Origin: Blattamonas nauphoetae
Taxonomy: Eukaryota > Preaxostyla > Oxymonadida
Reading direction: 5' to 3'
Assembly: GCA_033064195.1 (NCBI GenBank)
Contig: JARBJD010000240.1
Span: forward strand, 1 to 64,000
DNA: 64,000 bases
In this document: positions 1-64,000 of the stretch, piece by piece
Position numbering within the stretch: position 1 is the first letter of the stretch
Layout of the letters: the number at the start of each line of letters is the position of its first letter
Position numbers and translations under genes: made by a program
Notes under the pieces: generated by a model
The model's database searches: none
What the model was told of the DNA's origin: nothing
The model's input: the letters and a program-made list of their open reading frames with translations, nothing else

Positions 1-327
1 AATTTTTCCAGTTTCCCATTGCCAATTATTGTGAGTTTCAATGTTGCTGTCATTGTGAACGGAATGAATGAATCATCGATTTGGCAAATGTCCTGGAGTA
101 CCAGTCAGTGGAATGATGATCTCTTGTCCTTTGTAGAATCGTGAATTCTCTCGGATGGTTTCAATTCTTGAATGGAAGTACTATGTGCTCCATCATTCAG
201 AAGGAAATTGATGTGATGCTCAGACATGAGTTGTTGTTGTATTTGACCAATATCATCTCGAGGTATTTCCAGTTAATGATGATGCTCCTGTTCTTTTGTT
301 TGTCAGATGTGTTCTATGCGAGTTCAT
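1..327 (-). pseudogene. Major capsid protein, 5' part only, frameshifted
   Basis: The ATG at 327 begins MNSHRTHLTNKR, matching the start of the intact capsid gene of copy B (28174). The coding sequence continues past the window edge. Compared with copy B, a 20-bp deletion near 260-272 shifts the frame and brings in an early TGA, and at least one more small indel lies further along. An exact TTTTTTATTTTT block lies seven bases before the start codon. The family role would be the double-jelly-roll shell protein of a Maverick virion, but this copy cannot encode it intact. Confidence 0.75.
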
Positions 328-333
328 TTTATC

Positions 334-345
334 AAAAATAAAAAA
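334..345 (-). promoter_or_regulatory. T-rich start-proximal motif of capsid gene A
   Basis: On the minus strand this is an exact TTTTTTATTTTT followed within a few bases by AAAATG. The same 12-mer sits at the same distance before genes in copy B, so it is conserved between two diverged elements. A promoter role is inferred. Confidence 0.55.
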
Positions 346-354
346 CAATATTGC

Positions 355-657
355 TTATTTATTTTTCAGTTTCTTCTTCTTTGGCTTCGGCTTCAACTTT
401 TCTTCCAGTTTCAGTATTTCGCCTCTGAGTTTGTTCGCAACTGCTGTGTTTCCTTCATTCATTGCTTGCTCATATTGTGCCATCTTTTCTGCATGGATTT
501 GCTGATCCGACTTCACATCTGGTATCATTGCAACACCTGTCTGTGCAACCTTCGAAATCAATGGTCCAACGAAGGGAATGAGATTCAGAAATGGAGCTCC
601 AACTCTGAGTACGTTTTTGCCAACTGCTGCTAATTTTGAGAACCAACCTGGTGCCAT
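355..657 (-). CDS. Small amphipathic virion-type protein (100 aa)
   Basis: This is an intact 100-residue protein, also intact in copy B (27845-28144). It starts MAPGWFSKL, shares the MAPG-x-F-x-KL opening with its upstream neighbour, then has a hydrophobic glycine-containing helical segment (about residues 10-45), a charged helical segment (55-85) and a lysine-rich end. This shape recalls small membrane-active or DNA-contacting virion proteins such as adenovirus pVI/pX, but no homology can be claimed. It lies between the MAPGSF protein and the capsid gene. The start is supported by the conserved opening in both copies and by a T-rich block just upstream. Confidence 0.75.
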   Translation of the reverse strand: MAPGWFSKLAAVGKNVLRVGAPFLNLIPFVGPLISKVAQTGVAMIPDVKSDQQIHAEKMAQYEQAMNEGNTAVANKLRGEILKLEEKLKPKPKKKKLKNK

Positions 658-692
658 TTATGTACAAATAAAAAAACTGGATTTACATTTCT

Positions 693-1043
693 TTACAAAC
701 CTTTGAATTGTATTTTAGAATTTGACGATTGAGGTATGTCATCCTTGGAATAGCGTGGATTGCGTGGAGGTTCATAATCTCTCACCCTGTGAGGGTTCGA
801 AGCCTCTGGCGAGACAATCATCTGAGGTTGTTGTGGTGCTCGATTGATTGCTTTGTTTTGCTGGTACACATCCATCATTCCGCCTAAGCCACTGAGTATT
901 CCTCCAGCTGTTTGTCCAAACTTGTTGTTTGTCTGTGAGAGAAGTCCACCACCAACCTGAAGCAGTGATGGAGCTAGAGGTTTGATGAATTGAAAGAACT
1001 GTTTGCCAATATTTTTGAGTTTGTTGAAACTTCCTGGTGCCAT
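693..1043 (-). CDS. Small Gly-rich MAPGSF protein (116 aa) with in-frame insert
   Basis: This is a conserved small Maverick protein with a glycine-rich hydrophobic middle (GGGLLSQ, GGILSGLGGMMD) and a polar tail ending SSNSKIQFKGL. Compared with copy B it carries a 12-residue in-frame insertion, VSPEASNPHRVR, between the conserved MI and DYEPP. That insertion is the 36-bp palindromic mini-element at about 780-816. It shares its N-terminal MAPG motif with the next gene, suggesting related virion proteins. The function is unknown; a minor capsid or membrane role is inference from composition and position. Confidence 0.75.
   Translation of the reverse strand: MAPGSFNKLKNIGKQFFQFIKPLAPSLLQVGGGLLSQTNNKFGQTAGGILSGLGGMMDVYQQNKAINRAPQQPQMIVSPEASNPHRVRDYEPPRNPRYSKDDIPQSSNSKIQFKGL
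781..815 (+). repeat. Palindromic mini-element, in-frame in a gene
   Basis: It contains GAGGGTTCGAAGCCTC and ends GCGAGAC. The corresponding site in copy B (about 27039) lacks it, and the net difference is exactly 36 bp. It is read from its reverse strand as VSPEASNPHRVR. Confidence 0.85.
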
Positions 1044-1049
1044 TTATGT

Positions 1050-1061
1050 AAAAATAAAAAA
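1050..1061 (-). promoter_or_regulatory. T-rich start-proximal motif
   Basis: An exact TTTTTTATTTTT on the minus strand, followed by ACATAAATG of the 693-1043 gene. It is identical in sequence and spacing class to the motifs before the capsid genes. Confidence 0.55.
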
Positions 1062-1079
1062 TACAATTCATAAATTATT

Positions 1080-1667
1080 CTAACGAGGAATTGCCTTTGT
1101 CAATGAAATTCCATAATTGAGGATGGTGTTGTATGCTTCATTGAAGGCAATGCTCATGTCTTTGCCACCAACAAGGATCTTGAAAATGGTTCTAAACACT
1201 GGGAGTGTTTTCAGACATAGGCACTTGTCAGACAAATCATCCAGTTCAATCACCACATCATTGATTCCAGTGAGTGCCGCAATCAGTGCACATAAATCAC
1301 TTTGGTTTGTGATCAGTTTCTTCGATGGTTCAATGAGATTATTCAGTAGTTTCTTTTCACAAGCGAAAGCATTCTTGTAAACTAGCAATAGTTGATCTTT
1401 GAATGCTGAAATGTTAGACGTGTATTCTCGCAGTGGTATTGAGCGACTTTGGATTGGAGCGGATGGATAAATCTCAAGTGGTGGTGGATCATACGTACCT
1501 GGAACATTCTCAAGTTCAACGTTTGCCCCTTGTTCATTGCGATCTTCTAACTTTGACCTTCCCGAAGTTGATCCTGTATTGTCGATGATGACATTGTTGG
1601 TGATTGACGTTGGAATGGAAGAAGAACTGGTGTGTTTCGTAAATTGACAACTTAGAATTGGTTGCAT
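1080..1667 (-). CDS. Conserved Maverick protein, unknown function (195 aa)
   Basis: The ATG at 1667 gives MQPILSCQFTKHTSS, the same start as copy B (26167). The N-terminal third is polar and poorly conserved. The C-terminal two thirds (from SIPLREYTSNISAFKDQL onward) are nearly identical between copies and look helical. The gene ends IPR-TAG, whereas copy B ends IPR-TAA at the same residue, which shows TAG acting as a stop here. Copy B carries a 39-bp palindromic insert in the variable part that this copy lacks. I do not recognise a family. Confidence 0.8.
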   Translation of the reverse strand: MQPILSCQFTKHTSSSSIPTSITNNVIIDNTGSTSGRSKLEDRNEQGANVELENVPGTYDPPPLEIYPSAPIQSRSIPLREYTSNISAFKDQLLLVYKNAFACEKKLLNNLIEPSKKLITNQSDLCALIAALTGINDVVIELDDLSDKCLCLKTLPVFRTIFKILVGGKDMSIAFNEAYNTILNYGISLTKAIPR

Positions 1668-1702
1668 CACTTTCTATAAAAAAATTGATATTTATGTTTT
1701 CG

Positions 1703-2655
1703 TTAACCACTTTCTCCCATTTCTTTCTCCAAATAAGCGAATCGAGCATATTCCGGCATATATCCTGTTTGGTATTGACTCACATCTCTTGTTCGATATG
1801 CTTCAGATGTCAGTTGATTCAAAAGTGTTGAGATGTTTGCTGAAGAACGACCAAGGAAAGTCTGCAAATCTTCTGTTTTTGTGATGATTTCGAGAAACTG
1901 TGGATGAATTTGTTCCTTAAACGCTTTTCTTGCTTTCGTTCTCTGATGATCTGGATTTGAACTGATGAAACCTTCAACATAGTCTTCAAGCCACTGATCC
2001 CACATCTTTGATGCAATCTTGGATTGAATGGAATTGAAAACCATATTGTCCAACACATTTTTGCTGAGATCTGCTGGTTGATCTCGACTTGCACGATACA
2101 CCTTCAAAGTATCATTCATGAATTCACCAACAGCTTTCTTCATTGTTGCATAAGGTTGTTGTGATCGTTGTGCTTGCATTTCTTGGTTGTTGACTTCACG
2201 ATAGTTTCCTGGTAAATCGTATGTTCCAGTTTTGAGGAAGTTGTTGTGTGCAGCTTTGATTCTTCTTCCATGATCTTGACGAAATGATGAGTATGGAGTT
2301 TGTCTTCGCATATCTGGTGTTGGATTCATTGAATAGTATGTCTCGACTACAGGTCGACTGTTGTATGATGCAAGCATGAAACCATTCGCTGCAACCAGAT
2401 CTCCATTGTCTCTGTCGTATACCATCACATCAGGAACTTTTCCATGTTTCTCCATTTCCACTCTCCAGTTTGTCCAGTCCTTTCAATGTATTCTAACGCT
2501 GATGGAACACTACTGAGTGCAGAATTGAATTTGGTGCGAATGTCATCATCAGCATAGATTCTTTTCATTGCATCCAAAGGACCCTGATCATATCTCATTT
2601 TTGGTTTCTTCGCTGGTGCTTTTCTCTTTGCGGGAATGTATTGTATCTTCGACAT
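1703..2655 (-). pseudogene. Conserved Maverick protein (about 317 aa), frameshifted
   Basis: The ATG at 2655 starts MSKIQYIPAKRKAPAKKP, and the open frame breaks near 2465-2480. From 2461 the rest continues in another frame (MEMEKHGKVPDVMVYD). Copy B (25164-26126) reads straight through here, so copy A has lost one base in the ERTGQ region. The protein has a basic N-terminus, then a long soluble helical body with the conserved stretch KNVLDNMVFNSIQSKIASKM. The function is unknown. It lies directly opposite the ATPase gene, sharing a short divergent control region. Confidence 0.75.
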
Positions 2656-2714
2656 GGTGTTTTCATACAAAATAAAAAAGCCAAAAGTATATTTTAATTT
2701 GAGAGAAATCATAC
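2656..2714. promoter_or_regulatory. Divergent start region between 2655 gene and ATPase
   Basis: This 59-bp AT-rich gap separates two divergent start codons. It holds CTTTTTTATTTTG on the minus strand just before the 2655 start, and TATATTTTAATTTG on the plus strand before the ATPase start at 2715. The arrangement is kept in copy B (25105-25163). Confidence 0.45.
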
Positions 2715-3597
2715 ATGAAAAGATCTTCAACAACAAAACCTTTGGTTTCGCGGAGGGTGGAACCCTCTTCTCTTACAGCATACGTGAATGCAAAACTGAG
2801 TGAAGCATCTAGTAGGAATGTTTCTCATGAAGTGCAATCACAGATTCATCCAGACTTGAATTTCAATCGCAAAAGTGTTAATGTCCTCGTTGGAAACAGA
2901 GGAAGTGGAAAGACGTTCAATGCTCTTCGAGAGGTTGCCAAGCTCCAAAATGTTCAAGTCAGAAACGAACTATTCCATTTGTTTGTCTTCGTCACTGATA
3001 AGAACATTGATCCAACCTTCGATAAGTTCAAACCAATACTGAATGTTCCATTTGTGAAAGTCAAATATGAAGATGCTCTACCATTTCTGTTGGAACTCTC
3101 CGAATCAAAAGCTGCTTATGAAGAGATCATAGACAACCAGTGGCAAGATAGAATTACTGATGAGTGTCGAGAGGATCTCTTTGACTCACTTAACATTGAT
3201 AACTTCTCAGTGAAGAATCTCCAAACGATTATCCTCCTTGATGACTGTCGTAGAATCCTGGGTGAACGAAGAACATCCAAAAATAGAATGACAATGATGG
3301 ACGTATTACTGGAAAATCGACAAATGAAAATTCACTTTCTTTCTGACAATGCATGAGCTCTTCAGTTTGTCAGCAGATATGAAGTCAAACATCGATTCGA
3401 TGTGGATCTTTGGAGGATTCAACAAAGAACGAATCAGTCGAGTCTATCCTCAGTTGAACGCACCAATTGATATTCGACAATTCTGGAATGTCTACCAAAG
3501 GAAACAGAAATGTGAAGCAGTCATTCTTCGATACAATACAGATGGAGTATCACTGACAGAGATCAACAAAGAAGGACAAAACCGAACTGTCCGTTAA
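2715..3597 (+). pseudogene. Packaging ATPase (FtsK/HerA-like), frameshifted
   Basis: This P-loop ATPase would pump Maverick DNA into capsids. Walker A is VLVGNRGSGKT near residue 60 and Walker B is IILLDDC near residue 172. The frame shifts near 3327-3332, where an extra A relative to copy B moves reading from IHFLSDNA into the frame starting MHELFSLSADMKSN at 3349. Both halves are otherwise well conserved. It runs opposite to all other genes of the element and its 3' end overlaps the 3' end of the coiled-coil gene. Copy B has a different lesion (early TAA), so neither copy is intact. Confidence 0.85.
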
Positions 3598-3936
3598 TTC
3601 TTGAATAAGGTTCCCAATCGTCTCGTCAAGACTTCGAAGCCTCATGCTGAGAGTATCTGTCAACGTTCGAATTGATTCTTCAATGTCTGAAAGTCTTTGA
3701 TCAATCGAAAGTGAGTTGGAGTCACCGATGTTCTCATTGCTTGCTTTCCTCAGTGCTATCTCACCTCTTATTTTTGTGATTCTGTATCCATCAATTCTGA
3801 TCAGCCGATTAAGTTTCTGTGTTGTGAATTTATTCAGTTCTTCTCTGTTCTTTTCCAAATGTCTCTGAAAGTCATAGATGTTTTCAAAACATTTCTGTTC
3901 AGGATCAAACGGTTCTAAAATTTTCAGTGATGACAT
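3550..3936 (-). CDS. Coiled-coil Maverick protein (128 aa)
   Basis: The ATG at 3936 (MSSLKILEPFDPEQK) matches copy B (23929, MTSLKIIEPFDPEQK). Upstream in-frame codons are not conserved. The middle is basic and rich in Asn/Arg, and the C-terminal half (IDQRLSDIEESIRTLTDTLSMRLRS region) has heptad-like spacing typical of a coiled coil. The function is unknown. The 3' end overlaps the converging ATPase gene by about 50 bp, in both elements. Confidence 0.75.
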   Translation of the reverse strand: MSSLKILEPFDPEQKCFENIYDFQRHLEKNREELNKFTTQKLNRLIRIDGYRITKIRGEIALRKASNENIGDSNSLSIDQRLSDIEESIRTLTDTLSMRLRSLDETIGNLIQELTDSSVLSFFVDLCQ

Positions 3937-3971
3937 TTCAATGGAATACAAATATTCAAAACAGTTTTGAA

Positions 3972-5909
3972 CTAAACCAAATTGAACTCATTCATGAACT
4001 CAGGAGTTAAATTGTCAATTGAGTTTGCATGGAACTTTGTGTGTTGGATTGGAACATACACTATTTTTGGTAGACATGTGAGTCCATTCAGTAGTTTAGC
4101 TACAACATTTCCGTGTTTGTACTCAATGAACTGTCCAACAAATTGAAACTGTCTTCGCTTCTTCTGAAACTTGGCAACAGTCTTGTTCAAATCAAGGTGA
4201 ATCAACAGGATGTTTCCTGGTTTATATCGCCAAAGCAGTTGTGATGTCTGCTGTCTTTGGATGTTCTTCAATTGCTCTTCGCAACTGGAGATGTACAGTG
4301 CTTCAATTTCACGATTGTTTTGTGCTTGTTGTGGAGTGAATTTGTTCCAGTACGCTCGATGTGGAGTCACGTTGTAATAGTTCACCATCTGATTCATCAA
4401 TGACTGATTTGCCATCTGTGTCGCATTGTCTTGGAATCCATCTCTGATTGTTCTGATCACTCGATCGACAATTCTGTTGTGATTAGTGAATGGTGAACTT
4501 GTGAAATATGTGCTGACCTTTTGCTTTCGAAAGAACTTTTCTGCTACTCCACTTGTCCATGCTGCTTCTCCATCACCTCGAATGTTGTTGACAAGAACTC
4601 CACGATGATTAATCAGATCATTGATTGCAGTCTTGACTTTGCTCCATGATTTATCCAGAACTGGAATCACAACAAGGTATTTGGTGTTGATGTTGATGGC
4701 AAAGAGGTAAATCTGAAGAACTGTTTTCGAAGTTGGTGATTGGATGAAAACAAGATCAATTTCCCATGATCCAAACTTGGGAGAGAAGTAAGGTCTGTCA
4801 CACTTCTGAGGAACCTTTTTGTCTGCTGTCTTTTCTGAATCTCCAGTGATGTCTTTGGACATAAATTGCATCTTTGATCGAAATGGATACTGGATTTTCT
4901 CTGTTGTTCTCTGAATTGTTGGTTGATCAATCATCAATGTGTTACCTCCTTGTTCCCTCCTGATTTTCCGAGGATGTGTAGAATCCCATCGGTGAACATA
5001 TTCATCATACCATTCCTGAAATGATCTTCCACCAAATGGGCTTTGTTTGGGATGTGCTAAAATGAACTCAGTTTCGTCATTTCCGAGAGTTCTGCTTACG
5101 TGTGAAAGAATGAACATGTTTCGATTCAGTTTCTTTGATTCAACGATCTGTTTGTCAATGAATTCTTCCATTTTCTGTTGATTGTCCATCATTGAATTCT
5201 CTGCTTTGATTTGTTCCTCCTCTGAATTGTCCTTCTGTTGATGGTCAAAATAGCCTTTCACTCGTTCCAACATTCCCAGCACTTGCCTTGTCGTTGGTTC
5301 GACCTTGTTGATCTCTCTCACATATGGCACAAAACCTTTGTCAATCTTCACAATTGTTTGTGGATCTGGTGGCTTGGGGATCAGTAGATCATCATCTTCA
5401 AACCTCATCTCTTTCATTGGGAATTCATATTCTGAACCAATTGATGTCGGGTTTCTCTTCTGTCCAGGAATGATTGGAGATTCAGGTGTTTCAATAGGTA
5501 ATGGTTGTGATTTTTGACTCGGAGATAGTGTTGGAATTACGATGGCTGGTGGTTGATTAAAATGAATATTCTGTGCTTCCTGAGAATACTGTTGATATGC
5601 TCTGTACGCTTGTCTTGCAGTATTGTTACTAAGGATCCATCCGGTGAATTGTTTCACAAATCTTTGAACAACTATTTTTCCATCAGCAATGTTTAAATCA
5701 GGAGGTAATTCTCCATTCAGCCAATCATTGTAGTATGTCTCATCATTTGCGTCGTATTGTCCATTTGAATCATTGACATGATAGGTTGGTAAAAGCTGGG
5801 AAAACGTAAGTGTGACTGTGAATATTTTTGTCTTGGAATGGAACGTGTTGTCCAGGAGGTTCTTCACTATTCGATCAATTTGTGTTGAATTCAAAAACGG
5901 TCTAGTCAT
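3972..5909 (-). CDS. Retroviral-type integrase (rve), intact 645 aa
   Basis: This is the integrase that inserts Maverick DNA. It has a long N-terminal region (1-330) with a polar variable linker, then the RNase-H-fold core. The first catalytic Asp is in WEIDLVF near residue 383 and the second in IRGDGEAAW near 444. At the expected Glu position the sequence reads IVDRVIRTIRD near 481, so an Asp seems to replace Glu. A C-terminal beta-rich domain (KPGNILLIHLDLNKT) follows. Copy B is the same protein broken by a frameshift. A TTTATTTTTGTAG block precedes the ATG. Confidence 0.9.
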   Translation of the reverse strand: MTRPFLNSTQIDRIVKNLLDNTFHSKTKIFTVTLTFSQLLPTYHVNDSNGQYDANDETYYNDWLNGELPPDLNIADGKIVVQRFVKQFTGWILSNNTARQAYRAYQQYSQEAQNIHFNQPPAIVIPTLSPSQKSQPLPIETPESPIIPGQKRNPTSIGSEYEFPMKEMRFEDDDLLIPKPPDPQTIVKIDKGFVPYVREINKVEPTTRQVLGMLERVKGYFDHQQKDNSEEEQIKAENSMMDNQQKMEEFIDKQIVESKKLNRNMFILSHVSRTLGNDETEFILAHPKQSPFGGRSFQEWYDEYVHRWDSTHPRKIRREQGGNTLMIDQPTIQRTTEKIQYPFRSKMQFMSKDITGDSEKTADKKVPQKCDRPYFSPKFGSWEIDLVFIQSPTSKTVLQIYLFAININTKYLVVIPVLDKSWSKVKTAINDLINHRGVLVNNIRGDGEAAWTSGVAEKFFRKQKVSTYFTSSPFTNHNRIVDRVIRTIRDGFQDNATQMANQSLMNQMVNYYNVTPHRAYWNKFTPQQAQNNREIEALYISSCEEQLKNIQRQQTSQLLWRYKPGNILLIHLDLNKTVAKFQKKRRQFQFVGQFIEYKHGNVVAKLLNGLTCLPKIVYVPIQHTKFHANSIDNLTPEFMNEFNLV

Positions 5910-5932
5910 TTCTACAAAAATAAAGTTTGTGT

Positions 5933-8867
5933 TTATTCAAATATAGAATCAGTTGCTTTCAGTCCATGAATGAATGGAGGACATGATTCATTCTCAAGAA
6001 CGATTGCCTTCAGATGTATTCCACTGAGACTGAGTTTCTGCTGTTGAATTTTCGCAATCTCAAATCCGTTGCTGTCATCGTCAGTGTGAGCTCTTCTCGT
6101 TTGAAAGTTCAAGGTTGTCGTCACTGTTTTCTCTCCATTGAGGCACTTCACATAGTCGTTGCTTGTTATTGTTGTTTTCTTCAATGACACTCCTTTGATC
6201 TTGCATTTCTCATCTAGTGAGTAGCACTTGGGTGCAAGACAGATCATCTGCTCACCTTCCTTTTCAATTGCTAATCCCAACAGTTTCTTCTCATCATCAA
6301 CTCCTTTTTCAGGATTTGGAAACCATTCATATTTGTGGGTATCATAGAATTCTTTGTCAGCAATCACGTGTTCAAATTGTTGATGGATTCCAGCAGTCGG
6401 ATCTCCACTAATTGCCCAATATGCAGAGTCAGTATCTCCCTCACAGAAGTGAATCTTGTTCATGTCTAGACATTTGTACATGAAGTTGTAGATGAAATTC
6501 AGATACCAGAACTTGGCATTGTCGAGTGTGAACAGTGCTTCTTGGAGACATGTTTTGCATGATGCTTTCTCTCTGTCTTCAATCACAATGTAGTTGTCCT
6601 CATTGATCTCTCTTGTCGCTACAAATCCTTTCATCATTTGTTTCAAGTATGTTCTCTTCTCATTGCAGATTGTGATTGAGTTGAACTTCTCGGTGTTCAT
6701 TCCATCGTATCCGTAACTTCCATTCAAGTTGGTCTTACAGAATTGTTCCTTTCCTTTGTTTCCAACCTTCATTGCTTCTATTCTGTCATTCATGAATGAG
6801 GTCACGAATGGTTCGAATCCAGCATGTCTCGAGAATACCATCACAGTCTTTACGTCATCAATAATGAAGTGACAATAGTCGATGAGGAACCACAGATAGT
6901 ATGTCGAAAAGAACATATACTGATCGTGTGTGCTCAAGAGTTGGGTCAGCTTCCGTTGTTTGTCATCAGTCTTCAATCCATGTTTCTTCATCAACGAATA
7001 GGTCTTCTCTCCAATGTTCTCTTCTGTTGTATTGACCACGATGTTTCTGAAGATTGGTGGGAAGTTAATGAAATCGTTTATGTACTTTTCATCGATGTGT
7101 CCCTTCAATTCAGCAACAAAAAGTGACTTCTGGTTCTTGTCCTCTATGATCTCACGACATTCTATATCTCCTGTTGCGGTGAACAAACATCTTCCTGGCA
7201 TGTACATTCTGTGATTCGTGTATGGATTGTTCTTGTTCTTGATTGATGAGAAAGCACTTGGATACAGTGAATTTAAAGTCAACACCACAGACGTGAGTCA
7301 TGATGTGTTTAGTATCGGTTGATTTGACAACACCATCTTCAAATGAGAAGTGGTTGATTGGAGTCATGTCTTTGATGTTCTGTCGATGTTGAACATTCGA
7401 TAGTCCACCAGTAACTGCTGCTCTCAGTTTGTGATAGGTCTGCTCGTGTGTCAGAGTCATTGGAAGTGATTTCCAGATGCAGTTTTTCTTTAATTGAATT
7501 CTCAATCTTGTGAGATGTTCATCATGGTCTGACTTGTAGGTGTTGCAGTAGTCACAGCAGATCTTCACATTCTCTTTAGAATGTCCTTTTGCATTGTCGA
7601 GTCTATCCAATGTTGGTTTGATTGCTTGTGTGAAGTGACATTTGCAGATATAGCACACTCTCCTGCACTGTTGAACAAACCAGTCGTAGTCTGCTTCAGT
7701 GACATTGTTGGTTGTATTGCGATGGGCTTTCTGGTCTTGATACCTGTATCCTTCAACTTTGTATTTCCAGTATTGTTTGGTGATCTTGATTGGTCCAGAA
7801 TCGTCACATTCGTTGTAGTCGGCATCAATATCAAAGTCATTGTAGGCACATGCATACTTGATTGCTGAAGCATTTGCGGACAGTGAGAGGTTGTGCAACA
7901 TGTCCACTTTGTATTGGAAGTTCAAATCAATCAGATTATCCAATGGTGCAATCGTACATTCAACGTCTCTGATGTTGTAGAACTTGAGGTAATCCCATCT
8001 GTTTTTGAATCCTTGCTTGTTCCAATCATCAAGGTAAAGTTGGTAATCAGTATCGGACATTTCACTATTGTTCAGACTGGAGTAGAATTCATATTTGGAG
8101 AAAGGTTCTTGTTTGCTTAGTACTGTATCGTAGTCTGATGAGTCAAATGATTCGTAAGCAAAGAATGATTTCTGAAGTGTTGTGTTTCCTCAAAAAGCCT
8201 TCACTGCATTATCCAATGTCATTGGTCCTGTGTACGACATCATGTCAATAAAGCGAAGAACCTGTTGTGTTTTCTCATGTCTGATCAATACTTGTTTGTA
8301 CTTTGTTGTTGATCCAAGAAAGCTCACCACTTTCCAATCCTTGTCAACGAGATCACGAAAGATGAGATTGATGTCGAATCTGGAGCTGTTGAATCCAATC
8401 ACACTGACTTCATTCTGAGAGGGAATTTCCGGGTCTTCGTAGTAGTTGTCCTCTCGAACTGTCTCAGCATATTTGAAGAGTTCTCTGATCCATTGCTTCA
8501 CAAAGTCTTTTCCATTTCGAAAATCAAAGTAGATTGACTTCAAACCTGATTTTGTTTTGATTGCTGATGCAACAGAGAGAGGCTTCAAATGTGAGATCAA
8601 CTGAGTATTGTCATCAGAAAATAGACTGTCAAGAATGAGATCTTCCATTGTTTCGAAATCGTAAGTGATGTAGTATTGTGTTGGTTTGAATTCGTCTTGT
8701 CTTTTGTGTGCCATCAGAAATTCATGAGTCTTGTTGTTGAGGATGTGTGGAACATATGGTCTTGGTGTTTTGTCAAGGGAGGTTTTCTTCACATGTTTTC
8801 CATCAACTTCTTTACACTCTTTGAGATGTTTCTCGTAGTATGTCTTGAAGAGAGAATCCTTCACTTG
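5933..8867 (-). pseudogene. Protein-primed DNA polymerase B, truncated and broken
   Basis: This is a copy of the polymerase at 18409-21921 that lacks about the first 180 residues. It starts abruptly at the hAT boundary (8867). Two inactivating lesions are visible: a GGA-to-TGA nonsense codon at 8190-8192, between exonuclease and middle regions, and a one-base insertion near 7272 exactly at polymerase motif A, where copy B reads VDFNSLYPS. Exonuclease motifs YDFETMED and GFNSSRFDINLI, the zinc/HNH-like block (TLDRLDNAKGHSKENV), motif B (KTNLNGSYGYDG) and motif C (EGDTDSAYW) all persist. Identity to copy B is very high, so decay is recent. Confidence 0.9.
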
Positions 8868-11384
8868 CAGGCTTCTGATCAGGATCCGACTGATCCGACG
8901 GATTTTGATCTGATCCTAGACTCACTCGTGATTTCGTTTTGTAATGCATTTCACTTCTAAGATACTGAACAAATTTGAAGTGACAATTAAGAATCTTGCG
9001 TCAAACATCATCCGAATCGCTGTCGGAGGTGTTCTCTGTGGTGTCGCCGGAATCTGTTTCTAGGATATATGTTGATCTTTTTTGCTTTCGGATTGGATGA
9101 GCTCTTTGATTTCTGTTGGTTAAGATATCCTGAATCTCATTTTCGGACAAGATTGCTGGTGAGTTCAGGTTGATTCGAGTGAGGATCTGAAGATGATGTA
9201 CGCTCATTTTCATCCTATCTTTACGTTTAGTGAAATGGAGTATTGAAAATGTTCGTTCAGTTTCGACGGTAGTGGATGAAATGGTCTTGAGCGTTTTGAG
9301 GAGCGGGAGAATTGCCGTGTCTGCTTGAAAGTTCGAATCATTGAGAAGAAGGTTAAGGATGGCCGAAGGTGGTTGAAATACTGCTTGATAGTGAAGTTGA
9401 TATACTGATTTCATGTGATGCCAGTGAGCAAGCACATGCGGATGCAATTTTTTAGGGACAAATGTTTTGAATCTTTGAAAGAATTTCAGGATCACGTTGT
9501 CGGTAAGAGCTGTGTCCGGACGAGTGAGAAAGTGATGAGACAGGAAATACAGATCTGCGGTGTCATCAGGCTGATGAAACCTGACATTCAGACTTTCAAC
9601 GAGTGTTTTTGCCATTTTCAGGCATTCTGTAATCGTATCGTTGAGGAAGGGTTGAAATCCAGCCCTCCCAAATGCAGTCATCTTTTTCTGTAATTCTTCT
9701 GCCACATATTCCCTTGTGAGTGATGATAGGAACATTTTGAGTGTGGAGACCGCTTCTTTGGCCTCGGCGAGAGATAATTCATTTTTTTGAAGGATATGGA
9801 TAGGAACAGTGGTTTGATCTAGGATAAGAAGGATGGAGGCCAATCTTAATTGATTTTCTGGATTGGAGAAGATGTGAACGAGATACTTCGCCTTCTCGTC
9901 AATTTCTGATTGAATGATGGCGATGATCACGTCACAGTATTTCAATGATTCTTCAATCACCGTGTGGCAAGTTGACCACCGTGTCTTTACTGGTTTGGTA
10001 AGTTTGCGATCAGGAAGTTGATCCTCCGCCAGTTTTTTCTTCAACGCTTTTTGCCTTGAGTGAGATTTTGTTATTCGATGAACGAACGCAATTGCATCAT
10101 GAATGAGGCCTTTTGAATAAGGATGAGTTGTTGATTCGAACGTATCCTTCAAACATAATTGAAATCGGTGAGCACCGCAATGCACATGCACTATCGCCCT
10201 GTTCTTTTCTTTGATGAACTTCACGAAACCTGACTGATGTCCGACCATAGCAGGATCACCGTCAGATGTGACGGATATGAGTTGGTTGACTGAAATTCCA
10301 TTTAGGGCCAGGATCGTTTCGATTGCCATGTAAAGTTGAATCCCCTTTGCGCCCTCATCCATGTCGTGGAGCCCTAATAATACCGTCTCAACCTTGTTCT
10401 TATTTGATAAAAAGCGAAGATTGCAACAGAGTACAGTGGAGGAGGAACAATCAGTCGATGTGTCCAACATTAACGATAACGGAGTTGTGGTGGTGATTGT
10501 TTGGATGATCTTTTCGTGGTATATGATATCGATTGACTCGGCTGTCCGCCAGAACAACCGAAAATCCGACGAGTCAGAGGCACTGACAAAATGTTTGTTA
10601 TTCGTTGAATTTAGTAGGTTGGTTTGTGTTTTAAACTTATTCACCGAATAGCCATTCTTTGCGATCGAGTGGACGGCTCGTACTTGGTTTTGACGATGGA
10701 TCGTCAGTCCACGACGATCTTGCTGAGAGATTGCTATTTCGCTGATGTTTGCATTCCGTTCCCACATTCCAACAGCTTGTAGATGGGTATCGGTTTCAAG
10801 GTGGGAGTACAGTTGAGATGTTGCATACGGATGGGCGACCACAGAAACGTATTCTCCGCGAGAATTCCCTAAAAACGTTCGATATCTGTTGCAAATACGA
10901 CAAATGATGCCATCTTGTTCGAGTTTGAAACAGGAATTTCCATCTGAAAATGCAGTTCTTTCGTTCTGAATCCACTTTGGGTAGAATTTTGACTTTGAAT
11001 GTGGAGGATTGGGCACCGCAAGATTGATACTATCTTCTGTCTCAATGCGATCAAGTGGTATCATTTCATTCTCTTCTGATGTAAAGTCGAGTGAAAGAGG
11101 TGATTGACAAGTTCTCGCTTCCAAAATCTCCGGATTCGTCGGAGTTTGAGCGTCGTCACCAGTCCGTTCTTTTGGGGTCTCCTCCAGCTGTATGAGGAAT
11201 TGTTGCATGGTTGGTTGAATGAGTCTCTTTCTTTGCGACATGATGACCGATTGAAGGTGTTTTTTAGAGAGAACAGACAGATTTCGAACCTCCAAAATAG
11301 GCATCGATCGGACACCAAAAATTGGTCCGTCAGCTCAAATGATCTTATGATGACTCTAAAATGTGCACAGCAATCAGACCCCTG
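8868..11384 (-). mobile_element. hAT-type transposon
   Basis: One transposase gene lies between imperfect terminal inverted repeats. The left end begins CAGGCTTCTGATC (8868) and the right end, read inward on the minus strand, CAGGGGTCTGATT (ending 11384), with 10 of 13 positions matching. Flanking octamers TTCACTTG and TTCATCAT are not a clean 8-bp target duplication. The missing part of the Maverick polymerase does not resume on the right, so the site was rearranged after insertion. The right flank is instead a dispersed repeat. Confidence 0.7.
9001..11304 (-). CDS. hAT transposase (767 aa)
   Basis: This is a cut-and-paste transposase. A zinc-finger-like block (ICRICNRYR then LYSHLETDTHL, about residues 133-175) precedes an RNase-H-fold core. 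The first catalytic Asp is likely in MLDTSTDCSSS (about 275) and the second in SVTSDGDPAMVG (about 345). The hAT C-terminal dimerisation motif is TTVETERTFSILHF near 690 and includes the expected Glu. It ends in an acidic tail with TGA at 9001. The frame is uninterrupted. Two upstream Met codons (11304, 11241) are possible starts; I kept the longer. It resembles the vertebrate/insect hAT group with BED-like fingers, by motif only. Confidence 0.85.
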   Translation of the reverse strand: MPILEVRNLSVLSKKHLQSVIMSQRKRLIQPTMQQFLIQLEETPKERTGDDAQTPTNPEILEARTCQSPLSLDFTSEENEMIPLDRIETEDSINLAVPNPPHSKSKFYPKWIQNERTAFSDGNSCFKLEQDGIICRICNRYRTFLGNSRGEYVSVVAHPYATSQLYSHLETDTHLQAVGMWERNANISEIAISQQDRRGLTIHRQNQVRAVHSIAKNGYSVNKFKTQTNLLNSTNNKHFVSASDSSDFRLFWRTAESIDIIYHEKIIQTITTTTPLSLMLDTSTDCSSSTVLCCNLRFLSNKNKVETVLLGLHDMDEGAKGIQLYMAIETILALNGISVNQLISVTSDGDPAMVGHQSGFVKFIKEKNRAIVHVHCGAHRFQLCLKDTFESTTHPYSKGLIHDAIAFVHRITKSHSRQKALKKKLAEDQLPDRKLTKPVKTRWSTCHTVIEESLKYCDVIIAIIQSEIDEKAKYLVHIFSNPENQLRLASILLILDQTTVPIHILQKNELSLAEAKEAVSTLKMFLSSLTREYVAEELQKKMTAFGRAGFQPFLNDTITECLKMAKTLVESLNVRFHQPDDTADLYFLSHHFLTRPDTALTDNVILKFFQRFKTFVPKKLHPHVLAHWHHMKSVYQLHYQAVFQPPSAILNLLLNDSNFQADTAILPLLKTLKTISSTTVETERTFSILHFTKRKDRMKMSVHHLQILTRINLNSPAILSENEIQDILTNRNQRAHPIRKQKRSTYILETDSGDTTENTSDSDSDDV

Positions 11385-11399
11385 TTCATCATTCAAGCC

Positions 11400-11622
11400 T
11401 TCATCATTCAATCATTCATTCAAGTTTGTATGATTATACCATGAGACAACCCGATACTCCTTTGGGGATCAATCTATCATGATCCTACTCAATGACTGCT
11501 GCTGGCGAATTCCTTGAAGGGTTAAGTCTTGGGTGGGCATGATTTACGGGCACATCTAAGTGCGGCCAACATGAACCCCGGGGCGGATTCCTAGAAATCC
11601 ACCGTCTCCAATTCAACCTTTT
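11400..11622. repeat. Dispersed repeat R, copy 1
   Basis: It shares long near-identical stretches (for example CCGATACTCCTTTGGGGAT, CTGGCGAATTCCTTGAAGG and GGGTGGGCATGATTTACGG) with 32325-32680 and 38185-38425. This copy lacks the mini-element found at 32357, and so serves as an empty site. Confidence 0.75.
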
Positions 11623-11691
11623 AGAACGCTCTTCTGATGCAGTCTCTCCCCACAGCAAAAGACAGCCAGACCAGAGAAATTGACTGAAGGG

Positions 11692-12192
11692 AAAGAGAAG
11701 CACCTGCAATAAATGAACAAGTTCGGATTCAGAATGAACAACGGAGAGACTTATCGTTGTCTCAAATGGAACAGCGAAAACTTGTCGTTGGTATGCTTTG
11801 ATCAAGTGTTAATCTAATTCTTCATCATTTTCTTGTTTCCTTCAGCACACTCATCCACATCATATGGAATGACAGCAGATAGACTTGCAAAGTACTCCTT
11901 CAGTCTCAATCACCTAAACCTTCTTATCAACCGCGATTCACGCACAATATCTCCTCATTCAACAAATGTTGTTCATTTACCACCGATAAGTCCTGTTAAA
12001 TCACCCATCAACCAAATTCACGAGCCGTCATCTGAAGAACATTCTGATGATGATTCATCGACGTCCAGTACTCACTATGACCATGCAGAAACTCCCATTG
12101 ATACAACACCCTTCCAGCATGATCGAACCTCTGTATCATGCACAACCACACCACTCACGTTCGCAAAGTCGCCATCGCCACCACATTCCTGA
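11692..12192 (+). pseudogene. 3' fragment of a coiled-coil / Ser-Thr-rich protein
   Basis: Two exons are readable. The first encodes a charged helical segment (NEQVRIQNEQRRDLSLSQME). Then comes a GTATGC...TTCAG intron at 11791-11845 (55 nt) and a second exon continuing AHSSTSYGMTADRLAKYSFS into a Ser/Thr/Pro-rich acidic tail with TGA at 12192. Upstream of the first exon the frame hits a stop and then dispersed repeat R, so the 5' part is missing. No family was recognised. The coiled-coil is similar in style to the kinase/coiled-coil gene at 58-60 kb. Confidence 0.4.
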
Positions 12193-12332
12193 TTTTCATC
12201 TTCATTCACAAGTCCTCATTTCTCTTTTTGATTTCTATATATTCAATTGCTTGATATGCTTCATTTTTGTTGAAAGAGCTCGTTAAGGAAGCAATTCTAG
12301 GGTGAAAGGTGAAGATTTGAAAAATGACCAGA

Positions 12333-12902
12333 TTACCAACAACCAAAGCCAGGTCTCATCCCACCATACCCTCCGAACCCATTTCCATACCCTCCAAAAT
12401 TGTTGCATCCTCCACGATGGTTGGGACCTCCTCCATTCGATCCGTATCTACAGTTACCTCCTTCAGCGCCAAAGCTTCCTCCAGACTGTCCAAAGCCTTG
12501 ATTTCCATAAGAACCTTGTGTGAGGCTTCCGAATGTCTGTTGGGTGAACTGTCCACCGCTGCTTCCACCTCCAACTGCCCCTCCACCGCCATAATTCCCA
12601 AATCAAGATTGTCCCCCGCAGTTGTAGTATCCGTTCCCAGAATTCATCCCATATCCATTGTTTCCACCGTAGCCTCCTCCATAACCGTTGTTTCAGTAGA
12701 AGCCACCTGGTGTGGAGTATCCACCAAACGCTGGTGAGAAACCGTATCCACCGCAACCTCCGCAGCCTCCACAGCTTCCACACCGTGATCCATATCCTCC
12801 AAAACCACACGGACCACCTCCACAGCACGCACAAAGTGATGCGAAGGGCGTTAAGAATGAGAAAAAACAAACCAGAGAGAGGAGAGTCTCCATTCTCATC
12901 AT
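12333..12902 (-). pseudogene. Secreted Gly/Cys-rich protein with two in-frame TGA codons
   Basis: The ATG at 12902 starts a signal peptide (METLLSLVCFFSFLTPFASL), followed by a Cys/Gly block (CACCGGGPCGFGGYG) and a long GGX/GNQGF-type repeat region. It closes with GFGCW-TAA, 190 codons in one frame. TGA codons interrupt at 12693-12695 and 12603-12605, and both could come from GGA by one change in a glycine-rich context. The uninterrupted composition downstream of each suggests recent inactivation or a tolerated readthrough. A wall, mucus or secreted structural role is only suggested by composition. Confidence 0.6.
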
Positions 12903-13019
12903 TATCTTCCATGTGTTCTTCAGTCTCGTGCTGTTTGTGTTATTCTGCACGGACTTTGAAAATTAACTAGAATAGTAGGACAAATTTGGAGAGAAAGACA
13001 AACACAGTTTGAAGTGTCC

Positions 13020-13473
13020 ACCACCGAAAGTCAGAATGTTCTCCATCTTCACATCGCCATCAGCCGTCGCTCCACTTTCGTGGTGGTGCATTGCATTCAG
13101 AGCTGACAACACATCCACCATCACTTCGTAAACAGCCTAAGAACAGAAGAGACACAGACACAACAATAATCAACCCCTGAACAACAGCCAACCCAAAGAA
13201 CAACCAAATCAACAACGATCAACGAGAAAACAACATTTCAAAAACAAACTTCGCGAGCCACAGGAAATCCACGGGATGTGTGATCTCGCACAATATCTGC
13301 AAGTGACTCTCTCTCCAAAGCTCCATCACAATCGCTTTTGAGATGTTATTTGGGATGACCTTCTTCAGTCTCACAACACTTCCGAAGCCTCCGGAGCGAA
13401 TTGTTATCACGAATGAATCTGCACAAAGATGAGAGTATGATTCATCAATAAAAGGAAAATCAGAAACAGACAT
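13020..13473 (-). pseudogene. Protein kinase fragment
   Basis: The first part reads a glycine-loop motif (SGGFGSVVRLKK) and a following N-lobe-like stretch. After an intron-like GTTTGT...CTTAG segment (13252 to about 13140) comes a catalytic-loop remnant (GDVKMENILTF) preceded by VLSALNAMH. Joining the two at the obvious splice sites does not keep the frame, and the lysine, DFG and C-lobe regions are not found downstream. It is therefore read as a decayed kinase, probably of the expanded kinase family seen elsewhere in the window. Confidence 0.5.
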
Positions 13474-16080
13474 CCAGCGTGAATTTCGATCACACTCGCC
13501 ATTTCAACAGGAACGTTCTTCGGGTGACAAATCAATTTGCGATCACCCCACAAAAAATGAACCAACTTCACTCTCTCGAATTGGATAGTTTTTGTCTCTC
13601 AAGCACCAAGACGTCGTCACAGTATGCGCCTGAATGACTATCTCCTCTTTTGAATCCATAAATCAAACTGAGACGACAGAAATCGATTGGATGATGATCG
13701 ACACGAAAAAAAGACATCAAACAGCACTCCAGAAAGGTCATCATTCTCACATCGGAATCTTCACAAACAAGCAAGCGCCCCACCGATTCTACACCCTCAC
13801 CGCCCCAGTATTCTTTCAGATTCCACCACCGAGTTGAATGCTGCCTAGCATCGGCAGAACAGCAAGAGGCGCTTTTTGTGTTGGTGGAGGTGTTTCCTCG
13901 CTGGACATGCTCCTCACTCAAAGAATGACAGAGCTGGATTGAACGGGACGAAGAAGCACCTTCATCGACAGTTTTTTCTTGACTCGGTCACATTCTCCCT
14001 CTCTAACCACTCGTCGGTCATTCCTCAGAATACTGTACGCCTCGTTGACCCACAGCGTCTGAACGCCATGCAAAATGTGTTTCTCTGCCAGGCTAGCGAG
14101 ATTGTTGTGCTCACGAAGGGTTTAGAGAGTCGAAAGGACATCCACACGAACACAATAGAATGATGCAAGTGAGGTTGTTGACGACTATTCCGACTCGAAC
14201 AGTTCCCGACTTTAATTCAGGCTGTAATTTCGTGCCTTTATGCTATCATATTATTCTAATCTCTCTCTACTGCCACGATTCGTCATTCATTCGAACCAGA
14301 CGTAATCTGGAGTGATTTGAGCAATTTCAGGAAATACACGATTGAAGGAATCAACACAGTGAAATGAGGTGGATAGGGGGAGTGGTATTTCTAGAATGAA
14401 CGACTTTATTTTCGCTTGGTTCACAACAAAATACACCCATGAATGAGGTCATATTGTTCGGAAATTTGTGCAAGCAAGGTCCAGACAACAAGAAGCGTCG
14501 ATGGTGCAGGACAATTCAGTCTGTCTTAGCTGTGAATCGGTTTCATTCAAACTTCATTTTCTTGAGTTTTATTCTGAGTTTCCTACGCAGTTCAGCTCGG
14601 TACTGGTTGCGATTGATCATTCAGAATAAGGGGACTCCCTCGTTCAATCGTCCCCTGTCATCCACATTGTATCTCAGCTGGTTTTGATCTTCGCATCGTC
14701 ATCATCCTTATTCGTGACACTAGTACGATCCTAACTTCATGTGTTGCGTAGTTATCAATTAGGTTGGTGATGTCGATGATACAAGACAAATTTGTGTTGA
14801 TGTTGACGAGAAAAAGGGATTGGATGATCCTTGATCGTGTGTGAGGGATGCTCATGGAGATTATGCTTACGTTAATCTCATCCTCACATTTTGCTGAGAA
14901 GGAAGAGCCCCTTAGATCGGTTTCCACCATTTGATTTCCATGATTAAATCAGAAATGATCACGTTTACGAAGAAACGCAATTGAGGGATGAGGCAACAGC
15001 TATTCAAGAGGGGCTGGTGGATTAGCCTTGAACCTTTGGATGTGGGATGTGATAGTTCAGAGCCGACAATGCCAAAGTTGACGATCACATATCTCCATCA
15101 CTTTTGGTTGAATGGAATGGTTCCGTCATATGGAATTCTGGTTTAGACACTGGCGAAGAAGGAAACTATACTGAACAATGCGAGATAAGAAAAACATTGT
15201 CATCTGAGTTTAATGGCGTCGCAACAAGAACATTTTTTGCTGAGATTGATGATTCTTCAACGACAGACTGGGATAAACACGCTTTTGAGGAGATGGTGAA
15301 GAGAGCAGTTCCGACACATTGAAACAGTCACTGTAGAGTGAATGCATTCGTGTTCTTACCTTGATGAGAGCCTGAGAAATGAGAAATTAGGAAAAAAAGA
15401 GCAATTTGTGTCCAGAGGATTTCAACAAGTGTGGATGGATACCGTGTGAATTACGTGATGCCCACCATCTGAGATAGTCCCATTACACAATCAGATTCGA
15501 AAACGGCTGTTAAAAGAAACATGAAACTGTGAATGATTAACAATTACCAGGGGTTAGGCATTGTGCCCACGGTGCTCAGCTTTTTTGTGCTCAGTATGAA
15601 ACGGCTGTTCAAATTCCTTTTTCTTGCACTCTGAATCTTTTATAGTGTCCACATTTTCTGTGTATTTTAGAGCAAAACAGTAAAATCTCATTTCTTGCGA
15701 AGATAGATCACACTTTTTTTCAAGTCACATTTTGAACACATTTAGCCCGAATTGAATGAAAAAGAATTAAAAAAGGAGTCAACTATGTCGAAAATGAACG
15801 AGATGACGAATGTTCATGGTGTTTTGTGGGATGATTACAATTCTCAGTGACACAAATATTTTTCAGTGGGGCAGATCCAGCCAAACTCATCCACACCTCT
15901 CCTGAGTGACTTTTGATTTCAACAAATAGTATTTAACGATGAAGTGAACCATTTCACAAGAAGTGGAAATAATTTAAAAAAAACTTCCAAAGGGGAATTG
16001 AACAACTTTTTCTGGCACAATCGCAGACAAAAGTCCAAACCGTGAGCGCTTATTTCGGCGCCGGTGCTCAGCCCCCCGGA
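13474..16080. other. 2.6 kb without recognisable genes
   Basis: Only short open frames without family features are present. Near 13990-14160 the minus strand reads NLASLAEKHILHGVQTLW and similar, possibly more of the decayed kinase gene. At 15552-15590 and 16064-16130 the strings GTGCTCAGC and ATTGTGCCCA recur. No RNA gene or transposon could be supported. Confidence 0.5.
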
Positions 16081-16114
16081 CGACAAGCTGAGCACCGATG
16101 TGCTCAGCTTGTCG
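16081..16114. repeat. Perfect 15-bp inverted repeat
   Basis: CGACAAGCTGAGCAC is followed by CGAT and then the exact reverse complement. It lies 48 bp past the 3' end of the MULE transposase gene, so it could be a terminator hairpin or part of the transposon end. Neither is shown. Confidence 0.7.
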
Positions 16115-16161
16115 CCATTGTGCCCAGCTTACCTAATGTCTGTCAATTACCATAGTTCATT

Positions 16162-18045
16162 TCAGCTCTGGCTGAGATCCATTAGCGTTGAGGATTTCAC
16201 GTCTGCCCTTTTCATTGTTTTCTTTTCTTGTTGTTTTGAACCTGATGGTTTCTTCCTTTTCGTTGCTTTAATTGTTCGTTCAGCCAGAGGTTCAGCACAG
16301 CGGAGAGACTCCGAGGCTCCCGTGTGTGACGAAGCAGACCGCTGAAGTGGTGGAAGTTTGGCAACCCTGAGCAGTTGAAAGCGATCACCGACGTTATAGG
16401 TTCGCACCCAACTATCTTCAGAAAAGGGGTCAGATGGTTCCTCATTGCCATAGAGTCGCCATGCACCCGGTATGGTCCGTAGAGGGAACGGTGAATTGTC
16501 AGCCTGAAACCGATTTAAGATATGACAGCATGGAAGAAGAAGAGTTGTCGTCGTGGTGGTGGTGCACGGTTTTGCAGCATTTGATGGAGACAAGAGATCC
16601 ATAATTGATTTGATGCCTAGGAACGATACTTTCCCCCATAGCTGGGAAAGAGTTGGATAGAGTTTAAGTTGATTCAGTCGATTTGAACGTTGATATTCAA
16701 CAATCCTCCTGATTTCCGCCTTTTGATTTGTGTCGTGTGTCAGAATTCGTTTCACCGTCTCCAGAAGACGGATGGTGCGAGACGGAAGGTGGTGCTTTAG
16801 AGCGGCATGCATTCCCTCCACAGGTGACGTTGTTCTGATGCCTAGATGGGGGTATCGATCAACGAAACAATTGATGAAATATTCTGAAAGGGGAAACCAT
16901 TGTCTCTCCATATACTCAATAAAACCTTGCCAATCCCTATCATCTTCGACAAAAGCCTTGAGAAACTGTGTTTTTGCCTCCTCAAATGCTGATGTGTCCA
17001 TTGATGAATTAAGAAGTGACCATTGTTTCCGAAAGAAGTCCAATGCTTCATCAGCTTGGTCCACTTCTCCGTAGTTTGTTCGGATGCGGGCTTCAATGTT
17101 CCGCAAGATGTGCCATGTGCACAGCATGTGTTTCACATGGGGGATTGTGGATTTGATAGATTGGATAATAGCTTGTGCAGAATCAGTAACGATGACTTTT
17201 GTATTCGGAAGCCCGTTCGTGCGTGAGAGAAGTTGCTGGAAAAGCCAGTCGTAATCGTCTCTTCTCTCGTGTTGAGTGAAGACGTAACATACTGTAAAAA
17301 AATGGCCAGTGGCGTGTCTCCCAATTACCTGCACCAAATGATATCCGTGGCGATTCGTAGAATATGTAGGATCCATTAGGAGAATTGTTGGAAACTGAGT
17401 ATAGAGTTGGAGAGAAACTGCTGAATACACCAGAAAGGATGAAACGACACCATTCTCATCGAGTCGACAATCCACACCATAGTCCTTATTTTCGATCATG
17501 GTTCGAATGTTGTTAAAACTGTCCTCCCCATCTTTTGCGCGATGAAAGGAGGACCGAAGATAGTATATGTCAGAAATTTGGGCATCGGACCCATAGTCTT
17601 TTCGAAGAGAGGTTCGAACATCGCTTGATGGAATGCCAATTTCGAATAGACGGACAGCTTCTTCTTCAGCATTCTGTGTGAGTCTGTTCCTTGGTTTTGT
17701 ATTCACAGTTGTTTTTGGATGATTGTGGTCAATTTTGTTCCAACGAAGAGACCATTTTTCGGTGAGATTGGAATAACTGCACTTCAGGACACACTGACAC
17801 CCTAAATCTTGAGTTGCTGTATTCGGTCTTTCACCTGAGGATTGTGAAGTTTTCCGGGAGTGATTCGAACAAAGATATCTGGCATCTTTTAAAGTGTGAT
17901 AGGTTGTTCTTTGGAATGATGCACCAATTGTCTGAGAATGATTGTGGATGAATTGGTCCAAAAGGTCAATTGTGTCAAAATACTGAGTAACCGAAAAGGG
18001 AGCCATATCAATTTTGTCCTCTTCTGGAGACGGTGGTGAGAACAT
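16162..18045 (-). CDS. MULE-type transposase (FAR1-like), 627 aa
   Basis: This is a Mutator-like transposase. The N-terminal region carries a FAR1/WRKY-like zinc block (RYLCSNH, CQCVLKCSY, ending IDHNHP). The MULE catalytic core follows: LLMDPTYSTNRHGYHLVQV (first Asp), VIVTDSAQAIIQSI (second Asp) and MLCTWHILRNIE, typical of this family. The Glu-bearing helical region follows in the 350-420 area. The frame is open throughout. The start at 18045 (MFSPPSPEEDK) is the first ATG; an earlier in-frame TTG is unlikely. Clear terminal inverted repeats were not found, so the element borders are unknown. Confidence 0.85.
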   Translation of the reverse strand: MFSPPSPEEDKIDMAPFSVTQYFDTIDLLDQFIHNHSQTIGASFQRTTYHTLKDARYLCSNHSRKTSQSSGERPNTATQDLGCQCVLKCSYSNLTEKWSLRWNKIDHNHPKTTVNTKPRNRLTQNAEEEAVRLFEIGIPSSDVRTSLRKDYGSDAQISDIYYLRSSFHRAKDGEDSFNNIRTMIENKDYGVDCRLDENGVVSSFLVYSAVSLQLYTQFPTILLMDPTYSTNRHGYHLVQVIGRHATGHFFTVCYVFTQHERRDDYDWLFQQLLSRTNGLPNTKVIVTDSAQAIIQSIKSTIPHVKHMLCTWHILRNIEARIRTNYGEVDQADEALDFFRKQWSLLNSSMDTSAFEEAKTQFLKAFVEDDRDWQGFIEYMERQWFPLSEYFINCFVDRYPHLGIRTTSPVEGMHAALKHHLPSRTIRLLETVKRILTHDTNQKAEIRRIVEYQRSNRLNQLKLYPTLSQLWGKVSFLGIKSIMDLLSPSNAAKPCTTTTTTTLLLPCCHILNRFQADNSPFPLRTIPGAWRLYGNEEPSDPFSEDSWVRTYNVGDRFQLLRVAKLPPLQRSASSHTGASESLRCAEPLAERTIKATKRKKPSGSKQQEKKTMKRADVKSSTLMDLSQS

Positions 18046-18179
18046 TTGCGTAAGCAACAAAATTATGGGTAGATCTCGCGATCCTCACAAATATGAACGG
18101 GATCGAGGAAGTGAGTCAAATATCGAATGAAAGAATGTCTGAAGAGTTGTGTGGTGGATACTTGCAAAAAACAAAAAAA

Positions 18180-18252
18180 TGACATCAGAGGGAATCGAAC
18201 CCTCGACCGAGGAGTAAAAGGACAGAGTCCTACCCAACTAGACTACACTGGT
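18180..18252 (-). tRNA. tRNA-like sequence (TTT anticodon position), poor acceptor pairing
   Basis: On the minus strand there is a good D-arm/A box (TAGTCTAGTTGGG, stem GTCT/GGAC), a loop CTTTTAC placing TTT at the anticodon position, and a perfect T-arm (GAGGG TTCGATT CCCTC). A T-run follows the 3' end, as expected for a Pol III terminator. However, the 5' acceptor (ACCAGTG) does not pair with the 3' acceptor (TGATGTC) and the anticodon stem does not close. It is either a pseudogene or an unusual tRNA. Confidence 0.4.
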
Positions 18253-18298
18253 TTCAAAAATTGAAATGCCTATTCAGCATATACCTTCAAACATTTTC

Positions 18299-18380
18299 AC
18301 CTCATTTCTGAGACTTTCACCTCAATTCCGAGACTTTCACCTGACATTGAGATTTTCACCTGACTCCGAGATTTTCACCG
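18299..18380 (+). repeat. About 20-bp tandem repeats ahead of Maverick B
   Basis: Four to five imperfect units of the form TTTCACCTGACTCCGAGAT lie directly upstream of the polymerase start at 18409. They may mark the edge of the element or its control region. Confidence 0.65.
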
Positions 18381-18408
18381 AACAATAGAAATACCCGACA
18401 CAAAGACA

Positions 18409-21400
18409 ATGTTCATTGCCTTCCATTCCATTCTGGTTGCAGTGTACAGATTCCCAGTTGCTGGGAAAGCGAATGCAATTCTCTCTGAACACATAAAAAC
18501 ATACAACGTTCGGTACGTCGATTCTGAGTACAACATCTGCTTCTTTCAAGCACTATCATTCCTCACTCTTCCTGAGGTTCCGAAGAAGAAAATCTCAATC
18601 AATATGAGGAACAGTGAAGCCTACAGATTGTTCGCACAATGGATGAATCTTTCACAACTCAAATCTCGACAATTGACACCACATCTTCAGAAGTATCCTG
18701 GATTTGATATTGCTTGTGATATTGAGAAAGCAATGATTGAATTCAACATCACAGTTCACATTTATGAATACGACGAAGACAAGAAGCGGTACTTCCTCAG
18801 TCAATCGTACATCAACGAAAATGATGATGCAAGAGTTCTTCCACTTCTGATGATTCCACTGACGGCAACTCTCGTTCATGTAATGTACATTATCGATCCT
18901 GAGAAATTAACTGGATACAAGCTCTGTCCTTATTGTCAATCGAGAGGATTCCAAGTGAAGGATTCACAATTCAAACGTAATTATGAGAAGCACCTTACTG
19001 AGTGTAAGGAACTTGATGGAAAACATATGAAGAAGATATCACTTGATCGTACACCAAGACCGTACGTACCACATATTCTTAACAACAAAACAAATGAATT
19101 TCTGATGGCACACAAGAGACAAAATGAATTCAAACCAACACAATACTACATCACTTACGATTTCGAAACAATGGAAGATCTCATTCTTGACAATCTATTT
19201 TCTGATGACAATACTCAGTTGATCTCACATTTGAAGCCTCTCTCTGTTGCATCAGCAATCAAAACAAAATCAGGTTTGAAGTCAATCTACTTTGATTTTC
19301 GAAATGGAAAAGACTTTGTGAAGCAATGGATCAGAGAACTCTTCAAATATGCTGAGACAGTTCGAGATGATAATATGTATGATGATCCAGAAATTCCATC
19401 TCAGAATGAGGTCAGTGTTATCGGATTCAACAGCTCCAGATTTGACATCAATCTCATCTTTCGTGATCTCGTTGACAAGGATTGGAAAGTGGTGAGCTTT
19501 CTTGGATCAACAACAAAGTACAAACAAGTATTGATCAGACATGAGAAAACACAACAGGTGCTTCGCTTTATTGACATGATGTCGTACACAGGACCAATGA
19601 CTTTGGATAATGCAGTGAAGGCTTTTGGAGGAAATACAACACTTCAGAAATCTTTCTTTGCTTACGAATCATTTGATTCATCAGACTACGATACAGTGCT
19701 GAGCAAACAAGAACCATTCTCCAAATATGAATTCTATTCGAGTCTGAACAACAGTGAAATGTCCGATACTGACTACCAAATGTATCTTGACGATTGGAAG
19801 AAGCAAGGATTCAAAAACAGATGGGATTACCTCAAGTTCTACAACATCAGAGACGTTGAATGTATGATTGCACCATTGGATAATCTGATTGATCTGAACT
19901 TCCAATACAAAGTGGACATGTTGCACAACCTCTCACTGTCAGCCAATGCTTCAGCAATCAAGTATGCCTGTGCCTACAATGACTTTGATATTGATGCTGA
20001 CTACAACGAATGTGACGATTCTGGACCAATCAAGATCACCAAACAATACTGGAAGTACAAAGTTGAAGGATACAGGTATCAAGACCAGAAAGCCCATCGC
20101 AATACAACCAACAATGTCACTGAAGCAGACTACGACTGGTTTGTTCAACAGTGCAAGAGAGTGTGCTATATATGCAATAGTCACTTCTCACAAGCTGTAC
20201 GACCTACATTGGATCGAATCGACAATTCAAAAGGGCAATCAAAAGAGAACGTGAAGATCTGTTGTGATTGCTGCAACACCTACAAGTCAGACCATGATGA
20301 ACATCTCACAAGATTGAGAATTCAACTGAAGAAGTATTGCATCTGGAAATCACTACCAATGACACTGACACATGAGCAGACCTATCACAAACTGAGAGCA
20401 GCAGTGACAGGTGGATTATCGAATGTTCAACATCGACAGAATATCAAAGACGTGAATCCAATCAATCACTTCCAATTCCAAGACAACAAAGTCATTTCCA
20501 CTGATACTGAACACAACATGACTCATGTATCTGGCGTTGATTTCAATTCACTTTATCCAAGTGCTTTCTCATCAATCAAGAACAAGAACAATCCATACAC
20601 TACTCACAGAATGTACATGCCAGGAAGATGTCTGTACACAGCAACTGGAGATAAAGAATGTCGTGAGATCATCGAAGACAAGAATCAGAAGACACTGTTT
20701 GTTGCAGAACTGAAAGGACACATCGATGAAAAGTACATAAATGATTTCATGAACTTCCCACCAATCTTCAGAAACATTGTGGTCAATACGATTGAAGAGA
20801 ATATTGGAGAGAAGACCTATTCGTTGATGAAGAAAGATGGATTGAAGACTGATGACAAACAAAGAAAACTCACTCAACTCTTGAGCACACACGATCAGTA
20901 TATGTTCTTTTCGACATACTATCTGTGGTTCCTCATCGACTATTGTCACTTCATTATTGAGGACGTAAAGACTGTGATGGTATTCTCGAGACATGCTGGA
21001 TTCGAACCATTCGTGACCTCATTCATGAATGACAGAATAGAAGCAATGAAGGTTGGAAACAAAGGAAAGGAACAATTCTGTAAGACCAACTTGAATGGAA
21101 GTTACGGATACGATGGAATGAACACTGAGAAGTACAACTCAATCACAATCTGCAATGAGAAGAGAACATACTTGAAGCAAATGATGAAGGGATTTGTGGC
21201 ATCAAGAGAGATCAATGAGGACAACTACATTGTGATTGAAGACAGAGAGAAAGCATCATGCAAAACATGTCTCCAAGAAGCACTGTTCACACTCGACAAT
21301 GCCAAGTTCTGGTATCTGAATTTCATCTACAACTTCATGTACAAATGTCTAGACATGAACAAGATTCACTTCTGTGAGGGAGATACTGACTCTGCATATT

Positions 21401-21921
21401 GGGCAATTAGTGGAGATCCGACTGCTGGAATCCATCAACAATTTGAACACGTGATTGCTGACAAAGAATTCTATGATACCCACAAATATGAATGGTTTCC
21501 CAATCCTGAAAAGGGAGTTGATGATGAGAAGAAGTTGTTGGGATTAGCAATTGAAAAGGAAGGTGAACAGATGATCTGTCTTGCACCAAAGTGGTACTCT
21601 CTCGATGAGAAATGCAAGATCAAAGGAGTGTCTCTGAAGAAGACAACCATCACGAGTGATGACTATGTGAAGTGCCTCAATGGAGAAACAACAGTGACGA
21701 CAACATTGAACTTTCAAACGAGAAGAATCGTGAGTCTCGCAGAGGCTTCGAACCCTTACAAGGGCAAGAGCGATGAGGACACTAATGGATTTGAGATCGC
21801 CAAAATACAACAGCAGAAACTCAGTCTCAGTGGAATTCATCTAAAGGCAATCGTACTTGAAAATGAATCATGTCCTCCATTCATTCATGGACTGAAAGCA
21901 GTGGATTACAAATTCGAATAA
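18409..21921 (+). CDS. Protein-primed family B DNA polymerase with HNH-like insert (1170 aa)
   Basis: This polymerase replicates the linear element using a protein primer. Residues about 25-165 form an N-terminal domain with NICFFQALSFL and a late conserved His (LVHVMYI), reminiscent of OTU-type cysteine proteases. A CPYC...HLTEC zinc finger (about 173-200) follows. Exonuclease motifs are YDFETMED (about 250), GFNSSRFDINLI (337) and YNIRD (477). A zinc-binding His-Me/HNH-like domain sits at about 560-635 (CYIC, LDRIDNSKGQSKENV, CCDCCNTYK). Polymerase motif A is VDFNSLYPS (709), B is KTNLNGSYGYDG (891) and C is EGDTDSAYW (989). A mini-element adds 12 residues near 1110. The frame is fully open. 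Confidence 0.93.
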   Translation: MFIAFHSILVAVYRFPVAGKANAILSEHIKTYNVRYVDSEYNICFFQALSFLTLPEVPKKKISINMRNSEAYRLFAQWMNLSQLKSRQLTPHLQKYPGFDIACDIEKAMIEFNITVHIYEYDEDKKRYFLSQSYINENDDARVLPLLMIPLTATLVHVMYIIDPEKLTGYKLCPYCQSRGFQVKDSQFKRNYEKHLTECKELDGKHMKKISLDRTPRPYVPHILNNKTNEFLMAHKRQNEFKPTQYYITYDFETMEDLILDNLFSDDNTQLISHLKPLSVASAIKTKSGLKSIYFDFRNGKDFVKQWIRELFKYAETVRDDNMYDDPEIPSQNEVSVIGFNSSRFDINLIFRDLVDKDWKVVSFLGSTTKYKQVLIRHEKTQQVLRFIDMMSYTGPMTLDNAVKAFGGNTTLQKSFFAYESFDSSDYDTVLSKQEPFSKYEFYSSLNNSEMSDTDYQMYLDDWKKQGFKNRWDYLKFYNIRDVECMIAPLDNLIDLNFQYKVDMLHNLSLSANASAIKYACAYNDFDIDADYNECDDSGPIKITKQYWKYKVEGYRYQDQKAHRNTTNNVTEADYDWFVQQCKRVCYICNSHFSQAVRPTLDRIDNSKGQSKENVKICCDCCNTYKSDHDEHLTRLRIQLKKYCIWKSLPMTLTHEQTYHKLRAAVTGGLSNVQHRQNIKDVNPINHFQFQDNKVISTDTEHNMTHVSGVDFNSLYPSAFSSIKNKNNPYTTHRMYMPGRCLYTATGDKECREIIEDKNQKTLFVAELKGHIDEKYINDFMNFPPIFRNIVVNTIEENIGEKTYSLMKKDGLKTDDKQRKLTQLLSTHDQYMFFSTYYLWFLIDYCHFIIEDVKTVMVFSRHAGFEPFVTSFMNDRIEAMKVGNKGKEQFCKTNLNGSYGYDGMNTEKYNSITICNEKRTYLKQMMKGFVASREINEDNYIVIEDREKASCKTCLQEALFTLDNAKFWYLNFIYNFMYKCLDMNKIHFCEGDTDSAYWAISGDPTAGIHQQFEHVIADKEFYDTHKYEWFPNPEKGVDDEKKLLGLAIEKEGEQMICLAPKWYSLDEKCKIKGVSLKKTTITSDDYVKCLNGETTVTTTLNFQTRRIVSLAEASNPYKGKSDEDTNGFEIAKIQQQKLSLSGIHLKAIVLENESCPPFIHGLKAVDYKFE
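21734..21770 (-). repeat. Palindromic mini-element in the polymerase gene
   Basis: It is inserted between the conserved QTRR and SNGFE/TNGFE parts; copy A lacks it. The net difference is 36 bp, read in frame as SLAEASNPYKGK. The core on its own strand is AGGGTTCGAAGCCTC. Confidence 0.85.
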
Positions 21922-22323
21922 ACACAAACTGTATTTTTGAATAAATGGATGATTCCAAAATCATTGCAATTGTCAAAAACCTTGCAACCCACACACGACT
22001 CCGTCGAAGTTCAATAAGTCATGTCAGAAATGATCCAACTCAAATTTTACCCGTCTATCATACCAAAGATGGATGGGAAGAGTATGATGCAGATGAGGAC
22101 ACATATTTTAATGATTGGTTGACGGGAGATCTATCTCCAAATTTGTCACTTGCTGATGGAAGGAGAGTTGTCCAATTGTTTGTGAACGGATTCACAGGAA
22201 AACAGATAGACGATATCACCGCTGAACGAGCATATCAAGCTTATCAACAATTTTACTATGAATTGAATCCAATCTATTTTGGACAACCGGTTGCACCATC
22301 AACGATTCCAAAACAAATGTCCG

Positions 22324-22364
22324 ACTCGACCCCTGTCGGGTTCGAAACCATGCAAATGCAAGAC
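22324..22364 (+). repeat. Diverged palindromic mini-element in integrase
   Basis: It aligns over its full 41-bp length (counting both flanking AC) with the copies at 22415 and 26255 and retains GTCGGGTTCGAAACC. The second hairpin is eroded. Confidence 0.65.
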
Positions 22365-22414
22365 AGTTCCACACTATCGTCATCAATCAGAGCTGGTAAG
22401 AAGAGACGTTTGAA

Positions 22415-22455
22415 ACTCGACCCCAGTCGGGATCGAAGCCTCGCAGATGCGAGAC
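22415..22455 (+). repeat. Palindromic mini-element in integrase
   Basis: Flanked by AC on both sides: CTCGACCCCAGTCGGGATCG forms the first hairpin and CTCGCAGATGCGAG the second. It adds LDPSRDRSLADAR in frame. Confidence 0.8.
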
Positions 22456-23928
22456 AATCACATCATGACTTTCCAGCACGGGAGAGAAGGTTCAATGAAG
22501 ATATATTTCTGACGATTTCACAGGTGCCTGACATTGTGTCAATGAATCCATCAGAGGTGACACGATCGGAATTAACCACTCGCCAAGTCCTCGATAAATT
22601 GGAAGTGATGAAAGGAATGTTTGATCATCAACAAAAAGACAATTCAGAAGATGAACAGATCAAAGCTGAGAACTCAATCATGGATAATCAGCAACGAATG
22701 GAACAATTCATCACAAAACAGATTGTCGATTCGAAGAAGATGAATCGTGACTTGTTTGTTTTATCACACATACCCAGAGCTGTTGATAGTGATGACACTG
22801 ATTTCATTCTTGCTCATCCTAAACAAATCCCGTATGGTGGACGATCATTTCAAGATTGGTACGAGGAATATGTTCACCGATGGACTCTAGCAAATCCAAA
22901 ACAAACAATGAACTTACGGGAAAAACAACGAGCAAATATCGCCAATGGAATACCAAAGATAACAAGACCGGTTGAAAAAATCGAGTTTCCTTTTCGATCA
23001 AAGATGCAGTTCATGTCGAAGGCAATAACTGGTGATCCACACCAAACATCAGACAGAAAAAATACCACAAAAGTGTGACAGACCCTACTTCTCACCGAAG
23101 TCAGGATCATGGGAAATTGATCTCGTTTTCATTCAATCACCAACATCAAAAACAGTACTGCAGATTTATCTATTTGCCATCAACATCAACACCAAATACC
23201 TGGTTGTCATTCCTGTTCTGGATAAATCATGGAGCAAAGTCAAGACTGCAATCAACGATCTGATTAATCATCGTGGAGTTTGCGTCAACAACATTCGTGG
23301 TGATGGAGAAGCTGCTTGGACAAGTGGAGAAGCATCAACGTATTTTAAGCAACCAAAAGTCAATACTTATTTCACGAGTTCACCATTCACAAATCACAAT
23401 CGAATTGTCGATCGAGTGATCAGAACTATCAGAGATGTATTCCAAGACAATGCTACACAGATGGCAAATCATTCACTGATGAATCAGATGGTGAACTATT
23501 ACAACGTGACTCCACATCGAGCGTACTGGAACAAATTCACTCCACAGCAGGCACAAAACAATCGTGAAATCGAAGCACTGTATATCTCTAGTTGTGAAGA
23601 ACAATTGAAGAACATCCAAAGACAGCAGACAACGCAGATGCTTTGGCGATATAAACCAGGAAACATACTGTTGATTCGCCTAGATTTGAACAAAACTGCT
23701 GCCAAGTTTCAGAAGAAGCGAAGACAGTTTCAATTCGTGGGACAATTCATTGAGTACAAACACGGAAATGTTGTGGCATCATTACTGAATGGACTCACCA
23801 GTTTGTCGAATGTGGTGTACGTTCCGATTCAACACACAAAATATCACGCTGCTTCCATCGACGATTTGTCACCAGAGTTCTTTGACGAATTTAATTTGGT
23901 GTAAGTCAGAAGTTTTTATTTCAGTAAA

Positions 23929-24279
23929 ATGACATCATTGAAAATAATAGAACCTTTTGATCCTGAACAGAAAGAGTTCACAAACATTCATGACTTTCAG
24001 AGATATTTGGAAAAGAATAGAAAGGAATTGAATGAATTGACGACACAAAACCTAAATAGGATGATTCAAATTGATGGATACAGAATAACAAAAATAAGAG
24101 GTGAGATAGCACTGAGGAAAGTCAACAATGAAAGCATAGGTGAATCCTCGATTGATCAGAAATTGTCAGATATCGAAGAATCTATTCGAACACTAACAGA
24201 TAGTCTCAGCATGAGGCTTCGAAGTCTTGAGGAGACCATTCACAATCTCCTCCAAGACTTTTCCGACTCTTCTGATTAA
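23929..24279 (+). CDS. Coiled-coil Maverick protein (116 aa)
   Basis: Homologue of 3550-3936 in copy A. It begins MTSLKIIEPFDPEQKEF and has a basic middle and a coiled-coil C-terminal half (DQKLSDIEESIRTLTDSLS). A TTTTTATTTCAG block precedes the start. Its last 87 bp overlap, tail to tail, the packaging ATPase gene on the other strand. Function unknown. Confidence 0.75.
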   Translation: MTSLKIIEPFDPEQKEFTNIHDFQRYLEKNRKELNELTTQNLNRMIQIDGYRITKIRGEIALRKVNNESIGESSIDQKLSDIEESIRTLTDSLSMRLRSLEETIHNLLQDFSDSSD

Positions 24280-25104
24280 ACCATCTTTGTTGATCTCAGT
24301 CAGTGATACTCCATCAGTGTTGTATCGAAGAATAATTGCTTCACACTTTTGTTTTCGTTGATAGACATTCCAGAAGTGTCGAATGTCAATTGGTGAGTTC
24401 AACTGAGGATAGACTCGACTGATTCGTTCTTTGTTGAATCCGCCAAAGATCCACATTGAATCAATGTTTGACTTCATATCTGCTGACAAACTGAAGAGCT
24501 CGTGCATTGTCAGAAAGAAAGTGAACTTCGGTTGTCGATTCTCCAGTAACAAGTCCATCATTGTCATTCTATTTTTGGATGTCCTTCGTTCACCTAGGAT
24601 CCTACGACAGTCATCAAGAAGAATAATCGTTTGGAGATTCTTCACTGAGAAATCATCGATGTAAAGTGAGTCAAAGAGATTCTCTCTGCATTCATCAGTA
24701 ATTCTGTTCTGCCATTGATTGTCAATAATTTCTTCATATGCAGCTTTCGATTCGGAGAGTTCCAAGAGAAATGGTAGTGCTTCATCATATTTCACTTTCA
24801 CATACGGAACATTCAGTATTGGTTTGAATTTATCGAATGTCGGATCAATGTTCTTATCAGTGACGAATACAAACAGATGGAATAGTTCGTTTCTGACTTG
24901 AAAATTTTGGAGTTTGGCAACCTCTCGAAGAGCATTGAATGTCTTTCCACTTCCTCTGTTTCCAACGAGGACATTCACACTATTGCGATTGAAATTCAAG
25001 TCTGGATGAATCTGTGATTGGACTTCATGAGAAACATTTCTGTTTGATGCTTCATTCAATTACGCATTCACGTATGCTGTCAATGATGAGGTTGATCTTT
25101 TCAT
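24193..25104 (-). pseudogene. Packaging ATPase with early nonsense codon
   Basis: The natural start is ATG at 25104 (MKRSTSSLTAYVNA), matching copy A, but codon 15 is TAA (25060-25062) where copy A has AAA. Downstream the gene is open to 24193: VLVGNRGSGKT (Walker A), IILLDDC (Walker B) and a C-terminal tail longer than in copy A because it reads into the antisense of the coiled-coil gene. A Met at 25059 could restart translation just after the stop and would keep the whole P-loop domain, so residual function cannot be excluded. Confidence 0.85.
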
Positions 25105-25138
25105 TTATGATTTATCTGCATTTAAAATGTAGTTTTCA

Positions 25139-25150
25139 TTTTTTTATTTT
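25139..25150 (+). promoter_or_regulatory. T-rich start-proximal motif
   Basis: TTTTTTTATTTT, 13 bp before the ATG at 25164. The block and the following GTATGAAAACA are conserved before the copy A homologue. Confidence 0.5.
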
Positions 25151-25163
25151 GTATGAAAACAAC

Positions 25164-26126
25164 ATGACTGAAAAGATAAAGTTCAATCCACCACAAAGAA
25201 AAGCACAGGCGAAGAGACCGAAAATGAGATATGAACAGGCAACCAGAGATGCGATGAAACAAATCTTTGCTGATGATGATATTCGCACCAAATTCAATTC
25301 TGCACTCAGTAGTGTTCCGTCCGCATTGGAATATATTGAACGAACAGGACACAATTGGGAAGTGAAAATGGAAAAATATGGTCAAGTTCCTGATGTGATG
25401 GTCTACGACAAAGACACAAAAGATCTGATCGCCGCCAATGGTTTTATGCTTGCACCATATCACAGTCGACCTGTCATCGAAACATATTATTCAATGAATC
25501 CAACGCCAGATTCACGTCGTCAGACATCATATTCACAATTTCGTCAAGATAACGGAAGAAAAATCAAAGCTGTCCATCAGAATTTTCTCAAAACTGGTAC
25601 ATATGATGTACCCTCCACATATCACGACATTAGCTACGCAGAAATGCAAGAACAACGATCAAAACAACCTTCTGCAATCATGAAGAAAGCCGTTGGTGAA
25701 TTCATGAATGAAACGTTGAAGGTCTATCGTGCAAGTCGAGATCAACCAGCAGATCTCAGCAAAAATGTGTTGGACAATATGGTTTTCAATTCCATTCAAT
25801 CCAAGATTGCATCAAAGATGTGGGATCAGTGGCTTGAAGACAATGTTGAAGGATTCATCAGTTCAAATCCAGATCATCAGAGATTTAAAACAAGAAAAGC
25901 TTTTAAGGAACAGATTCATCCACAGTTTCTCGAAATCATTGAGAGTACAGAAGATTTAAATACTTTCCTTGGTCGACATACAGCTGCCATCTCAACACTT
26001 GTGAATCAACTGACGCGTGAAGCATATCAAACAAGAACTGAAGACGTCGGTAGATTCCAAAAGGATTACATGCCTGAATATGCTCAATACGCACATTTGG
26101 TCAAGACCATGGGAGTAAGCGGTTAA
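25164..26126 (+). CDS. Conserved Maverick protein, unknown function (320 aa)
   Basis: Intact homologue of the frameshifted 1703-2655 gene. The start MTEKIKFNPPQRKAQAKRPK follows the T-rich motif; longer upstream reading frames lack conservation. The N-terminus is basic and the body mostly helical, with the highly conserved segment SKNVLDNMVFNSIQSKIASK. There are no membrane spans and no recognised catalytic motif. It is divergently transcribed from the packaging ATPase. A structural or scaffolding virion role is possible from position only. Confidence 0.8.
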   Translation: MTEKIKFNPPQRKAQAKRPKMRYEQATRDAMKQIFADDDIRTKFNSALSSVPSALEYIERTGHNWEVKMEKYGQVPDVMVYDKDTKDLIAANGFMLAPYHSRPVIETYYSMNPTPDSRRQTSYSQFRQDNGRKIKAVHQNFLKTGTYDVPSTYHDISYAEMQEQRSKQPSAIMKKAVGEFMNETLKVYRASRDQPADLSKNVLDNMVFNSIQSKIASKMWDQWLEDNVEGFISSNPDHQRFKTRKAFKEQIHPQFLEIIESTEDLNTFLGRHTAAISTLVNQLTREAYQTRTEDVGRFQKDYMPEYAQYAHLVKTMGVSG

Positions 26127-26144
26127 CTAAAACATAAATAATCG

Positions 26145-26156
26145 TTTTTTATTTTT
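26145..26156 (+). promoter_or_regulatory. T-rich start-proximal motif
   Basis: An exact TTTTTTATTTTT, 10 bp before the ATG at 26167. Confidence 0.55.
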
Positions 26157-26166
26157 ATTGAAAGTG

Positions 26167-26781
26167 ATGCAACCAATTCTAAGTTGTCAATTTACGAAAC
26201 ACACAAGTTCTTCTTCTGTTCCAACATCAATCACCAACAATGTCATCATCGATAACTCGACCCCAGTCGGGTTCGAAGCCTCGCAGAGGCGAGACAAAGG
26301 ATCAACTTCTGGAAGGTCAAGTCTTGAAGATCGAAATGAATCATCAATGAGGGACCATGAACGAGACAAATATGATCCACCACTCGAGGTGTATCCATCA
26401 GCACCGATACAGAGCCGGTCAATACCACTGCGAGAATACACGTCCAATATTTCAGCATTCAAAGATCAACTACTGCTCGTCTACAAGAATGCATTCGCCT
26501 GTGAAAAGAAACTTCTGAATAATCTCATTGAACCATCGAAGAAACTGATCACAAACCAAAGTGATTTATGTGCACTGATTGCGACACTGACAGGAATAAA
26601 CGATGTCGTGATTGAACTTGATGATCTGTCAACAAAATGTTCATGCATTTATTCTCTCCCAATCTTTCGAACCATTTTCAAGATCCTTGTTGGTGGAAAA
26701 GATAGGAGTATCGCCTACAATGAAGCTTACAACACTATTCTCAACTATGGTATTTCATTCACGAAGGCAATCCCGAGATAA
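26167..26781 (+). CDS. Conserved Maverick protein, unknown function (204 aa)
   Basis: Starts MQPILSCQFTKHTSS as in copy A. A 39-bp mini-element inserts 13 residues (STPVGFEASQRRDK replacing one Thr) into the variable N-terminal part. The conserved C-terminal region (YTSNISAFKDQLLLVYKNAF to ISFTKAIPR) looks helical. It ends in TAA where copy A ends in TAG. No family recognised. Confidence 0.8.
   Translation: MQPILSCQFTKHTSSSSVPTSITNNVIIDNSTPVGFEASQRRDKGSTSGRSSLEDRNESSMRDHERDKYDPPLEVYPSAPIQSRSIPLREYTSNISAFKDQLLLVYKNAFACEKKLLNNLIEPSKKLITNQSDLCALIATLTGINDVVIELDDLSTKCSCIYSLPIFRTIFKILVGGKDRSIAYNEAYNTILNYGISFTKAIPR
26255..26295 (+). repeat. Palindromic mini-element with empty counterpart in copy A
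   Basis: Flanked by AC at each end. CTCGACCCCAGTCGGGTTCG and CCTCGCAGAGGCGAG give two adjacent hairpins. Copy A at about 1585 lacks it, and removing 39 bp makes the two loci the same length. Confidence 0.88.
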
Positions 26782-26798
26782 ATTATGAACGAATTAGA

Positions 26799-26810
26799 TT
26801 TTTTATTTTT
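26799..26810 (+). promoter_or_regulatory. T-rich start-proximal motif
   Basis: An exact TTTTTTATTTTT, 6 bp before the ATG at 26817 (ACTAAAATG). Confidence 0.55.
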
Positions 26811-26816
26811 ACTAAA

Positions 26817-27128
26817 ATGGCACCAGGAAGTTTCAACAAACTCAAAAATATCAGCAAACAATTCTTTCAATTCATCAAACCATTCGCACCCTCATTACTT
26901 CAAGTCGGAGGTGGATTGCTGTCACAAACCAACAGTAAATTCGGACAAACAGCAGGAGGAATACTCAATGGATTAGGAGGAATGATGGATGTGTACCAGC
27001 AAAACAAAGCAATCAATCGAGCACCACAACAACAGATGATAGATTATGAACCTCCACGAAATGGACGGTATTCAAACGATGACATGCCTCAATCATCAAA
27101 TTCCAAAATTCAATTCAAAGGATTATAA
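26817..27128 (+). CDS. Small Gly-rich MAPGSF protein (103 aa)
   Basis: Full-length homologue of 693-1043, without the palindromic insert (QMI is directly followed by DYEPP). The hydrophobic glycine-rich middle is FAPSLLQVGGGLLSQ to GGILNGLGGMMD, and the tail is SSNSKIQFKGL. A partial second copy of the same gene lies at 27589-27810, and the downstream flank of that partial copy, not of this one, matches the flank in copy A. This full copy may therefore have been added by duplication or recombination. Confidence 0.75.
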   Translation: MAPGSFNKLKNISKQFFQFIKPFAPSLLQVGGGLLSQTNSKFGQTAGGILNGLGGMMDVYQQNKAINRAPQQQMIDYEPPRNGRYSNDDMPQSSNSKIQFKGL

Positions 27129-27540
27129 TTTGTTTGTGTTCAAGTTTCAACTCTTTTCCTTTGAGATTTTCTCATTTTCACTTCATTAATCATGTTCAAT
27201 TCACTTCTTGTTTTCACATAATGCTCTTCAATATTTCAGACAGCTCTTATTTCCCAAAAACACGCACGATCACAATCACCAACACTTCTTTTTTCGATGT
27301 ATTCCCATCATTGACTTTAGTCAGTGAGAAAAAACCATCAAAGAAGACATAATAACGCATTATCGACTTGTTTTTATAATTATTGTTGTAGAACAAACTG
27401 AAACAGCAGCACCCAAAGTTTGCATTTTCATGATCTATGAAGTGACCATTTTCCTTTTTACTTTTTTTTCCATTCAAATATCATATATAAGAAGACTTTT
27501 TTGAAATGAAAGAAACGAAATGGTATTGTAGGTATTTAGT
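27129..27540. other. AT-rich non-coding insert between duplicated genes
   Basis: It is absent from the corresponding place in copy A. No gene or repeat was recognised, and the right edge is the hAT-like end at 27541-27585. It probably arrived with, or is a remnant of, a transposon. Confidence 0.5.
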
Positions 27541-27585
27541 GGGATCAGATCCGACTGGGATCACTGGGATCAAATCAGAAGCCTG
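27541..27585 (-). mobile_element. Solo hAT-like terminal sequence
   Basis: Read inward on the minus strand it starts CAGGCTTCTGATTTGATCCC and then repeats GATCCCAGT-type words. This matches the left end of the hAT at 8868 (CAGGCTTCTGATCAGGATCC). It abuts the truncated MAPGSF gene at GGAATGAT. No partner end was seen to the left. Confidence 0.6.
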
Positions 27586-27638
27586 GGAATGATGGACTCC
27601 TATCAGCAAAGTAAAGCAATGAATCAGTCACAAAAGCC

Positions 27639-27676
27639 ACTCTCCCCTCAGGAGGGTTCGATGCCTCTGGCGAGAC
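27639..27676 (+). repeat. Palindromic mini-element, tandem unit 1
   Basis: GGAGGGTTCGATGCCTC core, ending GCGAG and flanked by AC. Its right AC is also the left AC of the next unit. Confidence 0.8.
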
Positions 27677-27715
27677 TCGACCCCAGTCGGGGTCGAAGCC
27701 TTGCAGAGGCAAGAA
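27675..27715 (+). repeat. Palindromic mini-element, tandem unit 2
   Basis: The first hairpin, CGACCCCAGTCGGGGTCG, is a perfect 7-bp stem. The second is TTGCAGAGGCAAG. It directly follows unit 1, sharing AC. Confidence 0.8.
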
Positions 27716-27844
27716 AGATGATCGAGTATGAACCACCGCGAAATGGTCGGTACGTGAATGATGACGTACCACAATCATCAAATTCAAAAATTCAATTCAA
27801 AGGTTTATAAATAAATGTAAATCCAGTTTTTTATTTATACAGAA

Positions 27845-28144
27845 ATGGCACCAGGTTGGTTCTCAAAATTAGCAGGAGTCGGTAAAACTATTCTCAGAAT
27901 TGGAGCACCATTTTTGAATCTCATTCACTTCGTTGGCCCAGTGATTTTCAAGATTGCACAGACAGGTGTGGAGATGATTCCGGATGTGAAATCGGATCAG
28001 CAAATCCATGCAGAAAAGTTTGCACAATATGAGCAAGCAATCAATGAAGGAAACACTGCAGTTGCAAACAAACTCAGAGAAGAAATACTGAGATTGGAAG
28101 AAAAGCTGAAACCAAAAGCGAAGAAAAAGTTGAAAAGGAAATAA
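27845..28144 (+). CDS. Small amphipathic virion-type protein (99 aa)
   Basis: Intact homologue of 355-657: MAPGWFSKL, a hydrophobic segment (ILRIGAPFLNLIHFVGPVIF), a charged helix (QYEQAINEGNTAVANKLRE) and a lysine-rich C-terminus. It is conserved between copies despite decay elsewhere. A TTTTTTATTTAT block precedes the ATG. The role is unknown; a membrane-active or DNA-associated virion component is a guess from the amphipathic plus basic layout and its place next to the capsid gene. Confidence 0.75.
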   Translation: MAPGWFSKLAGVGKTILRIGAPFLNLIHFVGPVIFKIAQTGVEMIPDVKSDQQIHAEKFAQYEQAINEGNTAVANKLREEILRLEEKLKPKAKKKLKRK

Positions 28145-28155
28145 GCAAAAAGGAC

Positions 28156-28167
28156 TTTTTTATTTTT
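28156..28167 (+). promoter_or_regulatory. T-rich start-proximal motif of capsid gene B
   Basis: An exact TTTTTTATTTTT, 6 bp before the ATG at 28174 (GTTAAAATG), as before the capsid gene of copy A. Confidence 0.6.
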
Positions 28168-28173
28168 GTTAAA

Positions 28174-30042
28174 ATGAACTCACACATTACTCATCTGACA
28201 AACAAAAGACATGGAGCATCAACATTGACTGGCAATAGCACAGGATCAATAAAGTACACCAGAGATGATATTGGTCAAATCCAACAGCAATTCATGTCAG
28301 AACATCACGTCAATTTCCTTTTGAACGATGGCGCACACAGCACTTCCATCGAAGAGTTGAAAGCATCGGAGAACTCTCGCTTCTACAAAGGACAGAAAAT
28401 AATCATTCCACTCACTGGCAATCAGGATATCTGTCAAATCGATGATTCATTCATTACTTTCACAATGACAGCAACACTGAAAGTCAATAATTGGCAGACA
28501 ACTTCAGGTAAAGTTGGATCGTTCATGAATGAGAGGATATTCATCTTCGTTGGACTCAAGCATTCGGCATCAATCTTTAGTAGGTTCACAGTTCTTCACA
28601 ACAATCAGAGAATCACGAGCATAGCAAACAATGACGTGTCGATGGAATCACATATCTACAACATGATCAAACCAAAGAGTCAATTGGAGAACCGAAAACA
28701 CTCACATACACCTTGGCAAAATGCTTGGACACACGATGAATCTGTCGCTGGTGTCTATATTCCACTTTCGGATTTCACAACAACGTATGGAAGCGGTGTT
28801 TTCAAAGATACCATTGATGTGCCAATTCGTGTGTCAATAAACCTTGAAGATCTTCTCATTGTCTCAGGGATGACTGACTATCCAAGATGTCTCTTTGGTG
28901 ATTTGAAATTGAGTGTGTACATCAATGAAGATGCGTTCGTTTGCTGTCCTGTGAATCCTGAACTCACTTTCAAAAATACTCTATCATCAATTGTAGTTGG
29001 GACTAAAGCAGCACCGCCAATAAAAACATCAATTGCCGATTGCATTAAACATCGTCCATTCTTTCTGAACAATCTTGTCACATCATGCACCAAGAACTTC
29101 GTTCAGATTGGTCAATCATTTCTACAACCAACTGTGACTCAAGACATCTACTTTAATTCCGCTGGCGTTGTGGCTACTGAACCAGAATATGTAGATCAGT
29201 ACATTTCCCTCAACATCACTGATTATCGCGTTGATGATGTATATTGGATGAGTGCAGGATACAAAATGAAAGAAATCGCGAAAGAGAGTCTCAGGAATAT
29301 GTACACAAATCGTCCAGGAACGATCCCAGCAGAGAGAATATCGTTCTATCCATTTCAAAAGACACCGACTACACAAGGAATTGATTGCACACAGCAGATG
29401 GTACTCACTAATGCAAAGGATATTATGTTACTGTTTCGTCACTACGATAATGAAGTCACCTGTTTCCACAATCCAATGCAGAAGGATCTTCGTGTGAATC
29501 TACTCAACAAGTACTATCCGGATAATCCGACAACCACTATTGGAGCTCGCTTCTATCAGTTCGCAATATCGACTCTCAATCTTGATTCGTACCTTGCTGT
29601 TCCTGATGATTTGGAGCGATCACTGACAGATTCTCTTGTTGAAGATAAACTCAGAAATGATATGAATTATCCAAATGAAACCATGACAAGAGTGCGACCA
29701 ATTCATGACAATACTGACTTCCTTTTGTGCTTCTCAACTCAACGAAGTGGATGTCCAACAAACTGTAATGATTCCATCAGTTCCAAAGGTCAGAATGTTC
29801 CTGTCACGTTGAGATCACAACCAATATATCAAGGCAATCTCGACACATACTACAATGTGTACAATCCAAGTCAAAGTGGTGGTGATATGACAACATTTAC
29901 TCATCCTCCAGCACCGATTCTAGCAACAACTGCAACCACGTGGTGGGTCTTACGATTCAGCAATGACGTTCCTATTGTTGAGTATTATCCAAATCACACG
30001 TTGAAAGCTTTACACAAAGATTTAGGGATTATCCCAAATTGA
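28174..30042 (+). CDS. Candidate major capsid protein (double jelly-roll), 622 aa
   Basis: This is the largest structural-type gene in the element, of the usual size for Maverick hexon-like capsid proteins. The N-terminal half shows the pattern of a jelly-roll: IIIPLTGNQDICQIDDSF, then FIFVGLKHSASIFSRFTVLH, HTPWQNAWTHDESVAGVYIP and LFGDLKLSVYINEDAFVCCP. A second beta-rich half starts around residue 300. The next gene (30083) repeats this pattern, supporting a duplicated capsid. The start is backed by the T-rich motif and by the matching copy A start. The family call is by pattern and gene order; structure prediction would decide. Confidence 0.72.
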   Translation: MNSHITHLTNKRHGASTLTGNSTGSIKYTRDDIGQIQQQFMSEHHVNFLLNDGAHSTSIEELKASENSRFYKGQKIIIPLTGNQDICQIDDSFITFTMTATLKVNNWQTTSGKVGSFMNERIFIFVGLKHSASIFSRFTVLHNNQRITSIANNDVSMESHIYNMIKPKSQLENRKHSHTPWQNAWTHDESVAGVYIPLSDFTTTYGSGVFKDTIDVPIRVSINLEDLLIVSGMTDYPRCLFGDLKLSVYINEDAFVCCPVNPELTFKNTLSSIVVGTKAAPPIKTSIADCIKHRPFFLNNLVTSCTKNFVQIGQSFLQPTVTQDIYFNSAGVVATEPEYVDQYISLNITDYRVDDVYWMSAGYKMKEIAKESLRNMYTNRPGTIPAERISFYPFQKTPTTQGIDCTQQMVLTNAKDIMLLFRHYDNEVTCFHNPMQKDLRVNLLNKYYPDNPTTTIGARFYQFAISTLNLDSYLAVPDDLERSLTDSLVEDKLRNDMNYPNETMTRVRPIHDNTDFLLCFSTQRSGCPTNCNDSISSKGQNVPVTLRSQPIYQGNLDTYYNVYNPSQSGGDMTTFTHPPAPILATTATTWWVLRFSNDVPIVEYYPNHTLKALHKDLGIIPN

Positions 30043-30064
30043 AAAGTCTTGCCAACGAATTGTA

Positions 30065-30076
30065 TTTTTTATTTTT
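30065..30076 (+). promoter_or_regulatory. T-rich start-proximal motif
   Basis: An exact TTTTTTATTTTT, 6 bp before the ATG at 30083 (CTATAAATG). Confidence 0.55.
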
Positions 30077-30082
30077 CTATAA

Positions 30083-31789
30083 ATGAGAAGCATAAGAGCA
30101 AATCATTCCAAACCAACATCAACATTGATTGAGCAAATCGAAGTGCAATCATACTTGCCGAAACAATGTGATTCAGAGCCGCACAAGTTTTCAATTCAGG
30201 AAGTGCATCCAACAAATCCTCCAATGCCATGTAGAATTGGAGATGAAATTGAAGTTCCATTGTCGTATGACGGTCATGATGTGACTGACTTTTCGAAGAG
30301 TCATCTTCGAATAGATCTAACGATTACTGTACCAGTGACTAAACCAAGAGATTCAACACCGACTGAGAGAGCTGGATTGTACGGAATGTTCTTCGGATTC
30401 AAATCATCATCAGATGCAATTCGAGACATGAGACTCGTTGATAGTCAAGGAAATATCATTGACAATACACTTCAGAATAATCATGTTCACGAGTCATTTC
30501 TGTATCACACTTTCAAGTCACAAGAAGAGAAAAACAACATGAAGCATTGTTACAGTCTTTGGGAAAATGTTCAGAGAATGGATCACAGTGTCTGTGGATT
30601 CTACTATGCTCCATTATATAAGAGAGTTTCAGATTTACCAGAAACAATCACAAGAACGATTCCACTGGTTATTCCGTTTGTAAATTTACTTCCACTGAGC
30701 ACTTTTGATCAGTATCCCAATTCAATCTTTGGTTATCTACGTTTGAGATTTCATTAAACGACTGATTCACTCGTGTATTGTCCAATTCGACCATCAACTG
30801 TCATTCGAAAATCACTACAAGATACATCTGATGTTGCCCCTACATCGGCACAGAATGATGTAGGTCAATCTCGAATGCAATTAATGCATGACGGAGAATT
30901 CAGCGTTTTAACTCAAGAATTTACTCAAATAGGAAATCCAGTGAACCAATACAATGAGTTTTCAAATCAATCAACAACCGGAGTTGTAGCAACTACTTCT
31001 TTCATTTCTTCCACTTCGACAGTTCTCAATTCAAGTGTGGATAAAGCTTCTTCAATCTGCTACGGATATGAAATGACAGAAGCAACAAAACAATCGCTGA
31101 TAAACACATATTCAAAGACTTTGTATGTGCTCAAAGCAGAAAGAATTGACACACAATCATTTCAATCAAAAGCTAATGCAATGGGAGTTCGATCAAACAT
31201 CAGTATCAAACTCAACAATCTCATGAATCTAATGTGCTTATTCCCCGATAGACCAAATGAATGTACTGTCTTCAGAAATCCTCACTACATTGGTCAATTC
31301 GAAATGCTTGGAACCAACTTTCCTAATTTCCCAATGTCAACCATCTCACCAGAGTTCTAACAAATGATGATGGTGAATGGTGATTTTATTGGATGTTCGG
31401 CAACACAAGAGTTTGAAAATTCCATTTGTGAACCTCGCACTATTAAATACATGTACCAAGAAGTTGATAGAGTAGGATTGAGAAGAAGAGCAGCAACAGA
31501 TGCAACTTCATTCACGTTTATGGTGCCCACAGATCGAAGTGAAATTGCAGGTGGTGAAGAAGGAATCTCGACAGCAGAATCAGTCAACATTGTCTTCAGA
31601 GGAACCCCAATCAATCAGGAATTTGATGCATATTTCTTATCAACCACGGAAGGACCTCCTCCACCGACATTGGCATTACATCAAGCTACATACTGGTTGT
31701 TCTGGATTGAAAATGGACAACCACGAGTGCGATATGTCATTGATCGTCGACTCCAAGAAGCATATGAAGAAGTGAAGAGAGGGTATTAA
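30083..31789 (+). pseudogene. Second capsid-like protein, two in-frame TAA codons
   Basis: One frame of 569 codons is interrupted by TAA at 30755-30757 and 31358-31360. The N-terminal half parallels the upstream capsid: GMFFGFKSSSDAIRDMRLVD, HCYSLWENVQRMDHSVCGFY and SIFGYLRLRFH then SLVYCPIRP line up with the corresponding capsid strands. The C-terminal half ends near LALHQATYWLFWIENGQPRV, like the capsid's TTATTWWVLRFSND. The frame is kept for over 500 codons, so the stops are probably recent. It may be a minor or alternative capsid subunit. No counterpart is visible in copy A because the window ends. Confidence 0.75.
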
Positions 31790-31818
31790 ATCGTAGATTT
31801 TATTTTTGTTTAAAAGCA

Positions 31819-32229
31819 ATGGTCAAACGTTATTTCTCAATTCAAAATTCTCACACTGCTCAACTCCCTCCTGATTTTACCAATTCTCGAAATCAAAAAT
31901 GCATCCACTTTCTTGACTGTAAACTCATCCATGTGAAGGAAGAAAGTGATGATGTATCAACGATTTTCTCCAAAGATATTCCTCAGAACTTCACCATTCA
32001 TGGTGATTGGATTCAAACAGATGCATGGAATGATTCATATGTTGCTTTCTGTAATGAACAGATTGCGAAGCGAAAGAAATGGGAATGAACTACTCGACAA
32101 TCAATTGTGAAGATCTGGTTCAAAGACAGTTCAGGTGAATCAGTTGAAATGAATACTTCAGAAACTATCAATGGAAAAATAATCAAAGAGTATTGTGAAT
32201 TTCTAGTTGATCTATTGCTGGAGTACTAA
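31819..32229 (+). pseudogene. Last Maverick gene, 137 codons with one in-frame TGA
   Basis: It starts MVKRYFSIQNSHTAQLPPDF after a TTTTATTTTTG block. TGA occurs at 32086-32088 after AKRKKWE, and the same frame continues with QSIVKIWFKDSSGES to LVDLLLEY-TAA. The alternating hydrophobic pattern suggests a small beta-rich protein, possibly a virion component, but no family is recognised. It is the last gene before the element boundary. Confidence 0.6.
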
Positions 32230-32356
32230 TGAAAAAATCATAAATGAATTGTGAAGTGTTGTTCCAGCTTTCATCTTGATTCTTTCATCTTTGCTGTGAC
32301 TTCTTTCAGCTTCTTCATTCATTCAATTTTTCAAGTTTGTTTGATTGTACCGTAGG

Positions 32357-32395
32357 ACTCTCACCCTGTGAGGGCTCGAAGTCTCTAACTGAGAC
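32357..32395 (+). repeat. Palindromic mini-element in repeat R
   Basis: Flanked by AC on both sides (39 bp including both). The 11431 copy of the repeat has a single AC and no insert. The core is GAGGGCTCGAAGTCTC. Confidence 0.85.
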
Positions 32396-32640
32396 AACCC
32401 GATACTCCTTTGGGGATCATTCTATCGTGATCCTACTCTATGACTACTGCTGGCGAATTCCTTGAAGGATTAAGGTCTTGGGTGGGCATGATTTACGGTC
32501 ACATTTAAGTGAAGCCCACATGAACCCCGGGGACAATCTTTCGATCATCCGTCTCCAATCCAACCTTCAATTCGTTCCACGCAGTAGTCACGAGGGCACC
32601 ATTTTGCCTGAGTATCTTGGATATTACGTCGAGGTATCAT

Positions 32641-32678
32641 ACTCTCACCCTGTGAGGGTTCGAAGCCTCTGGCGAGAC
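32641..32678 (+). repeat. Palindromic mini-element in repeat R, clean empty site at 38411
   Basis: Copy 3 of the repeat reads TTTCATACTTCAAC, while here the AC is duplicated around a 36-bp insert. The insert sequence is identical to the one at 781-815. Confidence 0.9.
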
Positions 32679-32765
32679 TTCAACTTGTCATTCAATCATT
32701 CATCATTCAAGTCTTCATCGTTCAATCGTTCATCATTTCCTTTATCAAGTTTGTACGAGTGTCCT

Positions 32766-32893
32766 ATAGACAACCCGATACTCCTTTGGGGATGGCTTTC
32801 CCTTCGGTCAAGCCATACACAACTGGGCTCGTCTCCCAGTCTCTAGTGAGATGGTCTGACCGACCCGGTATAAAGAATAGTATGGGTGGTCAA
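32766..32893 (+). repeat. Arm of a dispersed inverted repeat
   Basis: It begins with the left edge of repeat R, then a stretch with GGCTTTCCCTTCGGTCAAGC, CTCGTCTCCCAGTCTCTAG and ACCCGGTATAAAGAATAG. This reappears in reverse complement at 37889-37945 and 38106-38178. Confidence 0.7.
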
Positions 32894-32899
32894 GATCAA

Positions 32900-35040
32900 A
32901 CGTTACAACAACATTTTTCACACATTGTCGTCGCGAATCGTAAAACTATTTTTCCTTAATGCCAAAAACAACCGCGTTGATGTAGTGTAGACTAGGATTA
33001 AGACTGCTATTCGACATTCCCTGTCGAATCTTCAATCCAATCACAGTCCAGTTTGACAGCAAAACTGCGTCCCAGTTCAAAGGATATTGCATAGTGTTAT
33101 CATCAGGAAGGCGCTACCACATCAAATTGCCGATATTTGAAATTGTTAGGAAACACTGACGACTATGAATCCAATAGATTTTCGTCTCAACAAACTAAGC
33201 AATAAGGTCAAGATCCTATCATACTATAGGGGATCGATGATTGAGCTGCAATTACTGTCAGATAGCACTTCTTAGCGTTTCTTCACAGAAAACCGAAGGG
33301 CTGCCGCATGCCCTCAACATCGTCTATACATGGACACGTTCGCGACGACGAGGAGATCAGATCTCCCATCAAAGGACGGGATCAACGGATCAGCGTTGAT
33401 ATCGACAAATCGAGATCTCTACGCCAATCTTCACAACGTCAAAACTCGGACCAGTCAACAGTTCCAGTTCAGCGTTGGAAGACGTTATTTCCATCAACTC
33501 TATAGCCAACCGAAGGATGAGATCATCTTAAAGGAACCAGGAAGTTATTATTGCATACTGTTAGAAGACTTCAGAAGCATGTCTGTCAATGCCTTCAACA
33601 AGCAAGGTTATCAATTCAATGAAGAGGAGACCACATTCAACGAGCTCAATTCGACAATATTGGGATTTTGAAGCATGAGAACATTCACGCTACGTCATTC
33701 AAGAGCGCCCGTCCGACACCACCGACCATTCGCTCTTCTGGACGCTATTCGAGTCTGCCTTTCTGGTTGTACAACAAGGAAGCAAGTTCAAGTTGAAAGA
33801 ATCACCGAACTCAAATTATGGATCACCATACTTACCAGATTAAGTGACTGAATACCCAACGCCCACCCCACGCCTAGCGATAGCAAAGAGGGAAGATTCA
33901 GAGAAAAAAGACGAGACAAGATATATGGAGCGGGAAAAGTTTGGGAAAGACTCGCTCGGGGAAGGATATTTACACTGGTCAATCGAACTCATCGGGGGGG
34001 ACAGAACGCAAGCGCTACAATTCGCATGGAGTTGAAACCACCAATGCTGACTCACCTTCCGATTTAATTGAGGTAATCATGAATCGATATTCGAGGGCAG
34101 GGAGATGAAGAAGGGGAGAGGGGACGGACATAGGAGACGGGATAGAGAGGAGAGGAGTAAATGACAGAGGGGAATGTTTCATCAATATTAATCAAACCAA
34201 AGGAAACGACAGGGAATGAAAGAACTGACAAGATCGATTGACAACGGGTCTAGTGGAGGCATACTGTTCTCCAATCTATTTCACACATCGCACTATCTCG
34301 AATCGCGAACCCGCGGATGAGGAAATTCACCATTCTTGGCAATTGGTTCCATAGAAGGAACGATATGGAGGAAGGGAAGTGTCTCCTAGAAAAGGACAAC
34401 AGCAAGGTGGACGGTCGAACAAACGAATCACACTTCACCATTCGACAAATGTTCTCACCCGGAAGCGACCACATAGGACATCATCACTTTCGGTCTGATC
34501 AAGTATCAAGTTGCATATCCGCAGCAGAGGTGCCAGAACTAACAGGAACAGGTCGTGGAAGATTGGATCGGAACAAGACTTGATTCCATACAAGGGTCAG
34601 ATGGCTGAATACGGAGGCAGCACTTCCCAATGTGAACGAGGGCCATGGTCTGTATCACCAGCTGTATCCACTCCACAGGATCAATCTGGTCGACAATCAG
34701 AAATACAGACCACTTCAATATTGAAGAAAGGAGATTTGTCGGATGTCATTCGACTCTAAGTAGCTGTCCTCACCTTTCGGCGTTCCTCAGAAAGAAGCAG
34801 CTGGGATCTTCCTCGACACAGAATTTGTGTGGGGTTGTCACGATGGACGGTTGTCGATTGAGGACACTACAATATCTTGAGATCGGCACTATCGGCTCCA
34901 AATTCAGGGAATGGTGCCGGATCATCATCACTGCCACTTCAAAGAGGTCAGGCTCAGAAGGCGAAACGTTTCCACTCTCGCAAGAGCCCCTCTCGGCACA
35001 CGCTACCACTGTCACAGTTACGTTGGCAAAGGTCACCGCC
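32900..35040. other. 2.1 kb without recognisable genes
   Basis: Short open frames only (for example 33330-33671), none with recognised motifs, signal peptide or support from a second copy. Composition is mixed. It may be decayed surface-protein DNA like the stretch that follows. Confidence 0.4.
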
Positions 35041-35049
35041 AGCCCAACA

Positions 35050-36070
35050 ACGAGAATGAAGTGAGGCTGTCGTCTTTCGAGTGTGGAGTTGGAGAAAGCG
35101 AAGGAACACACGCTGACACTTGTTGGACAAGACGCAGCTCAAGAGACACTGACTCGCGAAGTGACAACACAACATCTGAAGGGATTGGAGTGCGGGATGA
35201 AGTGTTGTATCCATTTAAGACAGACACAACTCGACGAGGTCAAAAGATGAAATTTAAAGTGTTGTACAAGGTGACATCGCTGAAAGCGACAGGTCGATCG
35301 AATTCGGTTCAAGTTGGATCAGTTGGAGTTCAGATGCCTGTCGAGCCAGTCCGCTTGACGAAGATCGAAGTGGATGACGAGACAGAGACATCAATCAGAC
35401 TTGTTGTGACAAGCTCAGGATTCGTAACAAAAGAAACTTACACTGTTGAAGTGTCTGGAGTTTTGACAGGAAGTGAGTCAGAGGAAGCTCACACACGGAC
35501 ATTCACAGTTCTTGCCTCTGGTGGGACATCGGCATCATCGTCCCCACTCATTCACTCCGACTCGTAGTCAACATCGGTACATTTTTAGGCCAACATACAC
35601 AGGAATGAAGATTGACAAGGGGACAGGTTCAACCTCGGGCTCAGTGGAGAAAAGTAGCACAGAAGTGACTATTCATTTTGAAGGAACAGACGGTGAAGAT
35701 GGAGAAGCTATTATCTCGCTCCAAGAAGGATCGTCGTATTGGAAAGAATGGAGAGTCTCAAAGGATTTGGGATTTGGGATCAGATCTGGAATAAATCGAA
35801 GGGAAAGACATGGAATGTGAAAGAAGTGAAGAGTTTGCATGAGAGCACACTATCGATTGAGGTCGACCGTCCTGTCTCGTTCACGATTCCACCATTGGCT
35901 CAATTATTTCTGAGATTGAAGTGAGTGATCTGTTGGGCCCCAACAAAAGGGAAAGTGGCATCGTCTTACGATGAGGAGTTGGATACTGGGAAGGGATACA
36001 CGCTGACATTGGTAGAACAAGACGCAGCGGAAGAAACACTGTCTCGAGAAGAATCAACATCGCAATCTCA
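35050..36070 (+). pseudogene. Decayed surface-protein repeat domains
   Basis: Pieces of a beta-sandwich repeat protein appear in different frames: EHTLTLVGQDAAQETLTRE near 35100 and YTLTLVEQDAAEETLSREE near 35997 are two copies of one module. Between them lie KVTSLKATGRSNSV, EPVRLTKIEVDDETET and KETYTVEVSGVLTGSE. Frame changes and stops separate the pieces, so this is a relic. The style fits the repeat parts of the large beta-helix proteins further right; that relation is inferred. Confidence 0.5.
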
Positions 36071-36079
36071 CGAAGACTC

Positions 36080-37060
36080 GACACAGGGAGCATGCCAATC
36101 GAATCACATAGCGTATTCCGATTTGTTGAATAGGAGGAGACATGTCAGCCAGATTGATAGCGTCAAGTGGGAAAGGTGAAGGAGTGATCCTCGCTCTTAA
36201 TGGAGATGAGGATAGAAATGAACCCTCCCGGGCGAGGGAGAGAAAGGGGATGAAGGAGAAGTGATGGAGGAGGGAGTGTGGTGGATGAGAAAACAATCGA
36301 AAACGATTCATTTCCAGAGAACGCTGAGTCAACGAAAGACATCATGAAAGGGATAGGATGAGTGTTGAAGGGCACGAAATGATGGGAAAGCTGACCAGAG
36401 GATTTTTGGAAGGATCTCCCAAATAGAGTGATAGCCGCTCGGGTTCAAAGCACTGAATCTGATGAGTTCGGGAGTTAAGATTGGTGGATGGTTGACGCAT
36501 GCGATGTGTAGGAGGAAAACGCAAGAAGGCTGTAACCGTCTCTCTCGTTCAAAGACGTCGGGGTGGAGCAGATAGATCCACATTATTCGGAAAAAGGAGA
36601 GGAGGGTCGGAGTTGAAGGAATTTCTCTTGGGAGGAGGATCGAGTGGTGATTATGAGAAGAGATGAGGGAATATCTCTGATGAGGAGAGTCTAGCGATGA
36701 TTTTGAAGGGAGGTGAAGGTAATAGAAATGGTGGGAGAGCAAGGGGCGTGGGAAGGAAAGGAATCAAGACAGGTTATCATCATGAATGGGTGAGAGGATG
36801 TGAAGGGGCAACATACTCGCAGCCAATCCTCAGGCGGAGAAAAAGGATCGTCTCCCCGAAGAACTGGGTGGCAGTCGCTCTGGGAAAGCTCCCGTCGCGA
36901 GTCACGGTCCTAAGTGGGAATAGTTTGAACAGCTGAGGAGATCCCTCAAAGACGAACTGCATGTTGCCTTTTTGGACATGATCCAAAAAGGAGAATGATA
37001 GAGTAAAGAGAAAGGATGTGGGAGTTAGTGTAGGATAGAGAATGGAATCAGAACAGGAAT
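36080..37060. other. 1 kb without recognisable genes
   Basis: Purine-rich plus strand, with low-complexity Ser/Pro/His reading on the minus strand. Nothing here could be supported as coding or structured. Confidence 0.4.
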
Positions 37061-37074
37061 CAGAATGAGGAGAG

Positions 37075-37760
37075 TGGGATGCGGAGTCTCGCTTCGGCTG
37101 GAGACATCGCACTGCTCTTCGTTACATTGATCTGAGAGAGAGAGAAAGAAATACGAGAGTGGGATGCGAGATGGCTCGCTACGGCTTGAGCCTTCGCACC
37201 GCTCTTCGTCGCATTGATTCTGAGAGAGAGGGAGAGAGAGATGAAGATGAGAGTGGGTTGCGGAGTCTCGCTTCGGCTGGAGACATCGCACTGCTCTTCG
37301 TCGCATTGATTCTGAGAGAGAGGGAGAGAGAGATGAAGATGAGAGTGGGTTGCGAAGTCTCGCTTCGGCTGGAGACATCGCACTGCTCTTCGTCGCATTG
37401 ATTCTGAGAGAGAGGGAGAGAGAGATGAAGATGAGAGTGGGTTGCGGAGTCTCGCTTCGGCTGGAGACATCGCACTGCTCTTCGTCGCATTGATTCTGAG
37501 AGAGAGGGAGAGAGAGATGAAGATGAGAGTGGGTTGCGAAGTCTCGCTTCGGCTGGAGACATCGCACTGCTCTTCGTCGCATTGATTCTGAGAGAGAGGG
37601 AGAGAGAGATGAAGATGAGAGTGGGTTGCGAAGTCTCGCTTCGGCTGGAGACATCGCACTGCTCTTCGTCGCATTGATTCTGAGAGAGAGGGAGAGAGAT
37701 GAAGATGAGAGTGGGTTGCGGAGTCTCGCTTCGGCTGGAGACATCGCACTGTACATCGTT
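37075..37760 (+). repeat. 92-bp tandem repeat array
   Basis: The anchor GCATTGATTCTGAGAGAG recurs at 37211, 37303, 37395, 37487, 37579 and 37671, exactly 92 bp apart, with more diverged units at the left. Each unit has a GAGA-rich half and a half with TCTCGCTTCGGCTGGAGA. The minus strand is open in all three frames across the array because the unit lacks stops. Confidence 0.92.
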
Positions 37761-37884
37761 CGGATTGTGGGAGGAGGAGAAAGAGAGTGACGGTGAGTAG
37801 GATGGGAGTCTCATCGATTGCAGACGTCTCAACAGGACCTCCTCTCGCCATCTCATCAGCCGTGCACAGCTGGGTCTCTTGAAG

Positions 37885-38184
37885 TCTCACTAGAGACTGG
37901 GAGACGAGCCCAGTTGTGTATGGCTTGACCGAAGGGAAAGCCTTTTAAACAACAAGGCTCGTCTCCCAGTCGACTGCGCTGCTGCCACACTTCGGCGGAG
38001 CGCGAAACGTCTCCGCGTGCGAAAGCCCGGGGACGGAAAGAGAAGGAGCGATCGGCGCTCGTAATTAACATTTGTTTGAATTCTTTTACTCATGTTGTTG
38101 GTTTGCTTTGACCACCCATACTATTCTTTATACCGGGTCGGTCAGACCATCTCACTAGAGACTGGGAGACGAGCCTTGTTGTTT
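37885..38184 (-). repeat. Inverted partner of 32766-32893
   Basis: Two reversed pieces (37889-37945 and 38106-38178) match the earlier arm and share GACTGGGAGACGAGCC, which also recurs near 37960. This gives inverted repeats about 5 kb apart. Confidence 0.7.
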
Positions 38185-38425
38185 AAAACACTCTATCGTG
38201 ATCCTACTCAATGACTACTGCTGGCGAATTCCTTGAAGGATTAAGGTCTTGGGTGGGCATGATTTACGGTCACATCGAAGTGATGCCCACATGAACCCAC
38301 GGGGACAACCTCCCAGTTCGTCCCGCTCCAATCCAACCTTCAATTCGTTCTACGCATTAGCCACGAGGGCACCATTTTGCCTGAGTGTCAAGGGAAAATA
38401 TGTCGAGGTTTCATACTTCAACTTT
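38185..38425. repeat. Dispersed repeat R, copy 3
   Basis: It matches copy 2 up to the AC at about 38411 where copy 2 has a mini-element, making it the empty reference site. Confidence 0.75.
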
Positions 38426-38491
38426 TTTGGAATTTTTGAATTTTTGAATTTTTGAATTTTGAATTTTGAATTTTTGAATTTTGAATTTTTG
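38408..38491 (+). repeat. GAATTTTT short tandem repeat
   Basis: About ten units of GAATTTTT or GAATTTT in a row. Confidence 0.9.
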
Positions 38492-38523
38492 TTGTGAACG
38501 TTTTGAAATTTTGCCGAAAGTTT

Positions 38524-38606
38524 TGCCGATGGCGGGATTCGATCCCACGGCTCAAAGACCGAGTGTACCTTTAGACCTCCCGCTCTACCTACTGTGCTAG
38601 GAGGTC
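38524..38606 (-). tRNA. tRNA-like sequence, mismatched acceptor
   Basis: Minus strand: A box TAGCACAGTAGG, a T-arm GTGGG ATCGAAT CCCGC and spacing compatible with a tRNA carrying an extra few bases. The 5' acceptor GACCTCC does not pair with the 3' acceptor CATCGGC, but does pair perfectly with GGAGGTC in the anticodon region. It may be a pseudogene or a refolded tRNA-derived RNA. Confidence 0.35.
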
Positions 38607-38644
38607 CTGGAAATGCCAGATTTTTCCAATGCCTTGTACCTCGA

Positions 38645-38895
38645 ATTTTCAGATCTGCTATATATCCCTTTTTTGTCCACCTTTCTACCCTCGTTAAAAA
38701 GCACGACTTTTTCACGGGAGCGACTTTTACTATATATTGATTTTTTCGTCACATTTTCAAATTTTCAAATCTACTATATATTGATTTTTTTGGTCACTTT
38801 TTGTACCCTCGATAAAAAGCATGACTTTTTCACGTCAGTAATTTTACTATATATTGAATTTATTGACAAAGTTTTCAAATTTTAAATCTGCTATA
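38645..38895 (+). repeat. About 117-bp tandem repeat, 2+ units
   Basis: AAATCTRCTATATA-type words recur near 38650, 38767 and 38883, with CCTCGWTAAAAAGCAYGACT between. It lies between two tRNA-like sequences. Confidence 0.75.
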
Positions 38896-38944
38896 TAGTA
38901 CTTTTTTCGGGTACAAGGCTTCTGATTTTTCGGGATATTTTCAA

Positions 38945-39028
38945 GACCGGATAGTCTAGTGGTAGTAGTGAGTGCACGCACTACGACTACTAAGCTGAAG
39001 GTCCCAAGTTCAATTCCTGGCGGAAGCA
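38945..39028 (+). tRNA. tRNA-like sequence with long central hairpin
   Basis: A box TAGTCTAGTGG and a T-arm-like CCAAG TTCAATT CCTGG with one mismatch, followed by CGGAAGC plus A as acceptor end. The 5' acceptor GACCGGA does not pair. The middle contains a hairpin (TAGTG / CACTA) that could be an intron or a variable arm. Confidence 0.4.
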
Positions 39029-39052
39029 TTTAATTTCACATATCACTGCCCT

Positions 39053-39200
39053 TTGGCATGGTCTAGGCCCTTGGCAAGACCAACGTACGTCTCCGGAACT
39101 CAACCCGATAAAAATGAGTTCCGATGCCGGTCTAAAAGGGACCGATGAGAAGGGTCGCAACCTTCGGAACCTTGAAAAAATACACCAGCTTCCGCCAAAA
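39053..39200 (+). ncRNA. Candidate structured RNA
   Basis: An outer pairing GGCAT/ATGCC encloses two hairpins, GGTCT...AGACC and GGAACTC...GAGTTCC, and is followed by GGTC/GACC and GGGT/ACC pairings. It starts about 25 bp after a tRNA-like sequence. No known RNA family is recognised; support is the density of nested complementary words only. Confidence 0.3.
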
Positions 39201-39239
39201 GCAAGGTTTTTGCATTTTTGACAATTTTCGAAATTTTGC

Positions 39240-40454
39240 TTCAACTTGAAATGAAAATGACTTTTACTTCAAGTATTTTCTGAATTGTCAATCGGTATGG
39301 AGAATAAGCAATGGAAGTGGCGTCTCTGCCAACGTGGTTCCAGTTTCGACTTTTATACTACTTGCGATTCGAATCCTTCAGAGGTGACTGTGCGACTGAA
39401 TCCGAAGATGAGTGAAGGAATGTGTGAGTCTGTGGAGTGTTCAGTTTCTGTGACGAGAAGTCGAGAACTGGGATGGAAACAGAGAGTGTCTCCCCAGTCT
39501 CAAAACGAGATATTCAAGTGACGTGGATAGACTGAGTGTGGTGTTGTTAATGTGTGGCACGAGGCCAGGTTCAGAAGATGATGGAATCGACAATTCCGTG
39601 ACATGCAAACAAAGAGATGAAGTGAAGGATGACGTCTCTGCGTTCGCGAATTTGAAGGATGTCAATGATGAATTGAAGTGACTGTGAATGAAGATGCGGA
39701 GTGATGTGATTGGGGTGACGTGAGAGGGGACTGATGTCTGGTGGAGAGCACTCATTTGTGTTGAATGAAGACGGTGGCTGAGAGAAATCGTCAGAAGAGA
39801 GTCAATGTCATGGAATGATGAATGTGAGATGAAAATGAGAGCGAACTGCAACTTCTGAGACGGTGACTTGAGTGTAGTGTTAGAAAACCGCCCGTGTTTA
39901 GAAACCCGCAACGTGTGTGTGAAAAACCGCAACCGGATGATCTTCATCAAAATCAAGCTCTTTATCCATTTCCACACACTAGTCTCCAATTTTCTCACAT
40001 TTTTGAAAAAATCTATCGAAAACAATCGTGAAGTGACGTAATTGAAACTGATCTTTCACGAGACTCTGAGTTGAAGTCAATATCTGTATGAATCCCGATA
40101 TTATCTCCTCCTCTGAATGTTGCATCTATTCGATTATCTCAGGGATGATTTTAAGAAAGAGACATACTTCATTGTTGACACTTGGTGACTCTGCCTTGAA
40201 TCGCTGATCATCTCACTACCAATGGTCGGATGGATTAGATAAGCATTTGGATTTGAGAATTGAATCTAGTTTTGTGGTTGAACGGTATGAATTGGGTCAT
40301 GGGCTTGGAAACACCGATTTGTGTTTGAATCCTGACCCATTGATGTCAAGATCGCATTTCACTGACGTGTTTTTCTTCTTCACTTTTTCCCAAAAACTTA
40401 TTCATTCCTTCTGTAGAGACCATGAGAAAAACAGAATAATGCATGAATGAAGTG
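39240..40454. other. 1.2 kb without recognisable genes
   Basis: Short frames without family features. At 39876-39936 lies a repeat (GTGTTAGAAAACCGC words) that reappears inverted at 40455-40520, inside the end of the receptor gene. Confidence 0.45.
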
Positions 40455-40520
40455 GCGGTTTTATCTTACCAGTTGCGGTTTTCTAACGGTTTGCGGATTT
40501 CTAACACTACCATCATCCAA
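40455..40520 (-). repeat. Repeat forming the receptor's last codons
   Basis: GTGTTAGAAATCCGCAAACC and related words match 39876-39936 in the opposite orientation. They encode the receptor's final SVRNPQTVRKPQLVR, which is not typical for a kinase end. Confidence 0.6.
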
Positions 40521-43500
40521 CTCATTCAAAGATGGCCTTTCTTCTGGTTGGAGGTTGAGGCAGAGCTGGATCATTTCAATGAACTCCTCGTCTTCAATCC
40601 CAATCATCGGAGGGATGAGTCCAGACCCGAACTGGCGTTGGGCATTCTGCGCATCCAGCTCCCCAAATGGAACCATTCCGGTCTCAATCTCCTGCAGGAT
40701 CAGGCCAAGACTAAAAACTGCCGCCTGCGTTGGGGTTGAATCGTTGAGAGGTATTGTGTTTGTTTCGTGATCAATTCGTGTTTCCGGTGCTTGCCATCTC
40801 TCTCCTTCGTTTCCTCCCGAAACAGTCGCTGGAGATTCGCTTGGCGCAACGTGAGTTTGGTTGTCAGTTGCGCCAGCAGTCATTGGATTGTCAATTCGGA
40901 ACACAACTTCGTCATTCTGAACAATTTGGATGCTGTGTGGAGACATCATCTTCAGAAGCGCATCGAAATGTGCGGCCGACGCGAGTGCCTGGATTCCCTT
41001 CACAACATTCATCTGAACTGTCCGCTTGTCGATCTTGGGAAGGTCTGCGTTTTTGTGGAGTCTGTTGTAGAGCGTGTCTCGCTTGCTGACCAACATCGGC
41101 ATCTCTGCTCCATTTGGTCCAACCACTTTCACATATTCACAAGCATCGTCCTGCTTCATTTTCTGAGCCACTCCATCGAAACCTGTGGATGGCTGAGGTT
41201 TACTCAAGACCTGAGCGTTGTCTTCGAACACAAAAGCTGTTGTTCCCACGGTCGATGCGTTGAAAAAGTCGGTTTCCTCCATTTTGATCTCAACCATGTC
41301 TTGAACAACGTCAATTTCCGTCTTGGCAGCGAGTGTGTTTTTCTGATTCTTGTTCTTGCGACGACGGCAGAGTACAACGATGACGATGACGAAGATGATG
41401 ACGACGAGCACTGCAACGATGACAGGGATCAGCCATTTCATGACTTGTGTTGTTCGAGCCTTTCTGTTCTCAGCACCTGTCAGTTTCAGTTGGATGGATT
41501 CTGTGCAACCGTCTTTCCCAAACACAATTCGAGCATGCCAAGCTGCTTCGGGATCGAGTCGCTTGTTGAGTTCAGTCTCGTTCAGAGTGATGTTGATTTG
41601 GGTTTCGTTCCAGACGGAAGGGGTGAGGGAGGTGAAGGGAAGGACAACTGGTTCTTTCTGAGTGTTGTTTAGGATTCCGTCGAGTTCGAGGCCAAGTCCA
41701 CAGGGAATGAACAACTCTCCAATCAGCATCACCGAGAATGTCTTGTTTCGGTGGTGTGTGGCGTTGCTTTTTGCGGTGTTCAGTTTCGCAACAAACATCG
41801 CTTCGTATTCTTCCACGATCGTCGATTCCACAACACACTCGTCTTTCAATGCCATCCAAGCAGAAGGAAGCTTGTCCGACGATCCATCGCCTCCTCCCAA
41901 ACTTGGAATCATGATCTTCCCATTTCCAGAACACTCCACATTTCGGCGAGCTGAAGTGAACACAGAATGACCAGGTGTGTTGTCACTGAACGACGACATC
42001 GTCAGCGTCACATTCCCATTCGACACGAGGAGAGCGCCTTGTGCAAAATAGGAAAAAGATGTGGACGAGAACTCAGTGGTGCAGTTGTCAAGAATGATGA
42101 ACCCAGTTCCCCACTCGCACAGTTCCTCTGAATTGTGAGATGGAGTCGATTGTGTCTTTCCACTGATTTGGGATGCCTGCAGGTTAAGAGTGCTGTTCGA
42201 GGCAGAGATGAGAGTTTGTGTTTCCGTGTCTGTCAGTTCGAGTCCAGTGATGTTGGCAAAAGCTCCATTGTTGAGAATGATCGCGGGAGAGGCGAATGTC
42301 AATCCAGTCAGCAGAAGAGACCCAACGGTGAGTGTTCCTGTGCTCACTTTGAAGAGCGCGCCAGTTGTCGTTGAGATGAGGATTGTGGTCTGAGAAAGCG
42401 TGGTCTGTCCTCCATCCAAGTCCAACAGAATGAACGCGATTGGGAGCGACGCTTCGAACGAACACGAAGTGATCGAAAGCTCGCCATTGTTGGATTTGAT
42501 GAACGACGAACACGCTGCAGCCGACAGATTGAACACAAGACGATCAATCGAGATGGAGTGTGAGGTGCTCGCAGCATGTTCATTCAAAATCATTCCGTTC
42601 TCCTTCACAACCACCGAAACTTCCTTCTCGCCCGACAATCTCTTCACTATGAAATCCTCCACACCCAATTCCATTGTGTTTTTCAGTTCTGAACTCTCGA
42701 TAACAACGAGTTTGTCGTCATCATTTCCTTTCAAATGAGTGTGTGCGATTGCGAGAGTGTCGCACGGACGGTCCATCTGTCCGCATCCAGCGGCGTCGCG
42801 GCCATTCGCTCCCGAATAGATCGTCTCGTTGGAGTAGAAGAGGAGGAAGTAGAGAAGTGTGATGTGTCGATAATTCACGTCTTCCGGATCTTCAGCCAAG
42901 TCTTCGCCAGAAAGGAGATTGTCGTTGAGTGGTGATTGGAGATTGGTGGAGGTGAGCTGCCAGTTGAGTGGGGTGATCAGCGACACGAAGTCGTGGCCTT
43001 CGACATAAACCCACTTTCCTTTCCCAGACACTCCACAAGTGCAGGAAGCATCGAAAGTGCCGTTGACGAGAAGAGACGAGGAAGTCACCCCTTCATCACA
43101 CGAGACACGCAGAACTCCTCCACTTCCATCCGACGAGCAGTGAGAGAAGGTGCACTGGCTTACTGACAGAGAGCCTGACTCAGTGACATGTGCGATCACG
43201 ACTGATCCATCCGACGACGAGTGAATGTTCGCGATCGAACACGCGTCGATGACGAGTGATCCATCGTTCACGACAATCAGACTCGTTCCTGTCAGCGAGA
43301 GCGTGCCGACAATCGAGAAAGCTGTCTGTTCGAATGAGAGGCTGCCAGAGTTCAGAAGGAAGAGAGGACGTGAAAACGACATGGCTGATGTTGTCGTGAA
43401 GGCAGTTGTGGCATCGAGGGAGAGTTCGGAAGAGGTGATCTCGAAAAGAGGGGAGCTGAGTGGCGATGAGAGCGCGAACGAAATGTTGGAGAAAGCGAGT

Positions 43501-46500
43501 GATCCTTTCGTGATCGAAAAATGAGCGGATGAATCCAGAGAAATGCTGAATGGAGCTGTTCCTTCAATTGAGAGTGCCTTGTCAACTTTGTGAGCGACTT
43601 CGCCTGACATCGTCAGATCAGTGGCGACAGAGATGACAAGAGTTGAGAGAAGTGATTCGCTGATCCTTCCATGTGAATGTGGGAGGGATGCACAGCTAAC
43701 TCCAAAATGGCCACAATCATCGATGTCGATGGAACCTGTTCCCCCAACACTGACAATGTTCGAGATGGGGAGGAGATAGACAAGAAGAGACGAAGAGACG
43801 GTCGAATTTGAATCTGTTCCCCAGAACAGAGTGGGCGTAGTCGATGAGGAGAGAGTTGGGAAACTAGAAGTGGTGATTGCTGTTTCAAAGAACGAGCCAG
43901 AAACATAAACAGCAGCTCCTTCAGCTGCGGAGTCTGTGGTGAACGACGCTCCTCTCAGATCGAAGTCCCAAGTTCGTTGACCATTGTTGGTCGACGTCAG
44001 TGACAGAAAGATGCTTCCTCCATTTCCAGACGAAGAGCAGCCAGAGAACGACGTCGAAACAACAACGAGCGTTCCAGTCTCTTTCACAAAACAACAAATC
44101 GCTCCTCCATCTGTCAATGACGAACAATCACTGAATGTCGTCGTCTTCCCACTCTCCCCAATCGACAGTGTCTGCGATGCTCCAAGTGCGAACGAGATCG
44201 TCGATTTCGATGTGAGAGCTGAGAACGAACAGTTCTTCACTGACATCGTTCCTGTTCCCCAAATCAACGATTCACTCAGCGCAGAGTTGGCGAATGCAAC
44301 TTCTGTGATGGTTGTTGTTCCTGCTGTTGAAGACAGGAAGCTCTTCGAGAGTGCAGTTGGGAGAGTGACAGTGCCAGAAGTGATGACAAGCGATCCACCA
44401 GTGATGGTAAGCGGATTGAGTGTGGCTGGGATGGTTGATGGGATTGAGAGAGAACATTCTGAGAAAGTGAGTGAGCCGGAGTCAACCGAAAGGAGAGATG
44501 TGGTGCGGCCAGGAGTGAGAGTGCCAATGGTGATTGGGATGGATGACAAAGTGACAGTTGATGTTGGCGACGCAGTCAGACTCAGTTGGCCATTTTGGGT
44601 GAGAGAGAGCGAGCCAGTCGATGATGCAGAGAGAGTCCAGAGCGGTTGCGTCGAGGTGAAGACAGTGGAGAGAGTGAACAAGGAATCAATCATCACTTCT
44701 TTCGAAGTCTTCATCGATGAGAGAGAATGAGCGAGTGATTCGCAGGGAAGTGTCGTCTCACCACAATGCAAATGATCCTCTCCATTCACATGAAGATGAA
44801 CAGCTCCTGAAGTGTGAGGATGACGGAAGAACAGAAGAGATCCAGACGATCCGCCTGACTTCGTTTCAACTCCCCAAAACTCTTCCTTCTCAGCTGATGT
44901 GAAGATTCCTGTCGATCCAACTGAGGGAAGAATCGAATCCAGAATCCCGCCCGATCCAGAATTGGAGAGAACAGTGATCAGATCAGAAGAGGTGAGGTGG
45001 ATCTTCTGGCCATTCGATGTTTCAGATGAGCAATCTGAGAATGATACAGATCCTGACAGAGCAAGAGAGGCTGACGAGGACAGAGTCACAGCAATCACTC
45101 CACCATCGAAAGACGACGAGCAACTCGAGAAGTCAACATTTGTCAATTTCAGTCCATTCACCAATGAAGATGTTCCAGAGACAATTGATCCAGCAACAGA
45201 CGATGAAAATCCAGAGAATGAACACGATGTCAACGCGAGTGATCCTCCAGAACTCAGTTGCAAGAAGGAAACAGAGCGACCAGATGTTCCAGTGAACGCA
45301 AGTTGCGAGATCGACAGCGATCCAGATGAAGCAACCAGTGTGTCAGATGCAACTGTTGTCACAGTCAGGTATCCATTGCTCGCTTGCACATCTCCAACAA
45401 TCGACACAGAAAGAGGGGAAGCAACAGAATATGACGATTTCAAGAAGGAGCTCGCATGCACTTTGATTTGGATAGTGTTGGATGAAGCAATCGCTCTTTC
45501 TAATCCTTTCCCGATTGTCAGGCAAGGAACTCCAAAATGACCACAGTCAACAATGTCATGCGAGTTGCTTCCACCGACAGAGACAACATTCCCAATCCTG
45601 ATCAGATAGACAAGAAGAGACGACGAAACTGTGGTTTTTGAATCTGTTCCCCAGAACAGCGTAGACTTCGTTGAGGTGGAGACTGACGGAAAACGAGAAG
45701 TGGTGATGGCTTGCTCAAAATACGAGCCAGAAACAAAAACAGCGGCTCCTTTGGCTGTGGAGTCTGTTGTGAACGACGCTCCTCTCAGATCGAAGTCCCA
45801 AGTTCGTTGAGCGTTGTTGGTCGATGTCAGTGACAGAAAGATGCTTCCTCCATTTCCAGACGAAGAGCAGCCAGAGAACGACGTCGAAACAACAACAAGC
45901 TTTCCAGTCTCTTTCACAAAACAACAAATCGCTCCTCCATCTGTCAATGACGAACAATCTCTGAATGTCGTCGTCTTCTCACTCTCCCCAATCGACAGTG
46001 TCTGCGATGCTCCAACTGTGAACGAGATCGTCGATTTCGACGTCAGAGCTGAGAACGAACAGTTCTTCACTGACATCGTTCCTGTTCCACTAATCAACGA
46101 TTCACTGAGCGCAGAGTCGGCGAATGTGATTTCCGAGATGGTCGTTGCTCCTGCACTGGCCTTCACGAAAGTTGACGAGAGTGCAGTTGGGAGAGAGACA
46201 GTGCCAGACGAAATAACAAGTGTTCCTCCAGTGATTGTGATCAAACTTAGAGTCGACGGGAGGGTCGATGGGATGGCCAATTCACAGTTCAATAACGACA
46301 GACTGCCTTCTGCGATCGAAAAGAGTGAAGTTGTGCGTCCAGCTGTGAGAGTGCCAATGGTGATCGGGAGGGCAGATATAGTGATTGTTGATGACGGGGA
46401 CGATGTCAGACTCAGTTGGGCATCCTGGGTGAGAGAGAGCGAGCCTTTCGAAGAGGGATTGAGGGTCCAGTGGGGTTTGGATGAAAGGAGCATCAGGGCA

Positions 46501-49500
46501 AGAGTGAGCGAGGAGTCAAGAATGATTACCTCCTGAGTTTTCATCGATGACAGAGAATGAGCGAGTGATTCGCAGGGAAGTGTCGTCTCACCACAATGCA
46601 AATGATCCTCTCCATTCACATGAAGATGAACAGCTCCTGAAGTGTGAGGATGACGGAAGAACAGAAGAGATCCAGACGATCCGCCTGACTTCGTTTCAAC
46701 TCCCCAAAACTCTTCCTTCTCAGCTGATGTGAAGATTCCTGTCGATCCAACTGAGGGAAGAATCGAATCCAGAATCCCAGCAGATCCCGAATTGGCAAGA
46801 TCAGAAATCAGATCAGAAGAGGTGATGTGGATCTTCTGGCCATTCGACGTTCCACTCGAGCAATCCGAGAACGAGATCGATCCCGACAGTGCGAGAGAGG
46901 CAGCTGAAGACACTGTCACAGCAATCACTCCTCCATCCAAAGACGACGAGCAGCTCGAGAAGTCAACATTTGTCAATTTCAGTCCATTCACCAATGAAGA
47001 TGTTCCAGAGACAATTGATCCAGCAACTGACGATGAGAATCCAGAGAATGAACACGATGTCAACGAGAGTGATCCTCCAGAATTCAGTTGGAAGAAGGAG
47101 ACAGAGCGACCAGATGTTCCAGTGAATGCAAGTTGCGAGATCGACAGCGATCCCGCTGAAGCAATCAGAGTGTCTGAGGCAACTGTTGTCACAGTGAGAT
47201 ATCCATTGCTCGCTTGCACATCTCCAACAATCGACACAAAAAGGGAAGAAGCAACAGAATACGATGATTTCAGTGCAGAGTTCGCATGCACTTCAAGTCG
47301 AATAGAATCTGACGAGTGATCCGCACGAAGAAGCCCTTTCCCAATCGAAACACAAGGAACTCCGAAATGTCCACAATCATCAACATCGATGGCACCTGTG
47401 CCACCCACTGACACGATGTCCGAGATTGGAATCAGATACACAAGGAGTGTTGAAGAGACGGTCGAATTTGCATCTGCTCCCCAGAAGAGAGTTTCTGGAG
47501 TCGACGAGGAGACAGACGGGAAACGAGAAGTGGTGATGGCTGATTCAAAGAACGAGCCAGACACAAATACAGCGGTTCCTTCAGCTGCGGAGTCTGTTTT
47601 GAAAGATGCTCCAGAAAGATCGAAGTCCCAAGTTCGTTGAGCGTTGTTGGTCGATGTCAGTGACAGAAAGATGCTTCCTCCATTTCCAGACGAAGAGCAG
47701 CCAGAGAACGACGTCGAAACAACAACGAGCGTTCCAGTCTCTTTCACAAAACAACAAATCGCTCCTCCATCTGTCAATGACGAACAATCACTGAATGTCG
47801 TCGTCTTTCCACTCTCACCAATCGACAATATTTGTGACGCTCCAACTGTGAACGAGATCGTCGATGTCGACGTCAGTGCTGAGAACGAACAGTTCTTCAC
47901 TGACATCGTTCCTGTTCCCCAAATCAACGATTCACTCAGCGCAGAGTTGGCGAATGCAACTTCTGTGATGGTTGTTGTTCCTGCTGTTGAAGACAGGAAG
48001 CTCTTCGAGAGTGCAGTTGGGAGAGTGACAGTGCCAGAAGTGATGACAAGTGATCCACCAGTGATCGTGATTGGGTTGAGCGAGGCTGGGATGGTTGATG
48101 GGATTGTGAGAGAACATTCTGAGAAAGTGAGTGAGCCAGCTCCAACAGAAATCAAAGACGTTGAGCGACCAGATGTGAGTGTCCCCACGCCGAGTGTCAG
48201 AGTGTCCAATGTCAGTGCTGAGTTCGTTCCAGATGCAATTTGGATCTGCCCATCGCCTTGAAGAGTGAGAGAGCAACCAGAAGATTGGCGAAGTGTCCAT
48301 GTTTCTGCGGTCGACTGGAAAACTGTCGATCGGACGAAGGCAGAGTCAATCAGCACAACTTTCATCGCTTTCATGTTCGTCATCGCTGTCTCCATCGTCA
48401 CACACGCCAACTCCAACACTCCACAGTTCGTGTGATCCTCTCCCACACTGTGCAGATGAACCTCCCCACTCGTGTGTGGATACCAATGATACAACAGCTT
48501 CTCTGAATTCGTCCCATCAACAATCTTGAACGTATCTCTTTCTTTTGTGATCAGATTCCTTTCGGGAATCGTTGGTTTCAGTGTCGTCCATATGCGAGAA
48601 GCGAGTTCAGTCGACACAGACGAACAGGAGACAAGCACGTTCTGCCCTTCATCTGCTGAGCATATATCGTCGTTCCATCCAAAAGTGAGGAAGGGCGCCA
48701 CTGCATCTGTCTGAGCAACTGTCGAAGTCGTCGAGACAAACACAGCTCCTCCTCTGCCTGTCGCCGAGTCCAGTTTGAACGACGACGTCTTCACTGTGAG
48801 CGAGTTCGATGTGCCCAAAGTCAGTGACAACACTCCTCCATTTCCGTTTTTGTTGGAAATCGACGTGAAAGTCGATCCTGTCACTGTCACTGTAGTTCCA
48901 CTGGTTGTGATCAGACCATTCTTCGCAAGATTGATGGATGAGGCTGTCAAAGTTTTGATTGTCAATGTTCCACTTGTTGCGCTGATCAGAGCTGTCGCCG
49001 ACAGTGTCAATCCAGTGAATGTCGATGTCTCGATCGTCAGCGTCCCTGTCGCAAGCGTCGAGAACGCTGTGCTCATTGTCCCTGTCGTCGTCGTGTCCAT
49101 CTTGCAGCCTGTCACCTTTCCCTGCCCCGTTCCTGCCACCTCCAGAAACACTCCTCCACTCAACGCCAACAGATGCAGGTCTTTCACAAAGAATCGGCCA
49201 GTTGTCACCGACAGGAATGTTGCTGTTTGAGTTGATGCAGTGAATTTGGTGTTGAATGCACTTCCGGTTTTCAGTCCTTGAATTGTGATTGCTTTATTGG
49301 CGAGTGGAACAGCAGGGATGGAGTGTTTTGCATCGAGGAGTGTGATCGCCTGCATCGCATAGGCAGTTCTTGCCTTATTTTTGGCTGTGCACAATGTGAG
49401 CACATGGGCAACTGTTCTGCATTGGTTGCCGTAGAATCCACAGTATTTTTCATCCACACCATCATCCGTCACTTTCCAGGGCGGGAAATTGATGGTCTGA

Positions 49501-50984
49501 GACAGTTCTGCAATGTCTTGGTTGAAGTGGGGCATGTGGTCAGAGGAATACGAGGGAAGATCTGCGTTATTCTTCCCTCCTCGGACATCCCCATAATCTT
49601 TATCGCCGATAGTGCAGTCATGAAAGACGAGTGATTGGAACTGACAATTAGTGGTAAACGACATTTGGGTGCTGGTGGCGGCTGAGCAACTGAGGACTGA
49701 GATGTTGGAGAACAACAGATTCTTTGGCAGGTCGTTAATTGCGATTGTTTCGACAACGGAGTGCATTCCAGTTGTGGCCTCACATCCAGTGAAAGTACAA
49801 CCAGAAACTCCGACTTGGCTGGCATACATGAAGAAGAGAGCACCACCGCCTGGAGTTGTGCAGCTGTTGAACTTGCAGTCTTTGATCGTGTCCGTTCCTG
49901 TATTATGGCTTCGATACACTGATGTATGTGTTGTGGCGTAACAATTACTGAACGTGCATTTGTCAACGATCATCGTCACCGTGTAGTCTTGGCGAACTCT
50001 GAGAGCTCCACCAAGTGCGGCATGACAGTCGGTGAACGTGCACGATGTGAGGTTAACTGTGATGCCAGATGCGGCAATGAACAAAGCACCGCCTTCGTTG
50101 TTTTCGTCGAGGGCTGGGGGAGAGCATCCGGTGAATGTATCACCATTGAAAGTTTTGGAGGAAGTGACATTCTGTTTCGCTGCATATGTTACTGCATTCG
50201 AAGGAGAATACCATCCCATGCGGACGCTGCGGGTGTGAGAGTTGTTGATACTGATCATCTCGGTGTCGCTGTTCAGGTCGCCCACGATTTGGCCATAAAA
50301 CGCGTTTGAGGTGTCGACCCAGTCTGACCCAACAATCAACGACGTTCCATGCGCAGAGATCGACGGGGTGGCACTGAAGGCTGTGGTGGGCGTGGTGGTC
50401 GACAGATTCAAAACTTGCGACGAGATCATTTCAACGGAACGTGTCAACGCGTCTCCAGTCAGGCACGATTCGTGTGACATCTTCACATTTGTCAGTCGGC
50501 TTGAAATCACCTACAGTCCACTCCACTTGTCTTCTGTCTTCAGCAGGCCTGTGGTCACTGAGTTTGGCGATTCGATTGAGAAACCACACATTTTGAACGA
50601 AAATGTGGCGGCGTTCGACACAACCAGATGGTCAGGCGATGTTGAAGCGATGGTAGCCTTCAAAACCAGCACCGTCGATTCTGACCCGTGGAACAGCTGA
50701 GTCTGGGTCGAGAAATCAATCGACGTGAACGACATGGTGGAGTTCAGAAATTGGAGCACAAAAGGCGAGGCATCATTCATGTCATTTGTGATTATTGTTG
50801 ATCCGGATGCAATCATTTCTTGATTTTGCTCCACGAACGAAAATGAATCCGAATTCAGAGTCGAGTGGTTCAGGTATATCGGTGCATTGTGATGTGGTGT
50901 GACAGGGGAAGAGAGAGATATGACATCCTTGAGATGTTGTGAGGGATGGGTGGTGACACAAAACAAGAGAAAGAAATAAAGCAT
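40461..50984 (-). CDS. Giant beta-helix surface receptor with pseudokinase tail (about 3,500 aa)
   Basis: The signal peptide (MLYFFLLFCVTTHPS) at 50984 is followed by more than 3,000 residues of right-handed beta-helix repeats (SLTFSECSL, GGSLTLTSCSFSGF types), a membrane span (WLIPVIVAVLVVIIFVIVI) and a basic stop-transfer RRRKNK. The cytoplasmic tail looks like a kinase (SPHSIQI at the catalytic-loop place, RWQAPE, SLGLILQEIETGMVPFGE, EERPSL) but lacks HRD and DFG, so it is a pseudokinase. An in-frame TAG at 50511-50513 interrupts near residue 158; it could be removed by a tiny intron or be a real lesion. Three 1,830-bp tandem units make up the middle. Likely a surface sensing or adhesion protein. 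Confidence 0.8.
43984..48240 (-). repeat. 1,830-bp in-frame tandem duplication inside receptor gene
   Basis: Matching points fall at 43984, 45814 and 47644, and at 44899 and 46729, exactly 1,830 bp (610 codons) apart. Long stretches are nearly identical between units. The third unit is partial. Confidence 0.9.
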
Positions 50985-51128
50985 CACAGATCACGCCCTT
51001 TGATTGGTTTCTTTCACCTTGGTTTGTGAAAACATGTATTCATTGATCGGCTGAGGCCAAAGAGCCGATGAAATGATAATGCATTCCCACAAAATGGAAT
51101 AATGTGTTTTTCTTCCTTTCTTTCCCCT

Positions 51129-53903
51129 TTATCGTTTCTCCTCCAATCCACTCGTCCCTTCCTCAATTTTCGGCAACACTGCACGAATCCCATTCATCTT
51201 CCTCTGATTCCCCTGCTTCCTCTTGTCTGCCAGCTGCCCCAGCCTCTCCCTCGCATCTTCCTTTCGTCGACACTCTCGTTTCACTCCTTCCTCTTCTTCT
51301 TCTTCCTTCACGCTCTTCTTTCCTTTCTGTGCTGCCTTCACTCCTCCCTGCGCACTCTCCTTCTTTCCCGTGAGCTGTCTGAACACAGCATCACGTGTTT
51401 TGTACCTCTGAATCGTCTGATCAGTCAGAAGACGGATCTGTTTTGTCTCTTCCTCCACAATCCAATCCTCACCCTCGCTCTCCTCCCCGTTCCACCCCTC
51501 GTTCTCCTCCTCCAGCTCATTCGCCGTCTCGTAATCCCCCTTCCATCCACCCACACTCATCTCCAGCAGTTCTTTCACTTGCTTCTCTTTCATTTTCGCT
51601 GCACAAACCCCCTCGTGCCTGTCGAGCTCTCCCAACGCAACAAACTGTCCGCAGAAATGGCATTCAGCCCAATCAGCCTCATCTCCATTCGCTGTCTCCA
51701 TCGCCCATCCATCGGCGGGGACTGACGATTCTGTGTTGGTGAATCCAGAGCCGAGAACAGCTGGTGCAGTTTGCTCCATGATGGGGAGAGAGAACGGGGT
51801 GCTTGAGAAAGAATTGAAGGCGTTTGAGGATGAGTGGATGTGGGTCGCGTTGAGAGAGGTGGATGGGAGCAGACCAGAGGCAAGACGAGGCGAGGGAGGT
51901 TGGAAAGATGAGAAAGAAATTATGGATTCGGAGAAATCCAACGATTGGTAGGACGAAGTCAAGAAATTGTTGTCGTGTGGGATGGGAAAGCTTGGGATCA
52001 GCTCAGAATCATCCATTCCAAGCGACGGAAAGGCGGATGAGCGCGGAGATGGCGGGAAGAATGTTGATGAATAAGAAAATGGGGTCGATGGCGTCAGGTT
52101 GGTGTATCCAGATGACGACGATGACATCGGCAGGAAAAGCGGAGGTGACGAAGATCGAGACATTGTTGAAAAAGAAAGTGGTGGGGAGTCGATTGTGGTT
52201 GATTGGGTGATGAAAGGGATGGTTGGAGATGGAGATCGTCTTTTTGGTGGTTGTTCTGCCTTTAATGCAGGAAGAGTCGAAAAATGCGACGAGGGCAGAA
52301 AAACAGGTGCTTTTGGGTTCATTTTTGGGACTTTGAAGGTTTCAGGGGCTGATCGATCCGGATCCTTCCCATCTTCCGAAGTTCGGTTGGCATCGACTGG
52401 GCTGGTCTCGTCTTGATTGATTTGAGCATCCACCTTGGCGGAGGATGGATTGGTGGAGGGGAGAGGGAATGTTGGGTTCTGTGGAAGGGTCAGCGACAAC
52501 ACGAGATGTTGACCGAAAAGACTTTGGAAGGAGGACGAGGCAGCGACGGCGGATTTGGCGGACTGGGAGGGGAAGAGAAAGAGGAGAGAAAAATGAAGAA
52601 TGGAGAGAAGGGGGCGATGAATCGGGGGAAATGAAGAGTGGGAGGATCGGTCGTTGAAATGACGCGATGACGCTAATGACAAAGAAACGGATGGGAGACA
52701 CACCTCAACTCCACTGCTGTTCTTCCCAAACTGAACCTTAGCTTCAAATTGAGCCTGATGCTGCAGGGCAGGGATCGCAATTCTTTCGATCAACCCAAAT
52801 TGTTGAAAAAAGAGAGACAGCGATGCCACAGTAAGGAGTTCATGCGAAGAAGGTGGTGAGGGAGCGAACCATCTAGCATTCGTCTCTGATAGAGAAGAGT
52901 CAACGTGAGAGGAGGACGGCGGGAGAGCAACGGTGGATTGGAGGATATAGACTGTGTTGGTGATCGTCTTCCCATCACACCACTCGACAATCAAACGACC
53001 AACACACTGCTGTCGACGGGAGGGTGGGGGAGGGTCTGAAATGGGAAAAAGATGTGTGATGAAATTGATCAGATTTGATACCCTTTCTTTCGGGGAGTTC
53101 GTCAAGATCGAGATCACTCCGTTTAATAAGCCTTCCTTCCAACTCCTTCTTTGCCTTCTCAGCCTCCGCACGAGAAGAAAAGGATACAAAACACTGTCGA
53201 GTTGGGACGGAGAAATCAAATGATGAGAGGCGTCCGATTCGTCTATGGGGAGGATAAACAAAGGGTGAGAGCATACTGGAGCCAGGACTGGAGGAGTTGT
53301 TGAGGGATTTGAGGTGGTATGCGAGAAATTAGAAGGGTGGTGTTTCGTTCTGCTAGTCCCACACGGAGGGTATGGTCGCCAATGGTCTGGAGAAGAGAGA
53401 AGAAAATTGGAGAAATAAGGGAAAAAGAGGGATTATGAGCTGTCAGAACAATTAAAATCGGAAAAAAGATGGTTTTCGGTTTGGATGGCATACAAATCGT
53501 TGTCCATTATCGATAATACGCTGAACGGTTTCTTCATCTGCATAATAGACAAAACCATATGCCAAGCGCTTTCTTTTCTTCTTGTCAAATCGAAGATCAA
53601 GTCGGGTGACTTCACCCAATTGAGCGAACGCCTCGTGGAGTTCAGTTTCACTTAAAACTTGTGGAATATCACCCAGAAATAACCCAACTATCGAAAAGAA
53701 GAGATTAGGAAAAAATTGAGGGATGATGATTGTTGAATCAAGAAAATGGTGATGAAAACATTCTTCCTGGGCTGAAAGGAATGATAACAATGAGGGAGAA
53801 AAAAGTGATACAATTCTCCGCTTGTAAGGTTTCTTGGGACATTGCTGAACTTGAAAATCTTAATAGAGTCTGGAATTGTAAGAAGAGGGATGTCTAGATC
53901 CAT
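51129..53903 (-). CDS. Multi-RRM RNA-binding protein with C2HC-type zinc finger
   Basis: A multi-exon gene. RRM pieces are SIKIFKFSNVPRNLTSGEL at the start, then LFLGDIP...LAYGFVYYADEE (RNP2/RNP1), TTLLISRIPPQIPQQLLQSW...QCFVSFSSRAEAEKA, and CVGRLIVEWCDG...EAKVQFG. Introns that restore frame are 53493-53387, 53276-53243 (34 nt), 53081-53036 and 52703-52563. A Ser/Pro-rich linker leads to a zinc finger CHFCGQFVALGELDRHEGVC and a highly charged coiled-coil end with TAA at 51129. The first exons (53903-53690, with an intron 53811-53772) are not fully resolved. Likely an RNA-processing or mRNA-binding factor. Confidence 0.75.
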
Positions 53904-54335
53904 GGAACCATAATAAAAAAATGAACATTCTTCTGGTTTCGAAGGACCTTCTGACCTCTGGATTGATGGGTGTGTGAAAAGAACTGCTGAGTGAAAAATG
54001 CAGACATCACATCGTGTAACAAATCTCAATATTTTTTGAAAAATTCAAAAAAGAGTTTGAAAGTGATTGGAAAATTGAAAAGTGAACTGTTAGAGAGGCG
54101 ATTCAGAGTGTCACAGGTTGGAATTACATCTCAAATTGTGTCCAGTTCCTTTGAATGTTACATGTGACTTCTTCAACTCTCCCCAAAACGTGATCTCATT
54201 CAGATCGCCAATGGAGCCAGAATCCTCACGGGTTCAGAACAGTAAGGTGGTTCGCGGGAAATAATATAGAAAACGGAACCCTTTACTCTTCGTCATCTCC
54301 TCCCTCCGACATTCGTTGCGTTCAAAGTGGAAGCG
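53904..54335. other. Intergenic, divergent promoters
   Basis: AT-rich spacer between the RRM gene and a plus-strand gene; no feature could be supported. Confidence 0.4.
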
Positions 54336-54702
54336 ATGGAGAACAATCAGACAGAAAAACTCGCCAAAGCGTCGTGGGTGCGTCTTGGATCAGTCATCAA
54401 TGGAAAGGTGGTGAATCATTCGGAAAAATGGAAGAGGGTTTGCGTATCGTTCTTTGTGATGTATGTTTGCAATTTCTTTGTCAGGAATGGAAAAAGTGAT
54501 TGGGAAGAAGGCTCTGGAACACGGTCGTTCAGTGTCCCAAGACCCGAACCGAACCCAAACGGCAGCAGAGTTTGTGTCTCGGATTCTGCCTCATCTTGGA
54601 GTAACTGAAGCGAGCGAGGCACCTGCACGATCAGGAACGACAGAGACAGACACCAAAGTTGGAGCAACGTCCGAGCAGTCACTAGTTGAGCCCCAAACGT
54701 AA
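54336..54702 (+). CDS. Small unidentified two-exon gene
   Basis: The ATG at 54336 opens MENNQTEKLAKASWVRLGSV. A GTTTGC...TGTCAG segment at 54438-54484 looks like an intron of the type used by neighbouring genes. The downstream frame with the best composition (ALEHGRSVSQDPNRTQTAAE, SRILPHLGVTEASE) ends TAA at 54702. Simple joining does not place both parts in one frame, so the exon structure is uncertain. No family recognised. Confidence 0.35.
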
Positions 54703-55114
54703 AAAGAAGAATCTGGACTGTAAACAGACTAAGATTCAACTGTTATAGACTTCTGTATCTGATCCGGTGAAAGCTCTTCTTTTAATCATTCGTCGATTTC
54801 TATTCTGTCTTCTCATGCACTTTCTTAATGTCTTCTGTTCCATTTCGTTTTCGTTTGATTTTTGTGTCCAACTTCTGTCTTGTGTTGCTTTGAGATTTTG
54901 CAGTAATTATCTTCCGAGGCGAGACGAGTCAAGAATGGTTTCAACGACTAGCTGGGCCGATCAGGAGAAACGATGAAGAAAGTGTAGATCACCACGTTAT
55001 GAGTAAGAAAACAAAACCTTACATCAGAAAAATACGAGTGACATGATATCAATGAAGAACATCGAGTGAAATGTTGGTTTGTGGCGACCGAGTTCCTTTG
55101 GTGTGACGAGTCAT
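54703..55114. other. No feature seen
   Basis: Non-coding or unidentified; short frames only. Confidence 0.4.
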
Positions 55115-56119
55115 CTAGACATGGCGGCTACGGTTGATTCCCAAAAAATGAAGGATGTTGTATGAGGAAAACATCAAAGTTGTTGCATTCCCCACTGATT
55201 CGTCGAGATTCTGTCTTTGTTCGAGTGTATCTCTGAACCCTTCCTGCTCCAGTGTCTGCAACAATAACCGCCCTCCGCGCACGGATTTGGCTCCATTGTC
55301 CTTCCACTTCATGATTAAATTGGATATGGACGAGAGAACGCTCATGTGCTCGTTTCTGTTTTCGGATTGGACGAGAATCGAGTGGAAGGCCATGGGGATG
55401 TTAGAAGACGAAAGAAAATTGTGAGTTGGTTGATGCAACACACTCGCTTTAAAGATGCAGAATATCAACGGCTTGATAACAATGGAGACACTCTTCCACG
55501 GCAGTCGGAGAATCTGGTGACTAATACGGGCGAGTGATGGCTCTATTGGAATGAACACTTCACGGAGGACCATATCTCGGATCGATTGATGGCCAGTGTT
55601 GGAATCGGTCGAGATTTTGCGACAACTGCGGGTTGAGGTGAGACGCAGGCCAAATTCAATAATCACGAGAACAGCGCGTAGGAGGCTCTTATCAGCGATC
55701 TCTGGAAGCTCCCGCAGATACGGCGTTAAAGGGGGGTCGTATTTTGGCCAGCGCGAGGGTAATTTCTTGAGGGTGGATTGGCTTTCCCTGAAGCATCGTT
55801 GAACGATGGGAATCGTATCCTCCACAATTGATGGAAAGGGCATCGACAAGAGAAGCACGAGCGAATCCAAAAATACACGGATGGGATCGGTTGATCCTTG
55901 TCCCAGTGCCATCATCAAATCGTAGCTGGTGAAAAGGAGAGGCATGTTCCAGCTAATGGAACGCAAAAATGTGGAAATTTGTCGAACAAGTGCCTCATCG
56001 AACGTGTATCCATCTCTGACCATGGAAATCAGAGATGAAAAAGCATGTGCTACAGAATCTACGGTGACGGGATCATTTCGACTCCATTTCAGGAACGGAG
56101 AGTATTTTGGAGCTGTCAT
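55115..56119 (-). CDS. Helical-repeat protein, unknown function (334 aa)
   Basis: One open frame from ATG 56119 (MTAPKYSPFLKWSRNDPVTV) to TAG. It is leucine-rich and mostly helical: VAHAFSSLISMVRDGYTFDE, RQISTFLRSISWNMPLLF, SLLRAVLVIIEFGLRL. The pattern suggests an armadillo/HEAT-like solenoid. No catalytic or membrane signature. Its length and uninterrupted frame support a real gene; the role is unknown. Confidence 0.6.
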   Translation of the reverse strand: MTAPKYSPFLKWSRNDPVTVDSVAHAFSSLISMVRDGYTFDEALVRQISTFLRSISWNMPLLFTSYDLMMALGQGSTDPIRVFLDSLVLLLSMPFPSIVEDTIPIVQRCFRESQSTLKKLPSRWPKYDPPLTPYLRELPEIADKSLLRAVLVIIEFGLRLTSTRSCRKISTDSNTGHQSIRDMVLREVFIPIEPSLARISHQILRLPWKSVSIVIKPLIFCIFKASVLHQPTHNFLSSSNIPMAFHSILVQSENRNEHMSVLSSISNLIMKWKDNGAKSVRGGRLLLQTLEQEGFRDTLEQRQNLDESVGNATTLMFSSYNILHFLGINRSRHV

Positions 56120-56400
56120 GAGATGATGAGAAGGAAATGAGGGATACCGTCTGAGGAGACCATTCTAATGTTGTGAAATTCTCTTGATAACTGTGGGACG
56201 TTTGTTTCTGATGATTTGATGGGACGATCAAGATCAACTCTGAAAGGAGAACACATATGCTCGTGAGGAGTTGCAACTCAGGAGTTGACATTGAGAAAAC
56301 ACGACTGCCAATCGATTGACGATTTTAAACTCACAAAAGTGAAAGGATGAGTCACTGAAAACTGATTGTTGTGGGATCAGCTGTTTCACTTATTCTCCAC

Positions 56401-57170
56401 ATGCAATCATCTGCTAATTCGAGTCCATCTGACTCTTTACATCGTTCCACCTCGCGGCAGATTCACAATGATCCAACTTATCTCCAAACACTTCCCCCAT
56501 TGACTTTCACAGATTCTTCTCATTTCTCCCTAAATCACACAATAATCACCCGAACGAGTCCTAGTCAGGGTGACTATGGTGATTCTTTTTGGAGCTCTGC
56601 CCTTCATTCCGACCAATACGCATCTGGAGTGATCTCCATCACAATCACGATTCTCTCGATTCCAGGTTTGCTTGATTCCTCCTCATTGTTTGATCAGATC
56701 ACTATTGTCAGATCAATGTTGGTTTGATGGACTCCAACGATCCAATTCCCAAAGTTGATGAAATCCTTGGATCTCGAGTCAAAAGTCTGTTTTTCTCTCT
56801 TCTCAGCGACTCAGACTCTGCCAGTCTCGACAGATATGGCTATCTCTGGTTCACCACTCCAGCAGACCATTTCAATGATTATTGCCAATCTGTTCTGAAT
56901 GAAGGAGATTGTGTGCGAATGGAAGTTGATCTTGACTCAACACCTCGAACACTGCAATTCTTTGTGAATGGCGAGGCTGGATGGTGTTACGTGTCAGGAA
57001 TCCCTTTATCAGTGCGAATTGGAGTCTGATTCTCTTCTCTCTCATTTTTCTCACTTTTCAGTCTTCTGTCTGTGTACAAGGAACATCATTCCGAATTGAC
57101 AACATTTCTCGCCTCTCCCAACCCACTCCAATCTCAGAAGAAATACACAAGACCATCTGGAGAGCATTTC
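56401..57170 (+). pseudogene. SPRY/B30.2 domain gene lacking its upstream part
   Basis: It encodes a SPRY domain in exons: DSSHFSLNHTIITRTSP to SITITILSIP, then a 32-nt GTTTGC...GATCAG intron, then INVGLMDSNDPIPKVDEILG to FFVNGEAGWCYVSGIPLSVR. A further segment (GTSFRIDNISRLSQPTPI) continues in frame if a 41-nt GTCTGA...TTTCAG intron after 57024 is removed. It is the paralogue of the SPRY end of the 58113-60350 gene, but no kinase or coiled-coil precedes it. The sequence beyond is rearranged at the ABC fragment. Confidence 0.6.
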
Positions 57171-57236
57171 CGTCTCTGTGGAGGAAGGTGTGGCTCACTT
57201 GTTTTGGATTTATGGTCAGATGGAGCAGGAACTCTG

Positions 57237-57453
57237 TTTCAAGATATCTGCAGCTCGCCGCCGGACAGCATCGACGGGTAGTGCGTCAGCCGGTCGCCCA
57301 TCTGCACGCGTTCCAAAAGTTTCTTCGCTTTTTCCTTCCGACGCTTTGGGCCATACCCACGGAACGTCAGAGGCAGCTCCACGTTCTCCAGGGCGGTCAT
57401 CGACGCCAGAAGGTTGAATGTTTGGAACGCAAAACCACTTTGAGGTTCGACGG
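57237..57453 (-). pseudogene. ABC transporter ATPase fragment, GC-rich
   Basis: About 70 residues of a MacB/LolD-type ABC ATPase: the Q-loop stretch GFAFQTFNLLASMTALENVE, LPLTFRGYGPKRRKEKAKKL and the signature LSGGE just before the break at 57237. Walker A, Walker B and the rest are missing. The stretch is markedly richer in G and C than its neighbours. An acceptor-like AG precedes it, so it may have been an exon. It is probably the remnant of a transferred or relocated gene. Confidence 0.65.
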
Positions 57454-58112
57454 GCAGGGGAGGAGATAGAGAGGATATGGGAGAGAGTAGAAGAAGGAGA
57501 GGAGTAATGAAGGAAGAACAAAGCCACACAGATGCTTCAGGCGGATTGTGGCAAGCTCGTTGTCGGTTGTGTGAGGATTTGGGGAGACGAATGCTGAAGT
57601 GGGATTCCTGTGTGGGTGAGTGGAGAGGAAAGAACAGAAAAGGCCAGACTCGTCGATTCAGAAACAAGAACAAGTTTCGTGCCTGCTTTGCACATCCCGA
57701 CCGAATCAGGAGTGTCCCCATCCCAATCAATTCTCTGCCCCAATGTCCCATCCTCGTTCTCAACATGAAGAGCAAGGTTGGACATCGATGACCGGCTAAG
57801 TTTCGACTGGATCACTCCCTTATTCCCCTCCAATGTCTCCGCTCCTGTCATCCCAATCATGTTCAATGGCTCACCCACTGAGTGGATTGTGAAAGAGATT
57901 CATCTTGATCAATGAACCCATTGTTTTGCAGATTCACTTCTCACGAAAACAGTCGTTCTAAACACCACCAATTACAAAGTAATATCTGAAATGAATAACG
58001 ATGAGACTGACATGATAAGTTTGGAGAGAGTCTGAGCAAAGACTCGCTTCGGATGGTGTTGTTCTTGACGTCTTCAGAAGACACTCAACCATGAGGCCAA
58101 GGTGGTTCATGA
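57454..58112. other. Unassigned region with one exon-like stretch
   Basis: On the minus strand 57878 to about 57640 is open and protein-like (LALHVENEDGTLGQRIDWDG, SVGMCKAGTKLVLVSESTS). It may belong to a SPRY-type or other repeat protein but is not recognised. Confidence 0.35.
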
Positions 58113-60350
58113 TTACCATTTCACTTCCATCATCTCTTCTAAGATTGGTGTTGGATGTGAAAGGCGAGAAATGTTGTCAATTCGGAAAGATGTTCCATCT
58201 CCTTTGACAGAAGTCTAAAGAACGAGAAAAATGGGAGAAAAAAGAGAATCAGACTCCAATTCGCACTGATGAAGGGATTCCTGACACGTAACACCATCCA
58301 GCATCGCCATTCACAAAGAATTGCAGTGTTCGCGGTGTTGAGTCAAGATCAACTTCCATTCGAACACAATCTCCTTCTGCCAGTTCAGAACGGTAACAAC
58401 TACACAACGTGGATGATGTAGTGCTGAAGTTGAGATAACCATCGTTGTTGAGACTGACAGAGTCTGAGAAGATGAGAAGAGAGAAAAACAGACTTCTGAC
58501 ACGAGATCCAAGTAATGCACCAAGTGCAGGAATCGGAGATGAAGAATCCATCAAACCAAAATGGATATTTCCTGTGTCATCTGTGAAGGATGGTGGAGAA
58601 ATTAAAGATCATACAATCCAGAGAGAGAATCGTGATTTCAACAGATATCACTCCATTCGTGAAAATGTTGGGAAGCAACACCGAACTCCACGCTGAACCA
58701 CCGTATGGATTTGTTCCAACACCAGTGCGAGTGATTTCGTTGTTGTTTACGCGAAAGTGAGACGGACATGTGAAGATAAAGGAAGACACGGCAGGTACTG
58801 TTAGTGTGACTGATCTGGGCACATCTCGCTGTGTGTGAGCGGCTCGTTTCAGTCTTCGATTCTCCTCCTGCGCGGCAGACAGTTTCCTCTCCAAAGTCTG
58901 TATTTTGGTTTTGTCAGCTTGATGTGCTTGTTCTTGCTTGTGGAGAAGTTGTTGAGTCTTCTTGTGTTCAGTCTGTTCTCGAATCAGCGCTTCATGTTCT
59001 TTCGCGTGTTCTTGTTGTTCTTTAGCACGTTCTCGTTGTTCTTTTTTGAGTTGTTGGCGAGTTGCTTCGAGTAGTGAGACTTGCTCACCGATCTGTGCAT
59101 TCTGCTCATTGATTCGTGCTTCATATTTCTGCTTTGTTGCCTGAAATGCATTTTGAAACTGTTGGCGTGTTGTGTCGAGTTCTTGCGTGACGAAGCGAGA
59201 GAGTGGCGTTTCAGGACCCAACACACTCTGAAGACGATTCGTTCGAACAAGTTCGGCAGACGAGATTCGTTGCGAAGGATTCTGAGAACACGGACAAAAA
59301 GAGGAAGAGATGAAGAGAGGGAAAGAAGGAAAGAAAGAAGGAAAGACACACTTTGCTCAGAAGAAGAGAGAGAAGAATCTGAACTTCTCCCGCAATCCCT
59401 TCCGAAGAGCAAATCTCACCAATGTCAAATCCCAAAACCGATTTCTCAATCTCAACAGAACTCCCTCCAACAATCCACGAACGACTTGTCAGCATTTCCA
59501 GAAGAAGCTGCCCAAATGCCCACATGTCTCCCGCAAACGACCCAATCGAGCTCCCTGTCTTTCCTGTCTTTCCTGCAAGTTTGAAGAATTCTGGCGCCCA
59601 ACACTGCATCGTTCCACATTCCGCTGAGTTGCTTGTTTTCATCGTTCCTGTCCCAACAACTCCTCCAAAATCCCCTGACACATCACAAAGAACACACATC
59701 ACACAAAACACAGAAAAGACCAGACAACCAAAATAATCACGAAAATGAAGAATATGAAGGAAAAATGAAGAAAGAGGAAGAAATCGAGAGAAGAGCAAAC
59801 CAAGTTTCGCAATCCCATCTTTCCCAATCAGAACATTCGACCCCTTCAGATCTCCATAGATCTCTCCATGTGAATGCAGAAACGCAATCCCGTCCAGAAC
59901 ATCTCGCATCACTCGATACACTCGCTGAAACACAAAAACACAAACACTCACAAAACACACCACAAACAACATCAATCCATCAAGTAAATCAGAAATTACA
60001 AAAATAACAAAAAAAGAATTGAAAATTAGGAAAAGAGAATGACAAACCACAACATCCATCTTTCCCCCAAGTTTCGAGTTTTCGCAAAGTTCGTCGTGAA
60101 GCGAGTGAGAACACAGTTCCAGAACAACAAAATGCGCATTGTCCCCTTCAATCACCTCCACAAACCCAACCACATTCCGATGCTGGTTCTTCGAAAGTTT
60201 CGAGATTTCATGCTCATTCTTCTCGAAATCTGATTCCGATGTGAACGGCAGGATCTTCATCGCAAAATGTTCATCCGATGGTGTTTTCGACACTTCGTGC
60301 ACTGATCCAAATCTTCCTTGGCCCAGTGTTCGGATGAATTTGTCTGACAT
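58113..60350 (-). CDS. Protein kinase with coiled-coil and SPRY domain
   Basis: Starts MSDKFIRTLGQGRFGSVHEV (glycine loop), with AMKI lysine and catalytic loop YGDLKGSNVLI. The DFG is rebuilt exactly by splicing (KLG + DFGG), and the lobe ends NPSQRISSAELVRTNRLQ. Introns are 60047-59925, 59800-59675, 59351-59282, 58614-58581 (34 nt) and probably 58253-58214 (GTCTGA start). A Gln/Glu-rich coiled coil (about 59200-58840) is followed by a SPRY domain (YDTGNIHFGLMDSSSPIP, FFVNGDAGWCYVSGIPSSVR). The Asp, Lys and DFG suggest an active kinase; SPRY suggests partner binding. Confidence 0.82.
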
Positions 60351-60702
60351 TGAAATAAACAAGGTGAAGAATCAGAAAATAAAACGGATTGTTCTCAACA
60401 GAAATAAACAAGAGAGCGAAACGAACACTAAAAGAGTACATTCAATCACACATGGTTCGGGAACCTTAACTTCAAATCGTTTCTTCGCTTTTGGTTGAGG
60501 TTGAACTGGCTCCATTTCCAAATCGTGGTTTGATCAAGTATATCGTGCTGTCATTGTGTCTCTCTCTCCGAAAGAGCGATATTCGGTGTGACCGTACATT
60601 TGGAAAATCTAATGTCGCCCAGAGTCCAACAGTCTGTCGCTGATCTGAACATTGACGAAGTATGGGTTCAAAATCAAACGTTTCTTTGTTTTCATCGTTT
60701 TG
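60351..60702. other. Divergent intergenic region
   Basis: Lies between the kinase gene and the second beta-helix gene. No motif could be assigned. Confidence 0.4.
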
Positions 60703-63700
60703 ATGTTGCTTTGGATCTGTCTCTCCTTTATTCTTTGTTGTCTGCCTGACGTCCCGTCTTTTTTAAAACTTATCGAAAAGCATCGCTCCCAGAATCCACA
60801 CCAATTGATTCTTCCATTCAGAATCACTGAATCATATTTTGCAGACGAAATCAACGTGACTGATGCGAACATTTCTGTTGTGGGGGATTCAACCAACTCA
60901 ATCGTGTCCCATCCATTTCATTCCAGATCAGAATCACTTTTCATCTGTTCGAACGCAACATTGTCTCTATCGCAGGTGTCTGTTCTTCCAGACACGGCCC
61001 ACATCTCAATTTTATCACTCTCTTCCATGTTAACGTTGTCGAACACAGTTATACATGGAACAACAGCACCCACATTCTTCATTTCTTCCGACTCGACAGT
61101 TGTGATTCTGAACTCAAAAATACTCCCCACACCAACCCAATGTTCCCTCTCTCCCCTTCTCGAGACCCACTCCCGAAATGACTCTTTTACAGTTCTTGGC
61201 TCTTCGTTCGCCAACGCGCAAGTTGCACCTGGTCATCCCCTCGTTGGGGATTACCGAACACGGAATGTCCAAATTCGGAACTGCGATGTTTGCAATCTCA
61301 CATATCCAGCCGATACAGATCCAACCCAATGTCTTTTCTCACGCGGAGCCAGTACAACCTCCGAGACCGTCATCACAGGTGTCTCTGCGCTTACCTACGA
61401 CAAAGGCGAACATCCGCTCTATGGTGGACTAATCCCTGAGATGAATGCGCCTCATGTGGAAACATCGATTACAAACAGCAGCTTCACCAGAATCAACGAC
61501 GACAAACCAACATTCACGTGGAAGTCATATTGCCACGATATGATCTTCCCGTCTGACAGTTTTGATTCGCGTACAACGACAACAACAACAATATTGGTCA
61601 CACGATGCATTTTCAGGAATATCAACGCCCAATACGGGCGAGATGGAGGAGCCCTCTGTTTCAAGGACAGGGACACGGTAATGGTGACCCATTGCGCCTT
61701 CACCAACTGTAGAACGAATGCAGACGCTGGGGCAGTTGGGTATTATACAGGAAACACTTATTATCACGCTTTCAACAACCACACGGATTATCAGGCAGAT
61801 GGATGGGCCGGCGGTGTTGTGATGGATGGAGGGGACAATCTTGGCACAAATCGTGATTGTTATTACACAAACTGCACAGATCTCAAAAAGAATGAAATAT
61901 ACAATGGGGCAGGACTCCACTGTAACCTCGTCAACAATGCGCGATTCATTTCCAACTGTTGGTTTGAGCAATGCAGCTCGGGAGGTGAAGGGGGTGGATT
62001 AGCTCTCCAAAATGACAAAAACACCACAGTTTTCAGTTGCAGATTCTCCGAAAACAAAGCACATTTTCGCGCTGCTTCGATCATGCTCTTGGAACAAGCC
62101 GCAGGATATAAAAACCCTGTCAGGATCTCGTTTTGTCTTTTCCACAAGAATGTGGGGTATGATCAAGGAAATGACGTGTCCCTGGCAGCTAGTTGGTTCG
62201 AAGATGGCGTCGACCGATCGCTGATCTTCACGGATTGCTGGACAGTGTCGCCTGAACCCAGAGTCGGTCGAAAGAACGTGACTTGGGACGGAATCGACAA
62301 ATCGTTGTGTTCGCTGATCCATTACCCGGAATTGGTGACAGCGAGCCACGACGGGGCGGACGACATGAAATGGTGCTGGGCGAACATCCACAAATGCCGG
62401 ACAGTGGCTTTCTCGCTGGACGTGACGGAGTACGTTGTTGTGACGCATCTGCTGATCGAAGAGGGGGCATACGAGGACAACGAGATGAGCGTGGACAATC
62501 GGACAGTTTGGGTGGAAGGGAAAGCGGGGAATGTTGTGGAATTGACGCACAACAGCCAGAAGGCAGGATCGACAGCCTCGTCTCCTCTTTTTTCGGTGGT
62601 CTTGACGAACAACTTCACTCTCTCGGCTCTGACGCTTGTTCCGTCGGAGACTGCACAACTGATCGAAGTTGAAGATTCAGCTCTGACCCAGCTTCTGTCA
62701 GTGATTGTGGATTGCTCGTCGAAGTCGCTGACAACCACACTCTTCACTTTCAAGAAAGGAGCGACACTGATCAATCAGATGGAAGTGAAGGGAGGAGCGA
62801 GCAGCAACAGTGTGATCGCCCAAACAGGAGGCTAGCTGACAATCGACGGATCGAAGTTCACGTCGATTCGGCAGACGGGAGGAAATGGAGGAGTGATATC
62901 GGGAACTGTGTCGCTCTCGTCAGCGTTCACAGTGAAGAACACGCAGTTCGTGAAGTGTTCGTCCGCTGGCTTTGGAAACAGCATTTCGGTGTCGATGAGA
63001 GGGACTGGAACGTCGACGATGCCGATCCACCTGACCAACTTGACATTCACTGCGGACCCAGCATACCCAGACAAGACAGTGGACGTGCTTGTGGACGGGT
63101 TCAACCTGAGCGAGACCATCTCCAATTCGACAATCCCGATTTTTGACAAAACGATGGCCAATCGCGCGTGGGGGAGTGATTCGGTGAGTGGAGCGAACAC
63201 GTCTCTGCTTGCGTATCTTGTCCCGATTGAGGTGGAAGTGGCAGTTCAAACGACTCCTGGATACGATGTTGGGAAGTGTGGTCATTACGAGCTGTTCTGC
63301 AAGTCTTTCCAACAATCGCTTGTTCGTGTTGTGAACAACGTCGCCAGAATCGTGTTTTATTCGTCTGTCGAGCTGGGATTCGATGCGATCGTGCCGAAAC
63401 CGCTGACAATCACATCTCGAACCCAACCAGGTGAAGTGAGTGTGCTGTCGAGTGGACGAATTGTGCAATATCACGCGGGAACGACCACACTCGACACGAT
63501 CCATTTCTCTCTGTCAGCGACTTCAACGCGAACCGAGCTGTTTCTTGTGATGAGTGGGAAACTGAACGTGAAGTCCTGCTCGCTTTCGTCTGTTTCGGGA
63601 ACGATTCCGTTTGGAGTGCTGAATGTGACGGGCGGGAGCGTGGAACTGTTGTCATTGACTCTTTCTGCACAAACCATCTCGACTCTTCCGTTCTCTTTTG

Positions 63701-64000
63701 ATGGGACGAATCAAACAAGTCTGACTTCGCTCTCCCTGACAGACACGAACACACCGTCTAACGAATTGATGAAGATTGTCGGAGCAGCGCAATCGTCTCC
63801 AATCACAATCAAGAATTCGGAATTCTCGAAAACAACAGCAGCCCAGCAGCAGATCCTCTGGACGCAGAATCAATTCGCTCCAATCTGTTCGTGGTCAACT
63901 GGAGCACTCTCGTTCACAACATGCACAGCCACACTCACCTCCACCCGACTCGCTGGTCTGACGAATGGCGGGATTGTTGTGATTGGAGCGACTGTCACAC
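60703..64000 (+). CDS. Second beta-helix surface protein (5' part, runs off window)
   Basis: The ATG at 60703 gives a signal peptide (MLLWICLSFILCCLPDVPS). Beta-helix repeats follow with Asn-rich glycosylation-type sites (NCRTNADAGAVGYYTGN, CWFEQCSSGGEGGGLALQND) and the recurring CGHYELFCKS module, which parallels CGHFGVPCVS in the giant receptor. A TAG at 62833-62835 interrupts the frame, but the same frame continues LTIDGSKFTSIRQTGGNGG to the window end without another stop. Either this copy is inactivated, or the stop is bypassed or spliced. It is convergent in style with the receptor at 40-51 kb. Confidence 0.75.

Follow-up and report, generated by a model that had tools for sequence, protein, structure and literature searches.

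A small mobile double-hairpin element in a Maverick/Polinton-like transposon family of an oxymonad nuclear genome

Mobile palindromic elements span a few dozen bases in mitochondria and are longer in bacteria, and to our knowledge their mode of movement has remained open. Single-strand transposition of the IS200/IS605, REPIN or Helitron type involves subterminal hairpins, no target duplication and insertion 3' of a short tag, and the submariners of Pandoravirus are ordinary transposon-derived MITEs. The mitochondrial double-hairpin elements (DHE) of Allomyces and Schizosaccharomyces are portrayed as small, G+C-rich and potentially mobile, with two adjacent hairpins, the copies of the fission yeasts being intergenic or in rRNA genes in that account (PMC10085805). 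The yeast mitochondrial GC42 cluster is described as a palindromic unit of 42 bp with short AG or ACT flanking repeats, empty sites and compounds, the GC clusters being mostly intergenic with a putative target duplication, and RNA-mediated transposition was considered for them (PMC4478555). Rickettsia palindromic elements (RPE) are presented as long bacterial stem-loops of 105-146 bp that occur within conserved protein genes, where they keep the frame, as well as in intergenic regions (PMC2229807). Inverted-repeat mobile DNA of a eukaryotic DNA virus, with some copies in genes, is reported for the submariner MITEs of Pandoravirus (PMC5799277), and the short palindromic repeats of Volvox carteri also occur in the nucleus, where they were judged inert arrivals from the organelles (PMC2670323).

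The element described here belongs to the nuclear genome of an oxymonad, very probably Blattamonas nauphoetae. Measured against the published descriptions, it shares with the DHE the small size, the G+C-richness, the paired adjacent hairpins and the potential mobility, but it lives in a nuclear virus-like transposon, in at least 610 copies and often inside protein genes; its location on many contigs, mostly in or beside Maverick DNA, sets it apart from the mitochondrial DHE and GC clusters. As described, the GC clusters are likewise palindromic, a few dozen bases long, bordered by short repeats, matched by empty sites and merging into compounds, whereas the target duplication proposed for them is rejected here. 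The in-frame insertion into protein genes is a trait of the RPE as reported, from which our eukaryotic unit differs in its length of 31-41 bp, its pair of hairpins and an end rule of its own. Short palindromic nuclear copies are also described in Volvox, but here the nuclear copies themselves multiply, and the Pandoravirus submariners, compared by description and not by sequence, are alike in being mobile inverted-repeat DNA partly located in genes. Membership in IS200/IS605 was rejected, as the required Y1 HUH transposase (PF01797) was not found in a search of the genome that very diverged HUH enzymes could escape, and the element, which is not known to have an autonomous partner, consists of two hairpins alone. 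Helitrons carry 5'-TC and 3'-CTRR ends and insert between A and T; a Helitron Rep is present in the genome, yet the GAGAC/AAGAC ends and the entry after C misfit a non-autonomous Helitron. The MITE/cut-and-paste class was set aside because neither a fixed-length target duplication nor terminal inverted repeats are present. The element resembles both mitochondrial double-hairpin elements and RPE, but its setting is a nuclear virus-like transposon.

We analysed a stretch of 64,000 nucleotides (the window) containing DNA of the carrier, a Maverick/Polinton-like family. Its sequence points to a protein-primed-type DNA polymerase B (PolB) combined with an rve integrase, the rve match being weak. 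The PolB gene (18409..21921, forward strand), which receives inserts, encodes the exonuclease motif DFETME, motif A DFNSLYPS, motif B LNGSYGYD, motif C GDTDS and an HNH-like finger, and DNA_pol_B_2 was detected in 5 of 29 aligned relatives. The integrase-like ORF with the weak rve match (3972..5909, reverse strand) has Streblomastix proteins as its named best matches, some labelled as integrase-domain proteins, and, as regards a double jelly-roll capsid protein, a 622-aa ORF at 28174-30042 has a single distant homologue. Short inserts are also listed between related metagenomic and Streblomastix PolBs, which are leads at the protein level.

The sequence-only reading had listed nine element copies in the window, and all were confirmed, each within 2 bp of the position given. 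Its five filled/empty pairs are visible, with differences (36, 36, 39, 37 and 36 bp) that match the unit lengths; all seven in-gene copies have lengths divisible by three and contain no stop in the frame in which they are read, and AC flanks both sides of the copies at 32357, 32641, 26255 and 22415, as it had stated. The 36-bp copy at 780..815 (forward) lies antisense in a 116-aa Maverick ORF of the minus strand, its site being empty in seven copies among the window and loci L009-L088, with TC at the junction. Antisense in the PolB gene (1170-aa ORF) is the 36-bp copy at 21734..21769 (reverse), which is absent from the aligned PolB homologues and has an empty counterpart in L026 (88% over 120 nt). 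A 377-aa ORF holds two 39-bp copies in sense, 22326..22364, with a partly decayed hairpin II, and 22417..22455 (both forward), and for neither was an empty copy found among the window and loci L009-L088. For the 39-bp copy at 26257..26295 (forward, sense in a 216-aa ORF) there are 13 empty relatives, of which 11 read AT at the junction. A tandem pair in sense in a 92-aa ORF consists of 27641..27676 (36 bp) and 27677..27715 (39 bp, ending in AA and not AC; both forward), the second element occurring alone in L075, L021 and L035. The noncoding 37-bp copy at 32359..32395 (forward) has a more diverged core and four empty relatives, all reading AC. Finally, the 36-bp copy at 32643..32678 (forward), judged to be outside genes though inside a 126-aa open frame, shares an identical 36-mer with 780..815 and has an empty counterpart in L045 at 95.7%. 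The pattern GGTTCGAAGCC with at most one mismatch matches the window ten times, eight of these being elements, against 0.77 expected from shuffles, and a covariance model trained on 12 elements recovers the held-out copies at 32357 and 21734 (E 8.7e-12 and 2.4e-10). A look-alike in a Maverick gene, conserved among copies and located at 3620..3654 (reverse) and 24203-24239, reaches 16.9 and 14.2 bits with this model; it encodes a conserved protein end and is either an ancient fixed insert or chance.

The unit is built as T, hairpin I, GGTTCGAAGC, hairpin II and AC. With hairpin limits set by a script favouring pairing, 96 of 106 cells are paired in hairpin I, a value reached by none of 2000 shuffles (maximum 81), and 89 of 94 in hairpin II, where covariation is weaker (30 of 2000 shuffles). 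The covariation score of the class A alignment is reached by none of 500 shuffles; one of the five class A measures, further pair types, is unremarkable (89/500). Two adjacent hairpins with compensatory change are therefore present, the evidence being strong for hairpin I and moderate for hairpin II, and the folding energy has a modest advantage over shuffles (z -0.64 to -3.25 in 8 folds). Left and right ends are formed by different hairpins, neither being an inverted copy of the other; AC closes the unit on the right in 32 of 35 parsed events, units finishing with GAGAC or AAGAC, and at L032:4634 the left end is ambiguous, the parser preferring CT ahead of the hairpin. A proposed origin from a tRNA T-arm, based on a Pol III B box in the core, finds no support in these sequences, although a remote origin is conceivable: in GTTC the T's are variable even where both hairpins are otherwise intact (GGATCGA, AGCTCGA, AGATCGA, GGGTCGA), no tRNA was found in the window, and the two weak Rfam matches in window positions 1-33000 both lie off the elements.

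A genome search with the core variants, as the sequence-only reading had suggested, uncovered a large family of at least 610 copies compared to 0 with reversed patterns (exact core: 428 versus 13 for the reversed control), scattered across many contigs of the 88 Mb assembly and for the most part within or next to Maverick DNA. The family was studied in detail on 80 loci. Of 91 exact cores, 75 are elements and 16 are non-elements, a split in which 17 elements missed by the regular expression were reassigned by eye from their letters, one of these, in L082, being only half an element. Maverick-similar flanks surround 63 of the 75 elements, nine adjoin Maverick DNA and three do neither (L022 twice and L076), compared to Maverick flanks in none of the 16 non-elements; this survey left out L001-L007, six of which duplicate later loci while L004 went uncounted. 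The second-round flank database contained the loci themselves, and after removal of self-matches eight of the nine adjoining places continue to match the flanks of other loci that carry Mavericks, the ninth, L045:3001, lying 744 bp from Maverick-similar DNA. Spread to other viruses was rejected, as two exact patterns gave no match in viral_contigs and no related viral contig was recovered with the PolB query, and a prokaryotic source was rejected since an 18-base pattern occurs in 6 contigs against 7.5 expected by chance.

We judged 36 insertion events to be distinct, derived from 40 hand-picked representative copies after dropping L013:3011, L047:3001, L075:301 and L074:301, which share a site with another row. 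One of the 36 events, L020:3094, failed the parser and is excluded from the covariation counts, the target-base test and the junction tallies; it is a real, clean 36-bp insertion missing from L071 and L064. Empty sites were sought in the window and L009-L088 with script filters that reject any gap within 12 columns of a junction, and 21 of 30 parsed non-tandem events have one or more empty copies there. Three PolB inserts examined have no element-like residues at their places in 18 aligned PolB homologues (of 50 found), and together with the empty sites in relatives this shows the insertions to be derived. Both orientations are seen, elements stack in tandem at their own AC ends, one site forms a nested series of one, two and three elements in L071, L020 and L064, and identical 36-mers occur in unrelated flanks. 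Related copies thus occupy unrelated sites that also exist empty, which bears out the suggestion of a very small mobile element.

A C stands directly 5' of the insert in 35 of 36 events, the single exception being L020:3094 (G), and the base preceding this C is A in 20 of 30 cases compared to a background of 28.8% (p 2e-5). The element enters 3' of a C, preferring AC, brings its own AC end and leaves the target unduplicated except for an ambiguous C or AC, a 1-bp duplication of the C being indistinguishable at the junctions. We are highly confident of element identity, mobility and this rule taken together, and we give an even chance to the fuller model of a non-autonomous mobile double-hairpin element of the Maverick/Polinton-like family that is moved at a single-stranded stage by a nick-and-join enzyme. 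According to this model, the element would move while Maverick DNA is single-stranded during protein-primed strand displacement, both hairpins would fold on the single strand, a hairpin-recognising nick-and-join activity supplied in trans would cut after AC, the piece would be joined to the 3' side of a C on a different strand of Maverick DNA, and frame-breaking copies would then be removed by selection. The proposed nick-and-join step resembles the logic of IS200/IS605 or REPIN-type elements. Taken alone, the single-strand, enzyme-driven step is tentative and falls somewhat short of an even chance. Several observations weigh against the fuller model: the mobiliser is at the candidate stage, the genome search detected no Y1 transposase, L020:3094 entered after G, microhomology copying by a polymerase would predict identical junctions, many empties differ at some AC-filled sites (AT in 11 of 13 at 26257, TC in 8 of 15 at L047:3453, TC and TT at 32657), three of the 75 elements sit apart from recognised Maverick DNA, and the advantage in folding energy over shuffles is modest.

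Such copying is the strongest rival, unlikely yet to be taken seriously. During Maverick replication, and with no transposase involved, a nascent strand ending in (A)C would jump to an element, copy it through its terminal AC and return to the AC on the template it had left, with the hairpins serving as signals to pause and jump. The C before nearly every insert with A before it in most, the AC at the jump-in and jump-out points, the tandem stacking at AC, the near-confinement to DNA expected to replicate together and the failure to find a Y1 transposase are all in line with this, but near-uniform unit ends are unusual for error-driven copying and the entry of L020:3094 after G fits poorly; as to partial or over-long insertions, one half element (L082) was noted in passing. 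Spread through RNA, with a small structured RNA being reverse-transcribed or reverse-spliced into DNA, is improbable: the hairpins could also fold as RNA, with modest z-scores, and, as noted above, the GC clusters of yeast mitochondria are a case where this route was considered, but the compensated pairs fit RNA and DNA alike, none of the elements in window positions 1-33000 is hit by an Rfam family, the right ends have no visible tail and the B-box letters vary.

Slightly less probable still is the 2-bp AC target duplication, by cut-and-paste or copy-paste, which the sequence-only reading had proposed to test; AC does stand on both sides at many sites and once when these are empty. Five TC/GC sites (794, 21754, L015:3001, L032:3001, L076:311) contradict it: TC or GC is found both to the left of the insert and in the empty copies, yet AC persists on the right, so that the right AC is brought by the element, with the caveat that 21754 rests on three of five empties and L076 on one 69% match. 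All 35 parsed events have the right A, compared to a left A in 20 of the 30 that are non-tandem.

Inside genes, units survive almost solely at a length of 3n (21 of 21 coding units compared to 7 of 15 elsewhere, p 2e-4), supporting the RPE-like in-frame entry into Maverick genes that had been proposed. Whether a unit counts as coding was decided on the basis of open frames and relatives and not of annotation, five sites in open frames of 126-153 aa being counted as noncoding as they lack a supporting gene; a plain rule that counts a unit as coding when it falls inside an open frame of 90 aa or more gives 25 of 26 versus 2 of 9 for 35 events (p 4e-5). The 38-bp unit L043:7260 was counted as noncoding, its own frame being short, yet the junction lies in open frames in relatives (L032 306 aa, L068 93 aa), and recounting it as coding yields 21 of 22 versus 7 of 14 (p 0.003). 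The copies examined would add 12-13 new residues to proteins such as the polymerase and the integrase, and use five of six possible frames. That they are very short introns is highly improbable: an antisense unit does run GTCTCG...GAGAG, i.e. GT...AG, but 15 of 21 coding copies lie in sense and lack GT...AG, and splicing out the roughly 37 nt from GT to AG of antisense copies would destroy the frame kept by a 36-nt unit. Old shared duplicates or assembly artefacts in place of mobility are a negligible prospect. Many copies do share long flanks as older duplicates of Maverick amplification, the condition that the sequence-only reading had named as refuting, yet the 36 distinct events, the identical 36-mers in unrelated flanks and the homologues lacking inserts stand against this.

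Here the insertion rule of such an element can be measured directly, on several hundred nuclear copies, many of them having near-identical empty sites, in contexts both in and out of frame and in arrays nested step by step. As the probable host, an oxymonad, has reportedly lost its mitochondria (PMC10703272), an organelle source is unlikely, and the near-confinement to a virus-like transposon makes the replication of the latter the place to seek the mobiliser. The HNH-like finger of the carrier PolB, whose gene itself bears inserts, is a candidate for this role. Tentatively, and with less confidence than for the enzyme-driven step, the element may represent a nuclear class of micro-elements independent of organelles, two-hairpin single-strand transposons of 31-41 bp that live as parasites of a virus-like transposon and rely for their movement on the replication machinery of this carrier. 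The copies provide a natural experiment in which short peptides are inserted into open polymerase and integrase genes.

All nine copies of the small double-hairpin insert (the element, or unit) that the sequence-only reading had placed in the window are present, at most 2 bp from where it put them, and its five empty counterparts, i.e. related DNA lacking the insert at the same junction, exist as well. The core, the short sequence between the two hairpins, is found ten times in the window with at most one mismatch compared to 0.77 occurrences expected by chance, eight of the ten being elements. Searching the genome (88,311,006 bp, 837 contigs) for core and right-half patterns revealed the exact core at 428 places compared to 13 for the reversed control, and two right-half patterns at 161 and 449 places, the controls giving 0 and 0; since these two patterns cannot match one same copy, the genome contains at least 610 elements. 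Another contig (G000:C390) carries a pair of inverted arrays, each holding four elements at 36-bp spacing, at about 207921-208051 and 227613-227743. Covariance-model matches were obtained in two of the numbered loci fetched around further cores, L035:631-663 (-) with 25.4 bits and L044:6948-6980 (+) with 17.6 bits.

From the window and 80 further loci, 40 representative copies were parsed and 39 kept. The unit consists, in this order, of T, hairpin I (9-14 nt), GGTTCGAAGC, hairpin II (9-15 nt) and AC, its length being 36 nt in 23 copies, 39 nt in eight and within 31-41 nt in the remaining eight; TCGA at the centre varies least, the letters in front of it being variable. The sequence of hairpin I is free to vary with pairing being kept (in a set of 25 distinct hairpins, 96 of 106 cells are paired; shuffles reach a mean of 71.4 and a maximum of 81), and hairpin II shows less variation (89 of 94 cells paired; 30 of 2000 shuffles equally good), these counts deriving from hairpin limits set by the script in favour of pairing and from copies that are mutually related. 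The second pair of hairpin I is mostly TA, GC or AT, the fourth CG, AT or TA. Within the 13/10 length class (12 sequences), both sides have changed in five of eight pairs and the covariation score is reached by none of the 500 shuffles and by no slid control, the count of further pair types being unremarkable (89 of 500 shuffles). Single-sequence folding showed a modest gain over shuffles (z -0.64 to -3.25, eight folds).

The carrier of these elements is, judged from its genes, a Maverick/Polinton-like element. A 1170-aa ORF (window 18409-21921) contains family B DNA polymerase (PolB) motifs, with DNA_pol_B_2 being matched by five of 29 aligned relatives, and the carrier has an rve-type integrase for which the rve match is weak; the proteins nearest to the integrase-like ORF of the window are those of the oxymonad Streblomastix strix. 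An HNH-like zinc-finger motif (residues about 586-623; C-x2-C ... PTLDRIDN..G..N...CC..CN..K) sits between exonuclease and palm of the PolB and is conserved in aligned metagenomic relatives, the HNH profile matches being weak. The Maverick family in this genome is large: from 1770 first-look candidates, 71 copies of a 622-aa Maverick gene were scored, with identities of 85-100% and open frames in most. The window further contains a first Maverick copy with its PolB split into two overlapping frames (5933-8060, -), a MULE transposase ORF (16162-18060, -) between two Maverick copies in opposite orientation, a 3349-aa ORF (40461-50510, -) with a repeat in three copies at 1830-bp spacing, and 92-bp-period tandem repeats overlapping open frames (37083-37791).

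Location was analysed for 91 exact-core places (loci L008-L088), of which 75 are elements, including 17 missed by the script's expression and reassigned by eye. These places represent part of the genome, and copies in host genes may exist elsewhere. Flanks resembling the Mavericks of the window were found for 63 of the 75, a further nine adjoin Maverick DNA (eight by flanks common to other Maverick-bearing loci, one at a distance of 744 bp from Maverick-similar DNA), and three, two in L022 and one in L076, have neither Maverick flank nor neighbour. L022 holds, outside recognised Maverick DNA, a 1.2-kb inverted repeat (1932-3142 and 3712-4922, 99.75% identity) with one element per arm. The 16 non-element cores show no element structure and none has Maverick flanks, and two covariance models gave no match at E 0.01 in eleven long non-Maverick loci (L010, L012, L016-L019, L023, L027-L029, L039). 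A look-alike segment in a Maverick gene (window 3620-3654, -, and 24203-24239), with the conserved protein end SLSMRLRSLDETI and a 35-base pattern present at 214 genome places, is either an ancient domesticated insert or a coincidence.

For detecting empty sites, the 60-base flanks of each filled site were joined and compared with the window and the fetched loci. Relatives contain ungapped empty junctions with up to 98% identity over 120 nt; under the filters used, at least one empty copy was found for 21 of 30 parsed non-tandem events and none for nine. Among 50 PolB homologues found, 18 were aligned, two of these from Streblomastix, and none has element-like residues at the PolB inserts 21734, L011:1959 and L011:3001 (P0075 not spanning the 21734 site), showing that the filled state is derived; in homologues P0062 and P0077 the L011:1959 loop contains different residues with no relation to the element. 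The 75%-identical metagenomic PolBs P0062 and P0063 differ by an 11-residue insert in this loop; several Streblomastix PolBs likewise differ by inserts of 9-19 residues, these short inserts possibly being other micro-elements. Identical 36-mers are embedded in unrelated flanks at window 780-815 and 32643-32678 and likewise in L020 and L069. At one site a nested series runs from a single element (L071) through a pair (L020) to a triplet (L064), with L071 and L020 being 100% identical over 84 joined bases; L020:3094 is an additional upstream 36-bp insertion absent in L071 and L064. The window pair 27641-27715 is stacked as well, because L075, L021 and L035 hold the second unit only.

Four rows judged same-site were dropped, leaving 35 parsed insertion events, 36 with L020:3094. 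The unit is preceded by C in all 35 (partly favoured by parsing, one left end being ambiguous), the G at L020:3094 being the sole exception among the 36. In front of this C, the 30 non-tandem events have A in 20, T in seven, G in two and C in one, the A being enriched over a background of 28.8% (p 2e-5). On the right, 32 of 35 units terminate in AC, two in AT and one in AA. A 2-bp AC target duplication, as suggested before, predicts TC or GC right ends at sites where the unit follows TC or GC. Filled and empty copies have TC/GC on the left, with AC on the right, at 794 (7/7 empties), 21754 (3/5), L015:3001 (2/2), L032:3001 (2/2) and, on one weak empty match, L076:311; therefore the right AC belongs to the element and the 2-bp duplication does not hold, a 1-bp duplication of C being indistinguishable. 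Other sites fit more poorly: empties have AT for AC at 26257 (11/13), L054 (10/23) and L048 (7/13), AC in just 4/9 at L049 and TC in 8/15 at L047:3453; at 32657 two empties have TC and TT, the one noted earlier at 38411 having AC.

The observed features agree with what a single-strand mechanism predicts: hairpins adjoin both ends, insertion takes place 3' of a short tag equal to the last bases of the element, the target is not duplicated, units stack at the tag, and copies are almost restricted to a single replicating carrier. The Maverick PolB family performs protein-primed strand displacement, which would expose single strands. We tentatively prefer an enzyme nicking after AC at the folded ends; a polymerase that switches template where (A)C provides microhomology ranks second, as somewhat less likely. 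As to such nicking, a Y1 transposase was not found in the genome, and the HNH-like finger of the Maverick PolB may be regarded, on its motif, as a candidate nuclease.

As far as the excerpts of these papers go, mitochondrial double-hairpin elements (PMC10085805) and mitochondrial GC clusters (PMC4478555) are jointly the nearest known kinds by structure and Rickettsia palindromic elements (PMC2229807) the nearest by behaviour in genes, palindromic copies in the Volvox nucleus being judged inert arrivals from organelles (PMC2670323); none of the four excerpts describes a mobile element this small that multiplies in the genome of a nucleus or of a virus-like entity. For B. nauphoetae, complete loss of mitochondria is stated in an excerpt of the genome paper (PMC10703272), the main text of which lacks the terms Maverick, transpos, viral and virus. 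In a survey of viruses integrated in protists (PMC10120064), Streblomastix is mentioned and neither palindrom nor Blattamonas occurs, and no prior report of this double-hairpin family was found in searches of the open-licence literature.

The in-frame lengths first seen in the window are borne out, all 21 units in genes being multiples of three compared to 6 of 14 outside (Fisher p 1.3e-4), or to 7 of 15 with L020:3094 added outside genes (p 2e-4). The 38-bp unit L043:7260 may be an exception: its relatives are open there (L032, 306 aa; L068, 93 aa) and the unit introduces a stop; scoring it as coding gives 21/22 compared to 7/14 (p 0.003). Under a plain open-frame rule, 25 of 26 units in open frames are multiples of three compared to two of nine (p 4e-5). 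All three sense and two antisense frames are in use (24 rows, same sites unmerged), so no single peptide is favoured, and units have a mean of 4.74 of six frames open compared to 4.02 after base shuffling. Accordingly, frame preservation is best read as selection acting after insertion, aided by the commonest lengths of 36 and 39.
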